64,000 nucleotides of DNA, from NCBI GenBank assembly GCA_023014365.1, contig JAEBUN010000003.1, forward strand, positions 2,604,001-2,668,000. The letters are read 5' to 3'. Made by a program: the position numbers and the translations under genes. A model generated the notes under the pieces. The model saw nothing but the letters and a program-made list of their open reading frames with translations, was not told the origin of the DNA and ran no database searches. The stretch comes from Lepiota brunneoincarnata (taxonomy: Eukaryota > Basidiomycota > Agaricomycetes > Agaricales > Agaricaceae). Positions 1 through 64,000 of this stretch are shown piece by piece. Numbering within the stretch: position 1 is the stretch's first letter; the number at the start of each line of letters is the position of its first letter.

Positions 1-1077
1 GTGATCATCATCACTCTTGGTAGCCAGGTAAGAGTGGAGAGTGAGTGTACAATCATCTGTCCACCAGGGTTTGGAGTGATGGGTGATGAAGGATGACTTG
101 GAGTGAGTGGCCCAGGCCTGTTCAAAGATTGACCCAATTGCATCAGCCACTCTGTCAACCTCACCCTCAACACCAGGCTGGGAGGGGACCAGAAGTGAGC
201 AGGCAGTAGAAATATCACTGATGAAGGCAGTCTCCTCCTCAGAGTCCTGCTTAATGGAGTGCTTAATAACACCAATAGATGTAGGAGAAATGGGAAGAGA
301 AAGGGCTAAGGCAGCATGATTAGCAAGATGACATCCCACAGGATGAATGTTATGCCTGAGTGAGCCAGCCACCTCAAATGGGACAAAGGCTAGATCAATG
401 ACTGAGGGGGACTTTGTGTGATCCCTGGGGAAGTGGGTAGGGCCAGGGGAAAGGGGAAAGGATCTGACCAAGCCCAGATCAAAGGCAAGCTCCTCCAGTT
501 GGGTGGCCAGCTGGGGTACAGAGTCAAAGTTGGGATCCCAGTCAGCAGATCGTATGTTGAAGTCCCCACCCATGAAAAGATACTGGGGGATAATGCCCAT
601 GCAGTCCTCTAGGAAGGACAGTGCTGTGGCCTGGTCATCTGAGTACACACCCAGGATGTGGAGAGGGGGTGAGGAGGAAGGGGAGAGAGAAAGAAGGACA
701 ATGTCCTGATGGTCCACAAGGTCCCTCCTAAGAGTAGGGTGCCAAGGGGAGAGTTGTTTGTGCACATAGGCTAAGGCCCTTGGACATTGGTGAGACTCCT
801 CCTCCAGGGAGTGTGGGTCTCTGTATACCAGTAACCAGTCAGGGTGAATAGGAGGGCCCACAACAGGAGTGCCATCCAGATTGGCAGTAGAGGGAGCACT
901 CCTGACAATATGCCAGGGGGGCTCCAGAAGAAATAGAACATTCACAGAATCCCTCTTCTGTTCAAGAACATCAGCAACATAATTGTAGTTGTGGCTTACA
1001 TTTTGGCACCAGACATTGAGAGAAGCAAGCTGGGTATGATGCTGGGAGGAGGTTGGAGAGGTCCCTGGTACAACCAT
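1..1077 (-). CDS. LINE (non-LTR retrotransposon) ORF2, endonuclease domain, truncated by window edge
   Basis: The minus strand is open without a stop from about 1167 to position 1; the first Met lies at 1077, giving about 359 codons before the window ends. The translation reads as an APE-type endonuclease of a LINE: near the N-terminus a block beginning LNVWCQNVSHNYNYV, then LEPPWHIV, and around 535-585 the catalytic-region motif GGDFNIRSADWD. Reverse transcriptase would follow beyond the left edge. In this class of element the endonuclease nicks the target DNA to prime reverse transcription. The upstream ORF1 stop at 1206 lies just 5' of it, the usual two-ORF order. No frameshift is seen in this part, unlike ORF1. 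Family assignment (Tad-like fungal LINE) is inference. Confidence 0.8.
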   Translation of the reverse strand, partial: MVVPGTSPTSSQHHTQLASLNVWCQNVSHNYNYVADVLEQKRDSVNVLFLLEPPWHIVRSAPSTANLDGTPVVGPPIHPDWLLVYRDPHSLEEESHQCPRALAYVHKQLSPWHPTLRRDLVDHQDIVLLSLSPSSSPPLHILGVYSDDQATALSFLEDCMGIIPQYLFMGGDFNIRSADWDPNFDSVPQLATQLEELAFDLGLVRSFPLSPGPTHFPRDHTKSPSVIDLAFVPFEVAGSLRHNIHPVGCHLANHAALALSLPISPTSIGVIKHSIKQDSEEETAFISDISTACSLLVPSQPGVEGEVDRVADAIGSIFEQAWATHSKSSFITHHSKPWWTDDCTLTLHSYLATKSDDDH

Positions 1078-1205
1078 AGAAGAGTCAATAGCAGGGGGAA
1101 AAGGGGGAGAAGTCGGTCTAGTAGGGGAAGGGAGAGAGGCCAGAGGGGAGGGGGAGGGGAGGAAGGCTCAGTCAAAGACTGAGGGAACTATAGGAGTTGC
1201 ACCAA

Positions 1206-1493
1206 TCATAGGGAAGAAGGGGCAACAGGTTCAGTCTCCATATCTACTGTACTACCAGCAGCAGGAGAGGCAGGGGGTGCAGGGGAAGGGATTGTGGGGG
1301 CCTGCCTGAGGCCAGTAGTAGAGGAAAGGGCTGCTGCAGCACTAGCCACCTCAGCCCTGGAAGCCCTGACCTCAGACTTCAAGGAAGCCTGGTGGGCCAT
1401 GCATCTAGAGATCCAGTCTGGGTTGAACCAGTTATGCCAGAAGGGGCAGCGTCAGTCATTAGCAGCATGAGCACCACTGTTAGGGGAGTGAAG
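1206..1493 (-). pseudogene. LINE ORF1, C-terminal fragment
   Basis: Minus-strand frame ending at a stop at 1206. It contains the block CPFWHNWFNPDWI, typical of the end of the cysteine-rich part of fungal LINE ORF1 (a gag-like nucleic acid-binding protein), followed by an Ala/Pro-rich tail. The upstream part of the same ORF lies at 3071-3800, separated by a repeat insertion. The fragment lies directly 5' of ORF2 on the minus strand. Confidence 0.65.
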
Positions 1494-1498
1494 AGGCC

Positions 1499-3065
1499 AG
1501 AACCAATTTAATATTCAAGTGCTGATTGTAATTGGCACGCGCACTACTTAAGTACAGCAACAGTCTGCCCACAGACCGGGTAACCAAACACTATGTAGAC
1601 TACCAGAAATATCATGCACAAACAATATACAACAACTTAGGATTGTATGCAGGGTCAGGCTCAGGGATGGGAGTGGCCGAAGGATGAGGCCGGGCTTGAC
1701 ATCGGGCATTGGCTAGGGTGGCCAAACCCAGATGCCTTACCACAGACCTCTAGACATACCTTGTGTAAGGGGGGGCAAACTAGCCAGTCCCCTTACAACC
1801 ACTGCAGTTGCAGCACTTGGAAGCATGAGGGCATGGTTGATCCCTGGGGGTACCAAGGGCAGGAGGGGAGGGGGCATGATGAATTTGCCGCCACTGCTAC
1901 CGCACTACCACACATGTGTGTCACAGTAGTGTCACAGTAATGTGGCGGTAATGTGCAGTAATGTGGCGGTAATGTGTAGTAATGTAGCAGTAGTGTACAA
2001 TAATATAGGTACAATATACAGTAGTATAGTGGCTATTTATTGACTAAACTAACCATTCCTACATGACATACCTCAGAGAAATGTCAAATGAACCTCAAGT
2101 TTGTCAATTTCCATAAAAGGAAATGTCAGAAACTCGGATCAAAAGCCCTCAGAGTGACAATATCCCCTCCTCCTGACTTGAATTCATCCCCTCTCTATTC
2201 CTTGGTAATTAATCTGGGCATGCCCTGAGAATATTGAAGGACTGTAGGATATTCTAGATGAACAGTAGCTACCAATTTCCATTATTCTTGTATTCCTTCA
2301 TCCTCATATTTCTTCCATCTCCACTTCTTTCTTTAATATTTTTAGAGCATACATGAACTTCACTATCACCAGAATGTAGATACCCTATGTATTTTGTAGG
2401 CACCTTATTTTATTCACAAACCTTAACCCATATTTGAAGTCTTCTCTCCCTCTTTCTCTCTTTTGCTCTATTTCCCTTTTCCTACCTTGTTTTGCCTCGC
2501 CTTGACATCCCAGTCATTGGAGGTCACTCATATGACACCCCTTTATCATCCCAAGTCGTCTCAAGTCCACGCATTGAGCGGTTTTTATTAAATTGCTCAA
2601 TTTTGTCGTATTTTCACTACTATACCTACATAAACTGGGTAGAAGCCTCAACAACAGACAGATATTGTGATGCTTGCATACCTAAACCCCCAAACACCTC
2701 ACCTATTACCCTTTCAGTTCAGAAACCCCGGCAGTAGTGTTACAGTAGTGTACTGTACCCTGGCGGCAGTGTGGCGGCAGTATACAGTAGTGTCACAGTA
2801 GCATGCCGTAACCCTGGCTGTAGTGTGGCGGTAGTGTACAGGAGTGCACAGTAATGTAACAGTAGTGTGGGGGTAGGATACAGTATTCCTGGCAGTTATG
2901 TATAATAATATGTGGCAGGCCATTAAACCATGGTATTGGAGTAACAACAAGTGTTTATTAGCAGGTATTAACATTGATTACATATAAGTATATAAAGTCT
3001 ATAATATTAATGTAAGGTGGCGGTAGTGGGCGGTAGGTGGCGGTACCACATGCAGCAAATTCTTA
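1499..3065. mobile_element. Minisatellite-bearing repeat element, copy 1, inserted in LINE ORF1
   Basis: This stretch splits LINE ORF1 and is flanked by the 5-bp direct repeat AGGCC (1494-1498 and 3066-3070), read here as a possible target duplication. It carries arrays of a loose GTAATGTGGCGGTA-type unit at about 1915-2000, 2730-2890 and 3015-3048. Positions from about 1872 to 2620 match 62753-63499 closely, and the right end (GCAAATTCTTA) matches that at about 40950-40966, so it is a dispersed repeat. The part before about 1872 has no second copy here. No coding potential is convincing. Class unknown: the ends are neither TG..CA nor clear inverted repeats. Confidence 0.55.
1915..2005. repeat. 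Degenerate minisatellite (GTAATGTGGCGGTA-like units)
   Basis: Short tandem units alternating GTCACAGTA, GTAATGTGGCGGTA and GTGCAGTAATG, with many variants. Related arrays lie at 2730-2890, 3015-3048, 40755-40945 and 62805-62895. Confidence 0.7.
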
Positions 3066-3070
3066 AGGCC

Positions 3071-3800
3071 CGGAGGGGAGGCCTTGGGTCTGGGTTGACA
3101 GCACTGTGCAACTGCACAGTGGTTGGACTCCTGGTGGGGGCTCATGCACCAGGGACAAGCAGCTGCTTCCTTGTGGCAGACTTTACCAGAGTGGCCCCAG
3201 GCCCAGCAATGGTTGCACTGAGGCACACCAGGATGAGCTTTGGCATGTCAAATACGGCAGAGAGTATCTTGAATAAATACACTCTGGAGGTTGACAGCAG
3301 CTGCATTTGACCCAGCCTGAGAATCCCAGATCTCAAACCAGACTGTAGCAGAGTCTGCAGAGCAGGAGTTATGCACTGGATAGGGGGGGCCAACAAGCTG
3401 GAGGTGGGAAGCCAAGGGACATGTTGCAAAGGAAGTAGTAACTGCATCACAGATGGCAGGATAAGAGGCAGGGCCCTCAGCACAGGGAACATCAACCAGC
3501 TTCAGATAAGACCTGGAGTGGGGGAGGCATACACTCAGAGCCTTGGTAATGGATGGGACATGGGGAAGGAACTGCGCTATAGTATCAATGTCAAGCTGGG
3601 CAGGAACCCCAGTTGTAGCAAGAGAGATGGTGGCCACTGAGCCTTTAGGGCCATGATAGGAGGACCATGTAGCAGATGAGACACAGAGTTGGGAGGAGAT
3701 ATGTGTGAGACCCCAATTTATCACCAGGACAATGTCTGCAATGGTAGGAGGCTTGGCCTGAGTATACTCAAGGGCAGCCAGGAGCTGCCTGTGAGTTGGC
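3071..3800 (-). pseudogene. LINE ORF1, middle part with CCHC zinc knuckle
   Basis: Minus-strand coding remnant of LINE ORF1. It holds a CCHC knuckle, CNHCWAWGHSGKVC (about 3176-3217), followed by further Cys/His residues (CPWC, HQESNHC), as in the gag-like ORF1 of fungal LINEs that coats element RNA. A single TGA stop at about 3248 sits between the upstream stretch and the knuckle in the same frame; the codon before decay was probably CGA. The ORF is broken at 3065 by the minisatellite repeat and at 3801 by a MITE. Confidence 0.65.
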
Positions 3801-4029
3801 CACTGTGAACCCCTACAGGTTGTAATTTACGTTGAAAATTGTTGGGGCTGTGTTGTAATTCACATCAAATTATTAAAGAATTACAACCTTTATTCAGAAA
3901 AATGGCATTATCTGGTGTGATTCCCAAAATATCATTATTACATACTCTCCTAAAAACGGCACTATCTGGTGGAATTCTCACTTCTTGACTATTTCTGACA
4001 TAAATTACAACTTGTAGGGGTTCACAGTG
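3801..4029. mobile_element. MITE with CACTG ends and 3-bp target duplication
   Basis: The left end CACTGTGAACCCCTACAGGT and the right end are near-perfect inverted copies over about 29 bp (one mismatch). The element is 229 bp, AT-rich and non-coding. GGC flanks both sides (3798-3800 and 4030-4032), consistent with a 3-bp target duplication. CACTR termini with a 3-bp duplication fit a non-autonomous CACTA/CMC element. It interrupts LINE ORF1. Confidence 0.75.
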
Positions 4030-4176
4030 GGCCCTCTGGTGGTGGACCTAAGGGGAGGATGGGATGGGGCTGGAGGTACAGGTGTACCAGCAATCAGCTT
4101 ACCTGCCCTGGTAAGATGGGAGGGGGAGGTAGCCTTGGGAGGGAGAGGAGGGTGCTGCAAAGCAGAAACCATGTGC
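4030..4176 (-). pseudogene. LINE ORF1, N-terminal piece left of E1
   Basis: Minus-strand reading of Pro/Ser-rich ORF1 sequence (MVSALQHPPLPPKATSP). It continues across the E1 insertion into 38003-38104 with the same sense, which shows that E1 landed inside this ORF. Confidence 0.55.
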
Positions 4177-5476
4177 TGATATGCCGATTCATGCCTATAC
4201 ATGAATTCTGTACTCTGGAACGATTCTCTACATAGAATCATTGGCTATATCATTAAAGAACTCTATAGAGGATTGGTACTATGTCCCGTAGTAGCCAGTT
4301 CGACTGAATTGAGGATATTTAAGCCTCGGAAGTGTTCAAACCAGTTCATTATCACTAAGCTTAGTGAACCAAGCTATTAGAACACTCTCCGGAGGGATTC
4401 AGGACTCTACATAGCCTATCGAGTATACTCTGGTTGCATCAAGGGACCTTACAAGCAGTTTTCTGATGAACTCGGATTTGTTGGAACCTAAAGAATGTAC
4501 ATAGCAGCTGTCGCAGGTGTATTACACCCATAGCAAGCCTAATAATGATGACTGGACCATGGGATGGAATGTCCAATGTTCAGGAGGTGACACCCAATGC
4601 CCAAAAACCCTAGAAATACCAAAGACTCATAATTGACAAGTGCTTTGTGGGTCCTGGCACCTTGGCATATTGCCTAACTGAGATTAATTACAACAGATCA
4701 AGGGATTGTCCATATGCCATACATTCCGATCATAATTGATCCGCAGGCTTGACGCACTCGCATGGATGCAGAATAATACAGACAAGCATGGAACATGTCT
4801 GGCTGGATTGCCATTTGTCAATCAGAGAAAAACCCATAACCCAGGGCAAGGTAGAAATGCTGCTGAACCTTCCAAAATATTGTGCAGTACCTGTAACAAT
4901 TAAGCTTATTGTTCTCTATTTCATATTTACTATCTCTCGTATGTATCTAAACAATATAAATACAGTCACACTTGTTTGTGGAGAAGGAAGAGGTCTCACC
5001 CCTGCTTCCACATGCAAGTCTGCAAGCTGTGATCAAGAACGGTTTCAGAGGACTATTTAGTGTGTGTCATTAAGTGTGATTTCTTTGGTCGTCAACCAAC
5101 CCAGAGACAGAGACAGAGAACAAAGTCCAGAGTTTAGAGTTCCAGAGTGCTAGAAACAGAGACAGAGACAGAGAACAGAGTTTAGAGACCAGAGACCAGA
5201 GACTAGAGACCCTGTGCTGTGAATTGACAGGGATTGTCCTTTCATTGTTGCACTGTACAGCTAAGATAACTTCAACAGCTGTTCATTAACCTCTAAAACA
5301 CTACTCTCTTGAATTTCGCTGTCAGAATGCACCCCCAGAACACCCCAAAAGATGAAACTATTCATTATCTATCTCATACCACTTGTATTAGCTTAAGCTT
5401 ATTGAATTTCAGCTAAGCTTAGTGAGAACAAGCCCTCTATCTATATTAAAAATCCACAAACATTTCTACCTTTTCA
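4177..5476 (+). repeat. E1 5' LTR
   Basis: Starts TGATATGCC and ends CCTTTTCA (TG..CA). The family has five copies in the window: this one, 36755-37998 and solo copies at 22976-24267, 25203-26510 and 61295-62541. It holds a TATA-like TATAAATA at 4955-4962, a variable GACAGA microsatellite around 5100-5200, and four TAAGCTTA octamers (4356, 4901, 5394, 5414). Confidence 0.9.
4955..4962 (+). promoter_or_regulatory. TATA-like box in E1 LTR
   Basis: TATAAATA in plus orientation, the sense of E1 gag-pol, and conserved in the other LTR copies. It suggests U3 is about 780 bp. Confidence 0.5.
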
Positions 5477-5478
5477 TC

Positions 5479-5494
5479 TGGAGCCCACCATGAG
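5479..5494 (+). promoter_or_regulatory. Putative tRNA primer-binding site of E1
   Basis: TGGAGCCCACCATGAG begins two bases after the 5' LTR. It starts with TGG, the complement of a tRNA CCA end. The tRNA is not identified. Confidence 0.4.
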
Positions 5495-5606
5495 GGGGGT
5501 TTTCAGTTGAATTTCATGAGACAAACACCAAAAGACTTGGACACTGGCCTGCCTTTCACCTGTGAAGCAGAAAAAGGTTCAAGCAAAGACTGTAAAGTCA
5601 CCCAAA

Positions 5607-7045
5607 ATGTCCTTGGAGAGCAGTCTCAGGAAGGTTGACCCCCCAAAACAGAGAACTATTTGGAATTCTAATCATCCAGAAGGTTCTGAGGGCCTCATTA
5701 CCGCTAGTACCTCTTGAAAGTGACAGGATCCTACTAGTTCTATAGCTGTGAACACAGCAAGTGGTTCAGCAGTTGCAGTATTGAGAGAAGCTGTACCACC
5801 AACCTCTACTGCTCCCAGATTTACTATAAGGCTTCCAGCCTCAGCTTGCAACATAGTGCATATTCCGCACACCAAAAGCCAGGATGGTCAGATCGTTCCT
5901 ATGCTAAGCTTAGCGTTTACAAACCAAAACTTGTTTCATACAAACCCTCCTGGTGCCTCTACAGTACCACAGATATCACAGTCAACTCCGACTGTATGGA
6001 CAAACCAAACTACGCCATCTACGATGACTACAGCTAGAAAAATGGGACACAAGCATATGCCAATTCCCTTTAGCAATAATGCTCCCAGATGGGATGCATC
6101 AAAACCACAGACATTGAGAAATTATCTCTGGATGCTTGAATGGCTCTTCACGATAACAAAGATGATGGACAAGGCAGAAAGGATAAATTGGGCAGTATCG
6201 TATGTGGACCAGGATATCTGTGAAGAGTGGATGAGTTTTGTGGAGTTCCTAGCAGGAAGCTGGACAGGCTTCATAGAGAGATTGAAGAAAGAGTATCCCG
6301 AGACTGTGGCAGCTGAACAGGGCTCAGTGTGATGATTGAGGGAACTCTGCACAGAGAGTAGAGGCATTGCAATGAATGAGGAGCATAAAGTCTTGGACTT
6401 CAAAAGGCAATTCATTCTAGAAGCAGAGAAGTGCCTGAAGTTGCCGGCAGTAGTCTCAAATCAGGAGCTAGTTGAGTTATTTACGAGTGCACTGGACTCC
6501 ATGTTCCAGGATGTACTCAATGCGAGATTAGCAATCACCAGGGCACATAGAACCGCAAGCAATGGGTCAGCACTGACTGCGAAGGATTTACATGAAGAGG
6601 ACCCCTATGATTGGAGGATCATCATGGATAAAGCTGTCGAAATTTTGATTGGCAAAACACTTATGCGATCCCTGCATCAGGATTCAAGGCCAGTGAACTT
6701 GGCATTGATGAGCCATCCACCTGTGATGTCTGGAACAGGGACTTATGACCCTGTAGTAGAGAGCTGCAAAGCTTAAAGCAGAAAATTCAGGATGAAGTCT
6801 TGCAGATGGTAGGCAGTCTCGCTGAGCTTAAGGACCTCATGAATATCCAGGGGCATACTTTAAAATCATACTTAGAGAGTTTGGTGAAGGATGGACATAA
6901 CCATGCTGGCTATAATCACCTGCAGAGAAACACCAGGAGCGGGCCACCAGGGTCACTTTCCGATCGCAAGTGTTTCTACTGTTGGTTATTGGGGCATAGT
7001 TGGTTATTCTGCCCAGACATGGAGGTGGATAAACAAGCCAGCTGA
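5607..7045 (+). pseudogene. E1 gag
   Basis: Possible start at 5607 (MSLESSLRKV), then a capsid-like region around 6070-6780 (NNAPRWDASKPQTLRNYL, later WTGFIERLKKEYPE). The knuckle CFYCWLLGHSWLFC lies at about 6970-7012 (C-x2-C-x4-H-x4-C). Gag packages the element RNA into virus-like particles. The frame is broken by stops: TGA twice near 5715, a TGA TGA pair at about 6331-6336 where CGA CGA is expected, and another stop near 6776. It is the first coding unit after the 5' LTR. Confidence 0.7.
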
Positions 7046-7072
7046 ATTAGGGTTGAAGGGAACAAAATATAT

Positions 7073-9242
7073 ATGGGGGATAGCTTGAGTATCCCTCAGG
7101 GAGAAGGGCCTATTAAAGAGAAAGTGGCAAAGTACTATGCAACAAAGGGACAACTCTTTGTTCAGATACCAGAACTGCCGGAGGTTGAGCCTGAGTTACC
7201 GCAAGTACCAGCACCAGCAGTGTTTGCACAGAAAGTGTTCCCAAGGTCAGAAAACCAAAGGTCGCCAGTGGAAGAAGAAATCCACCATCTGAAGCAGTGC
7301 ATGGAAATGTTGGAAACAGCTGCCATCCACACTGGGAGTGCCCCAAAGGTTAAGCTTATGACCAGAAAGGATGATAATGTTGAGATACAGTCTTTGGCCA
7401 AGCAATTGGCCCAGATACAGGCTAAGCTTAGTGGTTTGATGGATGGTATGCCCTCAGCAAGCCAGTATTTGGACACTAGGAGTGGTGCGAAGACTTGGAA
7501 CTCGGAGTTGGGTTTCTAAAGGGTTTGAGGAAGGAGCCAGCTCTGAAGAAGAAGGTTACCTTTGCCAGAGGACAGACTCCTGAGGACATGTTGGATTTCA
7601 AGCAATCAGAAGAATCAGAAAAAGAGGAAATAGAGCAGACAATGGAGAAACCAACATATGCAGCAGCAGGGGAATTACCATATAGGAATGTGAAACCACT
7701 GTGCCTGGTCATTGAGGTACCACTGCTGCCTGTCAGGAGGATGGAACCATCCAGGAAGGAGCCTGCCTATAAGCACCAGGCCCCTATAGAGAGGAATGTT
7801 GATGTTGAGGAAGTACTCAGCAGGGTATTGAAGCGAGAAGCTTCAGTATCGCATGGAGAACTCCTAGCATTGTCACCGATATACAGGAATGCTTATAGAG
7901 AGTGAATTATGAGAAAACAGGTACCCATGAATCAAAGCTTAATAACAGGAGTTGGGCCCTGGGATGATGATACAAAAGATATAGAGATTAATAGTGGGCT
8001 GGTACAAGTCATGATAACAGAGCTAGCAGACAGCTCTCAGAAGTATGATACAGTGTGCCAAGAAGGCTTGGCAACCCAAGCCTGGGTAGCTCAGGATCCA
8101 ATCATGCAGTACTTGGAGTCACTTCCCAGAAGAGACAGGGGATGGCAAGTGTTTATTGCTAAAGAATGCGAACTCTTGAGAGTAGTGCCAACTCTGATAA
8201 ATGGGATTTGGCAGGAAGAGGCCTTGCTAGATAGTGGGTCACAGATCATATCCATGAGTCAGGAAGCAGCAATTGCATGTCAAGTTTCTTGGGACCCAGA
8301 CACTACAATTAATTTTCAGAGTGCAAATGGGCAGGTTGAAAAGACTTGTGGATTGGCAAAGAATGTAGGCTTTACCTGCAGGGGAGTCACAATCTATTTG
8401 CAAGTTCACATAGTTCACAACCCTGCATATCGAGTACTGCTGGGATGACCATTTGATGTAATGACTGCTAGCGAAGTCAGGAATAGTGCCAGTGGTAAGC
8501 AAACCTTGGTTATTACAGACCCAAATACCTAGAGAAAGGGCTGTGTTACCAACTTATCCTCGAGGAAAGTGTAATCCTCCTAAGCTTAGAGAAAACAGTC
8601 AAAACTTTCAAGAAACCTTGATGAGTTGACTAAGGGACAAGGAGAGGTGGCTTGTATAATAGACTATGATGATGAGAAGGGCCCTGTCATTGCACAAACA
8701 CTAAGCTTAGTGAAAGGAAGCTTCTCAGAGGCCAAGCTACAGCTAATGTTCATTGACCAAGTCATATGTGATGAGGACTGTCCACAAGAAGATAAAGCGA
8801 TGGCATTATTGTGCCTAGGACTGCATAGCCAATGTGCAGGATACTGAGGACCAGGGAATAACTGTCTTCGAAACTGAAGAGGATGATGAAGATACAGTAC
8901 AATGCCTGGCTGGGAAGAAATATAAACCAGTCACCTTAAAAGTGAGGCCAGTGTTGGGTGATTTACCAGAGAGATTCAGGATAAAACAAGAAATAAAAGG
9001 GGACCCACTGGCAGAAATGCCTGAGCTTAGCATGCATCCTCCAGAGTTTGTCCCAACAGACAGATATACTGAGGAGCATAAGCTTAAGCTGGACAAAGCC
9101 CATGCAGGGGATTTCTTGTAACCAGAGGAAAGAAAGCTGATGCACCATGTCATGATGCTTCAAGAGAAAGCATTTGCATGGACAGATGAGGAAAAGGGAT
9201 GTTTTAGGGAGGATTTCTTCCTGCTGATTGAGATACCAACGG
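7073..9242 (+). pseudogene. E1 gag-pol linker, aspartic protease and start of RT region
   Basis: Broken plus-strand frames. 7073-7905 encodes charged linker sequence. 7909-8448 encodes a retropepsin-like domain with the active-site block ALLDSGSQIISMS at about 8221-8259 and a C-terminal AYRVLLG, after which TGA replaces the Arg codon of the usual GRPFDV block. 8626-9121 is an acidic connector. The sequence ends at 9242 in IEIPT, exactly where E2 is inserted; the frame resumes at 30740. The protease would cleave Gag-Pol. Confidence 0.7.
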
Positions 9243-9403
9243 TGTTACCCGGGTTAGGGGTTCACTTGTGAGTAGCACAGAGTTTGACACAGGATGTCTA
9301 TACAGACTTGGTCCTGTCCTACTAAGCGTGACTTGGAGGCAACAGAGCACTATAGTCCAGCTGGTTTAGAGGCGAAGAGTTATAGGAGGCAAGAACTTTA
9401 TAA

Positions 9404-12400
9404 AACCTGCGCGGGTACACGGGTATGGGTTGGCCGGGTGTGGGTGCAGGTCCAACATCAGGTACCCGCATGAAACCCGTACCCGTGGCACAGGTCTGGC
9501 GGGTTTTTTTGAGGCACTATTATTCTAATCACCACTACTGTACAGTTTACGCCACACATATTTTCAAGACAGTTGACTCCCATCAGAATGGCTCCAGCTC
9601 TATCGAAACTCACAACGTGTCTCACAACCCAACCTGAGATAACTACACGACAGAAAAGGAAAGCCTCTTCTAGAATAACTGATGAAAACTTTGTCAGTGC
9701 AGAGAGCAATGTTGTCACCAAGCATCTCAAGCTGTCAGCCAATGCTGCACGGGCTGCAGCTGCAAAATGTCAACATAGGCAACCATCAGTTGAGGACATT
9801 GAGGATGAGGACAGTGCATCCATGAATAACCCACCGAAAAACCAGAATGCCATTCTTGAGGACTGCCGATGGAAGTGATGATGTTGACATGCTAGATAAC
9901 AATCCAGCTCCAGCACCTGAGGACTTCGAAGAGGATGACGACGAAAAGGACAATGATAAAGAGGATGACAATGACGAAGTTGAGCCGGAGGTAACTAAAC
10001 CCATTGAGACTGGCAGAAGAACAACACAGTGAGTCAAACAAAACGTGGTGAGAACACTGAACCCTGGCTCACCCAATTTCCCCATTAGAATGACTATCTG
10101 ATGAGTGGATGGCTCCGATCTATGTGTTCTTCCAGCCAACTCCTTCCATTGTGACAGTTGATGGACAGGCATGTCCATGAATTCAGGTGCACTGCATCAA
10201 ATTGTAAGGGACATGGCAAAAACCCAAGAATGGTCCAACGTTACCTTGATACATCTGATCGAAACTTGACAGGAAACCTTCGCAAGCATGCGTGACTGTG
10301 TTGGGGAGATGAAATCTTACACTGGTGTGGATGCTTGTGGCGACCTAGAGAGTGCTCGGGAAGGGTTAGACAAAGCCAAGAAGTTAAAAGACAGATCAAT
10401 CATGACAGCCTTTGAGAGGAAGGGGAAAGGAAAGATTACCTTTTCTCATCGCCAACATGATAAAGCCCAAACTAGGTTTGTGGTGAATCAACTATCATCT
10501 AACCTGTCTAATGTATAGCTCAGGGCTGAAATCGTTCAGTTGGGTATCAGAAAGCATGCGACCTTTTTCGATTGTTAGTGATCGAGGATTCCAATGCCTG
10601 ATGAAGACTGGCAGACCGGAATATTACATACCTTCTCCTTCCACTGTCTTGCGTGATGTCAAGCAAGTGTTCACGAAGGTTCGGGGTAGGATTGCGAAGA
10701 TGCTTCAAGTAAGAATTCAAGTCAGCTTCGTGATGACATAGGACGAGATTGATTTACCCCATCCAGGAACATGAGGGTGCCCTCAGCTTCGGGACAGACA
10801 CATGGACTTCGCCTAACCACAAGGCTTATATTGCTGTAACCGTCCACTTTGAGCAGAACAGGGAGCCAATGTGTCTTCTGCTTGACCTTGTTGAGGTTGC
10901 AAAGTCTCATTCCGGCATGAATCTTGCATCCAGCATTCGCGAAAATACTAGTTGATTTTGGGATAGCGCACAAGGTAAATATGCTGGATGATTTACATGA
11001 AAAAATGGGACTTACGGTGATCTTGCACACCAGATTCTCAGTGTTACATGCGATAATGCATTGCCAAATGACGTGATGATCGATGCACTTGCTGAGCTAA
11101 TTATTGCGTTCCCAGGTGCTGCAAATTGAACGCGTTGCTTTACACATATTCTGAACCTAGTCATCAAAGTAATCCTTTGCCAATTTGATGTGCTGAAAGC
11201 CAAGGCAGATGAAGTGCTTGATGTGGCATCGCAGGTGCTGGTAGACCTTGCAGGAGATATCGATATGGAGGAAGGCAGCGATGGACGAGAGAAATGATGA
11301 TGAGGATGATGACGGAGAAGAGGGTTGGGTCAATCCACACAATGGGATGTCACAGGAGGATCAAGATGAGCTTGATCTGGCAGTGCATCCAGTGCATTTG
11401 GTCCTAGTAAAAGTAAGTTTAAACTCAGATTAAACCCTAATGCCAGACCAGTACTCATCCAATCCAGCTACGAAAACTTGCGTATGCGATCAAAAACTCC
11501 ACAACAATCCTACTCCCTTGCTGGATTCAGCTCCTTGAAGATCTGGTGGATGATGCTACTGATCCCCTTGCCATTCAGATGATGCCACGCGACGTTGCGA
11601 CACGCTGGAATTTGACATACAACATGCTCATGTTTGCTCTCGAATATCGCAAGGCAATCAATGGAATTTCTGGTGACAGGGACATGAGGAAGTATGAGCT
11701 TTCAGATGAGGAATGGGAGCTGGTTCAGCAGCTGTGTGATGTATTGGGAGTACGTTGTGCTGGCCGTCTTCCCATATCCTGCCACTCACGTTTTCCCAGA
11801 TATTCAAGGACGCTGACCCTTTTCTTTTCGCGTTCGACACCAAACCTTGCCACTGTGATACCTGCAATGGACCACATTGATGTGCATCTTGCAACTGCAA
11901 GCCAAGACTTGAACTACTTGCTTGCCATTCGTGCTTCGCTGGCACTCGGAAAAGCCCATCTAAACAAATACTACGACATGACTGACCAGTCAGAAGTCTA
12001 CCGAATCGCCATGAGTGAGCAGCCCTTCCCCCTGATCATTCTATTCAATTACAATGCTTTTGAGCAGTCTTACATCCACAACACAAACTTCAATATTTCC
12101 ACGATGCCAACTGGGATGACGCGTGGATCACCACTGCGACAGCGATCATCCGTGATGAGTTTGAACGAGCATATGTGGACCTCCCCATCGATGAGGTTGT
12201 CGTTTGTACAAAAAATGTATGTGCTACCCATCCAATGTCTTTCTGCATCGAAACTTGCTAACATACATTTTTAGGCCACTAGACCTACCAAGCAGAACAT
12301 CTTTGACGACCTACCATCAGTTTCTGCCCCCATTGCCTCCAAGCTCAAGGACGAGCTCCAACAATACCTCGAGTGTCCTGTCGAGAACATCAAGAATGCA

Positions 12401-12947
12401 TTTGCGTGGTGGGTCAAAAACCAGATGGTCTACCCCCATCTCTCTCGGATGGCAGTTAGACTACTTGTCAATACCAGGTATGTGTTCTGTCATTAGTCTC
12501 CCGTACTCGATCTAACGACTCCTACAGCTACTTCAGTTGATGTGGAGTGTGTCTTCAGTAAAGGAAGACTCATTCTATCTCATGTTCGGAATGGACTCTC
12601 AGTTCAGTCCACGCGTGCATTGATGTGTCTCAGTGCTTGGAGCAGGATGGGTTTGCTGAAGGATAAGGATGTGATGCAGGCTGCGAGACTGCCTGATGTA
12701 GATGGGAGTGAGGCTGAGCTAGATGGTCGTTGGGATGATATATTGTAGTAGTACAAGTTGCTAATCTACTATCTACGACATGAACCCGTGGTGCCAACCT
12801 GCATGGGTTTCCATACCCAGCGTAACCCGCAAGTACCTGTACCCATACCTGCCTGTACCCATACCCATGAGCACGGGTATGGGTTTCACGCAGGTACGGG
12901 TATGGGTAGAGGTCGAGTGACCCATGGGTTACCCGTGACATGCACTA
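9404..12947 (+). mobile_element. hAT DNA transposon inserted in E2 LTR
   Basis: 3.5 kb interrupting the LTR. Both subterminal regions are filled with repeated GGGTACGGGTATGGGT-type motifs (9410-9510 and 12780-12940) in both orientations. The interior encodes a hAT transposase. I find no 8-bp target duplication at the LTR junctions and no clear terminal inverted repeat, so the ends may be deleted. Confidence 0.75.
9573..12748 (+). pseudogene. hAT-family transposase with BED finger, degenerate
   Basis: Read piecemeal on the plus strand. An acidic N-terminal segment (9573-10032) is followed by a BED zinc finger around 10190-10320 (CTASNC, then NLRKHA). Next come conserved fungal hAT blocks: FERKGKGKITFSHRQHDKAQ (10410-10470), RPFSIVSDRGFQ (about 10560) and GTDTWTSPNHKAYIAVTVHF (about 10790-10850). 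The C-terminal dimerisation region follows (VDVECVFSKGRLILSHVRN, about 12540-12600). Frameshifts, stops and possibly introns separate the blocks. It would have catalysed cut-and-paste transposition. Confidence 0.8.
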
Positions 12948-13272
12948 CACTAAGATAAGGATACAAGGTAATGTACTGTATCCTTATATACTTCTAAGTG
13001 TGGCTGTACTCCTACTGTAATAGTCCAGACCAGAGTAACTACAAGTCAGAGATAAGGGACATGAGGCATAACTAAGAATAGTCCTTCTGATGTACACTAC
13101 TGATGGTTTCATAGTGACATGGGAATGTAAACTAAAAATAACCGTCCTTCTGATAAGACTTCTGATAACATTAGGTCCGTTTCTAGAGTTGTTTTCCATT
13201 ACAACTCGTTAGTTTCCTTCTTCCGGGTATTTGGCTAAGTAATTTGGTTTGTAGTAGTCGACTTGAGGTTGG

Positions 13273-14490
13273 TCAGTGGAGTCTGGTCAAGGGGGAATGA
13301 CAGGAGAAAAGGTGGGGGTAGGAGTTCTGTGGAGATCGAGTATGGCAGGCGGTTTCTGGGGATGGGGGTTGTCCTGGATAGAAGATGTTGTATAGGAAAC
13401 ACCTGAAATGAGGACTTTCTATCCTTTCTTCTGGTGGGGTGGTTGGGTTTTCTTCAGAAGGAACTGCATGGTTCTCCTGTAATGTTTGACTTGGCAACAT
13501 TGTCGTAACATTCCTCATAGTAGTCGTCATTGGTAAGGTCGATGTATTGATGATGAGTCATGGGAGTGGTCGAGGGACAGGCAGTTGAATTTCTGGAGTA
13601 GGGGGATGTGTCAGGTCTTCCGAGCTGGACATTTGGTCCATTTATGGTGGGGTTGGAAAACTGCACCATGGGGACATCGATATTTGATGCAGTTGTAAGA
13701 GTAATGTCCTGGGGCATATTGTTTGCACCCAGAGGCAGACAAATTGGGGGCAGTCCATGGCCCAGTGTCCAGTATGTCTGCATTGGATGCAGACTGATCT
13801 GTTGGTGGTTCAGGGGTTGGTGAGTGAGTGAATGGGATTGGGGGAGTTCCGAACCAGGACATGGTTATTGGTGATGGTGTGGGTGGTGTTCCTAGTGGGG
13901 GTGAGATGTCTGAAAGGGTTTCTGAGATTGGCAGGCTTCTTTCCCTTATTGGGAGTGGTGGTGGTGATAGTGGTAGGGGCTGTCATGGTAATGGGGGTGA
14001 TGGTTGTGGTGGGGGGCTGTGAGGTATGTACCTCATTTTGTTTGGGTAAGTTCTTTGACACCTTGGACATGAGGCTTGATCTTGAGTGGAGAAGTCACTC
14101 AAGTGATTCTGCCCAGGCCTGTTGCGTGTTGTATGCAGTAGTGAGAGCCTTAGTCTGTCATACGTGGTGGGTATAGACATACCAGAGTTGTTGGTCATAT
14201 TCCGAAATTGAAGAGTGTTCCAATTTATTCATAAAGGCTCTGTCGGTGGTAGCCTTGCGCAAATCTCCATCAGAAGGGTGATCTGGTCCATGTGGTCGTA
14301 CTCCAGTTGTATGGAATCTAAGGGAGGCGGCTGGGGCGATTGTTGGTTCTGGGGTGGTGTTGGGATTGGAGGTCTCATCTCTGAGGGAGGTGTAAGCAGC
14401 GGTGAAGGTGTGAGAGGGGGTGTTGGGAGACTGGGGCCAGAATGGGAGTTGTTTGAAGTGTTGTATGTTCGACGCTTGCATTATTAACAA
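13273..14490 (-). pseudogene. E2 extra 3' ORFs (zinc-knuckle ORF3 and overlapping ORF4), degenerate
   Basis: Minus-strand frames lying between the chromodomain and the 3' LTR. Part (13611-13862) holds a Cys/His-rich stretch with APGHYSYNC and a second CPHG..HHKWTKCP block, resembling the paired knuckles of E3 ORF3 (51271-52485). The frame ending at 13454 contains YIDLTNDD and finishes in SNITGEP; a second frame over the same bases reads QTLQE. Both peptides also occur in overlapping frames in E3. Several stops and frameshifts are present. Function unknown; possibly a nucleic acid-binding accessory protein. Confidence 0.55.
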
Positions 14491-14649
14491 TGATGATAGA
14501 GGATGATGAGGAAGTTGGGGAAGGTGTTGTGGAGTAAGGGGGAGTGGTTTGGGGACAAGTGAGGTCGAGGTTCATGGGCATCTTTTTAAGTACGTTTGGT
14601 GTGAGAGCGAAGTTGTCTTTGGTAGGTTCTGGTGGGTTCCTGATCTTTC

Positions 14650-15703
14650 TGGGGAATTCCATGAGTTTCTTTATACTCGGTTAGGTATTCTTCAGCATTT
14701 GCGCAGGAGTGTTTCATTGGTGATCCACTTGTTCTCCATGTGGGAGTATCCTTTCCATTTGACATAGTATTGAAGTTTTCCACTGATATCGGTGGTGATT
14801 AAGAATAGCTTCTATTTTGTATTCTTCTTCTTCATTGATGATGTCTGGTGGTGGTGGAGTTGGATGAGATCCGTATGCTTCTGTTTCAGTATATGGGGTT
14901 AGAAGATTTTGGTAGAATACCAGGTGTATCTTCCATTTGATCAGTAGTTTTAATTTGTATGTTAGTGGTGATAAGACTTCTGAGATAAGGAAAGGTCCTA
15001 GTTGTTTTGGGGATATTTTGTTGGAGATGAAGGGGAGTTTGAGGTTTTTCTGGCATCATCAAGGAGTCTGATGCATTTGTCTACTGATGGAAAATTTGAT
15101 GTTTCCATTACTGTGGGTATCGGTGGAGGATTGTATCCTATGATTAGTTTGAATGGGGATTTCTGCCTTGAGGTATGTATTTTGGAGTTGTGTGCAAACT
15201 CGGCAATAGGGAGGGTATCTGACCAGTCAAGGGGGTTCCTGGTGCAGTATATGGTGAGGTAGGTTTTGATTTCCTGGTTGTATCGTTTGGTGGAACCATC
15301 TGTCTGGGGGTGGTATGTGGTTCGAGAATGCTTGTTGGATGTTTAGGTGTTTGGCTAGCTCTCAGAGGGAGTTGGCGGCAAATCTGGGGTCTCAATCTGA
15401 TATGATCTTGTTGGGTAATCCGAACCTGGTGAAGACTTTTTCTATTAATAGTCATCCAATGTTGTCGGCATTTGATTGATCTGAGGTTGGGATGAAAATT
15501 ACCCCCTTCAGTAAGGCCCTGGTCCACCATGGATAATATCACATTATGGCTGGCGCTAGGCAGTAGACCGGTGATAAGATCCCATGAGATTTGAGCAAAT
15601 GGGCATTTGGAAGATGATGGTGGGATTGGTTGAGTTGGTGCGTGATCCGGTCTGCGTATGATTTTGTGTTGTTGGCATTCTGGACAGCCTTTGACATAAT
15701 TCT
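14650..15703 (-). pseudogene. E2 integrase core and chromodomain, degenerate
   Basis: Minus strand, several frames. The end of the integrase zinc domain (FIKNYVKGCPECQQHK) lies at about 15665-15715. The first catalytic block follows at about 15560-15620 (CPFAQISWDLITGLLPS). Frameshifted core sequence follows to about 14900. A chromodomain lies at about 14690-14860 (EEEYKIEAIL, then YYVKWKGY and ENKWI). The chromodomain is thought to direct integration to marked chromatin. Confidence 0.7.
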
Positions 15704-17486
15704 TTATGAACTGTCAACATTCCTGGCCAATATACTTCTTTCTTGGCAAGGCGGTATGTTTCCTGTTCTCCGGGGTGGCCCCATGTAGGGTGGTTGTGGT
15801 ATCTTGTGATGACATCGCATCTGAGTTGGAGGTCTTCTGGAATGATGACACATTCTTGGAATGTGAGAAGTGGACCAGTTCGAGGTTGGGACTGTTCCGA
15901 AATCTTTATTGGTGGCGTTAGGGTGAGTTTCTTTTAGTAGTTTGAACACTTTGGTGGTTCTAGCATCGTATTTGGGTGATTCTGTGATTCTTTCTTGGAG
16001 TTCTATATCGATGGTGGCAATAAAGAGGTGTTCTGGGAGTACTGTGATCAAGTTTTGATCTTCTATGTCGGCAGTAGCAACAAAGAGGTTGTTTGGAAGC
16101 ATGGTGATGTCTTTGTTATCATTATCCTCATCAGGGACATGGTCTGGACATCTTGATAGAGCATCTGGTGCAGGGATCTTTGATCCTGGGACATGTTCTA
16201 GTTTGAAGTTGTAGTCAGTGAGGGTCTGGACCCATCGTGCTTGTCGGCGGTTGATTTTCTGGGGTTTACACCAGTATGTGAGGTTTTGGTGGTCTGTTCT
16301 GATATGGACAGTATGAGGGTTGCCAAGGAGGTAGTGGTGCCATTCTTCAAGGGCTCGGATGATAGCGAGAAGTTCCCTGTCATAGATGTCATAGTTGCGT
16401 TCTGCTGGTCCGAATGTCTTTGAATAGAATGATATGGGTTTCCGTATTCCATTGATATTGTGTTGATATAGGACAGCTCCTGATGCGAATTTGGAAGCAT
16501 CAGCTTCTATTTCAAAGGGTTTTGTGGAGTTGGGCATGAGGAGTACTGGTTCCTTTAAGAATTCGTTCTTGAGCATTTCGAATGCTTTTTGTTGTTCTTC
16601 TTTCCATTCAAATTTGTTTGATTTGGACAGGAGTTGGTTAAGGGGTTTGGTGTGGTGGGAGTAGCTGCGAATGAACTTCTGGTAGAAGTTACAGAATCCG
16701 ATGAATTTCCGAATATGTCGGACTGTTTTTGGTACTGGCCAGTCTTCTATTCCCTTGAGTTTTCTGGGATCCATTTTGATTTCATCAGGTATGATGATCA
16801 TGCTGAGATATTTGAGTCATTGTTTGTTGAACTTGCATTTTTCCGTTTTGAGGTAGAGATCGTTTTCCTGCAGGATTTGCAGTACTTTTTCTGTAAGTCA
16901 GTCGGTTTCCTCTTGGGTTTTACTGTAGATTAGGATATCATCCATATAGATGATTCCTCCTTTCTCCATTATTTCAGAGAATAGCATGTCCATCATGTGT
17001 TGGAACATTGTGGGACTGTTGCAGAGTCTGAAAAACATTACAGTTGGTTTGAAAAGACCCATAGGAGTCTTGAACACTGCTTTCCATTGATTGCCATCTT
17101 TGATTCTGACATTATTGTATCCTAGGCGGACGTCGAGCTTAGTGAAGTACTTAGCTCCTTTGAGTTTATCCATGATAGAGGAAATCATGGGGATTGGGTA
17201 GGCATTTTTGACAGTATGATCATTTAGATAATGATAGTCTTGGCAGGGTCAGAGGTCTCCTCCTTTCTTGGCAACAAAGAAGAAAGGTGATGCCATAGGG
17301 GATTTTGAGGGGCAGATGTACCCTTTTCGGAGGTTTTTGTCTATGAATTCTTTTAGTGCTTTTTCTTTGGCAGGCACCACCTGATAAGGTTTCATCGATT
17401 TTGCTTTGAATGTCGGTTTTAGTTTGATTTTGTGATCAAACGTTCTTGATGGTGGGAATCGTTCAGAGGCTTTCTTGTTGAATATT
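15704..17486 (-). pseudogene. E2 reverse transcriptase and RNase H
   Basis: Minus-strand pol read in one frame with a few stops. RT blocks: [20 protein letters not shown], then [15 protein letters not shown] (YMDD catalytic motif near 16930). RNase H: FEIEADASKFASGAVLYQ at about 16470-16530 and YDRELLAIIRALEEWHHYL. The block LKYLSMIIIPDEIKMDP links the two. It stops abruptly at 17486, where E4 is inserted with duplication ATATT; upstream coding resumes at 27354. Closely related in plan to E3 pol. Confidence 0.85.
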
Positions 17487-17565
17487 TGTCATATCCATGC
17501 CAACTCAGAGTCTAATCACTTAAACTTCGGCTTCTCAATTCCATGTGTGCTCCACCACACTCTGA
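17487..17565 (+). repeat. E4 5' LTR, truncated
   Basis: About 79 bp matching the start of 26681-27348 (TGTCATATCCATGCC..). After GTGTGCTCCAC the two diverge completely, so most of the 5' LTR and the primer site are missing or replaced. Confidence 0.8.
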
Positions 17566-17704
17566 ATTTTTCTAACCATGGTCTCTCAAACAGTTACCTG
17601 TACTCAGCACTCTGGTAACTCCAGCCACTCGCCATAGCAAATGCATAACTCAACAACCTCCTTCTGAGGAACTGCAACCTGGCTCCCCGAGGGTTTACTC
17701 GCTC

Positions 17705-18960
17705 TTGCTGACAATCGGTCACTGCCCTCGACTCCAGACCGATTTTCCAAAGATATACAACCCTCACTATTCCAGACCCCCGATGGCCCCAACGAAGGCC
17801 CCAACCCCAATCCTGATCCCAGCAACCCTGGTGATCCTGATGACTATCCTGACAATGGGGATGGGCCCCCAGGGCAATGATGAACCATCAGACAATGGCG
17901 ACAACAACAACATCCCACCTGGCAACAACCAAGATGACCATGATAGACTCCTGCTCCAAGTTTTCCATTGCATAGCCTGATCAAATGGACAGCTGTGGGA
18001 ACTCTCAAGCCCCACAGCCCCCCCAAACTCCCCATACCAAAGCTTGCAAACCTGACATCTTTACAGGTTCCGACCCTGCCAAACTCAAACCCTTCCTCTT
18101 CCAGTGCTGAACTCTACTTCCATACTAACCCAGCTCAGTTCGCTATCCCCGCCACCAAGATCAACTTCGTGTTGACGTACCTTACAGGCGTGGCACAGCA
18201 ACACTTCAAAATCGGCCTCAACGAGGCCGACAACCACTGGAATAATGCACAACTGGATTGAGGACTGGGACCAGTTCACCCTGGAACTGCAGACCAATTT
18301 TGGTCCTGCAGATCCGACTGGAGAAGCTGCTGAGCAGCTTGACTCCCTCCAAATGCGCTATGACGAAAAGATTGCCATCTACAACATTGACTTTCTCCAC
18401 CTAGCTGGCCAACTCCGCTGGGGTGACGAAGTATTTTGTCACCGCTACTATAAAGGCCTCCCCGACCGCATCCAGGACATCTTGTCCAATCAGCCCGATG
18501 GCAAGCCCGACACCTTCATCGAAATGTGAGCAGCAGCGATGAAGATCGACGCTCGCTACTGGGAGCGCCAATGCGAGAAGGCCTGCTGCCAAAGCCTACT
18601 TCGGACCTGACCTGCCTCTAGGAAACCTGGAGGCAATCCACCCCCTTCCACCTCGACCAACCCCCAACCTGGCGCCAAGCCTGCCAATAGTAACAACAAA
18701 GGCAGCACCCCCAACAACAGCTTCAAGGGCAATCCACCCAACCCATTCACCAGTCAGAAATCAGCCCTGCCCAAATCCGACCTTACTAGTAAACTTGGTA
18801 AGGACAGTAAATTAACCCTGAGGAACGTCAACAATGTTTCAACAATAACCTCTGCCTTGTCTGCGCAGATCCCAATCACAGGGCTGCTAACTGTGACAAG
18901 AAGAAATTCCCTGATGCCAAGGCTAAAGGCCAACAGGCTCAGCTCCCCGAGACAGACACA
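17705..18960 (+). pseudogene. E4 gag with CCHC knuckle
   Basis: Frames at 17705-17980, 17968-18261 and 18245-18529 carry a Gag capsid core (WIEDWDQFTLELQTNFGPAD, ending near YKGLPDRIQDILSNQP). About 18850-18930 encodes the knuckle CLVCADPNHRAANC. Frameshifts and stops separate the parts. Gag would form the particle and bind element RNA. Confidence 0.75.
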
Positions 18961-19064
18961 CCGGCTCTCCCGAGCTCAGAAAAATAGTTGGCGGTCCTCA
19001 GGCCTCTGCACAGACTGAGGATCGCATTGAACTCTGCTGTGCTCCAGAGAGTTTCCATCTCAAT

Positions 19065-22000
19065 GTGTCCGCTCTTTCCGACCCAAACTCTTTTCACATT
19101 ACATTAACTTCTCCTTTAGTTACTTCTTTGTCTTCTGTTTCCACTTCCGTACTCTCCAATTCGGACCCACTTTCTACAACAGACAATGTAGTTAGTTCTG
19201 ATTTCTCTTCTCTTTCTCCTTTCAAAGCTCTTGTTGATAGTGGTTCTACTCACTGTTTTGTGGACTCATCTTTTGTTTGTGCTCATAGTATTCCAACCTC
19301 GTCCATCCCTGGCTATTGAACTTTGATTATTTGATGGGACCTCAAATGCCTACATTACGGAGCTTGCACAACTGCCTGTATCTTTCCCCTCTGGTGAATC
19401 TATCATTTTGGACACTTATGTCACCTGGCTCGACTCTTCCTGTTCTGTGGTCTTAGGACACAACTGGCTCACCCACTACAATCCGTTGATTGACTGGGCT
19501 TTGGGCAGTATTACTTTCCTGGCCATCCCTACTCGAGAATCCTGCTTCTGTCTCTACCTGTGTTGCACCCACATTGGCCCCGCCTATGGCCACCCCTGAC
19601 ACTCCTGACCTAGGTTCACCACCCCTGTCCGGGACCTCTGTCCCAATCTGTCCCCATTGCGAAACCGCACATCTCCCTGATAAACGCCCCTGCCTTTATC
19701 TGCGCTGCCAAGCTCCCTGGTTCCCAACAATTCCGAATCAATCTCTCCACTGCCTCTGCATCAGCCTGCGTCTTCTTCCATCTCCGAAGACCCGGCTGAC
19801 CTCTCATCCATTCCTGAGGAATACCACAAGTTCACTGATGTTTTCAGTAAATTGCGTGCTGACACACTCGCTCCACACCGCCCTTATGACCTCCAGATTA
19901 ACCTTGAGGATGGCAGTCAACCTCCAGTCAGGTACCATTTACTCCCTTTCACAATCAGAGCTTGGAGCTCTACGTGATTTCATTGACAAACATTTATCTA
20001 TTGGCTTCATTCGCCCCTCCACTTCTCCTCATGGAGCCCCGGTCCTCTTCATAAAGAAAAAGGACGGCTCCCTCCGTTTATGTGTTGATTTTAGAGGTCT
20101 CAACCATATTACCAAGAAGGATCGCTACCCCCTTCTGCTCATCTCCGACCTCTTAGACTCCCCTCGCAAAGCCTGCATATATACCAAAATTGACCTCCGT
20201 CACACTTACCATCTAGTCCACGTTGCTGATGGTGACAAATGGAAGACCACCTTTTGGACCCACTACAGCTCCTTCGAATGGATGGTCATGCCTTTCGGCC
20301 TCACCAACGCCCCCGCCACCTTCCAGCGGTTCATGAACGATATATTCAAGGACATGCTCAACGTCTGCATTACTATCTACCTTGACGACATTCTGATATA
20401 CTCTGACAATCATAGTATCCATCATGACCAAGTCAAGGAGGTCCTTAAGCAGCTCCGCCAACACGGTCTATACGCCTGCCCCGACAAATGCCAGTTCCAC
20501 TCTGACACAGTGGAATACCTTGGCTACATCCTTTCCCCCAACAGGTCTCCGAATGGACCAATCTAAGGTCAAGACCATCCAGGAGTGGCCAGGAACCCAA
20601 GAAAGTCAAGGACATCCAGTCCTTCTTAGGTTTCGCCAATTTCTACTGTCGCTTCATTCACGGTTACTCCAACATTCGTCGTTCCGCTCACTCGCCTCAC
20701 CCACAAAGACATGAAATAGAATTTCACTGACGAATGTTGCAAAGCCTTCAGTTCCCTGAAAGAAGCATTCATATCTGCCCCTGTCCTCACTCCTTGGGCC
20801 CCTGATGCTCAGATCATTGTCGAGACCGACGCCTCCGACTACGCCCTTGCGGCCATTCTCTCTATCATCACCGATGATGGTGAGGTCCACCCCATTGCAT
20901 TCCATTCCCGCTACCTTTAACATAGCCAAACTTAATTATGACACCCACAACAAGGAACTCCTGGTGATATTCGAAGCTTTTCGCATCTGGTGGCACTACC
21001 TAGAAGGTGCCCCCCTTACTATTGATGTAGTCACCGACCACAAAAACCTCGAAATACTTCTGCACCACCAAAATCCTTACTTGCCAGCCAAGCTCGTTGG
21101 TCTGAGTTCCTATCCCAATTCCACCTCGTCATCTGGTTCCAACCCAGCCTACCTCGGCACCAAGCCTGACACCCTAACTAGATGATGGGACATCTACCCT
21201 AAAGGGGGGAATAGCGGCTATGCATCAGTCAACCCGCACAACTTCCAGCCTGTGTTCACTCATGAACAGCTCGCGGCCTCTGTCCGTGCCACCACTCTTT
21301 ACGCCCCTTCCCTTTGCACAGCTGTAGTCATGGACCTTGATCAGCTACACCGTGACATCCTTACTGCCCTACCAGCAGACCCGACCACTTCCACCCATCT
21401 TGCCAGCCTGGAAGGCCATTGGTCAGTCAACAATAAGGGTTTCCTCCTCCTAGACAACAGAATCTACATCCCTGATGCCAACAATCTCCGACTTCGGGTC
21501 CTCCAGTACAAGCACAATCATGTCCTAGCCGGCCACTTCAGTCAGAATAAAATGCTGGAACTCATCCGGCACGAATATACCTGACCTAGTGTCCACACCT
21601 TTGTCAAGGAGTTCTGTAAGTCTTGTGTCACCTGTATGAGGTCTAAACCCCAGCGCCACTGCCCCTACAGTCTCCTCAAGCAACTCCCCATCCCCGAATG
21701 CCCTTGGAATTCAATCTCCATGGACTTCATCGAGAAACTCCCCGCCTCCTCTGGCTATGATGCCATCCTAGTAATAGTCAACAGACTCACCAAACAATCC
21801 TTATTCATCCCCACCTATGATACCATCACCTCCTCCGACCTCACCTGCCTATTCATCCTCCACATCTTCTCCAAGCATGGTGTACCCGAACATGTTACCT
21901 CTGACCACAGCTCCAAATTCGTCTCCCACTTCTTCTGCTCCCTAGGACAAGCCCTTGACATGAAACTACACTTCACTTCGGGCTATCATCCAGAAGGCAA

Positions 22001-22797
22001 CGGACAGACGGAACGCACCAACCAGACCCTGGAACAATATCTCCGGGTCTATTGTAACTACCAACAGGACAATTGGTCCAAATTACTACCACTAGCTGAG
22101 TTTGCTTACAACAACACCCCTAGTGCCACTACTGGTATCTCCCCGTTCTTTGCTAATAAAGGATACCATCCAAACATCACAGTTCATCCTGAACGTGACC
22201 TTGCCTCTGCCCGGGCCTGCCATTTTGCTGTTGATCTTGACGACCTACATACCACCTTGAAGTCTGAAATAGCGTTAGCCCAGCAACGCTATCAGGCCTC
22301 CGCCGACGCCCGCCAACTCCCTGCCCCGGACTTCAAGGTTGGACAAAAGGCATTCATAAAAGCCCAATTCTTCCGCACCACCTGTCCTTCCAAAAAACTC
22401 TCCGAAAAGTTCCTTGGGCCTTATGAGATCATTGCACAAGCAGGTACCCATTCCTTTACACTCCAACTTCCTGACTCCATGCGTGGAGTATACCCCGTCT
22501 TCCATGTTTCCATGCTTGAACCGGCTATGCCTAACACCATACCCCCGATTGGACCCACCACCTGCGCCAGTTTCTATTGACAGTGAACCAGAATATGAGA
22601 TTGCCCGTATTGTTGACTCAAAGATCGATTGGCGCCGCGCATGCAAGCTCCTCTATAAAGTCATCTGGTTAGGTTATGAAGATACTGAAGAAGAATCCTT
22701 GTGGTTACCGGCTACCAAGCTTGAACATGCTACCGATCTAGTAGAGGCTTTCCATTCCTCTTACCCCTCTAAGCCTGGTCCCCTCCATTCACTCTGA
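19065..22797 (+). pseudogene. E4 pol: protease, RT, RNase H, integrase, chromodomain
   Basis: Broken plus-strand frames in canonical order. Protease: LVDSGSTHCFVD at about 19235. RT at 19820-20566: [20 protein letters not shown] and [10 protein letters not shown] (YLDD, about 20375). RNase H at about 20800-21185: IVETDASDYALAAILS and NKELLVIFEAFRIWWHYLEG. Integrase at 21252-22580: zinc domain HNHVLAGHF..CKSCVTC, then catalytic blocks ISMDFIEKLP, VTSDHSSKFV and EGNGQTERTNQTLEQYL. Chromodomain at 22590-22797: EPEYEIARIVDSKID and VIWLGYEDTEEESLW. At least five disruptions are present, including a stop in the linker near 21583. Confidence 0.88.
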
Positions 22798-22975
22798 ATT
22801 TTCCGCTGACCACCCACCACACCAAGAAACAAAATTTATTGGACAAGTACAACTACCTGTCCGTATTGTTCCCAGAGGTGCGGGGCAGCACCGCCGCATC
22901 CTCCATCATATCTCGCACCTCCTCTTCCAAAATGCCTCTGATGCTCTCCGACTCCTCTGACTCCTCCGTCTCCGT

Positions 22976-24267
22976 TGAAAAGGTAGAAACTTTCGTAGGT
23001 TTTAATATAGATAGTGGGCTTGTTTTCACTAAGCTTAGCCGCAATTCGATAAGCTTAAGCTAATACAAGTGGAATGAGATAGATAATGAACAGTTTCGTC
23101 TTTTAGGGTGTTCTGGGGGTGCGTTCTGACAGCGAAATTCAAGAGAGTAGTGTTTTTAGAGGTTAACGAACAGCCATTGAAGTTATCTTAGCCATACGGT
23201 GCAACAATGAAAGGACAATCCCTGTCAATTCAAAGCGCGGGGTCTCTGGTCTCTGGTCTCTGGTCTCTGAACTCTGGTCTCTGTCTCTGTCTCTGTCTCT
23301 AGCACTCTGGAACTCTAAACTCTGAACTCTGGTCTCTGGGTTGGTCGACTGACCGAAGAAATCACACTTAACGATGCACACTAAATAGCCCTCTGAAACC
23401 GTTCTTGATCACAGCTTGCAGACTTGCGTGTGGAAGCAGGGGTGAGACCTCTTGCTTCTCCACGAACAAGTGCAACCATATTTATATTGTTTAGATACAT
23501 ACGAGAGATAGTAAATATGAAATAGAAATCAATAAGCTTAATTGTTACAGGCACTGTAGAACATTTTGGAAGGTTCGGCAGCATTTCTACCTCACCCTGG
23601 GTTATGGGTTTTTCTCTGATTAACGAATGGCAATCCAGCCAGATGTGTTCCATGCTCGTCTGCATTATTCTGCATCCACACAAGCGCGTTAAGTTTCCGG
23701 ATCAATTATGATCGGAATGTATAGCGGATGGACAATCCCTTGATCCGTTGTAATTAATCTCAGTTAAGCAGTATGCCAAAGTGCCGGGACCCACAAAGCA
23801 CTCGTTAATTAGGAGTCTTTGATATTTCTAGGGTTTTGGGCATCGGGTATTGCCTCCCGAATGTTGGACGTTCCGTTCCGTGGTCCAGTCATCATTATTG
23901 AACTTGCTATAGACGTAATACACCCGCAACAGCCGCTAGGTACATTCTTTTATGTTCAAACGCATTCGGGTTCATCAGAAAACTGCTCGTAAGGTCCCTT
24001 GATGCGACCGGGGTATACTCGATAGGCTATGTAGAGTCCTGAATCCCTCCGGAGAGCGTTCTGATAGCTTGGTTCACTAAGCTTAGTGATAATGAACTGG
24101 TTTGAACACAGTCCGAGGCTTCGAGTATCCTCAATTCGGTCGAACTGGCTACTACGGGATATAGTACCAATCCTCTATAGAGTTCTTTAATGATATAGCC
24201 AATGAGTCTATGTAGAGAATTGTTCCGGAGTATGGAATTCATATATAGGCGTGAAATCGGCGTATCA
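22976..24267 (-). repeat. Solo LTR, E1 family (copy C)
   Basis: TGAAAAGG..CGTATCA, reverse orientation relative to E1. Target duplication CCGT (22972-22975 and 24268-24271). Contains TAAGCTTA four times. Inserted in the E4 antisense gene; relatively CpG-rich compared with the E1 LTRs. Confidence 0.92.
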
Positions 24268-25202
24268 CCGTAATACCCCTACTCGACCAGTCACCATCCA
24301 CCTGCGCTTCCCAATGCCACAACTGTTCATAGCGGCCAGTTGTCAATTCAACCTTATCCACCCTCTCCCCCAACTGAGCGATGGCCTGTTTGAGCTGCAC
24401 CTCCATGATATTGACCTGTTTGAGGGTTGTCTGGTGCCCCTCCTCGATAAGTTGCTTCAGCTCTACGGGATCATTTGGTCAGCAAACCTCGCAGTCAGAA
24501 ACCCCTACTCACCTTCAAATTGGTGGTCTGGCATACCTCCTGTCTCTTCTTGACCCCCACATCATTTCTTCATTTTGCTACACTGTCGGCAACTCCTAGT
24601 GTTGCTGGGACCTTTGTTAGCATTTATCATCGTTGGAATTCTTGTATTTACTTACCCGCCTGGCAATCTCACACCGGACCTCATCCTGCTGACATCACCA
24701 GCATGGGTTATCACCCCCGAATATGTGTTTGTTGCCCCACCACGGGGCCGCCCTCGCCTTTCCCTTTCCCTTTCCCCTTCCCTTTGCATCTGAATCTTTG
24801 GACTCCTCCTCCTCCTCCTCCTCTTCGTCCCTCGCCGCATCATTGCCCTGTGTAATTCAGGTCGGACTCTTCGTGGTCGACTTCCATGGGCTGCTCTGGC
24901 AGGTGGCTGGATGAAGCTGTCGTAGTCATCGCAATGAGTCAGGCCCAGATTGCCTGATGTTCATCCTCAGCAGCTTCCTCTTGCTGTTGCCTGATCTCTT
25001 CCACCTGTCGCTCCCTAGCCTGCTCCTCTGCTTGCCACTGACTGCAGTTCAATCATATGTCGCCTGTTCTTCCTCTTGACACTCTACTGCCAATTGCCTG
25101 TTCCTCCTCTCACCATTCCTCCTCTTCCAACCTCTCGATCTCCATCCACATCTGCTCCTCCTGCTCCACCTTTTCCCTCAGTAACTGTGCCTTGCACTCC
25201 GC

Positions 25203-26510
25203 TGAAAAGGTGGAAACAGTTCATGGGTTTTAATATAGATAAATGGCTTGTTCTCACTAAGCTTAGTCGAAATTCGATAAGCTTAAGTTAATACAAGTAG
25301 TATGAGATAGATAATGAACAGTTTCGTCTTTTAGGGTGTTCTGGGGGTGCGTTCTGACAGCAAAATTCAAGAGAATAGTGTTTTTAGAGGTTAACGAACA
25401 GCCATTGAAGTTATCTTAGCCTGTACAGGTGCAACAGTGAAAGGACAATCCCTGTCAATTCAAAGCACGGGGTCTCTAGTCTCTGGTCTCTGGTCTCTGA
25501 ACTCTGTTCTCTGTCTCTGTCTCTGTCTCTAGCACTCTGGAACTCTAAACTCTGTACTCTGTTCTCTGTCTCTGTCTCTGGGTTGGTCGAACGACTGAAG
25601 AAATCACACTTAATGATGCACACTAAGTAGTCCTCTGAAACCGTTCTTAATCACGGCTTGCAGACTTGCTGTGTGGAAGCAGGGGTGAGACCTCTTGCTT
25701 CTTCACTGCACAAGCGCGACCGTATTTATATTGTTTAGATACATGCAAGAGATAGTAAATATGAAATAGAAAACAATAAGCTTAATTGTTACAGGTACTG
25801 CAGAATATTTTGGAAGGTTCGGCAGCATTTCTACCTTGCTCTGGGTTATGGGTTTTTCTCTGATTGACTGAATGGCAATCCAGCCAGACGTGTTCCTGTG
25901 CTCATCTGCATTATTCTGCATCCACACAAGCGCGTTAAGCCTTCGGATCAATTATGATCGGAATGTATGGCGTATGGACAATCTCTTGATCCATTGTAAT
26001 TAATCTCAGTCAGGCAATATGCTGAGGTGCCAGGACCCACAAAGCACTCATTAATTATGAGTCTTTGATATGTCTAGGGTTTTGGGCATTGGGTGTCGCC
26101 TCCCGAATGTTGGACGTTCCGTTCTGTGGTCCGGTCATCATTATTGGGCTCACTATGGGCGTAATACACCTGCGACAGCCGCTATGTACATTCTTTAGGT
26201 TCCAACAAATCCGAGTTCATCAGAAAACTGCTCGTAAGGTCCCTGGATGCAACCAGAGTATACTCGATAGGCTATGTAGAGTCTGGAATCCCTTCGGAGA
26301 GCGTTCTGATAGCTTGGTTCAGTAAGCTTAGTGATAATGAGCTGGTTTGAACACTTCCAAGGCTCGAATATCCTCAGTTCAGTCGAACTGGCTACTACGG
26401 GACATAGTACCAATCCTCTATAGAGTTCTTTAATGATATAGCCAATGATTCTATGTAGAGAATTGTTCCGGAGTACGGAATTCATGTATAGGCGTGAAAT
26501 CGGTGTATCA
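25203..26510 (-). repeat. Solo LTR, E1 family (copy B)
   Basis: TGAAAAGG..GTGTATCA. Target duplication CCGC (25199-25202 and 26511-26514). Inserted near the 5' end of the E4 antisense gene, just after codon 12. Confidence 0.92.
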
Positions 26511-26596
26511 CCGCCGTGGTTGGTTGTTGAGACGATTGACTGCTCATGGTGGTAGGAAGTCAAGTTGTGTATTTTCAGACCGAACCAGTTCACCTG

Positions 26597-26604
26597 TTTT
26601 TATA
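26597..26604 (-). promoter_or_regulatory. TATA box of E4 antisense gene
   Basis: TATAAAAA on the minus strand, 57 bp upstream of the ATG at 26547. It lies inside E4 just before the 3' LTR, so the antisense gene has its own core promoter. Confidence 0.55.
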
Positions 26605-26680
26605 CCCTGCCTGGAACTTTCCGATGGGCCCCAGCCTAGACCGCCTTGGGCCTTGAGGCTCGGCCCTAAAGGGGGGGCAC

Positions 26681-27348
26681 TGTCATATCCATGCCAACTC
26701 AGAGTCTAATCACTCAAACTTCGGCTTCTCGATTCCATGTGTGCTCCACACAACAACCCTCTGCCCTCCAACTCGGCCCCTGACTTGCTCCGACCTGCAA
26801 CCCACTGCCCCAATCACGCTGACCACCTCCACACATGCCGTGGTCACCTGACCCTTGGTGTCTCTAATTCCAGTCTCCATTTCCTGTCCATAGTCAAGAT
26901 ACATTATCAGTCTCCATACCTGTACCAGGTTTCCATTCCATTTGTAATCTGTTTGTAATCCATTTATAACTATATTGGTCTCCGCTTTGCTCTGCACATA
27001 GTCAGTACAAGTCATAGTTCATAAGGCCAGTAGTATATATACCATAGGTACTTGGCTTGTACTCTTCAGTCTGATAATTGAATCGAGCAGCAGACCAGCT
27101 CCCTGTTCCATATCCTCTCCTCTCTTCTGCCTCACTCCAGCTTTGGCTCCAACTTCCTGAAATACAGGACTAGGATAGTAGGAGGGCACAGCACATAAGC
27201 TGAGGCTGCAAGTCCAACCCCCTGCCCTGAAGTACTCTGCCTTGGTTCCGAAGTCTACGTACTGACTTCGCCCCATCCCCCAGTTACCTTATATCAAGGA
27301 TACCACCCCGACCCTCCGCTTTGGTCCCAACCCACACTGGCTCTAACA
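26681..27348 (+). repeat. E4 3' LTR
   Basis: 668 bp, TGTCATATCC..GGCTCTAACA, followed by the duplicated ATATT. TATA-like TATATATA at 27034-27041. Confidence 0.9.
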
Positions 27349-28009
27349 ATATTTTAGCCCATCGGATGAATCTCTGAGGGATCTCAGGTGGTTCCTTGTT
27401 TGATTCCGGTTGTTTTCCTTTTTGGTTTGCCGATTTTGTTGGATTGCATTGCTCATTGTGGAGCATTGTGGCATGTGTAGCTTTGGTGTTTACTTCTAAT
27501 GGGGTTAGAAGCATTGGGTTCATTTCTCTTTCTAAAGAGAAGGTGTCAAGGTCAACATTTGACAGGTTGACATATTCTTCGGGGTTGTCCTCAGGTTGCA
27601 AGGTTTTTCCAGCCATTATGTCCATGGCAATGGAGTTGAGTTTGACAGGTCATCATAAGGTTCTGAGGAGTTTGGAAAAGTCTTGATGATCAATTTGGGG
27701 TTTCCAAGAGAATGTCTTGGTCTTCCAGTTGATGTCAGGATTGTATTGTTCCAACCAGGGAAATCCAATGATGAGGTCTTTCTCACCAGTGTTTGTGACA
27801 TATGCTTCTAGTGTGCAATCTCTTCCATCAATGATGGTTCTGATTTTGATGTATTCATGGATCTTGCCATGTTGATTGTCAGTTCCATCAATGTTGCTGA
27901 GGGGAATTGGTTGGTCCAGCCATTTGGTTTGATAACCATGTCGTTCAACGACTTTGTGGGAGATAAAGTTCCCTTGGGCTCCTGAGTCTATCAGGGTGGT
28001 GATGGCCAC
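27349..28009 (-). pseudogene. E2 aspartic protease and RT N-terminal linker
   Basis: Minus strand, immediately 5' of the E4 insertion. The protease is at 28009-27653 with active site TLIDSGAQGNFI and later IIGFPWLEQYNPDI, a block typical of chromovirus proteases. Linker sequence with EYVNLSNVDLDTF follows, up to the junction at 27353. The same domain is intact in E3 (start of the frame at 47895). Confidence 0.75.
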
Positions 28010-28268
28010 AGGTTTTGATGTCCGTTCACTCCAAATCTCAATGGGTAGGAAAAGGGATCATTTATTCGGGGATAGTCATAATTGTACAGAATTTATCGAG
28101 AAAATGTCCTTCTGGGAGTGAGAGTATGAGATGTCCTTCTGAGTTCTGGAATGTGCAGGGGCACATCAATCAACAGCGTTCCTTTTTAAAAATCCTGGAA
28201 TGGACACATCTCTGGATCCTTGGCTAGCACAGAGTGGAGTTCTTGTTGTAACTTGGGATCGAGTTCAT

Positions 28269-29576
28269 TCAACCATTTGGTGCATCTGAGATGCAACTTC
28301 TGCAACAGCAAGGGAGTATTTGCATTGGGGTGATGGCTGGTTGTTCCAATTTGGGAATCCTGGAATGAGTGTTTTGCTGTCCAGAAAAAGGATGGTTGGG
28401 GTTTCTCGCAGGGCGAGGGGGATTGGTATGCATTCCTGGGAAGCATCTGGCTGGCAGTGGTTGTGGGCATTTACTGACCCAATGGTCTTTAGCTCTGCAT
28501 CGGAAGCATTCTTGGTTCTGATATGATTTCATTTGTTGTCCAGTGACAATGGCATCTAACTCCAATGGTTCTTGTGCAGAGTCTTCTTTGGCATATTCTG
28601 GTTGTGGAATTTTGGGATAAGGATCTTCGAACCCTTCTTCTATTGCGGCATGGTCTATTTCCATGGCATGCAGGTCTTGTGGGGTGAAATGTGGAGCATT
28701 ACTCCTTTGGTAGAATTGTGCATAGGGCACGTTGTTGTTTGGACGGCTTGGTCTGTGGTTGGGTTGGTATTGGTTCCTTTGAGGGAACGTATTCCTGGGG
28801 GTACCGTAAAGGGTGTTGATTCTGCAGAAGTTGTCATCAAGTTTGTTGGCTCAGGTATACCAAGCAGTGATGGTTGTTGGAGGGTTCTCCGATTCATCAA
28901 TCTTCATTGCAATACGGTAATTGATTGCTTTACAATAGAGATCAATCAATGTGCGATCTTCATTGAGTCCGGATTGATGGATGAGTTCCTTGAATTGAGC
29001 GTTGAACTCAGTCATCGGTTTGCCTGCTTGGTGCAGGGTTTGAAGTCTGGTGTGTGCGTATGCATGTTCGTCTGCCAGGGTGAAGTCAGCTCTAAGCTGG
29101 GCAGTGAAGTTGTCCCATGACTCCATGGCTATGGGTTGTCCTGCTTGGGTTTGGGCGTTCCTCTCATGGAGGTATTGTCTGGCCCAGGCTCGGGCATCTC
29201 CTGATTGCATCATCGAAAGAATGAACAAGGTTCTGGCGAGGTTGGTGTTGTAGGTGGTTGCATTGGCAAGTACATAAACTTCACATTGGAAGATCCAGTC
29301 TTCAAAGAGTCTTCTGGTTCCATCGAAGGCAATGGGTTTGAGGAGTCCTAACTCCTTTGGGGTTTGTGCAGCGGCCATTTGTAATTGTCTGGGTGGTGGC
29401 GGCGGTGGTGTTGGTGGTTGTGCAGATGGTGCTGGTAGGGCTAAGGGTTGTATTGGTGCAGGTAATGTGGGTGGTTGAGGGTCAGGTTCTGATTGGTTAT
29501 CATCGGTGATGTAGACATCTGAGTCATTGTCTACTGGGGGAGTTCTTCCTTGATTTACTGTGTATTCGTGATGCAT
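28269..29576 (-). pseudogene. E2 gag with CCHC knuckle
   Basis: Minus strand. It starts near 29576 (MHHEYTVNQGRTPP) with a Pro-rich N-terminus, then a capsid core (KPIAFDGTRRLFEDWIFQCE to about LIDLYCKAINYRIAMKIDE). A stop at about 28851 breaks the frame. The C-terminal part (28730-28269) has the knuckle CFRCRAKDHWVSKC. Frame breaks follow. It lies between the leader ORF and the protease. Confidence 0.78.
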
Positions 29577-29928
29577 AAGTAAGTTTTCCTCTGATTGGGA
29601 AAGTTCTCTTGGTTGTTTGAGGGCGTATTTGAGTTTTTGAAGTTCAAAATCATTTAGTGGGTTTACTTTGGCATGATATTCTTTGACTTGTTTGCATTTT
29701 CTTTCTTCTCATTCATTATGTTCTTTTAATTCTCTTTCATGTTGTAATCTTTGTCGTTCTGCTAGTTCTTCAGCAAAACTTGTTCGAGTGCATGTGGATG
29801 TTGATGCACTTGGAGCAGGTGAGTCGAATGGAGATGGGGGATAGAATGGAGATGGTGTTTGAGTGGGTATAGGGTTTCTTCTGGGATCCAGATTTTGGGT
29901 TCCTGATCTGGAGATTCTACTTCTCGAT

Positions 29929-30321
29929 TTAGGAGGAGGTGATGGAGTTTCTCACACTGAGAACTTCTTGGGAGGCGTGGTGGTAGTTGTCTAGCTGATC
30001 AATTATCGCTAGAAGAATGAAAAATTGGGTTGTGATGATGGAGATTCCTGAGTACAGGTTCCACAATCTGATGACACAGCAGTGGCAGGGGCACATGATG
30101 CATTCGAGTTCTAGGGTGATTATTTGATAGGCAATAAGGGTGGTGGTGGAGGTGAAGATAAAAATGAGTAGGTAAGCCAGGTCTTCTGGTGGGGAGAGGT
30201 TGAGGGATGTAGCGATGGCTACACAGAGGGGTGGTTTTCTTTTGTACGTTGTTTTGAACGACCAGAGTACCTCGACGTGTTCAGTACATCTGTAGAGCAG
30301 AGTGGAGCAGAGGGTGAGCAA
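29929..30321 (-). CDS. Hydrophobic leader ORF of E2 (putative two-pass membrane peptide)
   Basis: 130 codons on the minus strand between the E2 5' LTR and gag. Two strongly hydrophobic stretches, LAYLLIFIFTSTTTLIAY and SIITTQFFILLAII, flank a Cys-rich turn (CIMCPCHCC). There is no resemblance to Gag. It could be a leader-encoded membrane peptide, captured sequence or chance; the equivalent region of E3 does not show a matching ORF. The start is the first Met after the LTR. Confidence 0.35.
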   Translation of the reverse strand: MLTLCSTLLYRCTEHVEVLWSFKTTYKRKPPLCVAIATSLNLSPPEDLAYLLIFIFTSTTTLIAYQIITLELECIMCPCHCCVIRLWNLYSGISIITTQFFILLAIIDQLDNYHHASQEVLSVRNSITSS

Positions 30322-30350
30322 GAGATAAGCAGCAGAGTATCTTAGTGTTT

Positions 30351-30734
30351 TGTTACCTGGGTTAGGGGTTCACTTATGAGTAGCATGGAGTTCGACACAG
30401 GATGTCTATACAGACTTGGTCCTGTCCTACTAAGCGTGACTTGGAGGCAACGGAGCACTATAGTCCAGCTGGTTTAGAGGTGAAGAGTTATAGGAGGCAA
30501 GAACTTTATAACACTAAGATAAGGATACAAGGTAATGTACTGTATCCTTATATACTTCTAAGTGTGGCTGTACTCCTACTGTAATAGTCCGGACCAGAGT
30601 AACTACGAGTCAGAGATAAGGGACATGAGGCATAACTAAGAATAGTCCTTCTGATATACACTACTGATGGTTTCATAGTGACATAGGAATGTAAACTAAA
30701 AATAACTGTCCTTCTGATAAGACTTCTGATAACA
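30351..30734 (-). repeat. E2 5' LTR
   Basis: 384 bp, TGTTACCTGGG..TGATAACA as seen on the plus strand. On the minus strand it carries TATATAAGG (30546-30554). Right flank AACGG matches 9238-9242. Confidence 0.92.
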
Positions 30735-30739
30735 AACGG

Positions 30740-32600
30740 TAGAACATACTCCATGGGTTGAAAAGCCCATTCTGATTCCACCAGCAATCTATGATGAAGT
30801 CTGTGCCATTATAAAAAGAAAGATTAGTGCTGGTGTATATGAGCTGTCAAACTCATCCTATAGATCCAGATGGTTCTGTGTGGTGAAGAAAGATGGAAAA
30901 GGTTTGAGACTGGTACACAGCTTGGAACTGCTGAACAGAGTGACAATAGCGCATTCAGGGCTGCTGCCAGCAACAGAAGATTTAGTGATGCACTTTGCAG
31001 GCAGAGCTTGTGGAGGCATTCTGGACCTGTATGTTGGCTATGACGAGCAATTGTTAGCAGAGTCATCTTGGGACTTAACAATGTTCCAGACACCTTTTGG
31101 AGTGCTATGCTTAGTGACACTACCCATGGGATGGACCAACTCAGTGCCTATATTTCATGAGGATGTAACAGCGATCCTAGCCAGTGAGATACCAGAATAC
31201 ATGATGCCATACATAGATGATGTACCTATCAGAGGACCAAAAACTAGATATGAGTTGCCAGATGGCACTGAAGAGATGTTGAAAAAGAACCCAGGGATCT
31301 GACAATTTGTATGGGAACACATGCAGATGGTCAATAGGATTCTACAGAGGATGAAATATGTAGGAGGAACCTTCTCTGGGCCCAAGACAACTATCTGCAC
31401 TGATGAAATCACCGTAGTGGGTTTTGAATGCTCCTATAAAGGACAGTTGCCTGCCACAGACACCATCAGAAAAATTTTAAGATGGGGGGATTGCAAGAAT
31501 GTCTCAGAGCTAAGGGATTTTCTAGGAACAGCTATGCACTGCAGGAATTATATCCTGAAGTTCATAGCCATTGCTGCACCTCTATACAAGAAGCTTAAGA
31601 AGGGACAAGAGTTTGAATGGGGAGAAAACGAATGGAAAGTGCAGCAGAAGCTGAAAGATGCGATTCAGCACTGTTTCCCAACCAGGAACCCCAAATTTCT
31701 GAGTAAACAACCCATAGTAGTAGCTGTGGATACCTCATGGAGGGTGGTGGGATACTACATATATCAGAGAGATGGAGAAGATGCTAAGCTTATACATTAT
31801 GTGAAGTTTGGGTCAATATTATTGGACGAGAGACAGCAGAGGTATTCTCAGCCCAAGTGAGAGCTATGCAGCTTAAGAATGGTGCTGGAATAAGAGAAAT
31901 ATTTACTGTGGGGATCAAGAAACCTAGTGGTTGAAACAGATGCAAAGTTTCTCTTTGGGATGTTAAACAACCCAGGGAAGCTCCCAAATGCTACTGTAAA
32001 CTGTTGGGTGGACTTCATTAGGTCATTCCACTTCACGCTAGTACACAAAGAAGGGAAGACATTTGGGCTGGATGGGCTGTCCAGGCAATGCTACTATCCC
32101 AGTGATGAGACAGCCCATTGCTTTGATGATGGATCCAAGGATGAGGGAGAAGAGTTTGAGTTATTTAAAGAAGATCCAGGAGCTGCAGATCCTTTACCCT
32201 TGGAGGCTTTCTGTGATGAAATTGACAGTCGCTCTGGCTTCAACCAGGGTCTGACACATGATGTATATGACTTTGAGTATGAGCTGGATCAAGCTCAGGA
32301 AGAGTACTTGGATGAACAACAGGCTAAGCTTAGGGTTATAGAAGACCCAGCCTGTCCAGAAAACCATTGACAAGTACTAAGCTTAATGACAGATATCAGG
32401 CTAGTGCCAGAATTCAAAGAGGAAAAGTTGACCAAGATAGGGGAAGCATATGATGAATCATGCAGGACAGATATGGCACAAATACAAGATGAGAGAATAC
32501 CCAAAGTCAGGGAATACCTGAAAATAGGGGGCAGTAGCGCAGCTGAAGGCTTGGATGAGCCGGATCTGCGTAAGTCCAACCAAGCATCATCACTGTGAGA
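30740..32600 (+). pseudogene. E1 reverse transcriptase and RNase H (continuation after E2)
   Basis: Plus strand; in frame with the sequence ending at 9242. RT: SRWFCVVKKDGKGLRLVHSL, DLYVGYDEQLLAESSWD, then MPYIDDVPIRGP at about 31205-31240 (YIDD motif). A TGA at about 31279 and another at 31858 occur where Arg is expected. RNase H: VAVDTSWRVVGYYIYQ (31720-31770) and VETDAKFLFGMLNNPG (31930), ending GKTFGLDGLSRQ. An acidic tail and a connector (about 32386-32598) follow. I find no integrase zinc domain or DDE core after this; the antisense genes begin within about 100 bp. Confidence 0.82.
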
Positions 32601-32693
32601 TTTGGACTTGTACTCATCACACGAGTGAGACAAGAGGCTTTGGAGTTCCTGGAGCAGACAAGCTGGCTGGGATAAGTGTTAGAACTGTTAAGC

Positions 32694-33766
32694 TTAGCAA
32701 ATGGAAGTGAGAAAATGCCCACCAGATAAGCCTGCAAAGGTGTGCTCTTCGGAAGCAGACTCGGTACAGGTGCACTTGGCAGTATTGGCGTTGGCTTTGG
32801 CTAGAACCTGTTCAGCCCAGGCATAACAGCAGTGTTTAGTGTTCATATTGGGAACTTGACAATAGGGAAGAAGACGGATGGTGCCTTTAGACGACAAGGA
32901 CTTTTTGATGGTCTCCTAACAAAGGATGAAGTCAGAATCAGTGGTTAGGGGGAGTAGAGCTGGTGCACCATGTTGGAGGTAGACAAACAACACTTGTGAT
33001 AAGGTGAAACTACACGAACCTCTTCAACGATAGCTTGAGAGACCTCCTCATCAACCATCATGTCCTGAAGGTGAGCGATGATCTCAGCCAATGTAATAGG
33101 TTGAGAAGCAGCTAGATTACTGTGTTAGCACTGGTTGCTCAGGAGTTGGAAGTGCTGGGCATACTCTCAGCAGGCTTGGTATTGGTGTCTACCACAACAG
33201 CAGCAGAGACAGGGGCCTTGCGACCCTTGCAAGGCTAAGCTTATACATGAGAAAATGATTGGAGCCAGAAGAATGCTAAGCTTACATGTTTGGGGACAGC
33301 AGAGCCTTCAGCAGCATTAGAGGAAGTAGAGCCAGTTGTGAACGACAGGTGCTGACCCTCTTCGGTCCTTGTTTTGTGGGATTCCTCAGAGCGGATGCAA
33401 TTAATGCGGCTACAGCATTCAGAGAGTGCCTTATAGATAGCAGGCATCTCATAAGATGAATGGTAGTTGTTTTGGTAAATTTTGTAGAGCTTGTGAATAC
33501 AGAAGACATAGTCCTGGTTGACATGAAGCTTGATAGCCTTGGTGTCCTCCAATAACACTTCAATATAAGCAGACTAGAAGATAATTGAACAGTGAAGAAA
33601 GAGACATGGGGACAAATAGACATACCCCAGGAGCATCAAACGCAAGGAGAGCCTTCTCGACAAGGGGACGAGTGACTTGACTGTTTTGCAGGCGCTGAAG
33701 ATGACCTTTGGTGATGCTGATGAGATCATTGAGCTCGACCTGGAGATGGGGGATAGAAGAAGCCAT
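32694..33766 (-). pseudogene. E1 antisense gene B
   Basis: Minus-strand gene between E1 pol and the 3' LTR. Start at 33766 (MASSIPHLQVELNDLISITK), 45 bp downstream of a TATA box. An intron with donor GTATGT and acceptor CTTCTAG (about 33560-33630) joins to AYIEVLLEDTKAIKLHVNQD. Downstream text is charged and Ser/Thr-rich (ECCSRINCIRSEES), then degenerates into short frames to about 32694, where a Cys-rich tail can be read (KHCCYAWAEQV, KCTCTESA). The family is not recognised. It is convergent with pol. Confidence 0.45.
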
Positions 33767-33810
33767 TTTCTTGTGAAGAGTGTCTGCTAGAGTGAGATGT
33801 CACTCCCTTG

Positions 33811-33818
33811 CTTTTATA
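33811..33818 (-). promoter_or_regulatory. TATA box of E1 antisense gene B
   Basis: TATAAAAG on the minus strand, 45 bp before the ATG at 33766; spacing similar to the E4 antisense gene. Confidence 0.5.
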
Positions 33819-34396
33819 TCAAAAAGCTGTTGGCAGTGATGCTGAATCATAGTGAGTGGATGAAATGCACCCTCCACCCCTAAGCTTATGACCTGAGATG
33901 CCTAGGAAACCTGTAATCTTGAGTAGCCAGCCTTCGACAGACTAGCTGAACCACAGTGGCCTTATTAGGTAACATGTTGCCAGGGTCTCATGGTTATCAG
34001 TGGGCACAGGGATTCTGATGGAATGGTGAGGGCACCAATTTCAATTTGGGTAGGGGGAGATGGGCCCCAAGTGGCGCTTTAGCAGCAGTGGGCAGTGAGC
34101 TTTTTCATAAACACTGTGTACAGGCTGGTTCGGATTCAGGCTTGTAAGTAAGCCAGATGAATGGGTTACTATGTGTTGTGGATCACCTTGTGTTGATGTC
34201 TCAATAAACATTGCAGGAATAACAGAGAAATACATGGTGAAAGTATTAGGCAGCTGGAAACCTTAGCCTAGCTTGGGATCTTCCAGATGGTCCTAAGCTT
34301 AACTCAGTAAGAGACAAGAACAACAAGATGACTATTGGGATGTATATACATGACAAGATTATATACTACATCCAAGAAGTAAACTAGGCACAGAGA

Positions 34397-36434
34397 TCAG
34401 TCAAGGTCCTCTAGAACAGATTCGGGATCCTGAGTCATCAGGAAGGCAAGGAAGAGAAGCAACTTGAGCTCCTCAAATTCCTCGTAGGTCAGGACCCCTG
34501 GAAAGTTGTCAGCGAACTCAAAGAATGCCTGGACGTCTTCAAGGGACTCAGCCATACCCATCTCTACAAAGGCCATGTTGTTACCATCCAAGGCTGTCCT
34601 GGTAGCTTGCATCTCCTGGACAAATTGGTAAACTACACAGCGGTGGTGGAAGGCCGACGCCTCATAGGCAACACGATTGGCCTCCAGACTGACCAAGCTG
34701 GAGGATGCAACATGTGCGAAGGCAGTGAGATCTGTGAAACAAAAAGTGAATAAAAGAGAAAAATAGTGAACAGAGAAACTTATGGTATTCACTGGTCAGT
34801 GAGGACATGACCAGGGCATTTGCAATGCCAGCTGAGACCCGCAGATGGTCCACGATAGTACAAGGGTAATTATATAAGTCGCAGCTGCAACACTTTTTAC
34901 CCTTGCCCAGAGGCTCACACTCCAACTTACGAGTGGTGCAAGTAGGGCACTGAGACTGAGGTGGCACATACTAGTGTGGGTGCAAAACCATCAGTAAGAA
35001 AACACAAGAAAACTTGGAGAACATACCAAAAGCTGGCTAGCTGCCAGCAGCCTAGAAAAGTCCTCACAAAAGAGTGGGACTGGGTGCCAGTATCCATGAT
35101 CCCAGATTATTTTGGCTTCAGAATGTCAGATGCAAGCATGAGGAGTGTATTTCTTTGGGCATGTGTTGGAGCTTTTCTTTGGCAGATTTACATGCTGGCA
35201 ACATAACCCTGAAGGTCCTGCTTGAGGAGGCAAGGATTGGGATATTTCTGGGACCACTGGGCTCAGCACATGAGAGGGAATGGGGGTCAGAGAAGCTAAG
35301 AATGTGTCTTGAAAAACAAAAGTCGGTCCTTGAGGGGCAGGCAAGGGCTCCAGCAGTAATTCCAAGTCTGGAGAGGGCGAAACCTCTGTGACATGGGAAG
35401 GGGCCTCAGCAGGGGTACAAGGAATCAGAGGTGGCAATGGCATGGGGCATCTGGGTGAAGCCAGCACATGTTGCCCTTCAAGATTTGAAGACCACTTAAA
35501 CAGTTGGTAGAGGTTGTCTTGGGAGACCTCAGGACCTGATGAATGTGAGGGTGAATTTGAATTTGCCAAGAACAGAGGCATAGGGGGCAGTGTTGATGAT
35601 TTCACCTTCTGTTTGCCTTTAAGGGCAGCTGGGATATGTGCTAAAGCAGAAGTCAGCAAAAAGGACAAATATACCTTGGAAAAGGCTAAGCTTATGCATT
35701 GAGGTAGCCGAAGAGAGTACAGGGGAGGAGGGGTGGAATTGTTGAAGGGCCTGGCACCTCTGAACCTGATGCAATACCCAGGGGAGGGAGCACCAGCAAG
35801 TCTTCCCTTTCCAGGGTGCACAGAGAGATGGTGAGAGGGGGCAGTAACATTGAACTGGACAAAGCCTCTGTGGATAATCCACCAGAGGGCCCACCAACAG
35901 GGACACCTGATGAAAGGTCTGCGGAAAATCCAGCAGAACTCTCATCAGTTGGATTGCACAGTGACACAATTGAGATGATGCATCTTGAAGCTGGTGCAGG
36001 CATTGGGGTTGAAGGCCAAGGGGTTGGGCTTTGTGGTGGCAAATAAGGTGGCAGAGGTGTTCTTGGCACACCTACCTGACAATTTCCGTGAGCTCCTCAC
36101 CCTACTTGCCCTCCTCTAGCCCTCCTAAAATGTGGTGCTGGTACCAGCAGTGGGGGTGGGTGGTCATGACGCGCTGGCAGGCAAATGGTTAGACCTAAGC
36201 CAGCGAAAAACATGAGTCAGGACAAAGTGACTGCGAGAAAAACACAACTTATGTTGTGCAATCAAGGGAGATGATGCATTTTGAAGGACCTGTGAGGCAT
36301 TGCTTGGCCCAGCATAGTCTGAAAACAGCATTAGAAAAACAAAGATAACTGTAATGTGAGCTCTACTCACCAGAGGAGGAGTCCATGTCTGCTTTGTATC
36401 GGGCACATTTGCTGCTGTGCATGTTTCTGTCCAT
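34397..36434 (-). CDS. E1 antisense gene A: intron-containing, paired C-x2-C-x6-C module
   Basis: Minus-strand gene just inside the 3' LTR. Proposed start 36434 (MDRNMHSSKCARYKADMDSS), then an intron of about 52 nt (GTGAGT..TTTTCAG). A long Pro/Ser-rich middle (36069-35126) follows, with a further possible short intron near 35650. An intron of about 57 nt at about 34970-35030 (GTATGT..ACTAG) precedes the Cys module at 34860-34950: CPTCTTRKLEC, nine residues, then CCSCDLYNYPC. Another intron (about 34740-34800, acceptor TTTCACAG) leads to a helical C-terminus (LTAFAHVASSSLVSLEANRV to the stop at 34397, LEDLD). The last exon is open for over 100 codons. The module resembles a Zn-cluster DNA-binding domain and matches the E4 antisense gene. 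Exact exon joints in the middle are unsure. Confidence 0.6.
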
Positions 36435-36754
36435 TGGATAAAAGAAGGTGTTGAAGAGTGATATGCAAGCAAGATAGGTGAGGTAGACAGGGAGAGAGCA
36501 AGTGAAAAAGCGAAAATGAGACCTTGGGACTTTTAAAAGACCCAATAACAAGATAAAAATTTAAGCTATAGCAACAAGAAATTGATCTATACATTTAAAC
36601 TTGGTGACATGACATCATTTGGAATAAGCTTAGCAAAAGTACACTACCCTCGAAGCTGGTGAACGTTCTAGAACATAGAGCGCATCAGAGAGACTCAGAT
36701 ATTGCAAATTTGAAGGAGATAATGACTGAGGACAGTCAGCAATTGGTTAGGGGG

Positions 36755-37998
36755 AGATACACCGATTTCATGCCTATACATGAATTCTGTACTCCAGAAC
36801 AATTCTCTACATAGAATCATTGGCTATATCATTAAAGAACTCTATAGAGGATTGGTACTATGTCCCATAGTAGCCAGTTTGACTGAACTGAGGATATTCG
36901 AGCCTTGGAAGTGTTCAAACCAGCTCATTATCACTAAGCTTAGTAAACCAAGCTATCAGAACACTCTCCAGAGGGATTCAGGACTCTACATAGCCTATCA
37001 AGTATACTCCGGTCGCATCAAGGGACCTTACAAGCAGTTTCCTGATGAACTCAGATTTGTTGGAACCTAAAGAATGTACATAGCAGCTGTCACAGGTGTA
37101 TTACACCCATAGCAAGCCCAATAATGATGACCAGACCACAGGAACGGAATGTCCAACGTTCAGGAGGTGACACTCAATGCCCAAAAACCCTAGAAATACC
37201 AAAGACTCATAATTAACAAGTGCTTTGTGTGTCCTGGCACCTTAGCATATTGCCTAACTGAGATTAATTACAATGGATCAAGGGATTGTCCATATGCCAT
37301 ACATTCCGATCATAATTGATCTGCAGGCTTAACGTGCTTGCATGGACACAGAATAATGCAGACAAGCACAGAACACACCTGGCTGGATTGCCATTCGTCA
37401 ATCAGAGAAAAACCCATAACCCAGGGTGAGGTAGAAATGCTGCCAAACCTTCCAAAATATACTGCAGTACCTGTAACAATTAAGCTTATTGTTCTCTATT
37501 TCATATTTACTATCTCTTGTATGTATCTAAACAATATAAATACAGTCACACTTTCAGAGGACTACTTAGTGTGCATCATTAAGTGTGATTTCTTTGGTTG
37601 TTAACCAACCCAGAGACAGAGACAGAGAACAGAGAACAGAGTTTAGAGTTCCAGAGTGCTAGAGACAGAGACAGAGACAGAGACAGAGACAGAGAACAGA
37701 GTTCAGAGACCAGAGACCAGAGACTAGAGACCCCACACTTTGAATTGACAGGGATTGTCCTTTCACTGTTGCATCATACAGCTAAGATAACTTCCATAGC
37801 TGTTCATTAACCTCTAAAAACACTACTCTCTTGAATTTCACTGTCAGAACTGCACCCCCAGAACACCCTAAGTGACAAAACTGTTCATTATCTATCTCAT
37901 ACTACTTGTATTAACTTAAGCTTATCGAATTTCAACTAAGCTTAGTGAGAACAAGCCCTTTATCTATATTGAATTTCATGAACATTTCCATCTTTTCA
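36755..37998 (+). repeat. E1 3' LTR
   Basis: Matches 4177-5476 but begins AGATAC (first base changed from TGATAC) and lacks about 70 bp around the R/U5 region. Ends TTTTCA. Four TAAGCTTA octamers (36935, 37481, 37917, 37937). Preceded by a purine-rich TTAGGGGG. Confidence 0.88.
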
Positions 37999-38002
37999 GC
38001 AC

Positions 38003-38104
38003 TCAATCTCCTGATCAGAGAGATGAGGGAAGGTGCAAGCAATAGCCAGAGCAGAGGGATCTAAAATGATCTGATGAAGATGAAGCTATACCATTGCAAA
38101 CATT
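38003..38104 (-). pseudogene. LINE ORF1, 5' piece right of E1
   Basis: Minus-strand reading LAIACTFPHLSDQEIE that continues in frame into the ORF1 piece at 4176. It marks the 5' part of the LINE; the sequence changes to GCM-transposase coding at about 38105. Confidence 0.5.
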
Positions 38105-39743
38105 TTATCTTGAACAGGGAATTTTGTGGAGAGTGGCTTGGGCAATGATGGTTTGGAAAGTGCTGAGGAAATGTAGCCTGTAGTACTTGGCTGAGCCACC
38201 ATCCATGAAAGACATCAGAATTGGAATCCATTTTTCAAGGACTGGGGAATAGATAGAGGACATCATCAGGGCCCAGCCACTGTCTGCCCAGAATCCATGA
38301 GCAGCATCAGCAACCATTCCACCACCAATATCCTCATCAGATTCATCATTCTGGTAGAGAGCCTGAGAAGCCATGAAGGGGGACTGGAAGCATATGATAT
38401 TTTCTAGTCCAAATTGTGAAGTTTTGATGAAATTTGGGTGCTCTCATGTGAATTCCTTCAAGCTAGTGAAGAATGGGTGAGGGTCTGGGGGTGTATGCTG
38501 CTTGATAACACAATTTCGTTCATAGGTTACTTGTCCTCAGTTGTGAAGTGCAGGTGAGATGACATTGACCAATTGTCCAGGTCCATTCAAGCTTCTGATA
38601 CCAAATTGTAAAGCAGATGGTCCCATTTTTGGATGGTCTAGGACTATCTGATCAAATTTAGCCTCTTCATCAGCATCCAGATGGATGTTAGCAGGAGGAT
38701 GAGGATGATTATGAATACCCTCCTGTATGAAGTACTTTCCCCTTTGCCAAGTATACACTGTGGACCAAACATCACATTGCATCCAAAAGACTTCTTTCCC
38801 ACAATTGCAACCTTCTTCAGACTGTTTTTGGTGGCTGGCTTTGGTAGTTTTTGGCCATATAAGCATGTTGCAATTAGGGTCAATGCATTGAAAAATGCCT
38901 AGACATTCTTGCATTGACTTGAACCCTTTTTGCCATTTGGGAGCTTTATCCCAACCATTGTTACGGTTATGACCACCCTTGACCTTGAATGCCCAATGAA
39001 TTGGTGGCCACTTGCCTTTGATGAGTTCATCAGGTGTAAAGTTCCATTCAAAAGCTCCAACAGGAAAGTATGGCCATGACTTCCTAGTCTCCTTCAATCC
39101 TTCCATTGGCTGTTGTGGGAGAGGAGGCTTAACTAACTGTCTAAAGCTGGCAAGTGTGGTGGATGGATTGGCTGGAAGAGAGGAATTTATAGAAGGGGAG
39201 GGTCCAGATATAATATGTGAAGTTGATGGAATAGAGGGAGTGATAAAATGATTAAGAATATGTGAAGGCGGTTGAGTCACAGGTTTTGTTTCAAGGGAGA
39301 ATTGAGGGAGTAGAGGAAGTCCAGGGATAGTAATAGGATGGGTGGGGCCATGGTTGACCTGTGAATGGGGGGGCATAGATCCTGGCTGAGACAATAATAC
39401 TGATTGAAGTGCTTGAATAAGAACTTGTATGTCAGTTGAATCTGTAACAAGTAAGTTTGTGTAAGTTAGCTTTTAAATTAAAGTAAAATAACAAATGTGA
39501 GGTTGGATGAAGCTGTTGTATGGATGGAATTGGTTGGGGGGGCATCTGTGGAGATTTGGGAGGTAGCAGTGGAGGGACTATCTTGTTCTGACTCGAAGAA
39601 GTACTTTGCACAGTGCTTAATGAATCCCTGCTATAATTTAGTATCATGATTTCATACAAGTTTAACTCTGACTTACAAAAACCATGGGGAAATTTATGCC
39701 TGGTACAGATAGTTGAGGTTTGGAATGAGAAGTAGGAACTCAA
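38105..39743 (-). pseudogene. MULE-like transposase with GCM/WRKY-type zinc-binding domain, truncated by LINE
   Basis: Minus strand. A Pro/Ser-rich N-terminus (39743-39100) has an intron near 39430-39485. Then comes a zinc-binding GCM-like domain at about 38640-38960 (ECLGIFQCIDPNCNMLIWPK; GCNCGKEVFWMQCDVWSTVY; FIQEGIHNHPHPP), with the metal-ligand Cys and His residues visible. Next is DADEEAKFDQIVLDHPKMGP and the start of the DDE core (GGGMVADAAHGFW, 38300-38320, first catalytic Asp). The rest of the catalytic domain is missing: the LINE begins at 38104. A stop at about 38450 splits the two long frames. Fungal GCM-domain MULEs are known as a family; assignment is from motif memory. Confidence 0.65.
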
Positions 39744-39789
39744 GGTAGAGTTAGAGAGCAGTGGAGAAGTAAAACCATGTAGGGGGGAT

Positions 39790-40045
39790 GTTGGAATATT
39801 TATTGGTGTACCAATGGTGTTTTATACTTCTAACTATGAGTCATATCCTCATTGTACAATATCCCAAGAGTAGCAGAAAACATGGGATACAGATCTTAAA
39901 TATATTGAAAGAGCAGACATTGGTTTGAGAATGATGACATATTGATCTTGCATGTATTGAAATGTGAGCAGGATTCAAACCCTCAACCTCAAAAATGGAA
40001 ATAACATGTTTGTACAGAGCTTGAAACACTAACCATTACACCATA
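39790..40045 (-). mobile_element. tRNA-derived SINE-like element
   Basis: On the minus strand TGGTGTAATGGTTAGTG (40027-40043) matches a pol III A box of a tRNA head and GGTTTGAATCC (39971-39981) a B box. They are about 55 bp apart, longer than in a simple tRNA, and no cloverleaf folds by eye. A non-coding tail of about 180 bp follows. It may instead be a tRNA pseudogene with an intron. Confidence 0.4.
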
Positions 40046-40118
40046 GTGTTATTTTATGTAATATTTTGCTTATATGTACCATAATAATCGATTTTATGAA
40101 AAATACCCATATAAATAT

Positions 40119-40732
40119 ATTACCTAAAGTTTGGAATTAAAAAATATCTTATGAGATTTATTTTTCAAATAAATAAATAATGGTACACATCAGCATATAC
40201 TGTCATTGGTTGGTAGGTCAGATGGGTGATAAGCTCAGACAAACACTTCTATCTCACTCTATACTGGCCCAATTATTATATATATTACAGTAGAATGATG
40301 TATCAACATTGGAGTTTGAGTATTTGCTGGTTGGAACACAGTGACTGATGTGACTGTCTGAGCTTGTTGCCCACCTGACCTACCAACCTACAACAGTATT
40401 ATCTGAAGTTTAGAATCAAAAATCATATGAGAGCTATCATGCAATTAATTAATTATTGTTTAAGGTACCTGTCAGCATATATCTAGAGCTTGGAAGTAGA
40501 AATCATGTATGAGGGTTATCATGTAATAAATTAATTATGGTTCAAGGTACCTGTCAACATATATTACCTAAAGTTCAGAATTAACAATGATTTATGAGAG
40601 TTATTGTGTAATAAATAAATTATGGTTCAAGGTACCCATCAATATATATCTGGAGCTTGGAAATAAAAATGATTTATGAGAGTTATCATGTAATAAATTG
40701 ATTATGGTCCAAGATACCCATCAACATAGATT
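40119..40732. repeat. Tandem repeat, about 83-86 bp unit, five copies
   Basis: Units follow the pattern ATATTACCTAAAGTT.GGAATTA.., TTATGAGAGTTATCATGTAAT, AAATTAATTATGGTTCAAGG, TACCTGTCAACAT. AT-rich, non-coding. The second unit is split by a MITE (40200-40396). Confidence 0.75.
40200..40396. mobile_element. MITE with TA target duplication
   Basis: 197 bp. The ends CTGTCATTGGTTGGTAGGTC and GACCTACCAACCTACAACAG are inverted, and the similarity extends about 40 bp inward (AAGCTCAGACA). TA flanks both sides, and removing one TA plus the element restores the tandem repeat unit. TA duplication suggests a Tc1/mariner-type parent. Confidence 0.75.
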
Positions 40733-40744
40733 GGAATATGCTCA

Positions 40745-40966
40745 AGGCTCAATAACAGCAATGTCACAGTAATGTGGCAGTAATGTGTGGTAATGTGCAG
40801 TAAAGTGACAGTGGTATCACAGTAAGATGGCAGCAATGTGCTGTAATGTGCGGTAAAGTGACAGTTCTGTCACAGCAAGGTGGTGGCAATGTCACAGTAG
40901 CATGGCAGTAATGTGTGGTAGGGTGATGGCAGTGTGCGGTACTGTGTACAGCAAATTCTTAGGGCC
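40745..40966. repeat. Minisatellite repeat, 3' end fragment (third copy)
   Basis: Units such as CAGTAATGTGGCAGTAATGT, ending CAGCAAATTCTTA as in copy 1 (ending at 3065). It abuts the end of the F-box pseudogene. Confidence 0.6.
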
Positions 40967-40977
40967 CAAGCAAACCC

Positions 40978-41820
40978 CTAACCCAGGATAACAGTGGGGG
41001 TCCCAGCTGGGTGCACTGTCATGAATGGGTATGTTGTTGCAATCTTGGTCAACTGAGGATGACATCTGTAGAGGCTAGGGGGTATTGTAATGTGATCATC
41101 ACTGAGCACATGCATAGTATGAACATTCTTGAGGTCAACTTGGTGCCAGGCAGCTCTGTACCCATGGTAATGGTAAACCCATAGCATAGAGACAAATGGA
41201 TTCACCAACAGCGGTTGGAGAATGCTTGATAGCGACCTGGGCCCTGTATGCCAGAATACTGTACCGATCTCAACCTTTGAGGCTTGGACTGGTGGGATAT
41301 ATGTGTGGGACCCAGGTGGCCCCTCAAGTGAAGGTGCTATCCTGGTAAGTACAGTATTGTTGCAGAGTACCAACCCAAAGCTGAAGAGCCATTTCTTGGT
41401 TTCAGCAGCTTGCGAGAGGTCCTTCAAAATAGGGATCATATGTGGTTCATGAAGAAGTCCTATCTCCTCGCAGTAGAGATGAATTCATAAGTCAGAGATC
41501 TTAGCTGCATTTCAGACCATCTGACAAACACTCTGATTAAATGCAAGCAGATTGAACAAGTCACAATTGAGGCTGACGTCCTTGAGGTAGGGGAGGAGGA
41601 TTGAGGAGAGGAAAGTGATATCTTCTCTGGTGACCAGTGTTCCTACCAACCTGATTCTGGTAGAACCAAAGCAATCCTCAAGCATCCCCTTTTCCTCAAG
41701 CCTCAAGCAGTAGATGTCCATAGTGCAACCAATGAAGATATCATCTGTGCATGCTAGGGAGATCAACTCTTGATTGTCAACTTCACCAAATATCTTCAAA
41801 AGGAGTTCATCAGGTAACAT
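40978..41820 (-). pseudogene. F-box gene with two in-frame TGA stops
   Basis: Minus strand, one frame of 281 codons. The N-terminus MLPDELLLKIFGEVDNQELI is an F-box (SCF ubiquitin-ligase adaptor in known families). Two stops (about 41512 and 41487) interrupt, and the frame then continues as MIPILKDLSQAAETKKWLF to 40978. Both stops are TGA where CGA (Arg) would fit. No leucine-rich repeats are obvious. The C-terminus is probably cut by the repeat at 40966. Expanded F-box families are common in Agaricomycetes. Confidence 0.6.
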
Positions 41821-44144
41821 TGGTTGTATCTGATGTGGGCATCAATTGCGACAACTCTGAATTATGTTCTCAAAGACAAACCTTCCTTGCTTCACAGATC
41901 ATGGGACTCAGTAACTGTTCAGCTTTCTCAGAATTCTAATGAGAACTCATTAGTCAATTACTTGTTTTTGTGCTTGTGACTTACCAATTTTCGCTTTTTT
42001 TCGGACTCATTTTCTCAATCTCTGTGGATGCCTTCCTCTTGCCTAAGGTACAACCATTACTGAAGGCCTGCTTCATGAGATTCATGACATTAAAAAGCTG
42101 TAAGGTGCATCAGTGTATTCTGAATTTCCAGCATGTGAGCTACTACCTGTCCAGCAGCTCCTCCTGTGTTGATGAAACCCAACCGACAGGGGTTGCCAAG
42201 AAAGGCCAAAGTGATGGTAAAGTGCATGTTCCATTATATGAGTGAGTGGGGAATGTGGTTAATGGAGACTACGTTTGGAGGTGGCTCTCTTAAATTTTGC
42301 AGCAAGATAATAAGCTACCAATGGTTTCTAAGGGTTGATAAAAAGATTTATTTCTGGCCCAACACTCTTACATAGTTGAATATGTCCAAGTTGATGCTCA
42401 TTCTTCTTTGGAGGGCTAATTGCTGTGAATGTAAATCTTGATTGTTAGTGCACAATTGCCATCCTATCCTGATGTCTGAATGAATTTTCAGGCCTCAAAC
42501 AGGTGATTATTCATTTCAAATGATGATAACCTCAGCAGATGTCACATGTAAACACCATCTTGCTCCACCCGAATACCTTCCCCTCCTGAGTGGGTGATTG
42601 TCTTTTTTCACATGTAAGCTGACACCCGCTCCTCCTTTTTGTTACCTTCATTACCTGCTCAGAGATGCCTTGCAGGTAAACCTCTATTTGTGTGCAGTGG
42701 ATAGCAATCAGCTAGAATAAAGACTCCTATAATATAAATGACATAGTGGGCCCATTCTGACTTCTACCATGGCACCAATCTAGACTATGTACTGCACCCA
42801 ACACTGCTTTCCCCCTTCAACTCTTCAATGTCAATTTCCCCTGGAGCATATGCTCACCCCACCACCAACTACCTTGCAGTGTAAATACCTCTCAACAGTA
42901 ATTTCCAGCCTGGAAGCACCCGCAGAAACTGTCCAAAACCCCAAACAGCCCCCAAGTCCATACCAGCTCTCTTCCATAAGGCATGCATTGTTAAAGAACA
43001 GCATCAAGAAATTATGGTGAGAATGTTCCTTGGCCTGCCACCTCAAATATACTGACCGCCCTAGGAAACTATACAAATGTTGATATCCACTATGCTGAAC
43101 CTGGATATTGAGCTCAACTCTTTTGCTAGATGGCCATTGAATATCTAATACTCATCCACTTTGAAAACAGCTGGGTGACTAAAGTACTGATTAAACTTGA
43201 CCTCAGTAGGCAACAAAAGAACTCCAGTGGTAAGCTCCTCTTTGTTCTCAGCTGAGCTTACTGGACTACTGTGCTTCTCTCAGGAACCACCTGTGCTAAT
43301 GCAAGCCTGGATAGACCCTCAGAATGATTTACTGTAAGGAGCAGAATTCCTGCTGCATGTGGAATCCCACCCTTAGCACACTTTCATTAGGTACCTGTCC
43401 TTAGATACCTGAGCTCCTAGTGATGAGGATGTCTGTGCTACAGTAGTGCCACCTGGAGTGAGTATGTGTGCAGAACAATGAATAGTTACAGGCTCCAAAA
43501 GAGGTTTTCCTGAATCATGTGACAAGCTAGCATACCCTGTAGCCTGCAACACTACAAGTAATTAAGTGAATACAGCTTTATCTCAGGTATCAGAACCCTA
43601 ACCCCACATTGTTTTGAACCCTGCTTGACATTCAGGTGCCTTCCTACTAACTATGTATCCCTTTGCTCTATGTTCCTGGTCGTAATGTTGGGAGAGAGGA
43701 AAAAAGTATATGGGCATTGGACATTATTCAAGCACTACCATGAGTCATAATCTAGGATGATACCTATGTGTATATATATCACAATATAGACAGTCACAAA
43801 CCTACAACCCTAAATGTGATCAGGGAAAGGAAGCTGTACTTAATCTACTGAGATTTTATCTTGTGGGGAAAAGCTATGGGGGTTGTTGAATGTGATGATG
43901 AGGGTAGCATGGGAGGGGGCAAGGAGGGGGGTTTGCGATTCCCCAACCTTGTTCTCACATCTGCTGAGGACACAGTAGAAAATGAAGCAACAGAAAGGCA
44001 TCATCCAATAACCCTCAGGGCGATATACTGGGTAATCATGGCAATAAAGAAGCATAGAAATACTTGCCATGACTGCAATACTTCAGCAGTTTGAAAAAAA
44101 TGGGGTGAGTTATCAGCACTGGTTCTGGATTCCTAGAGCGAAAT
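41821..44144. other. Unassigned region
   Basis: No long or recognisable frame on either strand. Short frames at 41970-42375 and 42787-43020 lack motifs. No terminal repeats were noticed. Confidence 0.5.
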
Positions 44145-44983
44145 GTTAATGATTTGTTTGACTGAGTTTTGGATAGCTCAGAACCTTTGTGCTCCAGAGT
44201 TTAATCTCAAAAATTGACTCATTTGTGTCACTGGTAGCAGAGGCAATGAGGTATTCATCTTCGCTTGCATGTGCCTGTGTGGAGTATTTTAAGCCTTACA
44301 ATGTAACATAAGACACAGTTGAGCACTCACATCAACAACCTGAACAAGGGTTCCAACTAGAGCAAAAATTGAGCAGTAATGATATGAAATTCATGGCTGA
44401 CTTACTAGGTCCATGATAGAGAGATGTGATAAGTGAACCACTCTGCTGGTCAAATAGATGGACACAGCCATCATCGCTCCCAACAGCAATCACAGTGCCT
44501 CCAATTACTGGTGCTAAGAGTAGTGGCACATTTTTCTGCACAATGTGCCAAAGGACCCTGACTGGTTTCACTGGCAGTGGGTTGTAGACATCAATCCCAG
44601 TAGCTAGGTTCAAAACCAAGAGCATCCATTTATCAGCACACAGAATGGCGCATCCACTTGAAGGCATCAATACTATATGGGTACTAAGCTCTGCAGTATT
44701 ACAAAGTAGATGCTTACATTCTTGTACCAAGGAGGTAATGTTCAGATAGCCTCCATGGATTGAGCTGATAGATAAGTCTGATTATAGATGGTCAGACTAA
44801 TACGGGGAATTACGGAGCTATGCACAATTCACATGATTGCAAGAATGCCACAAGCACTTTGTTACCTGAATCCAGGAACTTGATGGAACGGGCAATGGAA
44901 CATTGAGGTGGTGTACCACCTAACTGAGATAGTTGACCTAAGGGAATTAAGTTGGGAAAAGGTAGGGTAGCAAGTAGTGAACA
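44145..44983 (-). pseudogene. WD40-repeat gene, C-terminal part
   Basis: Minus strand, directly left of E3. WD-type blocks: RSIKFLDSGNKVLVAFLQS (about 44820-44890), CADKWMLLVLNLATG (about 44610) and AVGSDDGCVHLFDQQSGSLI (about 44440-44500). Two introns are visible (a GTAAGT donor near 44405; a GTGAGT donor near 44325), and the last exon ends near 44145 (FEIKLW). Continues across E3 at 53231. WD40 propellers are protein-interaction scaffolds; role unknown. Confidence 0.65.
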
Positions 44984-45681
44984 TGTTATGAACAGTCCAG
45001 ACCGGGAGGAACAAGAACTACTGTTCGACTTTACAAGATGGGTACAGGAGACTACAGACCAATTACGGGCACAAGAATACGAAGACGAGGAAGGAGAATA
45101 TTACACCGCCATGCAGGACCTGGCGAGAGAAGCAGGAATGGAGATAACCTTGGAGGATATATTGGAATACCCCGAGGATGAGGAAGATAACCATGGATCA
45201 ACCGACCCAACCTCCGATATGGATGGAAGCACCGAGAGAATGGAGAGCGAGAACGGAGAGGACTCCATGGAGATACAATCGGGAGAAGGAGATTATGAGT
45301 CAGAGGAAAGCGATGGAACATCGCACAGCAGTAGCGAGAGTACTGACTCATTGTAATATAAATACCACTAGGATGCCATCAGCCAGGATGTGCATCATGG
45401 TCAGGACTGCGCACGACCAGTAGAACAGCCAAGTAACCTATAACGAGTATATAGCACCTCATAGGTATATAAGGCCTGTACAAGTAGAGATTAAAGCCCT
45501 AAGCTTTAATCTTGTTAACAGCGGTCGTTTACCTCTCTGCCTTAACTTGGCGTCTTCCCTCGTTATCTCATTGAGCGCGATCCACTAAGCTCTATAAGGC
45601 CAACCGTCTCGGACACCTTGTAGAGTGATTGAAGGCCGTCTCCAGTTATCCTCGGATACAGAAGGAGCACGGATCATAACA
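44984..45681 (+). repeat. E3 5' LTR
   Basis: TGTTATGAACAG..GATCATAACA, 698 bp. TATATAAGG at 45466-45474. U3 upstream of the TATA box contains an open frame to 45356, the 3' coding half of ORF4. Confidence 0.96.
45466..45474 (+). promoter_or_regulatory. TATA box of E3 LTR
   Basis: TATATAAGG about 480 bp into the LTR; the same at 53010-53018 in the 3' LTR. Confidence 0.6.
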
Positions 45682-45871
45682 TTAGATTAAAGCTTCCTTT
45701 GGACAACCTCCATCGTACACCCCGTGGTATCGGTACGCCTTGTCGCTACCCTTCCACACCGGCAGACGATACGCTTTATCGCTATCCGAGTGCCAACCGT
45801 ATCTGACGACACGCCTTGTCGCTGTCCGGTGATACACCCCCGTAGAGCAGGCCACCATACCCTCTGCACCC

Positions 45872-47638
45872 TTGGTCAGACGCACCGAAAGCGTTGATAG
45901 GTCATCCACACCTTTAAGTGTTGATTGGGATAACGCACCCGTAAGCGTTGTATATAGGTCATCCGCACCTTCAAGCGTCGATTGGGATAACGCACCCGCA
46001 AGCGTTGTTTATTCACCCTCACCTTCACCTTCGACTTCTTCCCTCTTCACCCTGTCTACAAACCGAAACGACCCCCTTGCCACCGACTACGAAGAATCCA
46101 ACAGTTCTGACTGGTCGACAACCGACTCCGAACCCGACTTCACACCCCCTCCACCACGGACCCTAAAAAGAAAACAAAACCTATACCCCTCACTCGTTCA
46201 CCCTCTGGTTCCGCACCGTACCCTACACAACCTACCGAGAGAGTTCAACGTCAAACAGAAGACCCAGGATACCCAGCACCCCCAGCATCAGTTCTTCAAT
46301 CCCTACCTAAACAACCACCACCTGAAAGAACTGCCACCTCTACCCGCTCAAAGCTCGGGGAGCCGATTCATAGAACATCTACCCCATCCTCCGGTCCTCA
46401 ACCCTCAACAAGTACAAGAACTAGCGACAACACTTCGCAACAGAAACCCCCAAGAACATTCTCACCCCTTGCATCACCACTTGGATCACCGGTACACTCA
46501 CCGCCTCGATCCAGTTCCCCTGTACAATCCGAACCATCCGAAGTTAGCCCCACTACCAGGTCTATTCACACTTCCGACGAGGAATCCACAACCTCTGACA
46601 CTAACAATATGGCCTCCTCCGCAAAAATCAATACACCCCCAACCTTTAATGGAGAGACCGACTACTTCCGCCTCTGGAAGGATGCAGTACAACTATACAT
46701 CGATGCAAAGCCAGGAGCCTTTCCCGATGACAAGACCAAGATACAATTCGCCCTTTCATACATGTCCACCGGCCCCGCCGCAACATGGAGAGGAGCATTC
46801 TTGGAATCAAACAAAGAACTTGATGGAAGCCAGACCCTTCCGACATGGAAGAAATTTCTCGAAGGACTCGATACATCCTTCGCCCCAAACAATGTCCCCG
46901 CCGATGCAATGGACAGAATCCGCCACCTCAAACAGAATGGACGATATATCGATGATTACATATCCCAGTTCCAGATACTTGCCTATCAGGCCGACCTTGG
47001 AGATGGAGTGGCGGCGGTCAACTATTTCAAGAACGGGCTGGATCGCCCCGTCGCAATCAAGACAATTAGCCTCAATCCAGGAAACAAACTCAGCGACTGG
47101 TTCAAACAAGCTCGAACAGCATATCAAATACTACAAACTCAACGCGACTATATGCAAACTTGAGGAACTCCCTCGTTTTCAACAACTTCGCGCACTCGCC
47201 CATTTAAAGGGAAAAGAAATGCTTTTACGCGCCGTGTCCCACTGCCCTATCAAGCAACAGACCCTAACGCAATGGATATTGACCAACTCGCCGAAGCAGT
47301 CTACAACCTCGACTTTGAGGACGAGCCAGATCTACTTGCCGAGGAAGCTGATGAAGACGAGGAAACCGAAGAAGACAGACTCCACCAGTTGGTACAAGAA
47401 CGCACCCGCGAAGCCCTCAATGCAATCCTCACAGACGCCCAAAGAAAGGATCTCAAAGAAAGGAGATGCTTCAACTGCCGCAAGACTGGACACTTCGCCC
47501 GCGAATGCCCCACCAAGAAGACAATATATCGCCGATCCGAATTACCCCGCAATTTGGATGCCAGAAACCGGTCAAATGCGATATCCAGAAGAAGACAAGC
47601 AAGCTACAGGAAAAAGAACTCGCTATACAACATACTAG
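45872..47638 (+). CDS. 588-codon ORF overlapping E3 gag in another frame
   Basis: Open from 45872 to 47638. The N-terminal approximately 85 residues lie before gag and contain a tandem 19-residue repeat (SSTPLSVDWDN / SSAPSSVDWDN; 57-bp duplication at 45900-46013), then an acidic Ser-rich stretch. From about 46111 the gag frame (one base different) is also open and reads as a Pro/Ser-rich Gag N-terminus. Either this ORF supplies the Gag N-terminus by a -1 frame change, or it is largely a compositional shadow. The C-terminal half overlaps the capsid core and knuckle and resembles no known family. Confidence 0.35.
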   Translation: MVRRTESVDRSSTPLSVDWDNAPVSVVYRSSAPSSVDWDNAPASVVYSPSPSPSTSSLFTLSTNRNDPLATDYEESNSSDWSTTDSEPDFTPPPPRTLKRKQNLYPSLVHPLVPHRTLHNLPREFNVKQKTQDTQHPQHQFFNPYLNNHHLKELPPLPAQSSGSRFIEHLPHPPVLNPQQVQELATTLRNRNPQEHSHPLHHHLDHRYTHRLDPVPLYNPNHPKLAPLPGLFTLPTRNPQPLTLTIWPPPQKSIHPQPLMERPTTSASGRMQYNYTSMQSQEPFPMTRPRYNSPFHTCPPAPPQHGEEHSWNQTKNLMEARPFRHGRNFSKDSIHPSPQTMSPPMQWTESATSNRMDDISMITYPSSRYLPIRPTLEMEWRRSTISRTGWIAPSQSRQLASIQETNSATGSNKLEQHIKYYKLNATICKLEELPRFQQLRALAHLKGKEMLLRAVSHCPIKQQTLTQWILTNSPKQSTTSTLRTSQIYLPRKLMKTRKPKKTDSTSWYKNAPAKPSMQSSQTPKERISKKGDASTAARLDTSPANAPPRRQYIADPNYPAIWMPETGQMRYPEEDKQATGKRTRYTTY

Positions 47639-47733
47639 AAGATGCAACCGACGAAGAAGTCGAGGACATCTACGAACATTTTGCAAACGAATCCAACCAC
47701 CCAGATGCCCCTCTGGTTAAGGATTTTGCCTAA
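46609..47733 (+). CDS. E3 gag: capsid and CCHC knuckle, one in-frame TGA
   Basis: The first Met of the frame is 46609 (MASSAKINTPPTFNGETDYF); the frame is open upstream to 46111, so the true start is uncertain. Capsid core to about 47160 (LWKDAVQLYIDAKPG; MDRIRHLKQNGRYIDDYI). A TGA at 47161, where CGA is plausible, is followed in the same frame by MDIDQLAEAVYNLDFED and the knuckle CFNCRKTGHFAREC (47469-47510), ending at 47733. The pol frame opens at 47721, one base back, so a -1 frameshift in the 13-nt overlap (around GATTTTGCC) would yield Gag-Pol. Confidence 0.8.
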
Positions 47734-50700
47734 GGAGACTAGCCACCACGTCTAGCCCTCCACAAAGACCTCCTTCCCTTTCCTATTCACAAAATGATAT
47801 TAATGTTGTAAAGTTACAGGAATCGTCAGCACGCGTAATACATCTACCCTGTCGAATCCGAAAACACAAGTTCACTAAGGAAGGACCCGAAAGCGTGGAA
47901 CTACTCGCCCTACTCGACTCAGGAGCAGCAGGAAACTTCATTGACCCCGGAATGGTCAAACAACATTCATTCAAAACAACACCCCTCGATCGACCCATCG
48001 AAGTACGAAATGCCGATGGATCTGTTAACGAAAATGGAACAGCCACCCACTACATGACCCTCAACCTAACGGTTAACGGGAAGAATATGGAGATCAAACC
48101 AAAAGTAGTCTCCCTTGGAAGCCCAAGACTCATCCTTGGATTCCCTTGGCTTGCAGAACACAACCCAGACATCGACTGGGATGCCAAACAACTACGCTGG
48201 AGAAATGAACGTTGGGACAACACTATATTCCGAGAACTCATCCAATCCATGGAACCCGATTGGATCTACAACGACCAACTCAACCACATCTCCACACTGG
48301 AGCCCACAAGCTTCGAAGAAATCAACTTCAAAGCCTCCGCATCACAATTCCTTGCCATACAACACAGAGAAAAGAAAAACGACGACCCAAGAAAAGTCGT
48401 ACCCACGGAATTCCACGAATACCTCCCAGTATTTAGCAAGAAACAAGCCGAACGATTCCCCCCACAACGACCATGGGATCACAAAATTGAACTCAAGGAA
48501 TCATTCAAACCAATTGCCATGAAGTCCTACCGACTCTCCCTCAACAAAGAAAAGGAACTCGACACGTTCCTAGAAGAAAACCTTCAAAAGGGATACATTC
48601 GACCATCTGAATCGCCAATGGCATCACCCTTCTTCTTCGTAGGAAAGAAAGACGGAAAACTACGCCCCTGTCAAGACTACAGGTACCTCAACGAGCATAC
48701 CGTCAAAAATGCATACAACCTCCCCCTCATCTCTCATATTCTCGACAAACTCCGAGGATCAAAATACTTTACCAAACTCGACGTACGAGCAGGATACAAC
48801 AACATCCGCATACGCAAAGGAGATGAATGGAAAGGAGCCTTCAGAACACCCCGAGGATTATTCGAACCCACGGTTATGTTCTTTGGAATGTGTAACTCCC
48901 CAGCAACATTCCAAACCATGATGGACTCATTATTCCGAAAACTCATCGACAATGGAGGAGTAATCGTTTACATGGACGACATCCTCATTCACGCAAAAAC
49001 AAAACAAGAACTTCGACACCTCACAAGAGAAGTACTCAAGATACTCAAGGACAACGATCTATACCTCAAAACCGAGAAATGCGAATTCGAACGACAACGA
49101 CTCAAATATCTAGGAGTTATTATCACTCCCAACTCAGTTTCGATGGACCCAGCAAAGCTCAAAGGCATCGCTGAATGGCCAACACCAACTACCCCGCGCG
49201 ACGTACGAAAATTCATAGGATTTTGCAACTTCTATCGAAAATTCATACACCAATACGCCACATGGGCAAAACCTCTCAATGCCCTAATGTCCAAAACCAA
49301 GAAATTCGAATGGACAGAAGAATGCCAGAACGCCTTCGATACTCTCAAGAGAAAATTCCAAAGCGAACCGGTATTAATGGTCCCCGACCGAGACAAACCC
49401 TTCGAAATCGAATGCGACGCATCACTATTTGCATCAGGAGCAGTCCTACTTCAACGCGACAACAATGGAGTTAAACACCCAGTCGCATACTTCTCAAAAG
49501 GATTCTCACCAGCCGAACGCAACTATCATTGCTCTGAACAGGAACTCTTCGCCATTATCCGAGCACTCAAAGAATGGCGCCACCACATAGAAGGATCATC
49601 ACACAAGACCATCGTATGGTCAGATCATGACAACCTTCGCCGCTGGAGAAAACCTGAAGACCTCAGCAGAAGACAAGCCCGATGGATTGCCTACATGCAA
49701 CGGTTTGACATCGAAATCCGACATATCCCTGGAAAGAAAAATGGACCAGCAGATGCCCTTTCCAGACGACCCGATCATGAACCCAAGACAAGAGACAACA
49801 AACAGGTCGTTGCACTCCCTGACAAATTCTTCACCTCAGAACAGCCACAACATATCCATATTATCGACGAAAATACCAAACAGGAAATAAAAGAGCTGTG
49901 GAAGAAAAAGAAACAGACCGACATCGCCCAAGAAGATGACTCAGGACACCCACGTGTTCAAGGAAAACTATTTATACCACAAGATTTACACCTCAGACGC
50001 CGCTTACTGCAAAGAGTACACGACTCACCCACCGCAGGACACCCTGGAATCGCAGAAACAACTAGAAAACTCCAGGAATATGCCTACTGGCCCGGGATGC
50101 GATCATTTGTCAAAAACTACGTCAAAGGATGTGGTGCTTGCCAACAATACAAGATCAATCGCCACCCCCTAAAACCACCGCTCCAACCCATCCCTGGACC
50201 CCATTCTACCCGTCCATTCTCGAACATCTCGATGGATCTTATCACAGACCTACCCCCGGACGGACCCCATGATTCCATACTGGTCGTGGTCGACCAGCTT
50301 ACGAAGGGGATAATTCTAGAACCTACTGCGAAAACTGCCAACGCGGACAAGATCGCCGAAATTCTTATCGAACGGCTATTCTCTAGATTTGGCCTTCCCG
50401 AGAAAGTTCTCAGTGATCGCGACCCCAGATTTGCTGCCAAATCCATGAAAGAATTCTACAAACAACTCGGAATCGAACAAGCACTCTCTACCGCCTACCA
50501 CCCCCAGACAGACGGACAAACAGAGCGATTCAATCAAGAAGTAGAACTCTACCTTGGCATCTATTGCTCATCGAACCCGAACAAATGGGTAAAGGCACTC
50601 CCACTCCTGGAATATGTCCACAACTCGAAAACACATGCCGAGCACCAACATACCCCATTTGAACTCCTCTATGGATCAAGCCCCAAAGGATTTCCGACCT

Positions 50701-51329
50701 CCGAGGAGCCAACGAACATTCCAGCAATAGGAGAGAAGTTTAAATACCTCGCCAAGATACGCCAAGAAGCCCAAGCTGCGCATGAACAAGCCAGACTAAA
50801 AATGGCTGCAAGATATAACCGGCCAGATATCAATCTAAAAGTTGGACAGAAGGTTTGGCTTGACAACCGCAACCTCCCAATTCAGTACGCCTCAAAGAAA
50901 CTGGCCCAACGCCGAGAAGGTCCCTTCACCATAACAAGAAAACTCGGACCTGTAACCTATGAACTAAAATTACCCATCAAATGGAAGATCCACAACAAGT
51001 TTCATGCGAGCCTCCTAATGCCTGCAGAAGAGAACGACACACATGGGGAATACAACACAGCCCCACCACCCGACCTTGTAAATGGAGAAGAAGAATATGA
51101 GGTCGAGTCAATACTGCGCCACAGAAAATTCCGGAACAAGTATCAATTCCTAGTCAGATGGAAAGGATACCTTCCCACCGAGGATTCCTGGGAGCCAGAA
51201 GCAAACCTGGAGAACGCCAAGGAAGTCATTGAAGAATATAAAAGGGCCCACAAATTAGACAACCCCACCAATGACCCAACCACCCAACACTCGAGCAACC
51301 ACTCCAGACCTCCCAGAGCCAGACAATGA
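47721..51329 (+). CDS. E3 pol polyprotein (protease, RT, RNase H, integrase, chromodomain)
   Basis: Uninterrupted frame; open from 47721, with a conserved block from 47895 (VELLALLDSGAAGNFID, protease active site). From 47895: protease residues about 1-100, RT about 220-440 with VIVYMDDILIHA near 358, and RNase H about 490-620 (FEIECDASLFASGAVLLQ; SEQELFAIIRALKEWRHHI). Integrase is about 700-980: zinc domain HDSPTAGHPG..CGACQQ, then MDLITDLP, VLSDRDPRFA and HPQTDGQTERFNQEVE, the three catalytic acidic sites. Chromodomain about 1062-1120 (EEEYEVESILRHRKF; LVRWKGYLPTEDSWEPE). All motifs are intact. The chromodomain would steer integration to histone-marked chromatin. ORF3 overlaps its last 59 nt. 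Confidence 0.95.
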   Translation, partial: GFCLRRLATTSSPPQRPPSLSYSQNDINVVKLQESSARVIHLPCRIRKHKFTKEGPESVELLALLDSGAAGNFIDPGMVKQHSFKTTPLDRPIEVRNADGSVNENGTATHYMTLNLTVNGKNMEIKPKVVSLGSPRLILGFPWLAEHNPDIDWDAKQLRWRNERWDNTIFRELIQSMEPDWIYNDQLNHISTLEPTSFEEINFKASASQFLAIQHREKKNDDPRKVVPTEFHEYLPVFSKKQAERFPPQRPWDHKIELKESFKPIAMKSYRLSLNKEKELDTFLEENLQKGYIRPSESPMASPFFFVGKKDGKLRPCQDYRYLNEHTVKNAYNLPLISHILDKLRGSKYFTKLDVRAGYNNIRIRKGDEWKGAFRTPRGLFEPTVMFFGMCNSPATFQTMMDSLFRKLIDNGGVIVYMDDILIHAKTKQELRHLTREVLKILKDNDLYLKTEKCEFERQRLKYLGVIITPNSVSMDPAKLKGIAEWPTPTTPRDVRKFIGFCNFYRKFIHQYATWAKPLNALMSKTKKFEWTEECQNAFDTLKRKFQSEPVLMVPDRDKPFEIECDASLFASGAVLLQRDNNGVKHPVAYFSKGFSPAERNYHCSEQELFAIIRALKEWRHHIEGSSHKTIVWSDHDNLRRWRKPEDLSRRQARWIAYMQRFDIEIRHIPGKKNGPADALSRRPDHEPKTRDNKQVVALPDKFFTSEQPQHIHIIDENTKQEIKELWKKKKQTDIAQEDDSGHPRVQGKLFIPQDLHLRRRLLQRVHDSPTAGHPGIAETTRKLQEYAYWPGMRSFVKNYVKGCGACQQYKINRHPLKPPLQPIPGPHSTRPFSNISMDLITDLPPDGPHDSILVVVDQLTKGIILEPTAKTANADKIAEILIERLFSRFGLPEKVLSDRDPRFAAKSMKEFYKQLGIEQALSTAYHPQTDGQTERFNQEVELYLGIYCSSNPNKWVKALPLLEYVHNSKTHAEHQHTPFELLYGSSPKGFPTSEEPTNIPAIGEKFKYLAKIRQEAQAAHEQARLKMAARYNRPDINLKVGQKVWLDNRNLPIQYASKKLAQRREGPFTITRKLGPVTYELKLPIKWKIHNKFHASLLMPAEENDTHGEYNTAPPPDLVNGEEEYEVESILRHRKFRNKYQFLVRWKGYLPTEDSWEPEANLENAKEVIEEYKRAHKLDNPTNDPTTQHSSNHSRPPRARQ

Positions 51330-52485
51330 TGGACGCCTTCTCATCCGGGAAAGAATCATATCCCTGGCGAACCGCGTCGAAGGAAATAGCCAACCTAACC
51401 CTGCCACCAATACCGTTGACGACCAACCAGACAGGACCAACAGTCCTTATATCATCCGGCATACCTTCCTTCCCTCCAACCAACCCGAGATACGATCCAT
51501 CCTTTTACACGAAGTTCCCTTTCATATTACCGGAACCCGTCTTAAACGCAGTCCAGCGATGGTACCCCTGGTCGACACCTGCTGGAAGACATTTACTGCT
51601 CTTCTGTATCACAAGCGCCTCGTCCACGACCGAGCAACAGAATTCGAAAAACTATGCGCCACTATTCTTTCTAGCGCAACAGAGGAACAGGACCGCAATA
51701 CCATTTCTGCCATGCTATCAACCGCTCTCACCGAATTCCCGTTCGAGAGTCCGATCCCAAGCCCGAGCAATGGAAGCAGAAGTCAGGACCGCCCTATCCT
51801 ACCTATCGGGACCACCACCCAACCTTCCAACCCTCCCATGGTGGATACGAGTAACCAACCATCAAGTATTGTACAAGCTATATCTGCTTCTAATGACGCC
51901 CCCATCGGGACTACCACCACTCACTTATCCACCACCCGAACTCGCTGCAATTGCTGCCGTCGATTCGGCCATATCAAAGCAGGATGCCCACGCTACCAAT
52001 GTCGATATTGTCGAAAGATTGCCCCAGGCCATTACGAGAAGCACTGCGAGAGAAACCCTTACCAGCATCAACCCGCAAGTATGGTACCTGGCCTGTATCG
52101 CCGCCCACGAGGAATACCAAGCAGAGCTCGATCCCTCACACGCGAAACCACAAACAACAATATTCGACACATTGTTGCAAGCACCGAGCAGTGCCCCGCT
52201 TCAGCCAGACCCCTCCGCACCCGAATTCAAAATGCCCCCGTCGTCATTCTGACCACCAACGCCACCACCACATCTGCTAGTGGAAGCCACCGACTTCCTG
52301 AATCGATCTTTCGGCACACCCGCCACCATTCACTCCAGAGAACCCATCGTCATCGACCTCACCCAAGACCCGCCATCCCCAGACCACCAAGCTACCGAAG
52401 CGACTCCCCAGAACCCGACCCATACTTCGACTGGGACCCCATCGCCGAATCAAACATTACAGGAGAGCCTGTCGGATTATACTGA
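51271..52485 (+). CDS. E3 ORF3: extra 3' ORF with tandem zinc knuckles
   Basis: 404 codons starting inside the end of pol (59-nt overlap, different frame). The N-terminal half has no recognised fold. Around residues 225-265 (51940-52060) are two knuckles: CCRRFGHIKAGC (C-x2-C-x4-H-x4-C with the preceding CN) and CRYCRKIAPGHYEKHC (C-x2-C-x6-H-x4-C). The C-terminus is Arg/Thr-rich and ends SNITGEPVGLY. It lies where env or accessory genes lie in other elements, but I see no signal peptide or membrane span, so an envelope role is unlikely. A decayed counterpart occurs in E2 (13454-14490). RNA or DNA binding is inferred. Confidence 0.7.
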   Translation: MTQPPNTRATTPDLPEPDNDGRLLIRERIISLANRVEGNSQPNPATNTVDDQPDRTNSPYIIRHTFLPSNQPEIRSILLHEVPFHITGTRLKRSPAMVPLVDTCWKTFTALLYHKRLVHDRATEFEKLCATILSSATEEQDRNTISAMLSTALTEFPFESPIPSPSNGSRSQDRPILPIGTTTQPSNPPMVDTSNQPSSIVQAISASNDAPIGTTTTHLSTTRTRCNCCRRFGHIKAGCPRYQCRYCRKIAPGHYEKHCERNPYQHQPASMVPGLYRRPRGIPSRARSLTRETTNNNIRHIVASTEQCPASARPLRTRIQNAPVVILTTNATTTSASGSHRLPESIFRHTRHHSLQRTHRHRPHPRPAIPRPPSYRSDSPEPDPYFDWDPIAESNITGEPVGLY

Positions 52486-52900
52486 GGATATGTCTGATGA
52501 GGACATCAGACCTTACGAAGGGGATAATGTTATGAACAGTCCAGACCGGGAGGAACAAGAACTACTGTTCGACTTTACAAGATGGGTACAGGAGACTACA
52601 GACCAATTACGGGCACAAGAATATGAAGACGAGGAAGGAGAATATTACACCGCCATGCAGGACCTGGCGAGAGAAGCAGGAATGGAGATAACCTTGGAGG
52701 ATATATTGGAATACCCCGAGGATGAGGAAGATAACCATGGATCAACCGACCCAACCTCCGATACGGATGGAAGCACCGAGAGAATGGAGAGCGAGAACGG
52801 AGAGGACTCCATGGAGATACAATCGGGAGAAGGAGATTATGAGTCAGAGGAAAGCGATGGAACATCGCACAGCAGTAGCGAGAGTACTGACTCATTGTAA
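52280..52900 (+). CDS. E3 ORF4: acidic ORF running into the 3' LTR (U3)
   Basis: 206 codons in the third frame. It overlaps ORF3 by 206 nt and crosses the internal/LTR border at 52528, so 124 codons lie in U3. Contains IDLTQD and QTLQE near the ORF3 overlap, then a strongly acidic Ser/Glu/Asp tail (EYEDEEGEYYTAMQDLARE; SEESDGTSHSSSESTDSL). The stop lies about 110 bp before the LTR TATA box. The 5' LTR keeps the same open U3 frame (to 45356). The layout recalls accessory genes that overlap a 3' LTR in some retroviruses; function unknown. Confidence 0.55.
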   Translation: MEATDFLNRSFGTPATIHSREPIVIDLTQDPPSPDHQATEATPQNPTHTSTGTPSPNQTLQESLSDYTEDMSDEDIRPYEGDNVMNSPDREEQELLFDFTRWVQETTDQLRAQEYEDEEGEYYTAMQDLAREAGMEITLEDILEYPEDEEDNHGSTDPTSDTDGSTERMESENGEDSMEIQSGEGDYESEESDGTSHSSSESTDSL

Positions 52901-53225
52901 TATAAATACCACTAGGATGCCATCAGCCAGGATGTGCATCATGGTCAGGACTGCGCACGACCAGTAGAACAGCCAAGTAACCTATAACGAGTATATAGCA
53001 CCTCATAGGTATATAAGGCCTGTACAAGTAGAGATTAAAGCCCTAAGCTTTAATCTTGTTAACAGCGGTCGTTTACCTCTCTGCCTTAACTTGGCGTCTT
53101 CCCTCGTTATCTCATTGAGCGCGATCCACTAAGCTCTATAAGGCCAACCGTCTCGGACACCTTGTAGAGTGATTGAAGGCCGTCTCCAGTTATCCTCGGA
53201 TACAGAAGGAGCACGGATCATAACA
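52528..53225 (+). repeat. E3 3' LTR
   Basis: 698 bp, two CpG-type differences from the 5' LTR: TACG versus TATG (near 45080/52624) and TATGG versus TACGG (near 45219/52763). Confidence 0.96.
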
Positions 53226-53528
53226 GAACATTACCTTGAGGGTTGATATTCCAGACTATAAGCCAGCCACCACCTACAATTGCCACATGAAAGTTAACAG
53301 GGTCAAATTCAAGGTCCTGAACTGCATCTTCATGTGCTATATGTTTCTGAATGAATGCGTATTCCTTTTTGGTGATTTTCTGGTATATGTGAATGGAACA
53401 AACCATCAGCGCAGCCAAAAATAAAGTATAGGAGTGAGCTGTCTGTTGCCAGTGGGGCCCATATTGCGCTGCAAATGGCACCATGGTCCAGAACATGAAT
53501 TAAACACTCAGAGGTAGAGGGGATTGCC
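53226..53528 (-). pseudogene. WD40-repeat gene, middle part
   Basis: Minus strand between E3 and a solo LTR. Contains HEDAVQDLEFDPVNFHVAIV followed by WLIVWNI, a WD repeat, and QYGPHWQQTAHSYTLFLAAL upstream. Joins 53913 upstream and 44983 downstream once the insertions are removed. Confidence 0.65.
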
Positions 53529-53912
53529 TGTTACCCAGGTTAGGGGTTCGCTCTTGAGTAGCACGGGGTTCGACACAGGATGTCTATACAGACTTGGTCC
53601 TGTCCTACTAAGCGTGACTTGGAGACGACGAAGCACTATAGTCCAGCCAGTTTAGAGGCAAAGAGTTATAGGAGGCAAGAACTTTATAACACTAAGATAA
53701 GGATACAAGGTATTGTACTGTATCCTTATATACTTCTAAGTGTGGCTGTACTCCTACTATAATAGTCCAGACCAGAGTGACTATGAGTCAGAGATAAGAA
53801 ACATGAGGCATATGGTAGGAATAGTCCTTCTGATGTACACTACTGATGGTTTCATAGTGACATGGGAATATAGCTAAAAATAACCGTCCTTCTGATAAGA
53901 CTTCTGATAACA
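53529..53912 (-). repeat. Solo LTR, E2 family
   Basis: 384 bp, TGTTACCCAGG..TGATAACA. Target duplication TTGCC (53524-53528 and 53913-53917). Inserted in the WD40 gene. Confidence 0.95.
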
Positions 53913-54176
53913 TTGCCCAGATATCCCAGATTATCACTTTGCAATCATCACCTGTTGAAATATTAGATCATGTATCAAATTGATCATGTAACAAGCTACC
54001 TCCACTCAGCAGCTGAGACCCATCACTGCTGAACTTGAGCATGTTGATTGGCATATTGTGGTGATGTGTCTCAGGGCTAGAGAATACATCTTTGAGAAAG
54101 AACTAGTAACACTATTTGTTAGACTTGTAGAAGACCATCCTGGAACAGAATATTGTACCTGTGGTATTTGAGAAAC
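53913..54176 (-). pseudogene. WD40-repeat gene, N-terminal part
   Basis: Minus strand. A WD repeat reads NMPINMLKFSSDGSQLLSGG, an intron of 48 nt (GTAGCT..TTTCAACAG, about 53958-54005) and DDCKVIIWDI. A possible start Met lies near 54176, but a TAG follows soon after unless another intron (about 54110-54156) is spliced. A TATA-like TATAAGTA lies at 54225-54232. The first repeats of a larger propeller split by two LTR insertions. Confidence 0.55.
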
Positions 54177-54277
54177 CATTGAAGTGGTGGTTGGTGGATG
54201 AGAAGTGTGAAATCTAAAGGCTGTTACTTATACCTGACTGGTCTATTGTTGCATTCCTTCCCACTCAGAATGTCTTT

Positions 54278-54381
54278 GTCACTATTGTAACACCTGCTCA
54301 GTATGGTCACTATTGTAACAACCACTTGGTATGGTCACTATTATCAGTATGTCACTATTGTGACACCCACTTGGTTGTCAC
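54278..54381. repeat. Short tandem repeat, about 28-bp unit
   Basis: Four degenerate units of GTCACTATTGTAACA.CACTTGGTATG. Confidence 0.65.
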
Positions 54382-55125
54382 AAGTGAGAACAAGGTGCCA
54401 GATAACAATAAGGTCATTATGGGATACCTGGATACATTGTAGTCTACACATATAAGTGCAAGTCGGTGCTAGTGATACATATGTATAATGGCTGGAAGTT
54501 TCAGAACACTATGAACCATATTCCCAGAACCAGCATTCCCTAGAACCCATGCATCCTTGAGGACTGCCTACCCAATAGTTGGAACAGGGAGTGATAATGG
54601 AGGCCCTGTGAGGATCGCAAGTGAGGTCATGATGAAGCCAAGGGGGGAGCTGGGGCATCTTAGCAGGGGAGGATATTCATTGAGAGAAGTACTTGCTTGG
54701 GATGAAGTGACATACAAGGCTGTTCAGGTAGACATCTCACTTCATGTTTGAAATGTCCTGATCCCTGGCAGGGGTGTGTTTGTAGAGTGATAAACACTCA
54801 TCTAGAACCTAATGAACCTTTTATAAAACAAAATTCAGAAAAGATCAAGATAGTTTGCAAAGAGGTACGTAGCTCAATGACTGCATCATACAATCTAACT
54901 ATGTCTATAGGTAAATAACCAGTATCTGATCCTAAATAAATACCACAACAATTGGGTGACAATTGACTTTATACATGGTTTGCTTCGGAATTGCTGACAT
55001 AATAGATAAACTAGAGGTCACAGAGGATGCTAAAATCAAATTATTACAAAGTCCACACAGTGAGACACTAGAATGCCATGTGCTATGGATTGAACTGTGG
55101 CTGTTTTATGGTGTGAGAAATTCAG
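54382..55125. other. Mostly unassigned; one short plus-strand frame
   Basis: A 64-codon frame at 54557-54751 (MMKPRGELGHLSRGGYSLRE, then VLAWDEVTYKAVQ) looks like a fragment of a fungal hypothetical protein, but it is too short to assign. The rest shows no feature. Confidence 0.3.
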
Positions 55126-55900
55126 CTAAAGGAAGAAAATGGTACACACCAGCTTGGGGAGTGCCCTCTGGGCAGTGTACTCAATAGACATCTGCTGTCC
55201 CTCAGTCAGCCCATTCCACCAGAGGTCATCATAATAGTTCTCAGGGAGTTGAGTGGGAACTCCCTTCAGGCAATCATTGGGATCAACACTGTCCAATTTG
55301 GTTTCCCTGTGGCAGAAATAGCTTGAGTTGCCAATGGTTTTGATCTTACCATCCCCAGTGCTATCAACAAAGTCAAGAATTTTGGTAATGGCAGGGTTCT
55401 GCCAACTCGCCCTGATGCGCCGCACTTCCTTGTGCTGGGTACCATATGCCTCAACCTCAGTTTCATTGCCACTCATCCCCCCATCCCCTAATTCTGTAAG
55501 GAGTGAGTCAACATGATCCCAAAATTCAGGATTATCTTTTCTGCAATTCACAGCAATGTTCTTCCTCTGATGATACAGCTTGCAAAAAGTTAAGCCATGT
55601 ATAACACATAGCAAGAACCAAATCTATACATACCCCTTTCCTGCATCCAAGAATCCGATTGTGCTTTTTGGCTTGATCATGCTTGGCTTGCACCTTCATT
55701 GCCTTTTGACTTGGACTCTCCAAAGAGCCTGGAGGCGGAGGCTGACCATCAAGGTAGGTAGTCCTTGTGCATTGCAGATGCTGTTCAAGGGCTTACTTCA
55801 GTGCCAAAAGCATGATCTTTGCTTGGTTGATGTCAAGAAGATCATGTGGGGTGGATATTGGCTCTCTGGGTTTGCTGCTGCATCTGAGTGTCCTGGGTGA
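55126..55900 (-). pseudogene. Hypothetical fungal gene, minus strand
   Basis: 55614-55126 is a 162-codon frame (FWDHVDSLLTELGDGGMSGN; EVRRIRASWQNPAITKILDF; ENYYDDLWWNGLTEGQQMSI). Upstream text at 55723-55532 and to about 55900 (QAKHDQAKKHNRILGCRKG) appears to be earlier exon sequence, with an intron near 55580-55630. No domain is recognised; it resembles repeat-associated hypothetical proteins of Agaricomycetes. A Tc1 element lies about 260 bp 5' of it. Confidence 0.4.
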
Positions 55901-56162
55901 GGTGCCAAGTTCTTGTCCTTCTGCTGAGAGATTTTGTATGCACTGTGAGACCCTAGGGGTTGTAAAATGCGATGTTAAAGAGTGAAGTGTGTAAATAGTT
56001 ACAGATAGTGTTGTTTCTCAAGATGTAGGAAAAAACAACATTTTCGGTAAGGTCATTTTCAATGGTAAGTCTAGATATTTACGCCAGAAAATGTCATGGA
56101 TAAAACAATGTAATATATGGTGGTCCAGAGGGGTGGTAAAAACACCTCAAAGGGGGGGAATA

Positions 56163-57768
56163 CAGTGACCCACAAAACCGTTCCAATGTTTTGTACTTTT
56201 GACTTAAAGTAGTAATAGCTCAGTAAATAAAATAGCTAAACTTGTGAATATATTTATAAACATAGCCAAATATGTCATATCTGACCCTGCAAAGTCGCGT
56301 TATGTAATACTTCTAAATGAGGCAATTATGAACTTTGTAATCATTTTAAGTCATTGGAACGGTTTTGTCAATAGTAATTTTTAATACTAATCCAAGCAAT
56401 CACATGACTCCGTTGATTGTGAATCAACAAGATCATGTGACCACGTGTCTTTGACATATAAATAGATGTGCTGACAGCCATGTCCCATCATTCTCAACCC
56501 CCCTACCTACCATGAAGCCATTATCTTCTACTCTAAAGCAAACCATCCTCTCTTTGCTAAATTCTCATCATTCCTATACTAAAATTGAGGCAATTACTGG
56601 TGTTGGGCGCAGTATCATATCCAGGCTAGCCTCTAAAAATTGTTCCAGCCTTACTAAATCACTTGGAGGACATCCTTCAAAACTCTCTACCACTAATATT
56701 CGGCATGCTATCCATCTTATCTCTGCTGGCAAGGCTGAAACTGCTGTAGATATAGCCAAATCTCTTGCTCCCATCATTGGGACATCAGTCTCTTCACAGA
56801 CTGTAGCAAGGCATCTCAAACAGGCAGGAATGAAGGCTGTAGTCAAGCAAAAAAAGCCTTTACTCTCTGACAAGCATAGGAGGGCTAGGCTGGATTTTGC
56901 TCTGACACACCAGCATTGGACTATGGAGGACTGGAAGCTGGTTGTATGGTTTGATGAGACCAAAATTAATCGTTTGGGGTCAGATGGGAGGAAGTGGGGA
57001 TGGAAAAAGAAGGGAGAGGGGCTTAGTGAAAGATTGGTCAAGGGAACTCTGAAGTATGGAGGAGGATCAGTGATGGTTTGGGGCTGTATGCTGTGGGATG
57101 GCCCAGGCTATGCAGTGAGGATTGATGGAAGGATGGATGCAGAGTTGTTTGTGCAAATTTTGGAGGAAGATTTGAAGAAGAGTCTCCGGTGGTACAAGCT
57201 TAAACCCTGAGATATTATCTTTCAGCAAGATAATGACCCCAAACACAAGAGTACACTGGCCAAAGAATGGTTTCAAAAAAATCATTTTAGGCTCCTAACC
57301 TGGCCAGCACAGTCACCTGACCTCAATCCCATTGAACACTTATGGGAATATGTGAAGAGAAAGTTGGGAGAGTATGAGTCTCCTCCCAAGGGTATGGAGG
57401 AGTTGTGGCAGAGGGTAGAAAAGGAGTGGGATGCTATTCCAGCTTCTGAGTGTCAGAAGTTAATTGAAAGTATGCCTAGAAGAGTAGCAGCTGTACTCAA
57501 AGCCAGGGGGGGCTACTCTAAGTACTAGAAATAATAGGATAGCCTAGTATAATATGTCATTGACAAAACCGTTCCAATGACTTAAAATGATTACAAAATT
57601 CATAATTGCCTAATTTGGACGTATTACATGACGCAACTTTGCAGAGTCAGATATGACATATTTGGCTATGTTTATAAATATATTCACAAATATGGCTATT
57701 TTATTTACTGAGCTATTACTACTTTAAGTCAAAAGTACAAAACATTGGAACGGTTTTGTGGGTCACTG
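56163..57768 (+). mobile_element. Tc1-type DNA transposon, copy 1
   Basis: Starts CAGTGACCCACAAAACCG and ends CGGTTTTGTGGGTCACTG, flanked by TA (56161-56162 and 57769-57770). The inverted arms are about 210 bp. Each arm contains a perfect 17-bp inverted pair, ACAAAACCGTTCCAATG (56172-56188 with 56352-56368; 57563-57579 with 57743-57759). Encodes a DD34E transposase. Confidence 0.95.
56512..57528 (+). pseudogene. Tc1 transposase (DD34E) with one TGA stop
   Basis: Start 56512 (MKPLSSTLKQTILSLLNSHH). Two helix-turn-helix regions occupy about residues 1-110 (YTKIEAITGVGRSIISRLAS; SSQTVARHLKQAGMKA). Catalytic D148 is in WFDETKINRL, D240 in FQQDNDPKHK, and E275 in NPIEHLWEYVK, 34 residues after D240. 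A TGA at 57208 (residue 233) interrupts where Arg is expected. Otherwise the 338-residue frame ends normally at 57528 (GGYSKY). Cut-and-paste at TA sites. Confidence 0.92.
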
Positions 57769-57770
57769 TA

Positions 57771-60583
57771 GGTATACCACACATATTATTGTTTTTCAGG
57801 CCTTAGGAAAGCGCAACAGTTTTAGTAAGATTGCTTTTCATTGGTATTAAATATTGGAATATGGTAGATTAATATACTGGAGGTTTTATTGTTTTCAGCA
57901 GGAGGAGAGGGATCTACTTATAGCGCTCATCCTGTTTGGCAAGCCAGTGAATTAGATGAGATATTAGCAGTATTTGGGCATCTGTTTGGCCACAACCCAT
58001 ACATAGAGGCATAGAGGACATATGTATGTATAGAGAGCTGCAAATTCATGATTGTTTCATACATCAAACTGTAGGTCAGAATGGGTGTGTTTGAGGTATA
58101 AAGATGCAATAGGGAGGTAATGTCGTCTAGAGCACTAACCATAAATTAGGATGGAGTGAGGAGAAATAAAGAGTGACCTCATCACTGTTGCATGTGCTTG
58201 TTGTCAGCATTGTGTCCATCATCATAGTTCCTCCCTGCCACCATCACAGCTCTCAGCCACCATGCATACATACCACTATGTCTTTCACACAATGCAAACA
58301 TGAACCTGAGTGTAAAGGACAGGAAACGAGCAAGACAGGTGCTGGGGAAAGTGATGGTGGACTTCAGGGACAAGATTTCAGGAGTTCTTGGAGATAGGGA
58401 TGTGGCATGGGTCCTGATGTGAGTATTCAACAAAATTAGTTAGACGGTTGATGGAGGAGGGAAATTTAGGGGTCAGAAACATAGCTTGGACACCAATAGT
58501 CACGACCACTGGACAGTGTGAGCATTCCACAATGATCATGCTTTTTTGATGTTCCATCTTTATGGATATGGTAGCAAGTTGCCAGGGGCATGGCTTTACA
58601 AGAACAGAGGAAAATGGAAGGTCAAGGGGAAGAGTCTGAAGGAGGTTGAATATTATGGCTGGTGATCTGTCAGGGCAATCTGTGGGGTTGTATCTTTAAA
58701 TCTTGGTGTATTTTTATGTCTTTTTTGGAAGATATATGAGGGATTTCAGTTGAATCAACTGGGTAAAGGGTGAAACACGTACTATAAGCCCACAGACCTG
58801 GCTTACACCAGGATTCGCACTTCTTCAACATGATATCTATTGGAATCTGCTACCTCATGTATGTAGTAACTAGGAGGGGTCAAGTTCCTTAGTCCCCCCT
58901 CAAATAGACATTGGTTCTGTTCAGTTGGATTCCCGCAAGGCACCCTCATCCCTAGTGAAGGATGCCCCCAAGTAGGGGCATCTTTACATCTTTCCAACTC
59001 CTCTGTAGTAGTTGGTACCAGTTTCCTCCCATCTCAAGGTACAAGGGAACTAGCTGAGCTTGGATCTGAATGTTGCAGTATTTTGTTGAGATCCCGATTG
59101 ATTCTGGAAGCTCACAAGGTGCATGCCCAGATCAGCATGACCACATTGCTACCCTTTGATGAATTAATATATCCCTCCCTCAAGTTGGGTTCAATATGAT
59201 CAGGTTGGGTCAAGCGAAGTGGTCACCCATGAGATGGCACCTGCATGTTGTAGCTAAGCCTTTGCAGGCACTCAGGCTAGCTGCCACCCACGTCAACCTT
59301 TCATGACAATGAGCCCCTCCTCAAGCTCTCTGGGGTGTGTGATCCAAATGCTTCTGGGGGATTTTCAACCTTTAGGTAACACCTTAGGTCAATGACCTCA
59401 TCTGCATGAGGCACCCTTCTCTCCTGTGTGGTGCAACAAGGCGTCAGTTCACATCCTTCCATCTCATTTCAGATTGGTTCGTCATATGAATGCATAGCAG
59501 TCAGGTTTGTTGAGCCACATGGACCATCCCTTTTGGGTCATGTAGTGTCCCTCTGCTGCCAACACTATTCAGCATTGACAGTAGCCAGACACCAGTATTA
59601 CAACCTGTCTAAATTTGAGAAAGGCATTGCAGCTGAGGAGGACATTTTGCCGGGAATCTGTCAGGGGCTCATCATTTCGCAAGCCATTTGGAAAACTTTG
59701 ACAATATGAACATGGCATAAGTGTGGGTGGGTGGTTGTCACAGAATGCTTAAGTTCATGTATCACATAATTGTCCAGGCAACATGTTGCTGTTCTTCAGG
59801 GCTGGACCTATGAATCGCCAGTATGGGGATCTACTTGACATTTTTGTTCATGTATAGTTGCACACCAAACGTCAAATATCAGAAATTTTCAACCTGCCCT
59901 CAACATTAAATGAATAGGAAGTTCTAGTGCCAGAGCTAACTCCCCCACCCCATATTTGCTCCCTAAGTGGTTGTGCGCCATATTCTTATAGATGAGAGCA
60001 ACAGACTTGTATGCTGAGCAAGAAATGAGTCGCCCTGTCATGGATCCCTGCCATGCTAATGCTATTGCACAAGGTATCCAGCACCCTGTGCTATATCCCT
60101 TTCGCAGAGATACTAACCAAAGTTTCCATCAATCCTTTCATTAACTTTCACAATCACCTCAATTTTTGTTGCCAGCAACCATGTTTATATTTGCTTGTTC
60201 AGGACAAGAGCTAATGGGCAGCTACTGCATTTTCTGGGGCCCAACCTAGCTTCTGATGTGAGTTGCTTGTTGTTTCCATTGCCTGGTCCAAATTGAATGG
60301 CTGTAAAATAGGGAGGGGTGATATGTGTGGCACCTGCACAGGTTGTGCCCAGTGCCTTGTTTTTCTCAACTACAGGTAGGCCACAGGCAAAATCAGGATG
60401 CTGCATATTCTCCTGACAAATCCATTATCAACCCTAGATGCAGTCAGGTTGGTCGCACAGATTCTGTTATTCTACATAATCATCTGGTGAGTAAAGCTAT
60501 TTTCCTGGCATGCACATTGACCTTGGGATGACCAAAACAGATCAGGAGCACGGCTCTGATTGTATTAATTTGTAAACCATTCC
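57771..60583. other. Unassigned region
   Basis: No recognisable domain. Short frames at 58182-58433, 58803-58997 and 59428-59709 lack motifs. A minus-strand stretch around 58450-58700 looks weakly coding (MEHQKSMIIVECSHCPVVVT) but cannot be assigned. Parts may be remnants of the transposon whose tail follows. Confidence 0.4.
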
Positions 60584-61294
60584 TTAGTCCACCTGGATCT
60601 CCATATCAGGGCTTTGATCTACAATGGCCCACTCACCCCTGTCTAATATCCTTCCAACAACACACTGCACTGTACCTAGATCAACGACTTCATCAATACC
60701 ACAATCTTTATAACTGTAATAATAAATGCTGTTTTTTCATGTTGCCTTGACACCGTGAATAAGTGCCAGGATAGCAGTCATTGGTGTGGCTAAGTTGAGT
60801 TGTGGTGTGGATGGGATTTCCAAAACAAGGATGTACTTTAGTTGGCCAAAGAAATTGCATGGCCTAAATTCTGGTGTTCTTCTCTTTTGGTGAGCATGCC
60901 AATCCACAAGTTGAATATACTGGAATGGGGAACATTCAGATATCATATACAGGAAGGGGCAATAGTGCTCACTTGTACAAAGGATGCATCCCAACTGTCC
61001 TCTCTCTTCCCAACCAAATCACAGGCATTCATGAGATCACCTCCTTCAAGATGAGTTGCTCTGCCATATTGGACAACAAGCTGATCTGGTTTTATGACAG
61101 ATTGAATAACTTGCTTCATGACATCAAAGCGTGTTGCTAAAGAAGCTAGAACTTTATTATATATGGGTGGAGGTAGGGTTTCACATTGTCGTGGGGCAGA
61201 AAACATGTAAAGCAGGTCTGTTTACAAGAGGTAAATAAGCAATAATGACATGATGACAAGTTGAACATACATAAATCATGGACAATTTTGTCAG
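60584..61294 (-). pseudogene. C-terminal part of a fungal Tnp2/CACTA-like transposase
   Basis: Minus strand, ending at a TAA at 60584. Blocks read: KPDQLVVQYGRATHLEGGDL, NACDLVGKREDSWDASFVQ, DWHAHQKRRTPEFRPCNFFG, LKYILVLEIPSTPQLNL and EVVDLGTVQCVVGRILDRGE. These recur at the end of transposase-like proteins in Agaricomycetes (from memory). Frame changes suggest introns or decay. Continues upstream at 62542 beyond a solo LTR. Confidence 0.5.
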
Positions 61295-62541
61295 TGAAAA
61301 GGTGGAAACATTCATGGGTTATAATATAGATAAAGGGCTTGTTCTCACTAAGCTTAGTCAAAATTCAATAAGCTTAAGTTAATACAAGTAGTATGAGATA
61401 GATAATGAACAGTTTCGTCTTTTAGGGTGTTCTGGGGGTGTGTTCTGACAGTAAAATTCAAGAGAATAGTGTTTTTAGAGGTTAACGAACAGCTGTTGAA
61501 GTTATCTTAGCCATATGGTGCAACAATGAAAGGACAATCCCTGTCAATTCAAAGCATGGGGTCTCTAGTCTCTGGTCTCTGGTCTCTGAACTCTGTTCTC
61601 TGTCTCTGTCTCTGGGTTGGTCGACAACTGAAGAAATCACACTTAATGACGCACACTAAGTAGTCCTCTGAAACTGTTCTTGATCACGGCTTGCAGACTT
61701 GCATGTGGAAGCAGGGGTGAGACCTCTTGCTTCTCCACAAACAAGCACGACCATATTTATATTGTTTAGATACATACAAGAGATAGTAAATATGAAATAG
61801 AGAACAATAAGCTTAATTGTTACAGGTACTGCAGAATATTTTGGAAGGTTTGGCAGCATTTCTACCTTACCCTGGGTTATGGGTTTTTCTCTGATTGACA
61901 AATGGCAATTCAGCCAGATGTGTTCCATGCTCATCTGCATTATTCTGTGTCCACACGAGTGCATTAAGCCTGCAGATCAATATGATTGGAATGTATGGCA
62001 TATGGACAATCCCTTGATCCATTGTAATTAATCTCAGTCAGGCAATATGCCTGAGGTGCCTGGGACCCACAAAGCACTTGTTAATTATGAGTCTTTGATA
62101 TTTCTAGGGTTTTGGGCATTGGGTGTCACCTCCCAAATGTTGGATGTTCCGTTCCATGGTCCAGTCATCATTATTGGGCTTGCTATGGGCATAATACACC
62201 TGCTACAGCCACTATGTACATTCTTTAGGTTCCAACAAATCCGAGTTCATCAGAAAACTGCTTGTAAGGTCCCTTGATGCGACCAGAGTATACTTGATAG
62301 GCTATGTAGAGTCCAGAATCCCTCCGGAGAGTGTTCTGATAGCTTGGTTCAGCTAAGCTTAGTGATAATGAGCTGGTTTGAACACTTCCGAGGCTCGAAT
62401 ATCCTCAGTTCAGTCAAACTGGCTACTACAGGACATAGTACCAATCCACTATAGAGTTCTTTAATGATATAGCCAATGATTCTATGTAGAGAATCATTCC
62501 AGAGTACAGAATTCATGTATAGGCATGAAATTGGCGTATCA
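61295..62541 (-). repeat. Solo LTR, E1 family (copy D)
   Basis: TGAAAAGG..CGTATCA. Flanks TCAG (61291-61294) and TTGG (62542-62545) can both derive from TCGG by CpG decay. Contains TAAGCTTA octamers. Splits the Tnp2-like pseudogene. Confidence 0.88.
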
Positions 62542-62745
62542 TTGGTTTCCTTCTTGTTAGAATCCAAAGATAGCACATCATAAAGATCATATAATAATTG
62601 TATTTGATTTAGCTGTGCAGTCACTGTAACAAAGGTGTTGATGGATTCATAAGGGAGGCATCTACTTCTGATTGATGGAAGTAGAGTATTGCAATGATGC
62701 TCCATAGGAAATGCCCAATATGTCCAGACAAGACCCACCACCTGG
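62542..62745 (-). pseudogene. Tnp2-like transposase fragment upstream of LTR D
   Basis: Minus strand, 68 codons: VVGLVWTYWAFPMEHHCNTL, RSRCLPYESINTFVTVTAQL, then IQLLYDLYDVLSLDSNKKET. The YW-FPME block resembles the domain following the catalytic core in Tnp2/En-Spm-type proteins. Truncated on the right by the minisatellite repeat. Confidence 0.5.
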
Positions 62746-63499
62746 ATACCCAGGCATGATGAATTTGCCACCACCACTACTGCACTACTGCACATGTGTG
62801 TCACAGTAGTGTCACAGTAATTTGGTGGTAATGTGCAGTAATGTGGCAGTAATATGTAGTAATGTAGCAGTAGTGTACAATAATATAGGTACAATATACA
62901 GTAGTATGGTGGCTATTTATTGACTAAACTAACCATTCCTACATGACATACCTCAGAGAAATGTCAAACAAACCTCAAGTTTGTCAATTTCCATAAAGGA
63001 AATGTCAGAAACTCGGATCAAAAGCCCTCAGAGTGACAATATCCCCTCCTCCTGACTTGAATTCATCCCCTCTCTATTCCTTGGTAATTAATCTGGGCAT
63101 GCCCTGAGAATATTGAAGGACTGTAGGATATTCTAGATGAACAGTAGCTACCAATTTCCATTATTCTTGTATTCCTTCATCCTCATATTTCTTCCATCTC
63201 CACTTCTTTCTTTAATATTTTTAGAGCATACATGAACTTCACTATCACCAGAATGTAGATACCCTAGGTATTTTGTAGGCACCTTATTTAATTCACAAAG
63301 CTTAACCCATATTTGAAGTCTTCTCTCCCTCTTTCTCTCTTTTGCTCTATTTCCCTTTTCCTACCTTGTTTTGCCTCACCTTGACATCCCAGCCATTGGA
63401 GGTCACTCATATGACACCCCTTTATCATCCCAAGTCGTCTCAAGTCCACGCGTTGAGTGGCTTTTATTAAATTGCTCAATTTCGTCGTATTTTCACTAC
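62746..63499. mobile_element. Minisatellite-bearing repeat, copy 2 (interrupted by Tc1)
   Basis: From GCATGATGAATTTGCC (about 62752) it matches 1872-2620 at high identity through to TTTTCACTAC, where Tc1 copy 2 is inserted at TA. The uninterrupted site is seen in copy 1 at about 2615-2625. Confidence 0.75.
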
Positions 63500-63501
63500 T
63501 A

Positions 63502-64000
63502 CAGTGACCCACAAAACCGTTCCAATGTTTTGTACTTTTGACTTAAAGTAGTAATAGCTCAGTAAATAAAATAGCTAAATTTGTGAATATATTTATAAAC
63601 ATAGTCAAATATGTCATATCTGACCCTGCAAAGTCGCGTTATGTAATACTTCTAAATGAGGCAATTATGAATTTTGTAATCATTTTAAGTCATTGGAACG
63701 GTTTTGTCAATGACATATTATACTAGGCTATCCTATTATTTCTAGTACTTAGAGTAGCCCCCCCTGGCTTTGAGTACAGCTGCTACTCTTCTAGGCATAC
63801 TTTCAATTAACTTCTGACACTCAGAAGCTGGAATAGCATCCCACTCCTTTTCTACCCTCTGCCACAACTCCTCCATACCCTTGGGAGGAGATTCATACTC
63901 TCCCAACTTTCTCTTCACATATTCCCATAAGTGTTCAATGGGATTGAGGTCAGGTGACTGTGCTGGCCAGGTTAGGAGCCTAAAATGATTTTTTTGAAAC
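63502..64000 (-). mobile_element. Tc1-type transposon, copy 2 (minus strand, cut by window edge)
   Basis: Same terminus CAGTGACCCACAAAACCG with left TA at 63500-63501; the approximately 210-bp arm is nearly identical to copy 1. From 64000 to 63742 it encodes the transposase C-terminus, including NPIEHLWEYVK (catalytic Glu) and ending GGYSKY. I saw only one difference from copy 1 in the coding part compared. Confidence 0.92.

What the first reader, a model, noticed from the sequence alone, without database searches (positions are those of the whole stretch)
4177..37998. Family-specific palindrome TAAGCTTA saturates the E1 retrotransposon
Exact TAAGCTTA occurs 16 times in about 9.8 kb of E1 internal sequence (5905, 7351, 7423, 8581, 8702, 9079, 31785, 32325, 32378, 32689, 33236, 33277, 33881, 34294, 35687, 36625) and four times in each E1 LTR. 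Many copies extend to CTAAGCTTAG, and several one-mismatch relatives occur (6769, 6823, 7934, 9024, 31590). An 8-mer is expected about 0.15 times in that length. It lies in coding and non-coding parts, in gag, pol and the antisense genes. I noticed no exact copy in E2, E3, E4, hAT, Tc1 or the unassigned regions. Short family-specific motifs spread through an element are known as binding sites of element-encoded anti-silencing proteins (VANC of Arabidopsis VANDAL elements); an analogous system, perhaps with the antisense-encoded Cys-cluster protein as binder, is a hypothesis.
Basis: partly seen in the sequence, partly recalled or inferred. Interest (0 to 1): 0.88.

Follow-up and report, generated by a model that had tools for sequence, protein, structure and literature searches.

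The report
Retrotransposon studded with one palindrome
A mobile element in a mushroom-type fungus carries the same perfect 8-letter DNA palindrome at about twenty scattered places, even inside its protein-coding genes, which looks like a self-made array of protein-binding sites and gives a testable idea of what its backward-facing genes do.

Summary
Confirmed: TAAGCTTA occurs 36 times in the window (0.65 expected), all in E1 or E1 solo LTRs, 0 in the other 47.6 kb; genome-wide 5370, against 419 for a same-composition palindrome. One full E1 copy has 23 sites in LTR plus internal region. This argues for selection on the nucleic-acid word itself. Best reading: an element-wide operator array bound by a dimeric protein, most likely antisense gene A. 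Gene A is under purifying selection, has six cysteines in Zn2Cys6 spacing (Pfam Zn_clus below cut-off), a predicted long helix, and an intact homologue with the same intron at a non-E1 locus. Unlike VANDAL/VANC, the sites are not tandem repeats or confined to non-coding DNA, and E1b shows no alternative motif. Binding and anti-silencing are untested.

The parts
4177..5478 (+). E1 5' LTR, TAAGCTTA at 4356, 4901, 5394, 5414
5479..9243 (+). E1 internal, 5' part (gag-like ORFs, CCHC knuckle by reading, aspartic protease); TAAGCTTA at 5905, 7351, 7423, 8581, 8702, 9079
   Evidence: gag-asp_proteas above cut-off for 7906-8445; 90% identical to the C1 copy
30738..32574 (+). E1 internal, pol part (RT with YIDD by reading, RNase H); TAAGCTTA at 31785, 32325, 32378
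   Evidence: RT Pfam model itself gave no match to the window piece
32579..36762 (-). E1 antisense-gene region between pol and 3' LTR; TAAGCTTA at 32689, 33236, 33277, 33881, 34294, 35687, 36625
   Evidence: a stretch equal to L010 290-1826, which holds the integrase in the C1 copy, is missing between 32574 and 32579
34785..34970 (-). Antisense gene A, Zn2Cys6-type exon (C-X2-C-X6-C-X8-C-X2-C-X6-C), candidate reader of the motif
34400..34732 (-). Antisense gene A, C-terminal exon (46-residue helix predicted in the host homologue)
35126..36100 (-). Antisense gene A, Pro/Ser-rich N-terminal exons (boundaries approximate)
33240..33800 (-). Antisense gene B (no Pfam match above cut-off; weak homologue in E1b)
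36763..37999 (+). E1 3' LTR, TAAGCTTA at 36935, 37481, 37917, 37937
22970..24270 (-). E1 solo LTR, TAAGCTTA at 23030, 23050, 23533, 24078
25200..26515 (-). E1 solo LTR, TAAGCTTA at 25258, 25278, 25777, 26323
61290..62545 (-). E1 solo LTR, TAAGCTTA at 61349, 61369, 61808, 62354

Best explanation
E1 is a Ty3/gypsy LTR retrotransposon of a basidiomycete-like fungus that carries an element-wide array of dyad-symmetric sites (core TAAGCTTA with mirrored preferences in the outer bases), 23 per LTR plus internal region in one full copy. Shown: the sites are real, family-specific, not present at the aligned positions of sister family E1b, and kept more than control 8-mers. Inferred: they are read as double-stranded DNA by a homodimer, most likely the product of the element's own antisense gene A (Zn2Cys6-type cluster followed by a long helix). 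Further inferred: by occupying copies along their whole length it keeps E1 transcriptionally competent or otherwise marks it, a role like that of VANC proteins but built differently.
For: Enrichment and family specificity. Conservation: 39 of 39 LTR sites intact in 10 LTRs, 88 of 5000 random non-CpG choices as invariant; 3' region motif 0.4% against 6.8% variation, 1 of 5000; 37 of 43 sites intact in four copies against 25.0 expected, 1 of 5000. Gain: 11 coding sites match E1b at 2.55 of 8 bases, other windows 4.54 (1 of 10000), flank-matched 3.71 (62 of 10000). Mirrored outer-base preferences. Gene A: six cysteines invariant in 6 of 6 sequences, dN/dS 0.07-0.22 among three E1 copies, Zn_clus E=0.0056 sub-threshold, long C-terminal helix, pLDDT 80.
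Against: No binding data. Zn_clus 17.2 bits is below the curated 21; Zn exon model poor, pLDDT 53.7; Foldseek on the C-terminal model found nothing with E<=0.001. E1b has a gene A homologue but no array or replacement motif. The host homologue's 31 kb of fetched surroundings lack TAAGCTTA. Conservation is not significant in the gag region (1856 of 5000) and modest in the RT region (210 of 5000; 332 with AT matching). The coding site dropped from the gain test for gapped flanks (L009:4994) had the highest match, 5 of 8; with it the mean is 2.75.
Confidence: 0.45

Rival explanations
1. The sites are bound by a host transcription factor or chromatin protein that E1 has recruited (activation, insulation, chromosomal positioning); gene A does something else.
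For: Sites are densest in the LTR (3.12/kb against 1.56-1.74 elsewhere), where host regulators act. Selection for a dyad DNA word does not say whose protein reads it.
Against: Sites run through gag, pol and the antisense region, more than a promoter needs. About 96 of the first 100 genomic sites are in clusters and single sites are few, so a host regulator using this exact word elsewhere is not evident, though its natural targets could use variants.
Confidence: 0.25
2. The palindromes act in the genomic RNA, as dimerisation or packaging contacts.
For: A self-complementary 8-mer can pair between two RNA copies; palindromes serve as dimer contacts in retroviral RNA (own knowledge). All sites lie in sequence that the genomic RNA can contain.
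Against: About 20 dispersed contacts with mirrored outer-base preferences fit a protein footprint at least as well. No structural test was run here.
Confidence: 0.12
3. The sites are preferred insertion targets that make E1 land in E1 (a self-inflicted safe haven).
For: E1 copies and solo LTRs are clustered in the window and on C1.
Against: The bases flanking the window's E1 are not TAAGCTTA (my reading); insertion sites of other copies were not surveyed.
Confidence: 0.05
4. The word arose by a mutational process (RIP-like C-to-T change, repeat spread) and has no function.
For: TAAGCTTA is what C-to-T change on both strands would make of CAAGCTTG.
Against: The flanks of the sites are unrelated, the sites are shared between copies and kept above control 8-mers, many copies have open pol frames, and the same-composition palindrome is not enriched.
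Confidence: 0.05

Closest known systems
VANC / VANDAL sequence-specific anti-silencing of Arabidopsis (PMC5735166, PMC10398659; passages read)
   Same: Short family-specific word, many copies per element, rare elsewhere, alongside an element-encoded candidate or proven DNA-binding protein.
   Different: VANDAL is a DNA transposon; its motifs (YAGTATTAY, AGTTGTCC/AC) lie in non-coding tandem repeats and differ between families; binding and demethylation are shown there. Here: LTR element, perfect palindrome, single dispersed sites also in coding DNA, nothing shown biochemically.
Sirevirus palindromic RM boxes (PMC2829016; passages read)
   Same: High-copy dyad-symmetric word in an LTR retrotransposon, proposed as regulatory.
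   Different: Ty1/copia; CGG-CCG core; clustered upstream of the LTR promoter and near env, not through gag-pol.
[quoted passage not shown] passages read)
   [quoted passage not shown] Retand's TRP28 is predicted to bind DNA; function unknown.
   Different: No TRP28 match here; a Zn2Cys6-type cluster, an element-wide target-like word, and a homologue outside E1.
Transposon-encoded TET/JBP dioxygenases of fungi (PMC12730594; passages read)
   Same: Element-encoded counter-silencing proposed in fungi, including Agaricomycetes.
   Different: An enzyme without known sequence specificity; that paper reports none in retrotransposons.
Fungal Zn2Cys6 (Gal4-type) regulators
   Same: Cysteine spacing, cluster followed by a helix.
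   Different: Below the Pfam cut-off; the classic CGG half-site (own knowledge) is absent from the palindrome.

Membership tests
VANDAL/VANC | Mutator-like DNA transposon | tested here: not met
   LTRs, protease, RNase H and integrase H2C2 matches: LTR retrotransposon
VANDAL/VANC | Short word enriched in one family and rare in others | tested here: met
VANDAL/VANC | Words in tandem repeats of non-coding DNA | tested here: not met
   12 of 23 sites in gag-pol, spacing not different from random; no tandem array built on the word
VANDAL/VANC | Related family carries a different word | tested here: not met
   E1b: commonest 8-mers within simulated maxima; the 57% family slightly at the edge with CTCGGA-type words; one copy of each analysed statistically
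VANDAL/VANC | Encoded protein binds the word and removes methylation | not testable with these tools
   needs bench work
Sirevirus RM boxes | Ty1/copia element with CGG-CCG-cored boxes near LTR promoter or env | tested here: not met
   core TAAGCTTA, spread over the element; gypsy-type integrase and protease pieces
Retand-type antisense gene | Antisense coding between pol and 3' LTR | tested here: met
Retand-type antisense gene | TRP28 domain (PF04195) | tested here: not met
   not among Pfam matches up to E=1 for the gene A and B pieces scanned
Zn2Cys6 cluster proteins | Six cysteines in C-X2-C-X6-C-X5-12-C-X2-C-X6-8-C (spacing from own knowledge) | tested here: met
   E1 (window, L010, L012) and host homologue fit; E1b has X7 in two loops
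Zn2Cys6 cluster proteins | Pfam PF00172 above curated cut-off | tested here: not met
   17.2, 15.6, 15.1 bits against 21; no match for L012, E1b or the window piece
Zn2Cys6 cluster proteins | Coiled-coil dimerisation helix after the cluster | tested here: inconclusive
   46-residue helix predicted for the host homologue with 7-sequence alignment, pLDDT 80; no significant PDB match
Ty3/gypsy LTR retrotransposon | LTRs, protease, RT, RNase H, integrase | tested here: met
   RT called from the YIDD motif and pol relatives, RNase H sub-threshold in the window piece

The most novel reading that the evidence does not exclude
E1 has built a self-recognition code: a perfect 8-bp palindrome installed about 20 times along its whole length, even at the cost of amino-acid changes, read by a dimeric zinc-cluster protein encoded on its own antisense strand that keeps E1 copies out of silencing, while the fungus keeps a captured or domesticated copy of that regulator at another locus.
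Probability: 0.27. Interest if true: 0.93.

Novelty: new variant of a known kind. Interest (0 to 1): 0.76.

Why it matters
Antisense genes between pol and the 3' LTR occur in many gypsy elements and their function is unknown (PMC7264820, PMC11963269; passages read). E1 pairs such a gene, carrying a recognisable DNA-binding-type cluster, with a dense, selected, dyad-symmetric DNA word, so the question of what antisense retrotransposon genes do becomes testable with one EMSA or DAP-seq. If right, it would be the first sequence-specific self-recognition system that I know of in a fungal LTR element, with E1b as a natural negative control and a homologue outside the element to compare.

Tried and rejected
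GTTAACTA as a second, E1b-specific word: 7 copies in E1b LTR plus internal, within the simulated maxima of 6-10; the extended palindrome TAGTTAACTA occurs 6 times in the genome, its reversed control 84 times. Spaced TAAG...CTTA dyads near the host homologue: no excess. Exact-flank genome scans to measure decay were uninformative, since exact flanks select similar copies: motif intact in 5 of 5 and 33 of 33, control 8-mers in 6 of 6 and 43 of 44. The multiple alignment of 30 RT loci was poor (second block: motif 0.17 against 0.26 variation, 82 of 5000) and was replaced by pairwise mapping. A first gain test with a broken E1b copy had 6 usable sites: 2.33 against 3.70 of 8, 153 of 10000. Splice-donor explanation (GTAAGC): 3 of 52 symmetrised -1 bases are G. 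Relatives of the Zn exon and of the exon-joined host protein: none found; solved structures by sequence: none. Zn exon model too poor to search. Paper searches for the word itself (0 papers), for an LTR element with a zinc-cluster protein and for dispersed palindromes in LTR elements listed no report of this kind as far as titles and abstracts show. Host species not identified; the named pol relative is in Agaricus bisporus (63% identity).
Full report
OBSERVATION. In E1 internal sequence it is the commonest 8-mer of any kind; the 47,655 bases outside E1 and its solo LTRs hold none. In the 55.6-Mb assembly it occurs 5370 times; its reversed form 842 times and the same-composition palindrome TTAGCTAA 419 times. 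Of the first 100 genomic sites listed, 96 lie in clusters; of 8 motif loci aligned, 6 are E1-like.

THE ELEMENT. E1 is a Ty3/gypsy LTR element (LTR about 1.3 kb): gag-like ORFs with a CCHC knuckle (by reading; Pfam sub-threshold), aspartic protease, RT (YIDD by reading), RNase H and integrase H2C2, then antisense genes with introns, then the 3' LTR. An RT piece gave 150 scored matches in the genome (a cap; 1042 candidates), most of them 85-95% identical to the query, several in 1261-codon open frames. The window's copy is broken: a nested insertion separates 9243 from 30738, there are stops, and relative to the C1 copy the stretch L010 290-1826, with the integrase, is missing between 32574 and 32579. 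It is 90% identical to the C1 copy in the 5' part, 91% in the pol part, 82% in the 3' part. Outgroups are E1b (RT 77-80% identical) and a 57% family, C22. The C1 copy has 23 sites in one LTR plus internal region: 4 in the LTR (3.12/kb), 12 in gag-pol (1.74/kb), 7 in the 3' antisense part (1.56/kb), with spacing not different from random. The E1b copy on C17 has 1 site, and 16.2 kb around C22 have none.

SELECTION ON THE WORD: CONSERVATION. In 10 LTRs 39 of 39 sites present are intact, 0 changes in 312 cells, while other non-CpG columns vary at 3.0%; 88 of 5000 random non-CpG choices (92 with AT matching) were as invariant. Pairwise mapping gave, for the 3' region (4 copies, not all covering every site), 0.4% variation in motif columns against 6.8% (1 of 5000; one 1-base gap in a site is not counted as a change); for the RT region (31 copies) 0.7% against 2.2% (210 of 5000; 332 with AT matching); for the gag region (4 copies) 2.3% against 3.0%, not significant (1856 of 5000), where two neighbouring sites are polymorphic. 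An earlier count on the RT loci without CpG control gave 24 of 2000. Four other copies compared with the C1 copy keep 37 of 43 covered sites (11 of 13, 14 of 15, 9 of 11, 3 of 4) against 25.0 expected from AT-matched non-CpG 8-mers, 1 of 5000. These copies share ancestry, so the tests are not fully independent.

SELECTION ON THE WORD: GAIN. Codon alignment of the 12 gag-pol sites to E1b gives 11 with usable flanks; E1b matches TAAGCTTA there at 2.55 of 8 bases, other windows at 4.54 (1 of 10000), flank-matched windows at 3.71 (62 of 10000). The twelfth (L009:4994), dropped for gapped flanks, matches at 5 of 8; with it the mean is 2.75. No gap falls inside the 8 bases in these alignments, but flank identity is low (0.19-0.75): most sites sit in the faster-evolving parts of the proteins. 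Sites use both phases that avoid an in-frame TAA (9 encode xKL, 3 encode LSL), so this is not one peptide motif.

SHAPE. Over 26 sites (25 distinct; window 32689 and L010:1937 are the same position) the outer bases have mirrored preferences: C or T at -1 (40 of 52 symmetrised), T avoided at -2 (2 of 52), A avoided at -3 (3 of 52), as for a dyad protein footprint.

THE CANDIDATE READER. Antisense gene A encodes C-X2-C-X6-C-X8-C-X2-C-X6-C. Pfam Zn_clus matches the L010 copy at E 0.0056, 17.2 bits, below the curated 21; the window piece and L012 give no Zn_clus match. The six cysteines are kept in 6 of 6 sequences aligned: three E1 copies, two copies of a non-E1 gene, E1b. One degenerate copy, L067, has lost cysteines. 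Among three E1 copies dN/dS is 0.08-0.22 for the Zn exon and 0.07-0.14 for the C-terminal exon. In the capped listing, 17 matches over the full query are 96-100% identical without stops. AlphaFold gives a 46-residue helix for the C-terminal exon of the host homologue (pLDDT 80) but a poor Zn exon (53.7); Foldseek finds nothing with E<=0.001. Antisense orientation would let a retroelement keep introns, since its genomic RNA cannot splice them (inference).

A HOMOLOGUE OUTSIDE E1. On contigs C35 and C60 (97-99% identical over the main stretches compared, probably alleles) an open gene homologous to gene A (Zn exon 60% and 58%, C-terminal exon 61% identical to L010; same intron position) lies beside a histidine-kinase-like gene with HAMP and HATPase_c domains. 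The 31 kb fetched there contain no match to the E1 RT piece and no TAAGCTTA. I call it a host gene on this context. E1b's gene A is more distant from E1's (23% over the Zn exon). Domestication of an E1-lineage gene and capture of a host gene both fit; I cannot decide.

MECHANISM. Shown: an element-specific, conserved, dyad-symmetric word spread over the whole element. Inferred: double-stranded DNA is read by a dimer; gene A is the best candidate because it is element-encoded, maintained, and carries a DNA-binding-type cluster. Further inferred: broad occupancy protects E1 from silencing. LTR columns that are CpG in any copy vary at 22% against 3% (choosing such columns favours variable ones), as expected if E1 is cytosine-methylated, which would give such a system something to oppose. 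Against: E1b has gene A but no array, and the surroundings of the host homologue lack the word.

COMPARISON. VANC motifs are 8-9 bp, family-specific and dense, but in non-coding tandem repeats (PMC5735166, PMC10398659). Sirevirus RM boxes are palindromic but mostly CGG-CCG-cored and promoter- or env-proximal (PMC2829016). Antisense ORFs of Grande and Retand have unknown function; Retand's TRP28 is predicted to bind DNA (PMC7264820, PMC11963269). TET/JBP genes are carried by fungal DNA transposons and that paper found none in retrotransposons (PMC12730594). Of all these I read passages only. E1 works most like VANDAL in outline but is not a member. Paper searches listed no report of this motif or of a zinc-cluster-encoding LTR element; the library holds open-licence papers only.

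Noticed in passing
L063:6300-7672 and L065:6270-7637 (C35, C60): Gene homologous to E1 antisense gene A, with the same intron, at a locus without E1 RT match, next to a HAMP/HATPase_c histidine-kinase-like gene: a domesticated or source copy.
   Followed up: partly
window 32574-32579: The window's E1 lacks about 1.5 kb, including the integrase, relative to the copy on C1 (L010 290-1826).
   Followed up: partly
L009:5434 and 5491 (window about 9022 and 9079): Two neighbouring sites are polymorphic between E1 copies (TGAGCTTA or TAAGCTTA; CAAGCTTA or TAAGCTTA), a possible turnover of one site into the other.
   Followed up: no
window 1924-2008, 40764-40892, 62804-62888: CAGTAATGTG-type 10-11 bp tandem repeats shared by a different repeat family in the window.
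   Followed up: no
window 13084-13170, 30648-30734, 53827-53912: Related repeat copies with CTTCTGATA words near one end; one lies at the edge of the nested insertion in E1.
   Followed up: no
L044:2889-2928, L045:2915-2956 and 6257 (C22 sister family): AAACTCGGA word, 7 copies of its 8-mers, partly in a 20-nt tandem repeat, at the upper edge of simulations.
   Followed up: no
window 5101-5211, 23241-23339, 25471-25581, 37611-37731, 61560-61615: E1 LTRs carry a 7-bp CAGAGAC/GGTCTCT tandem repeat.
   Followed up: no
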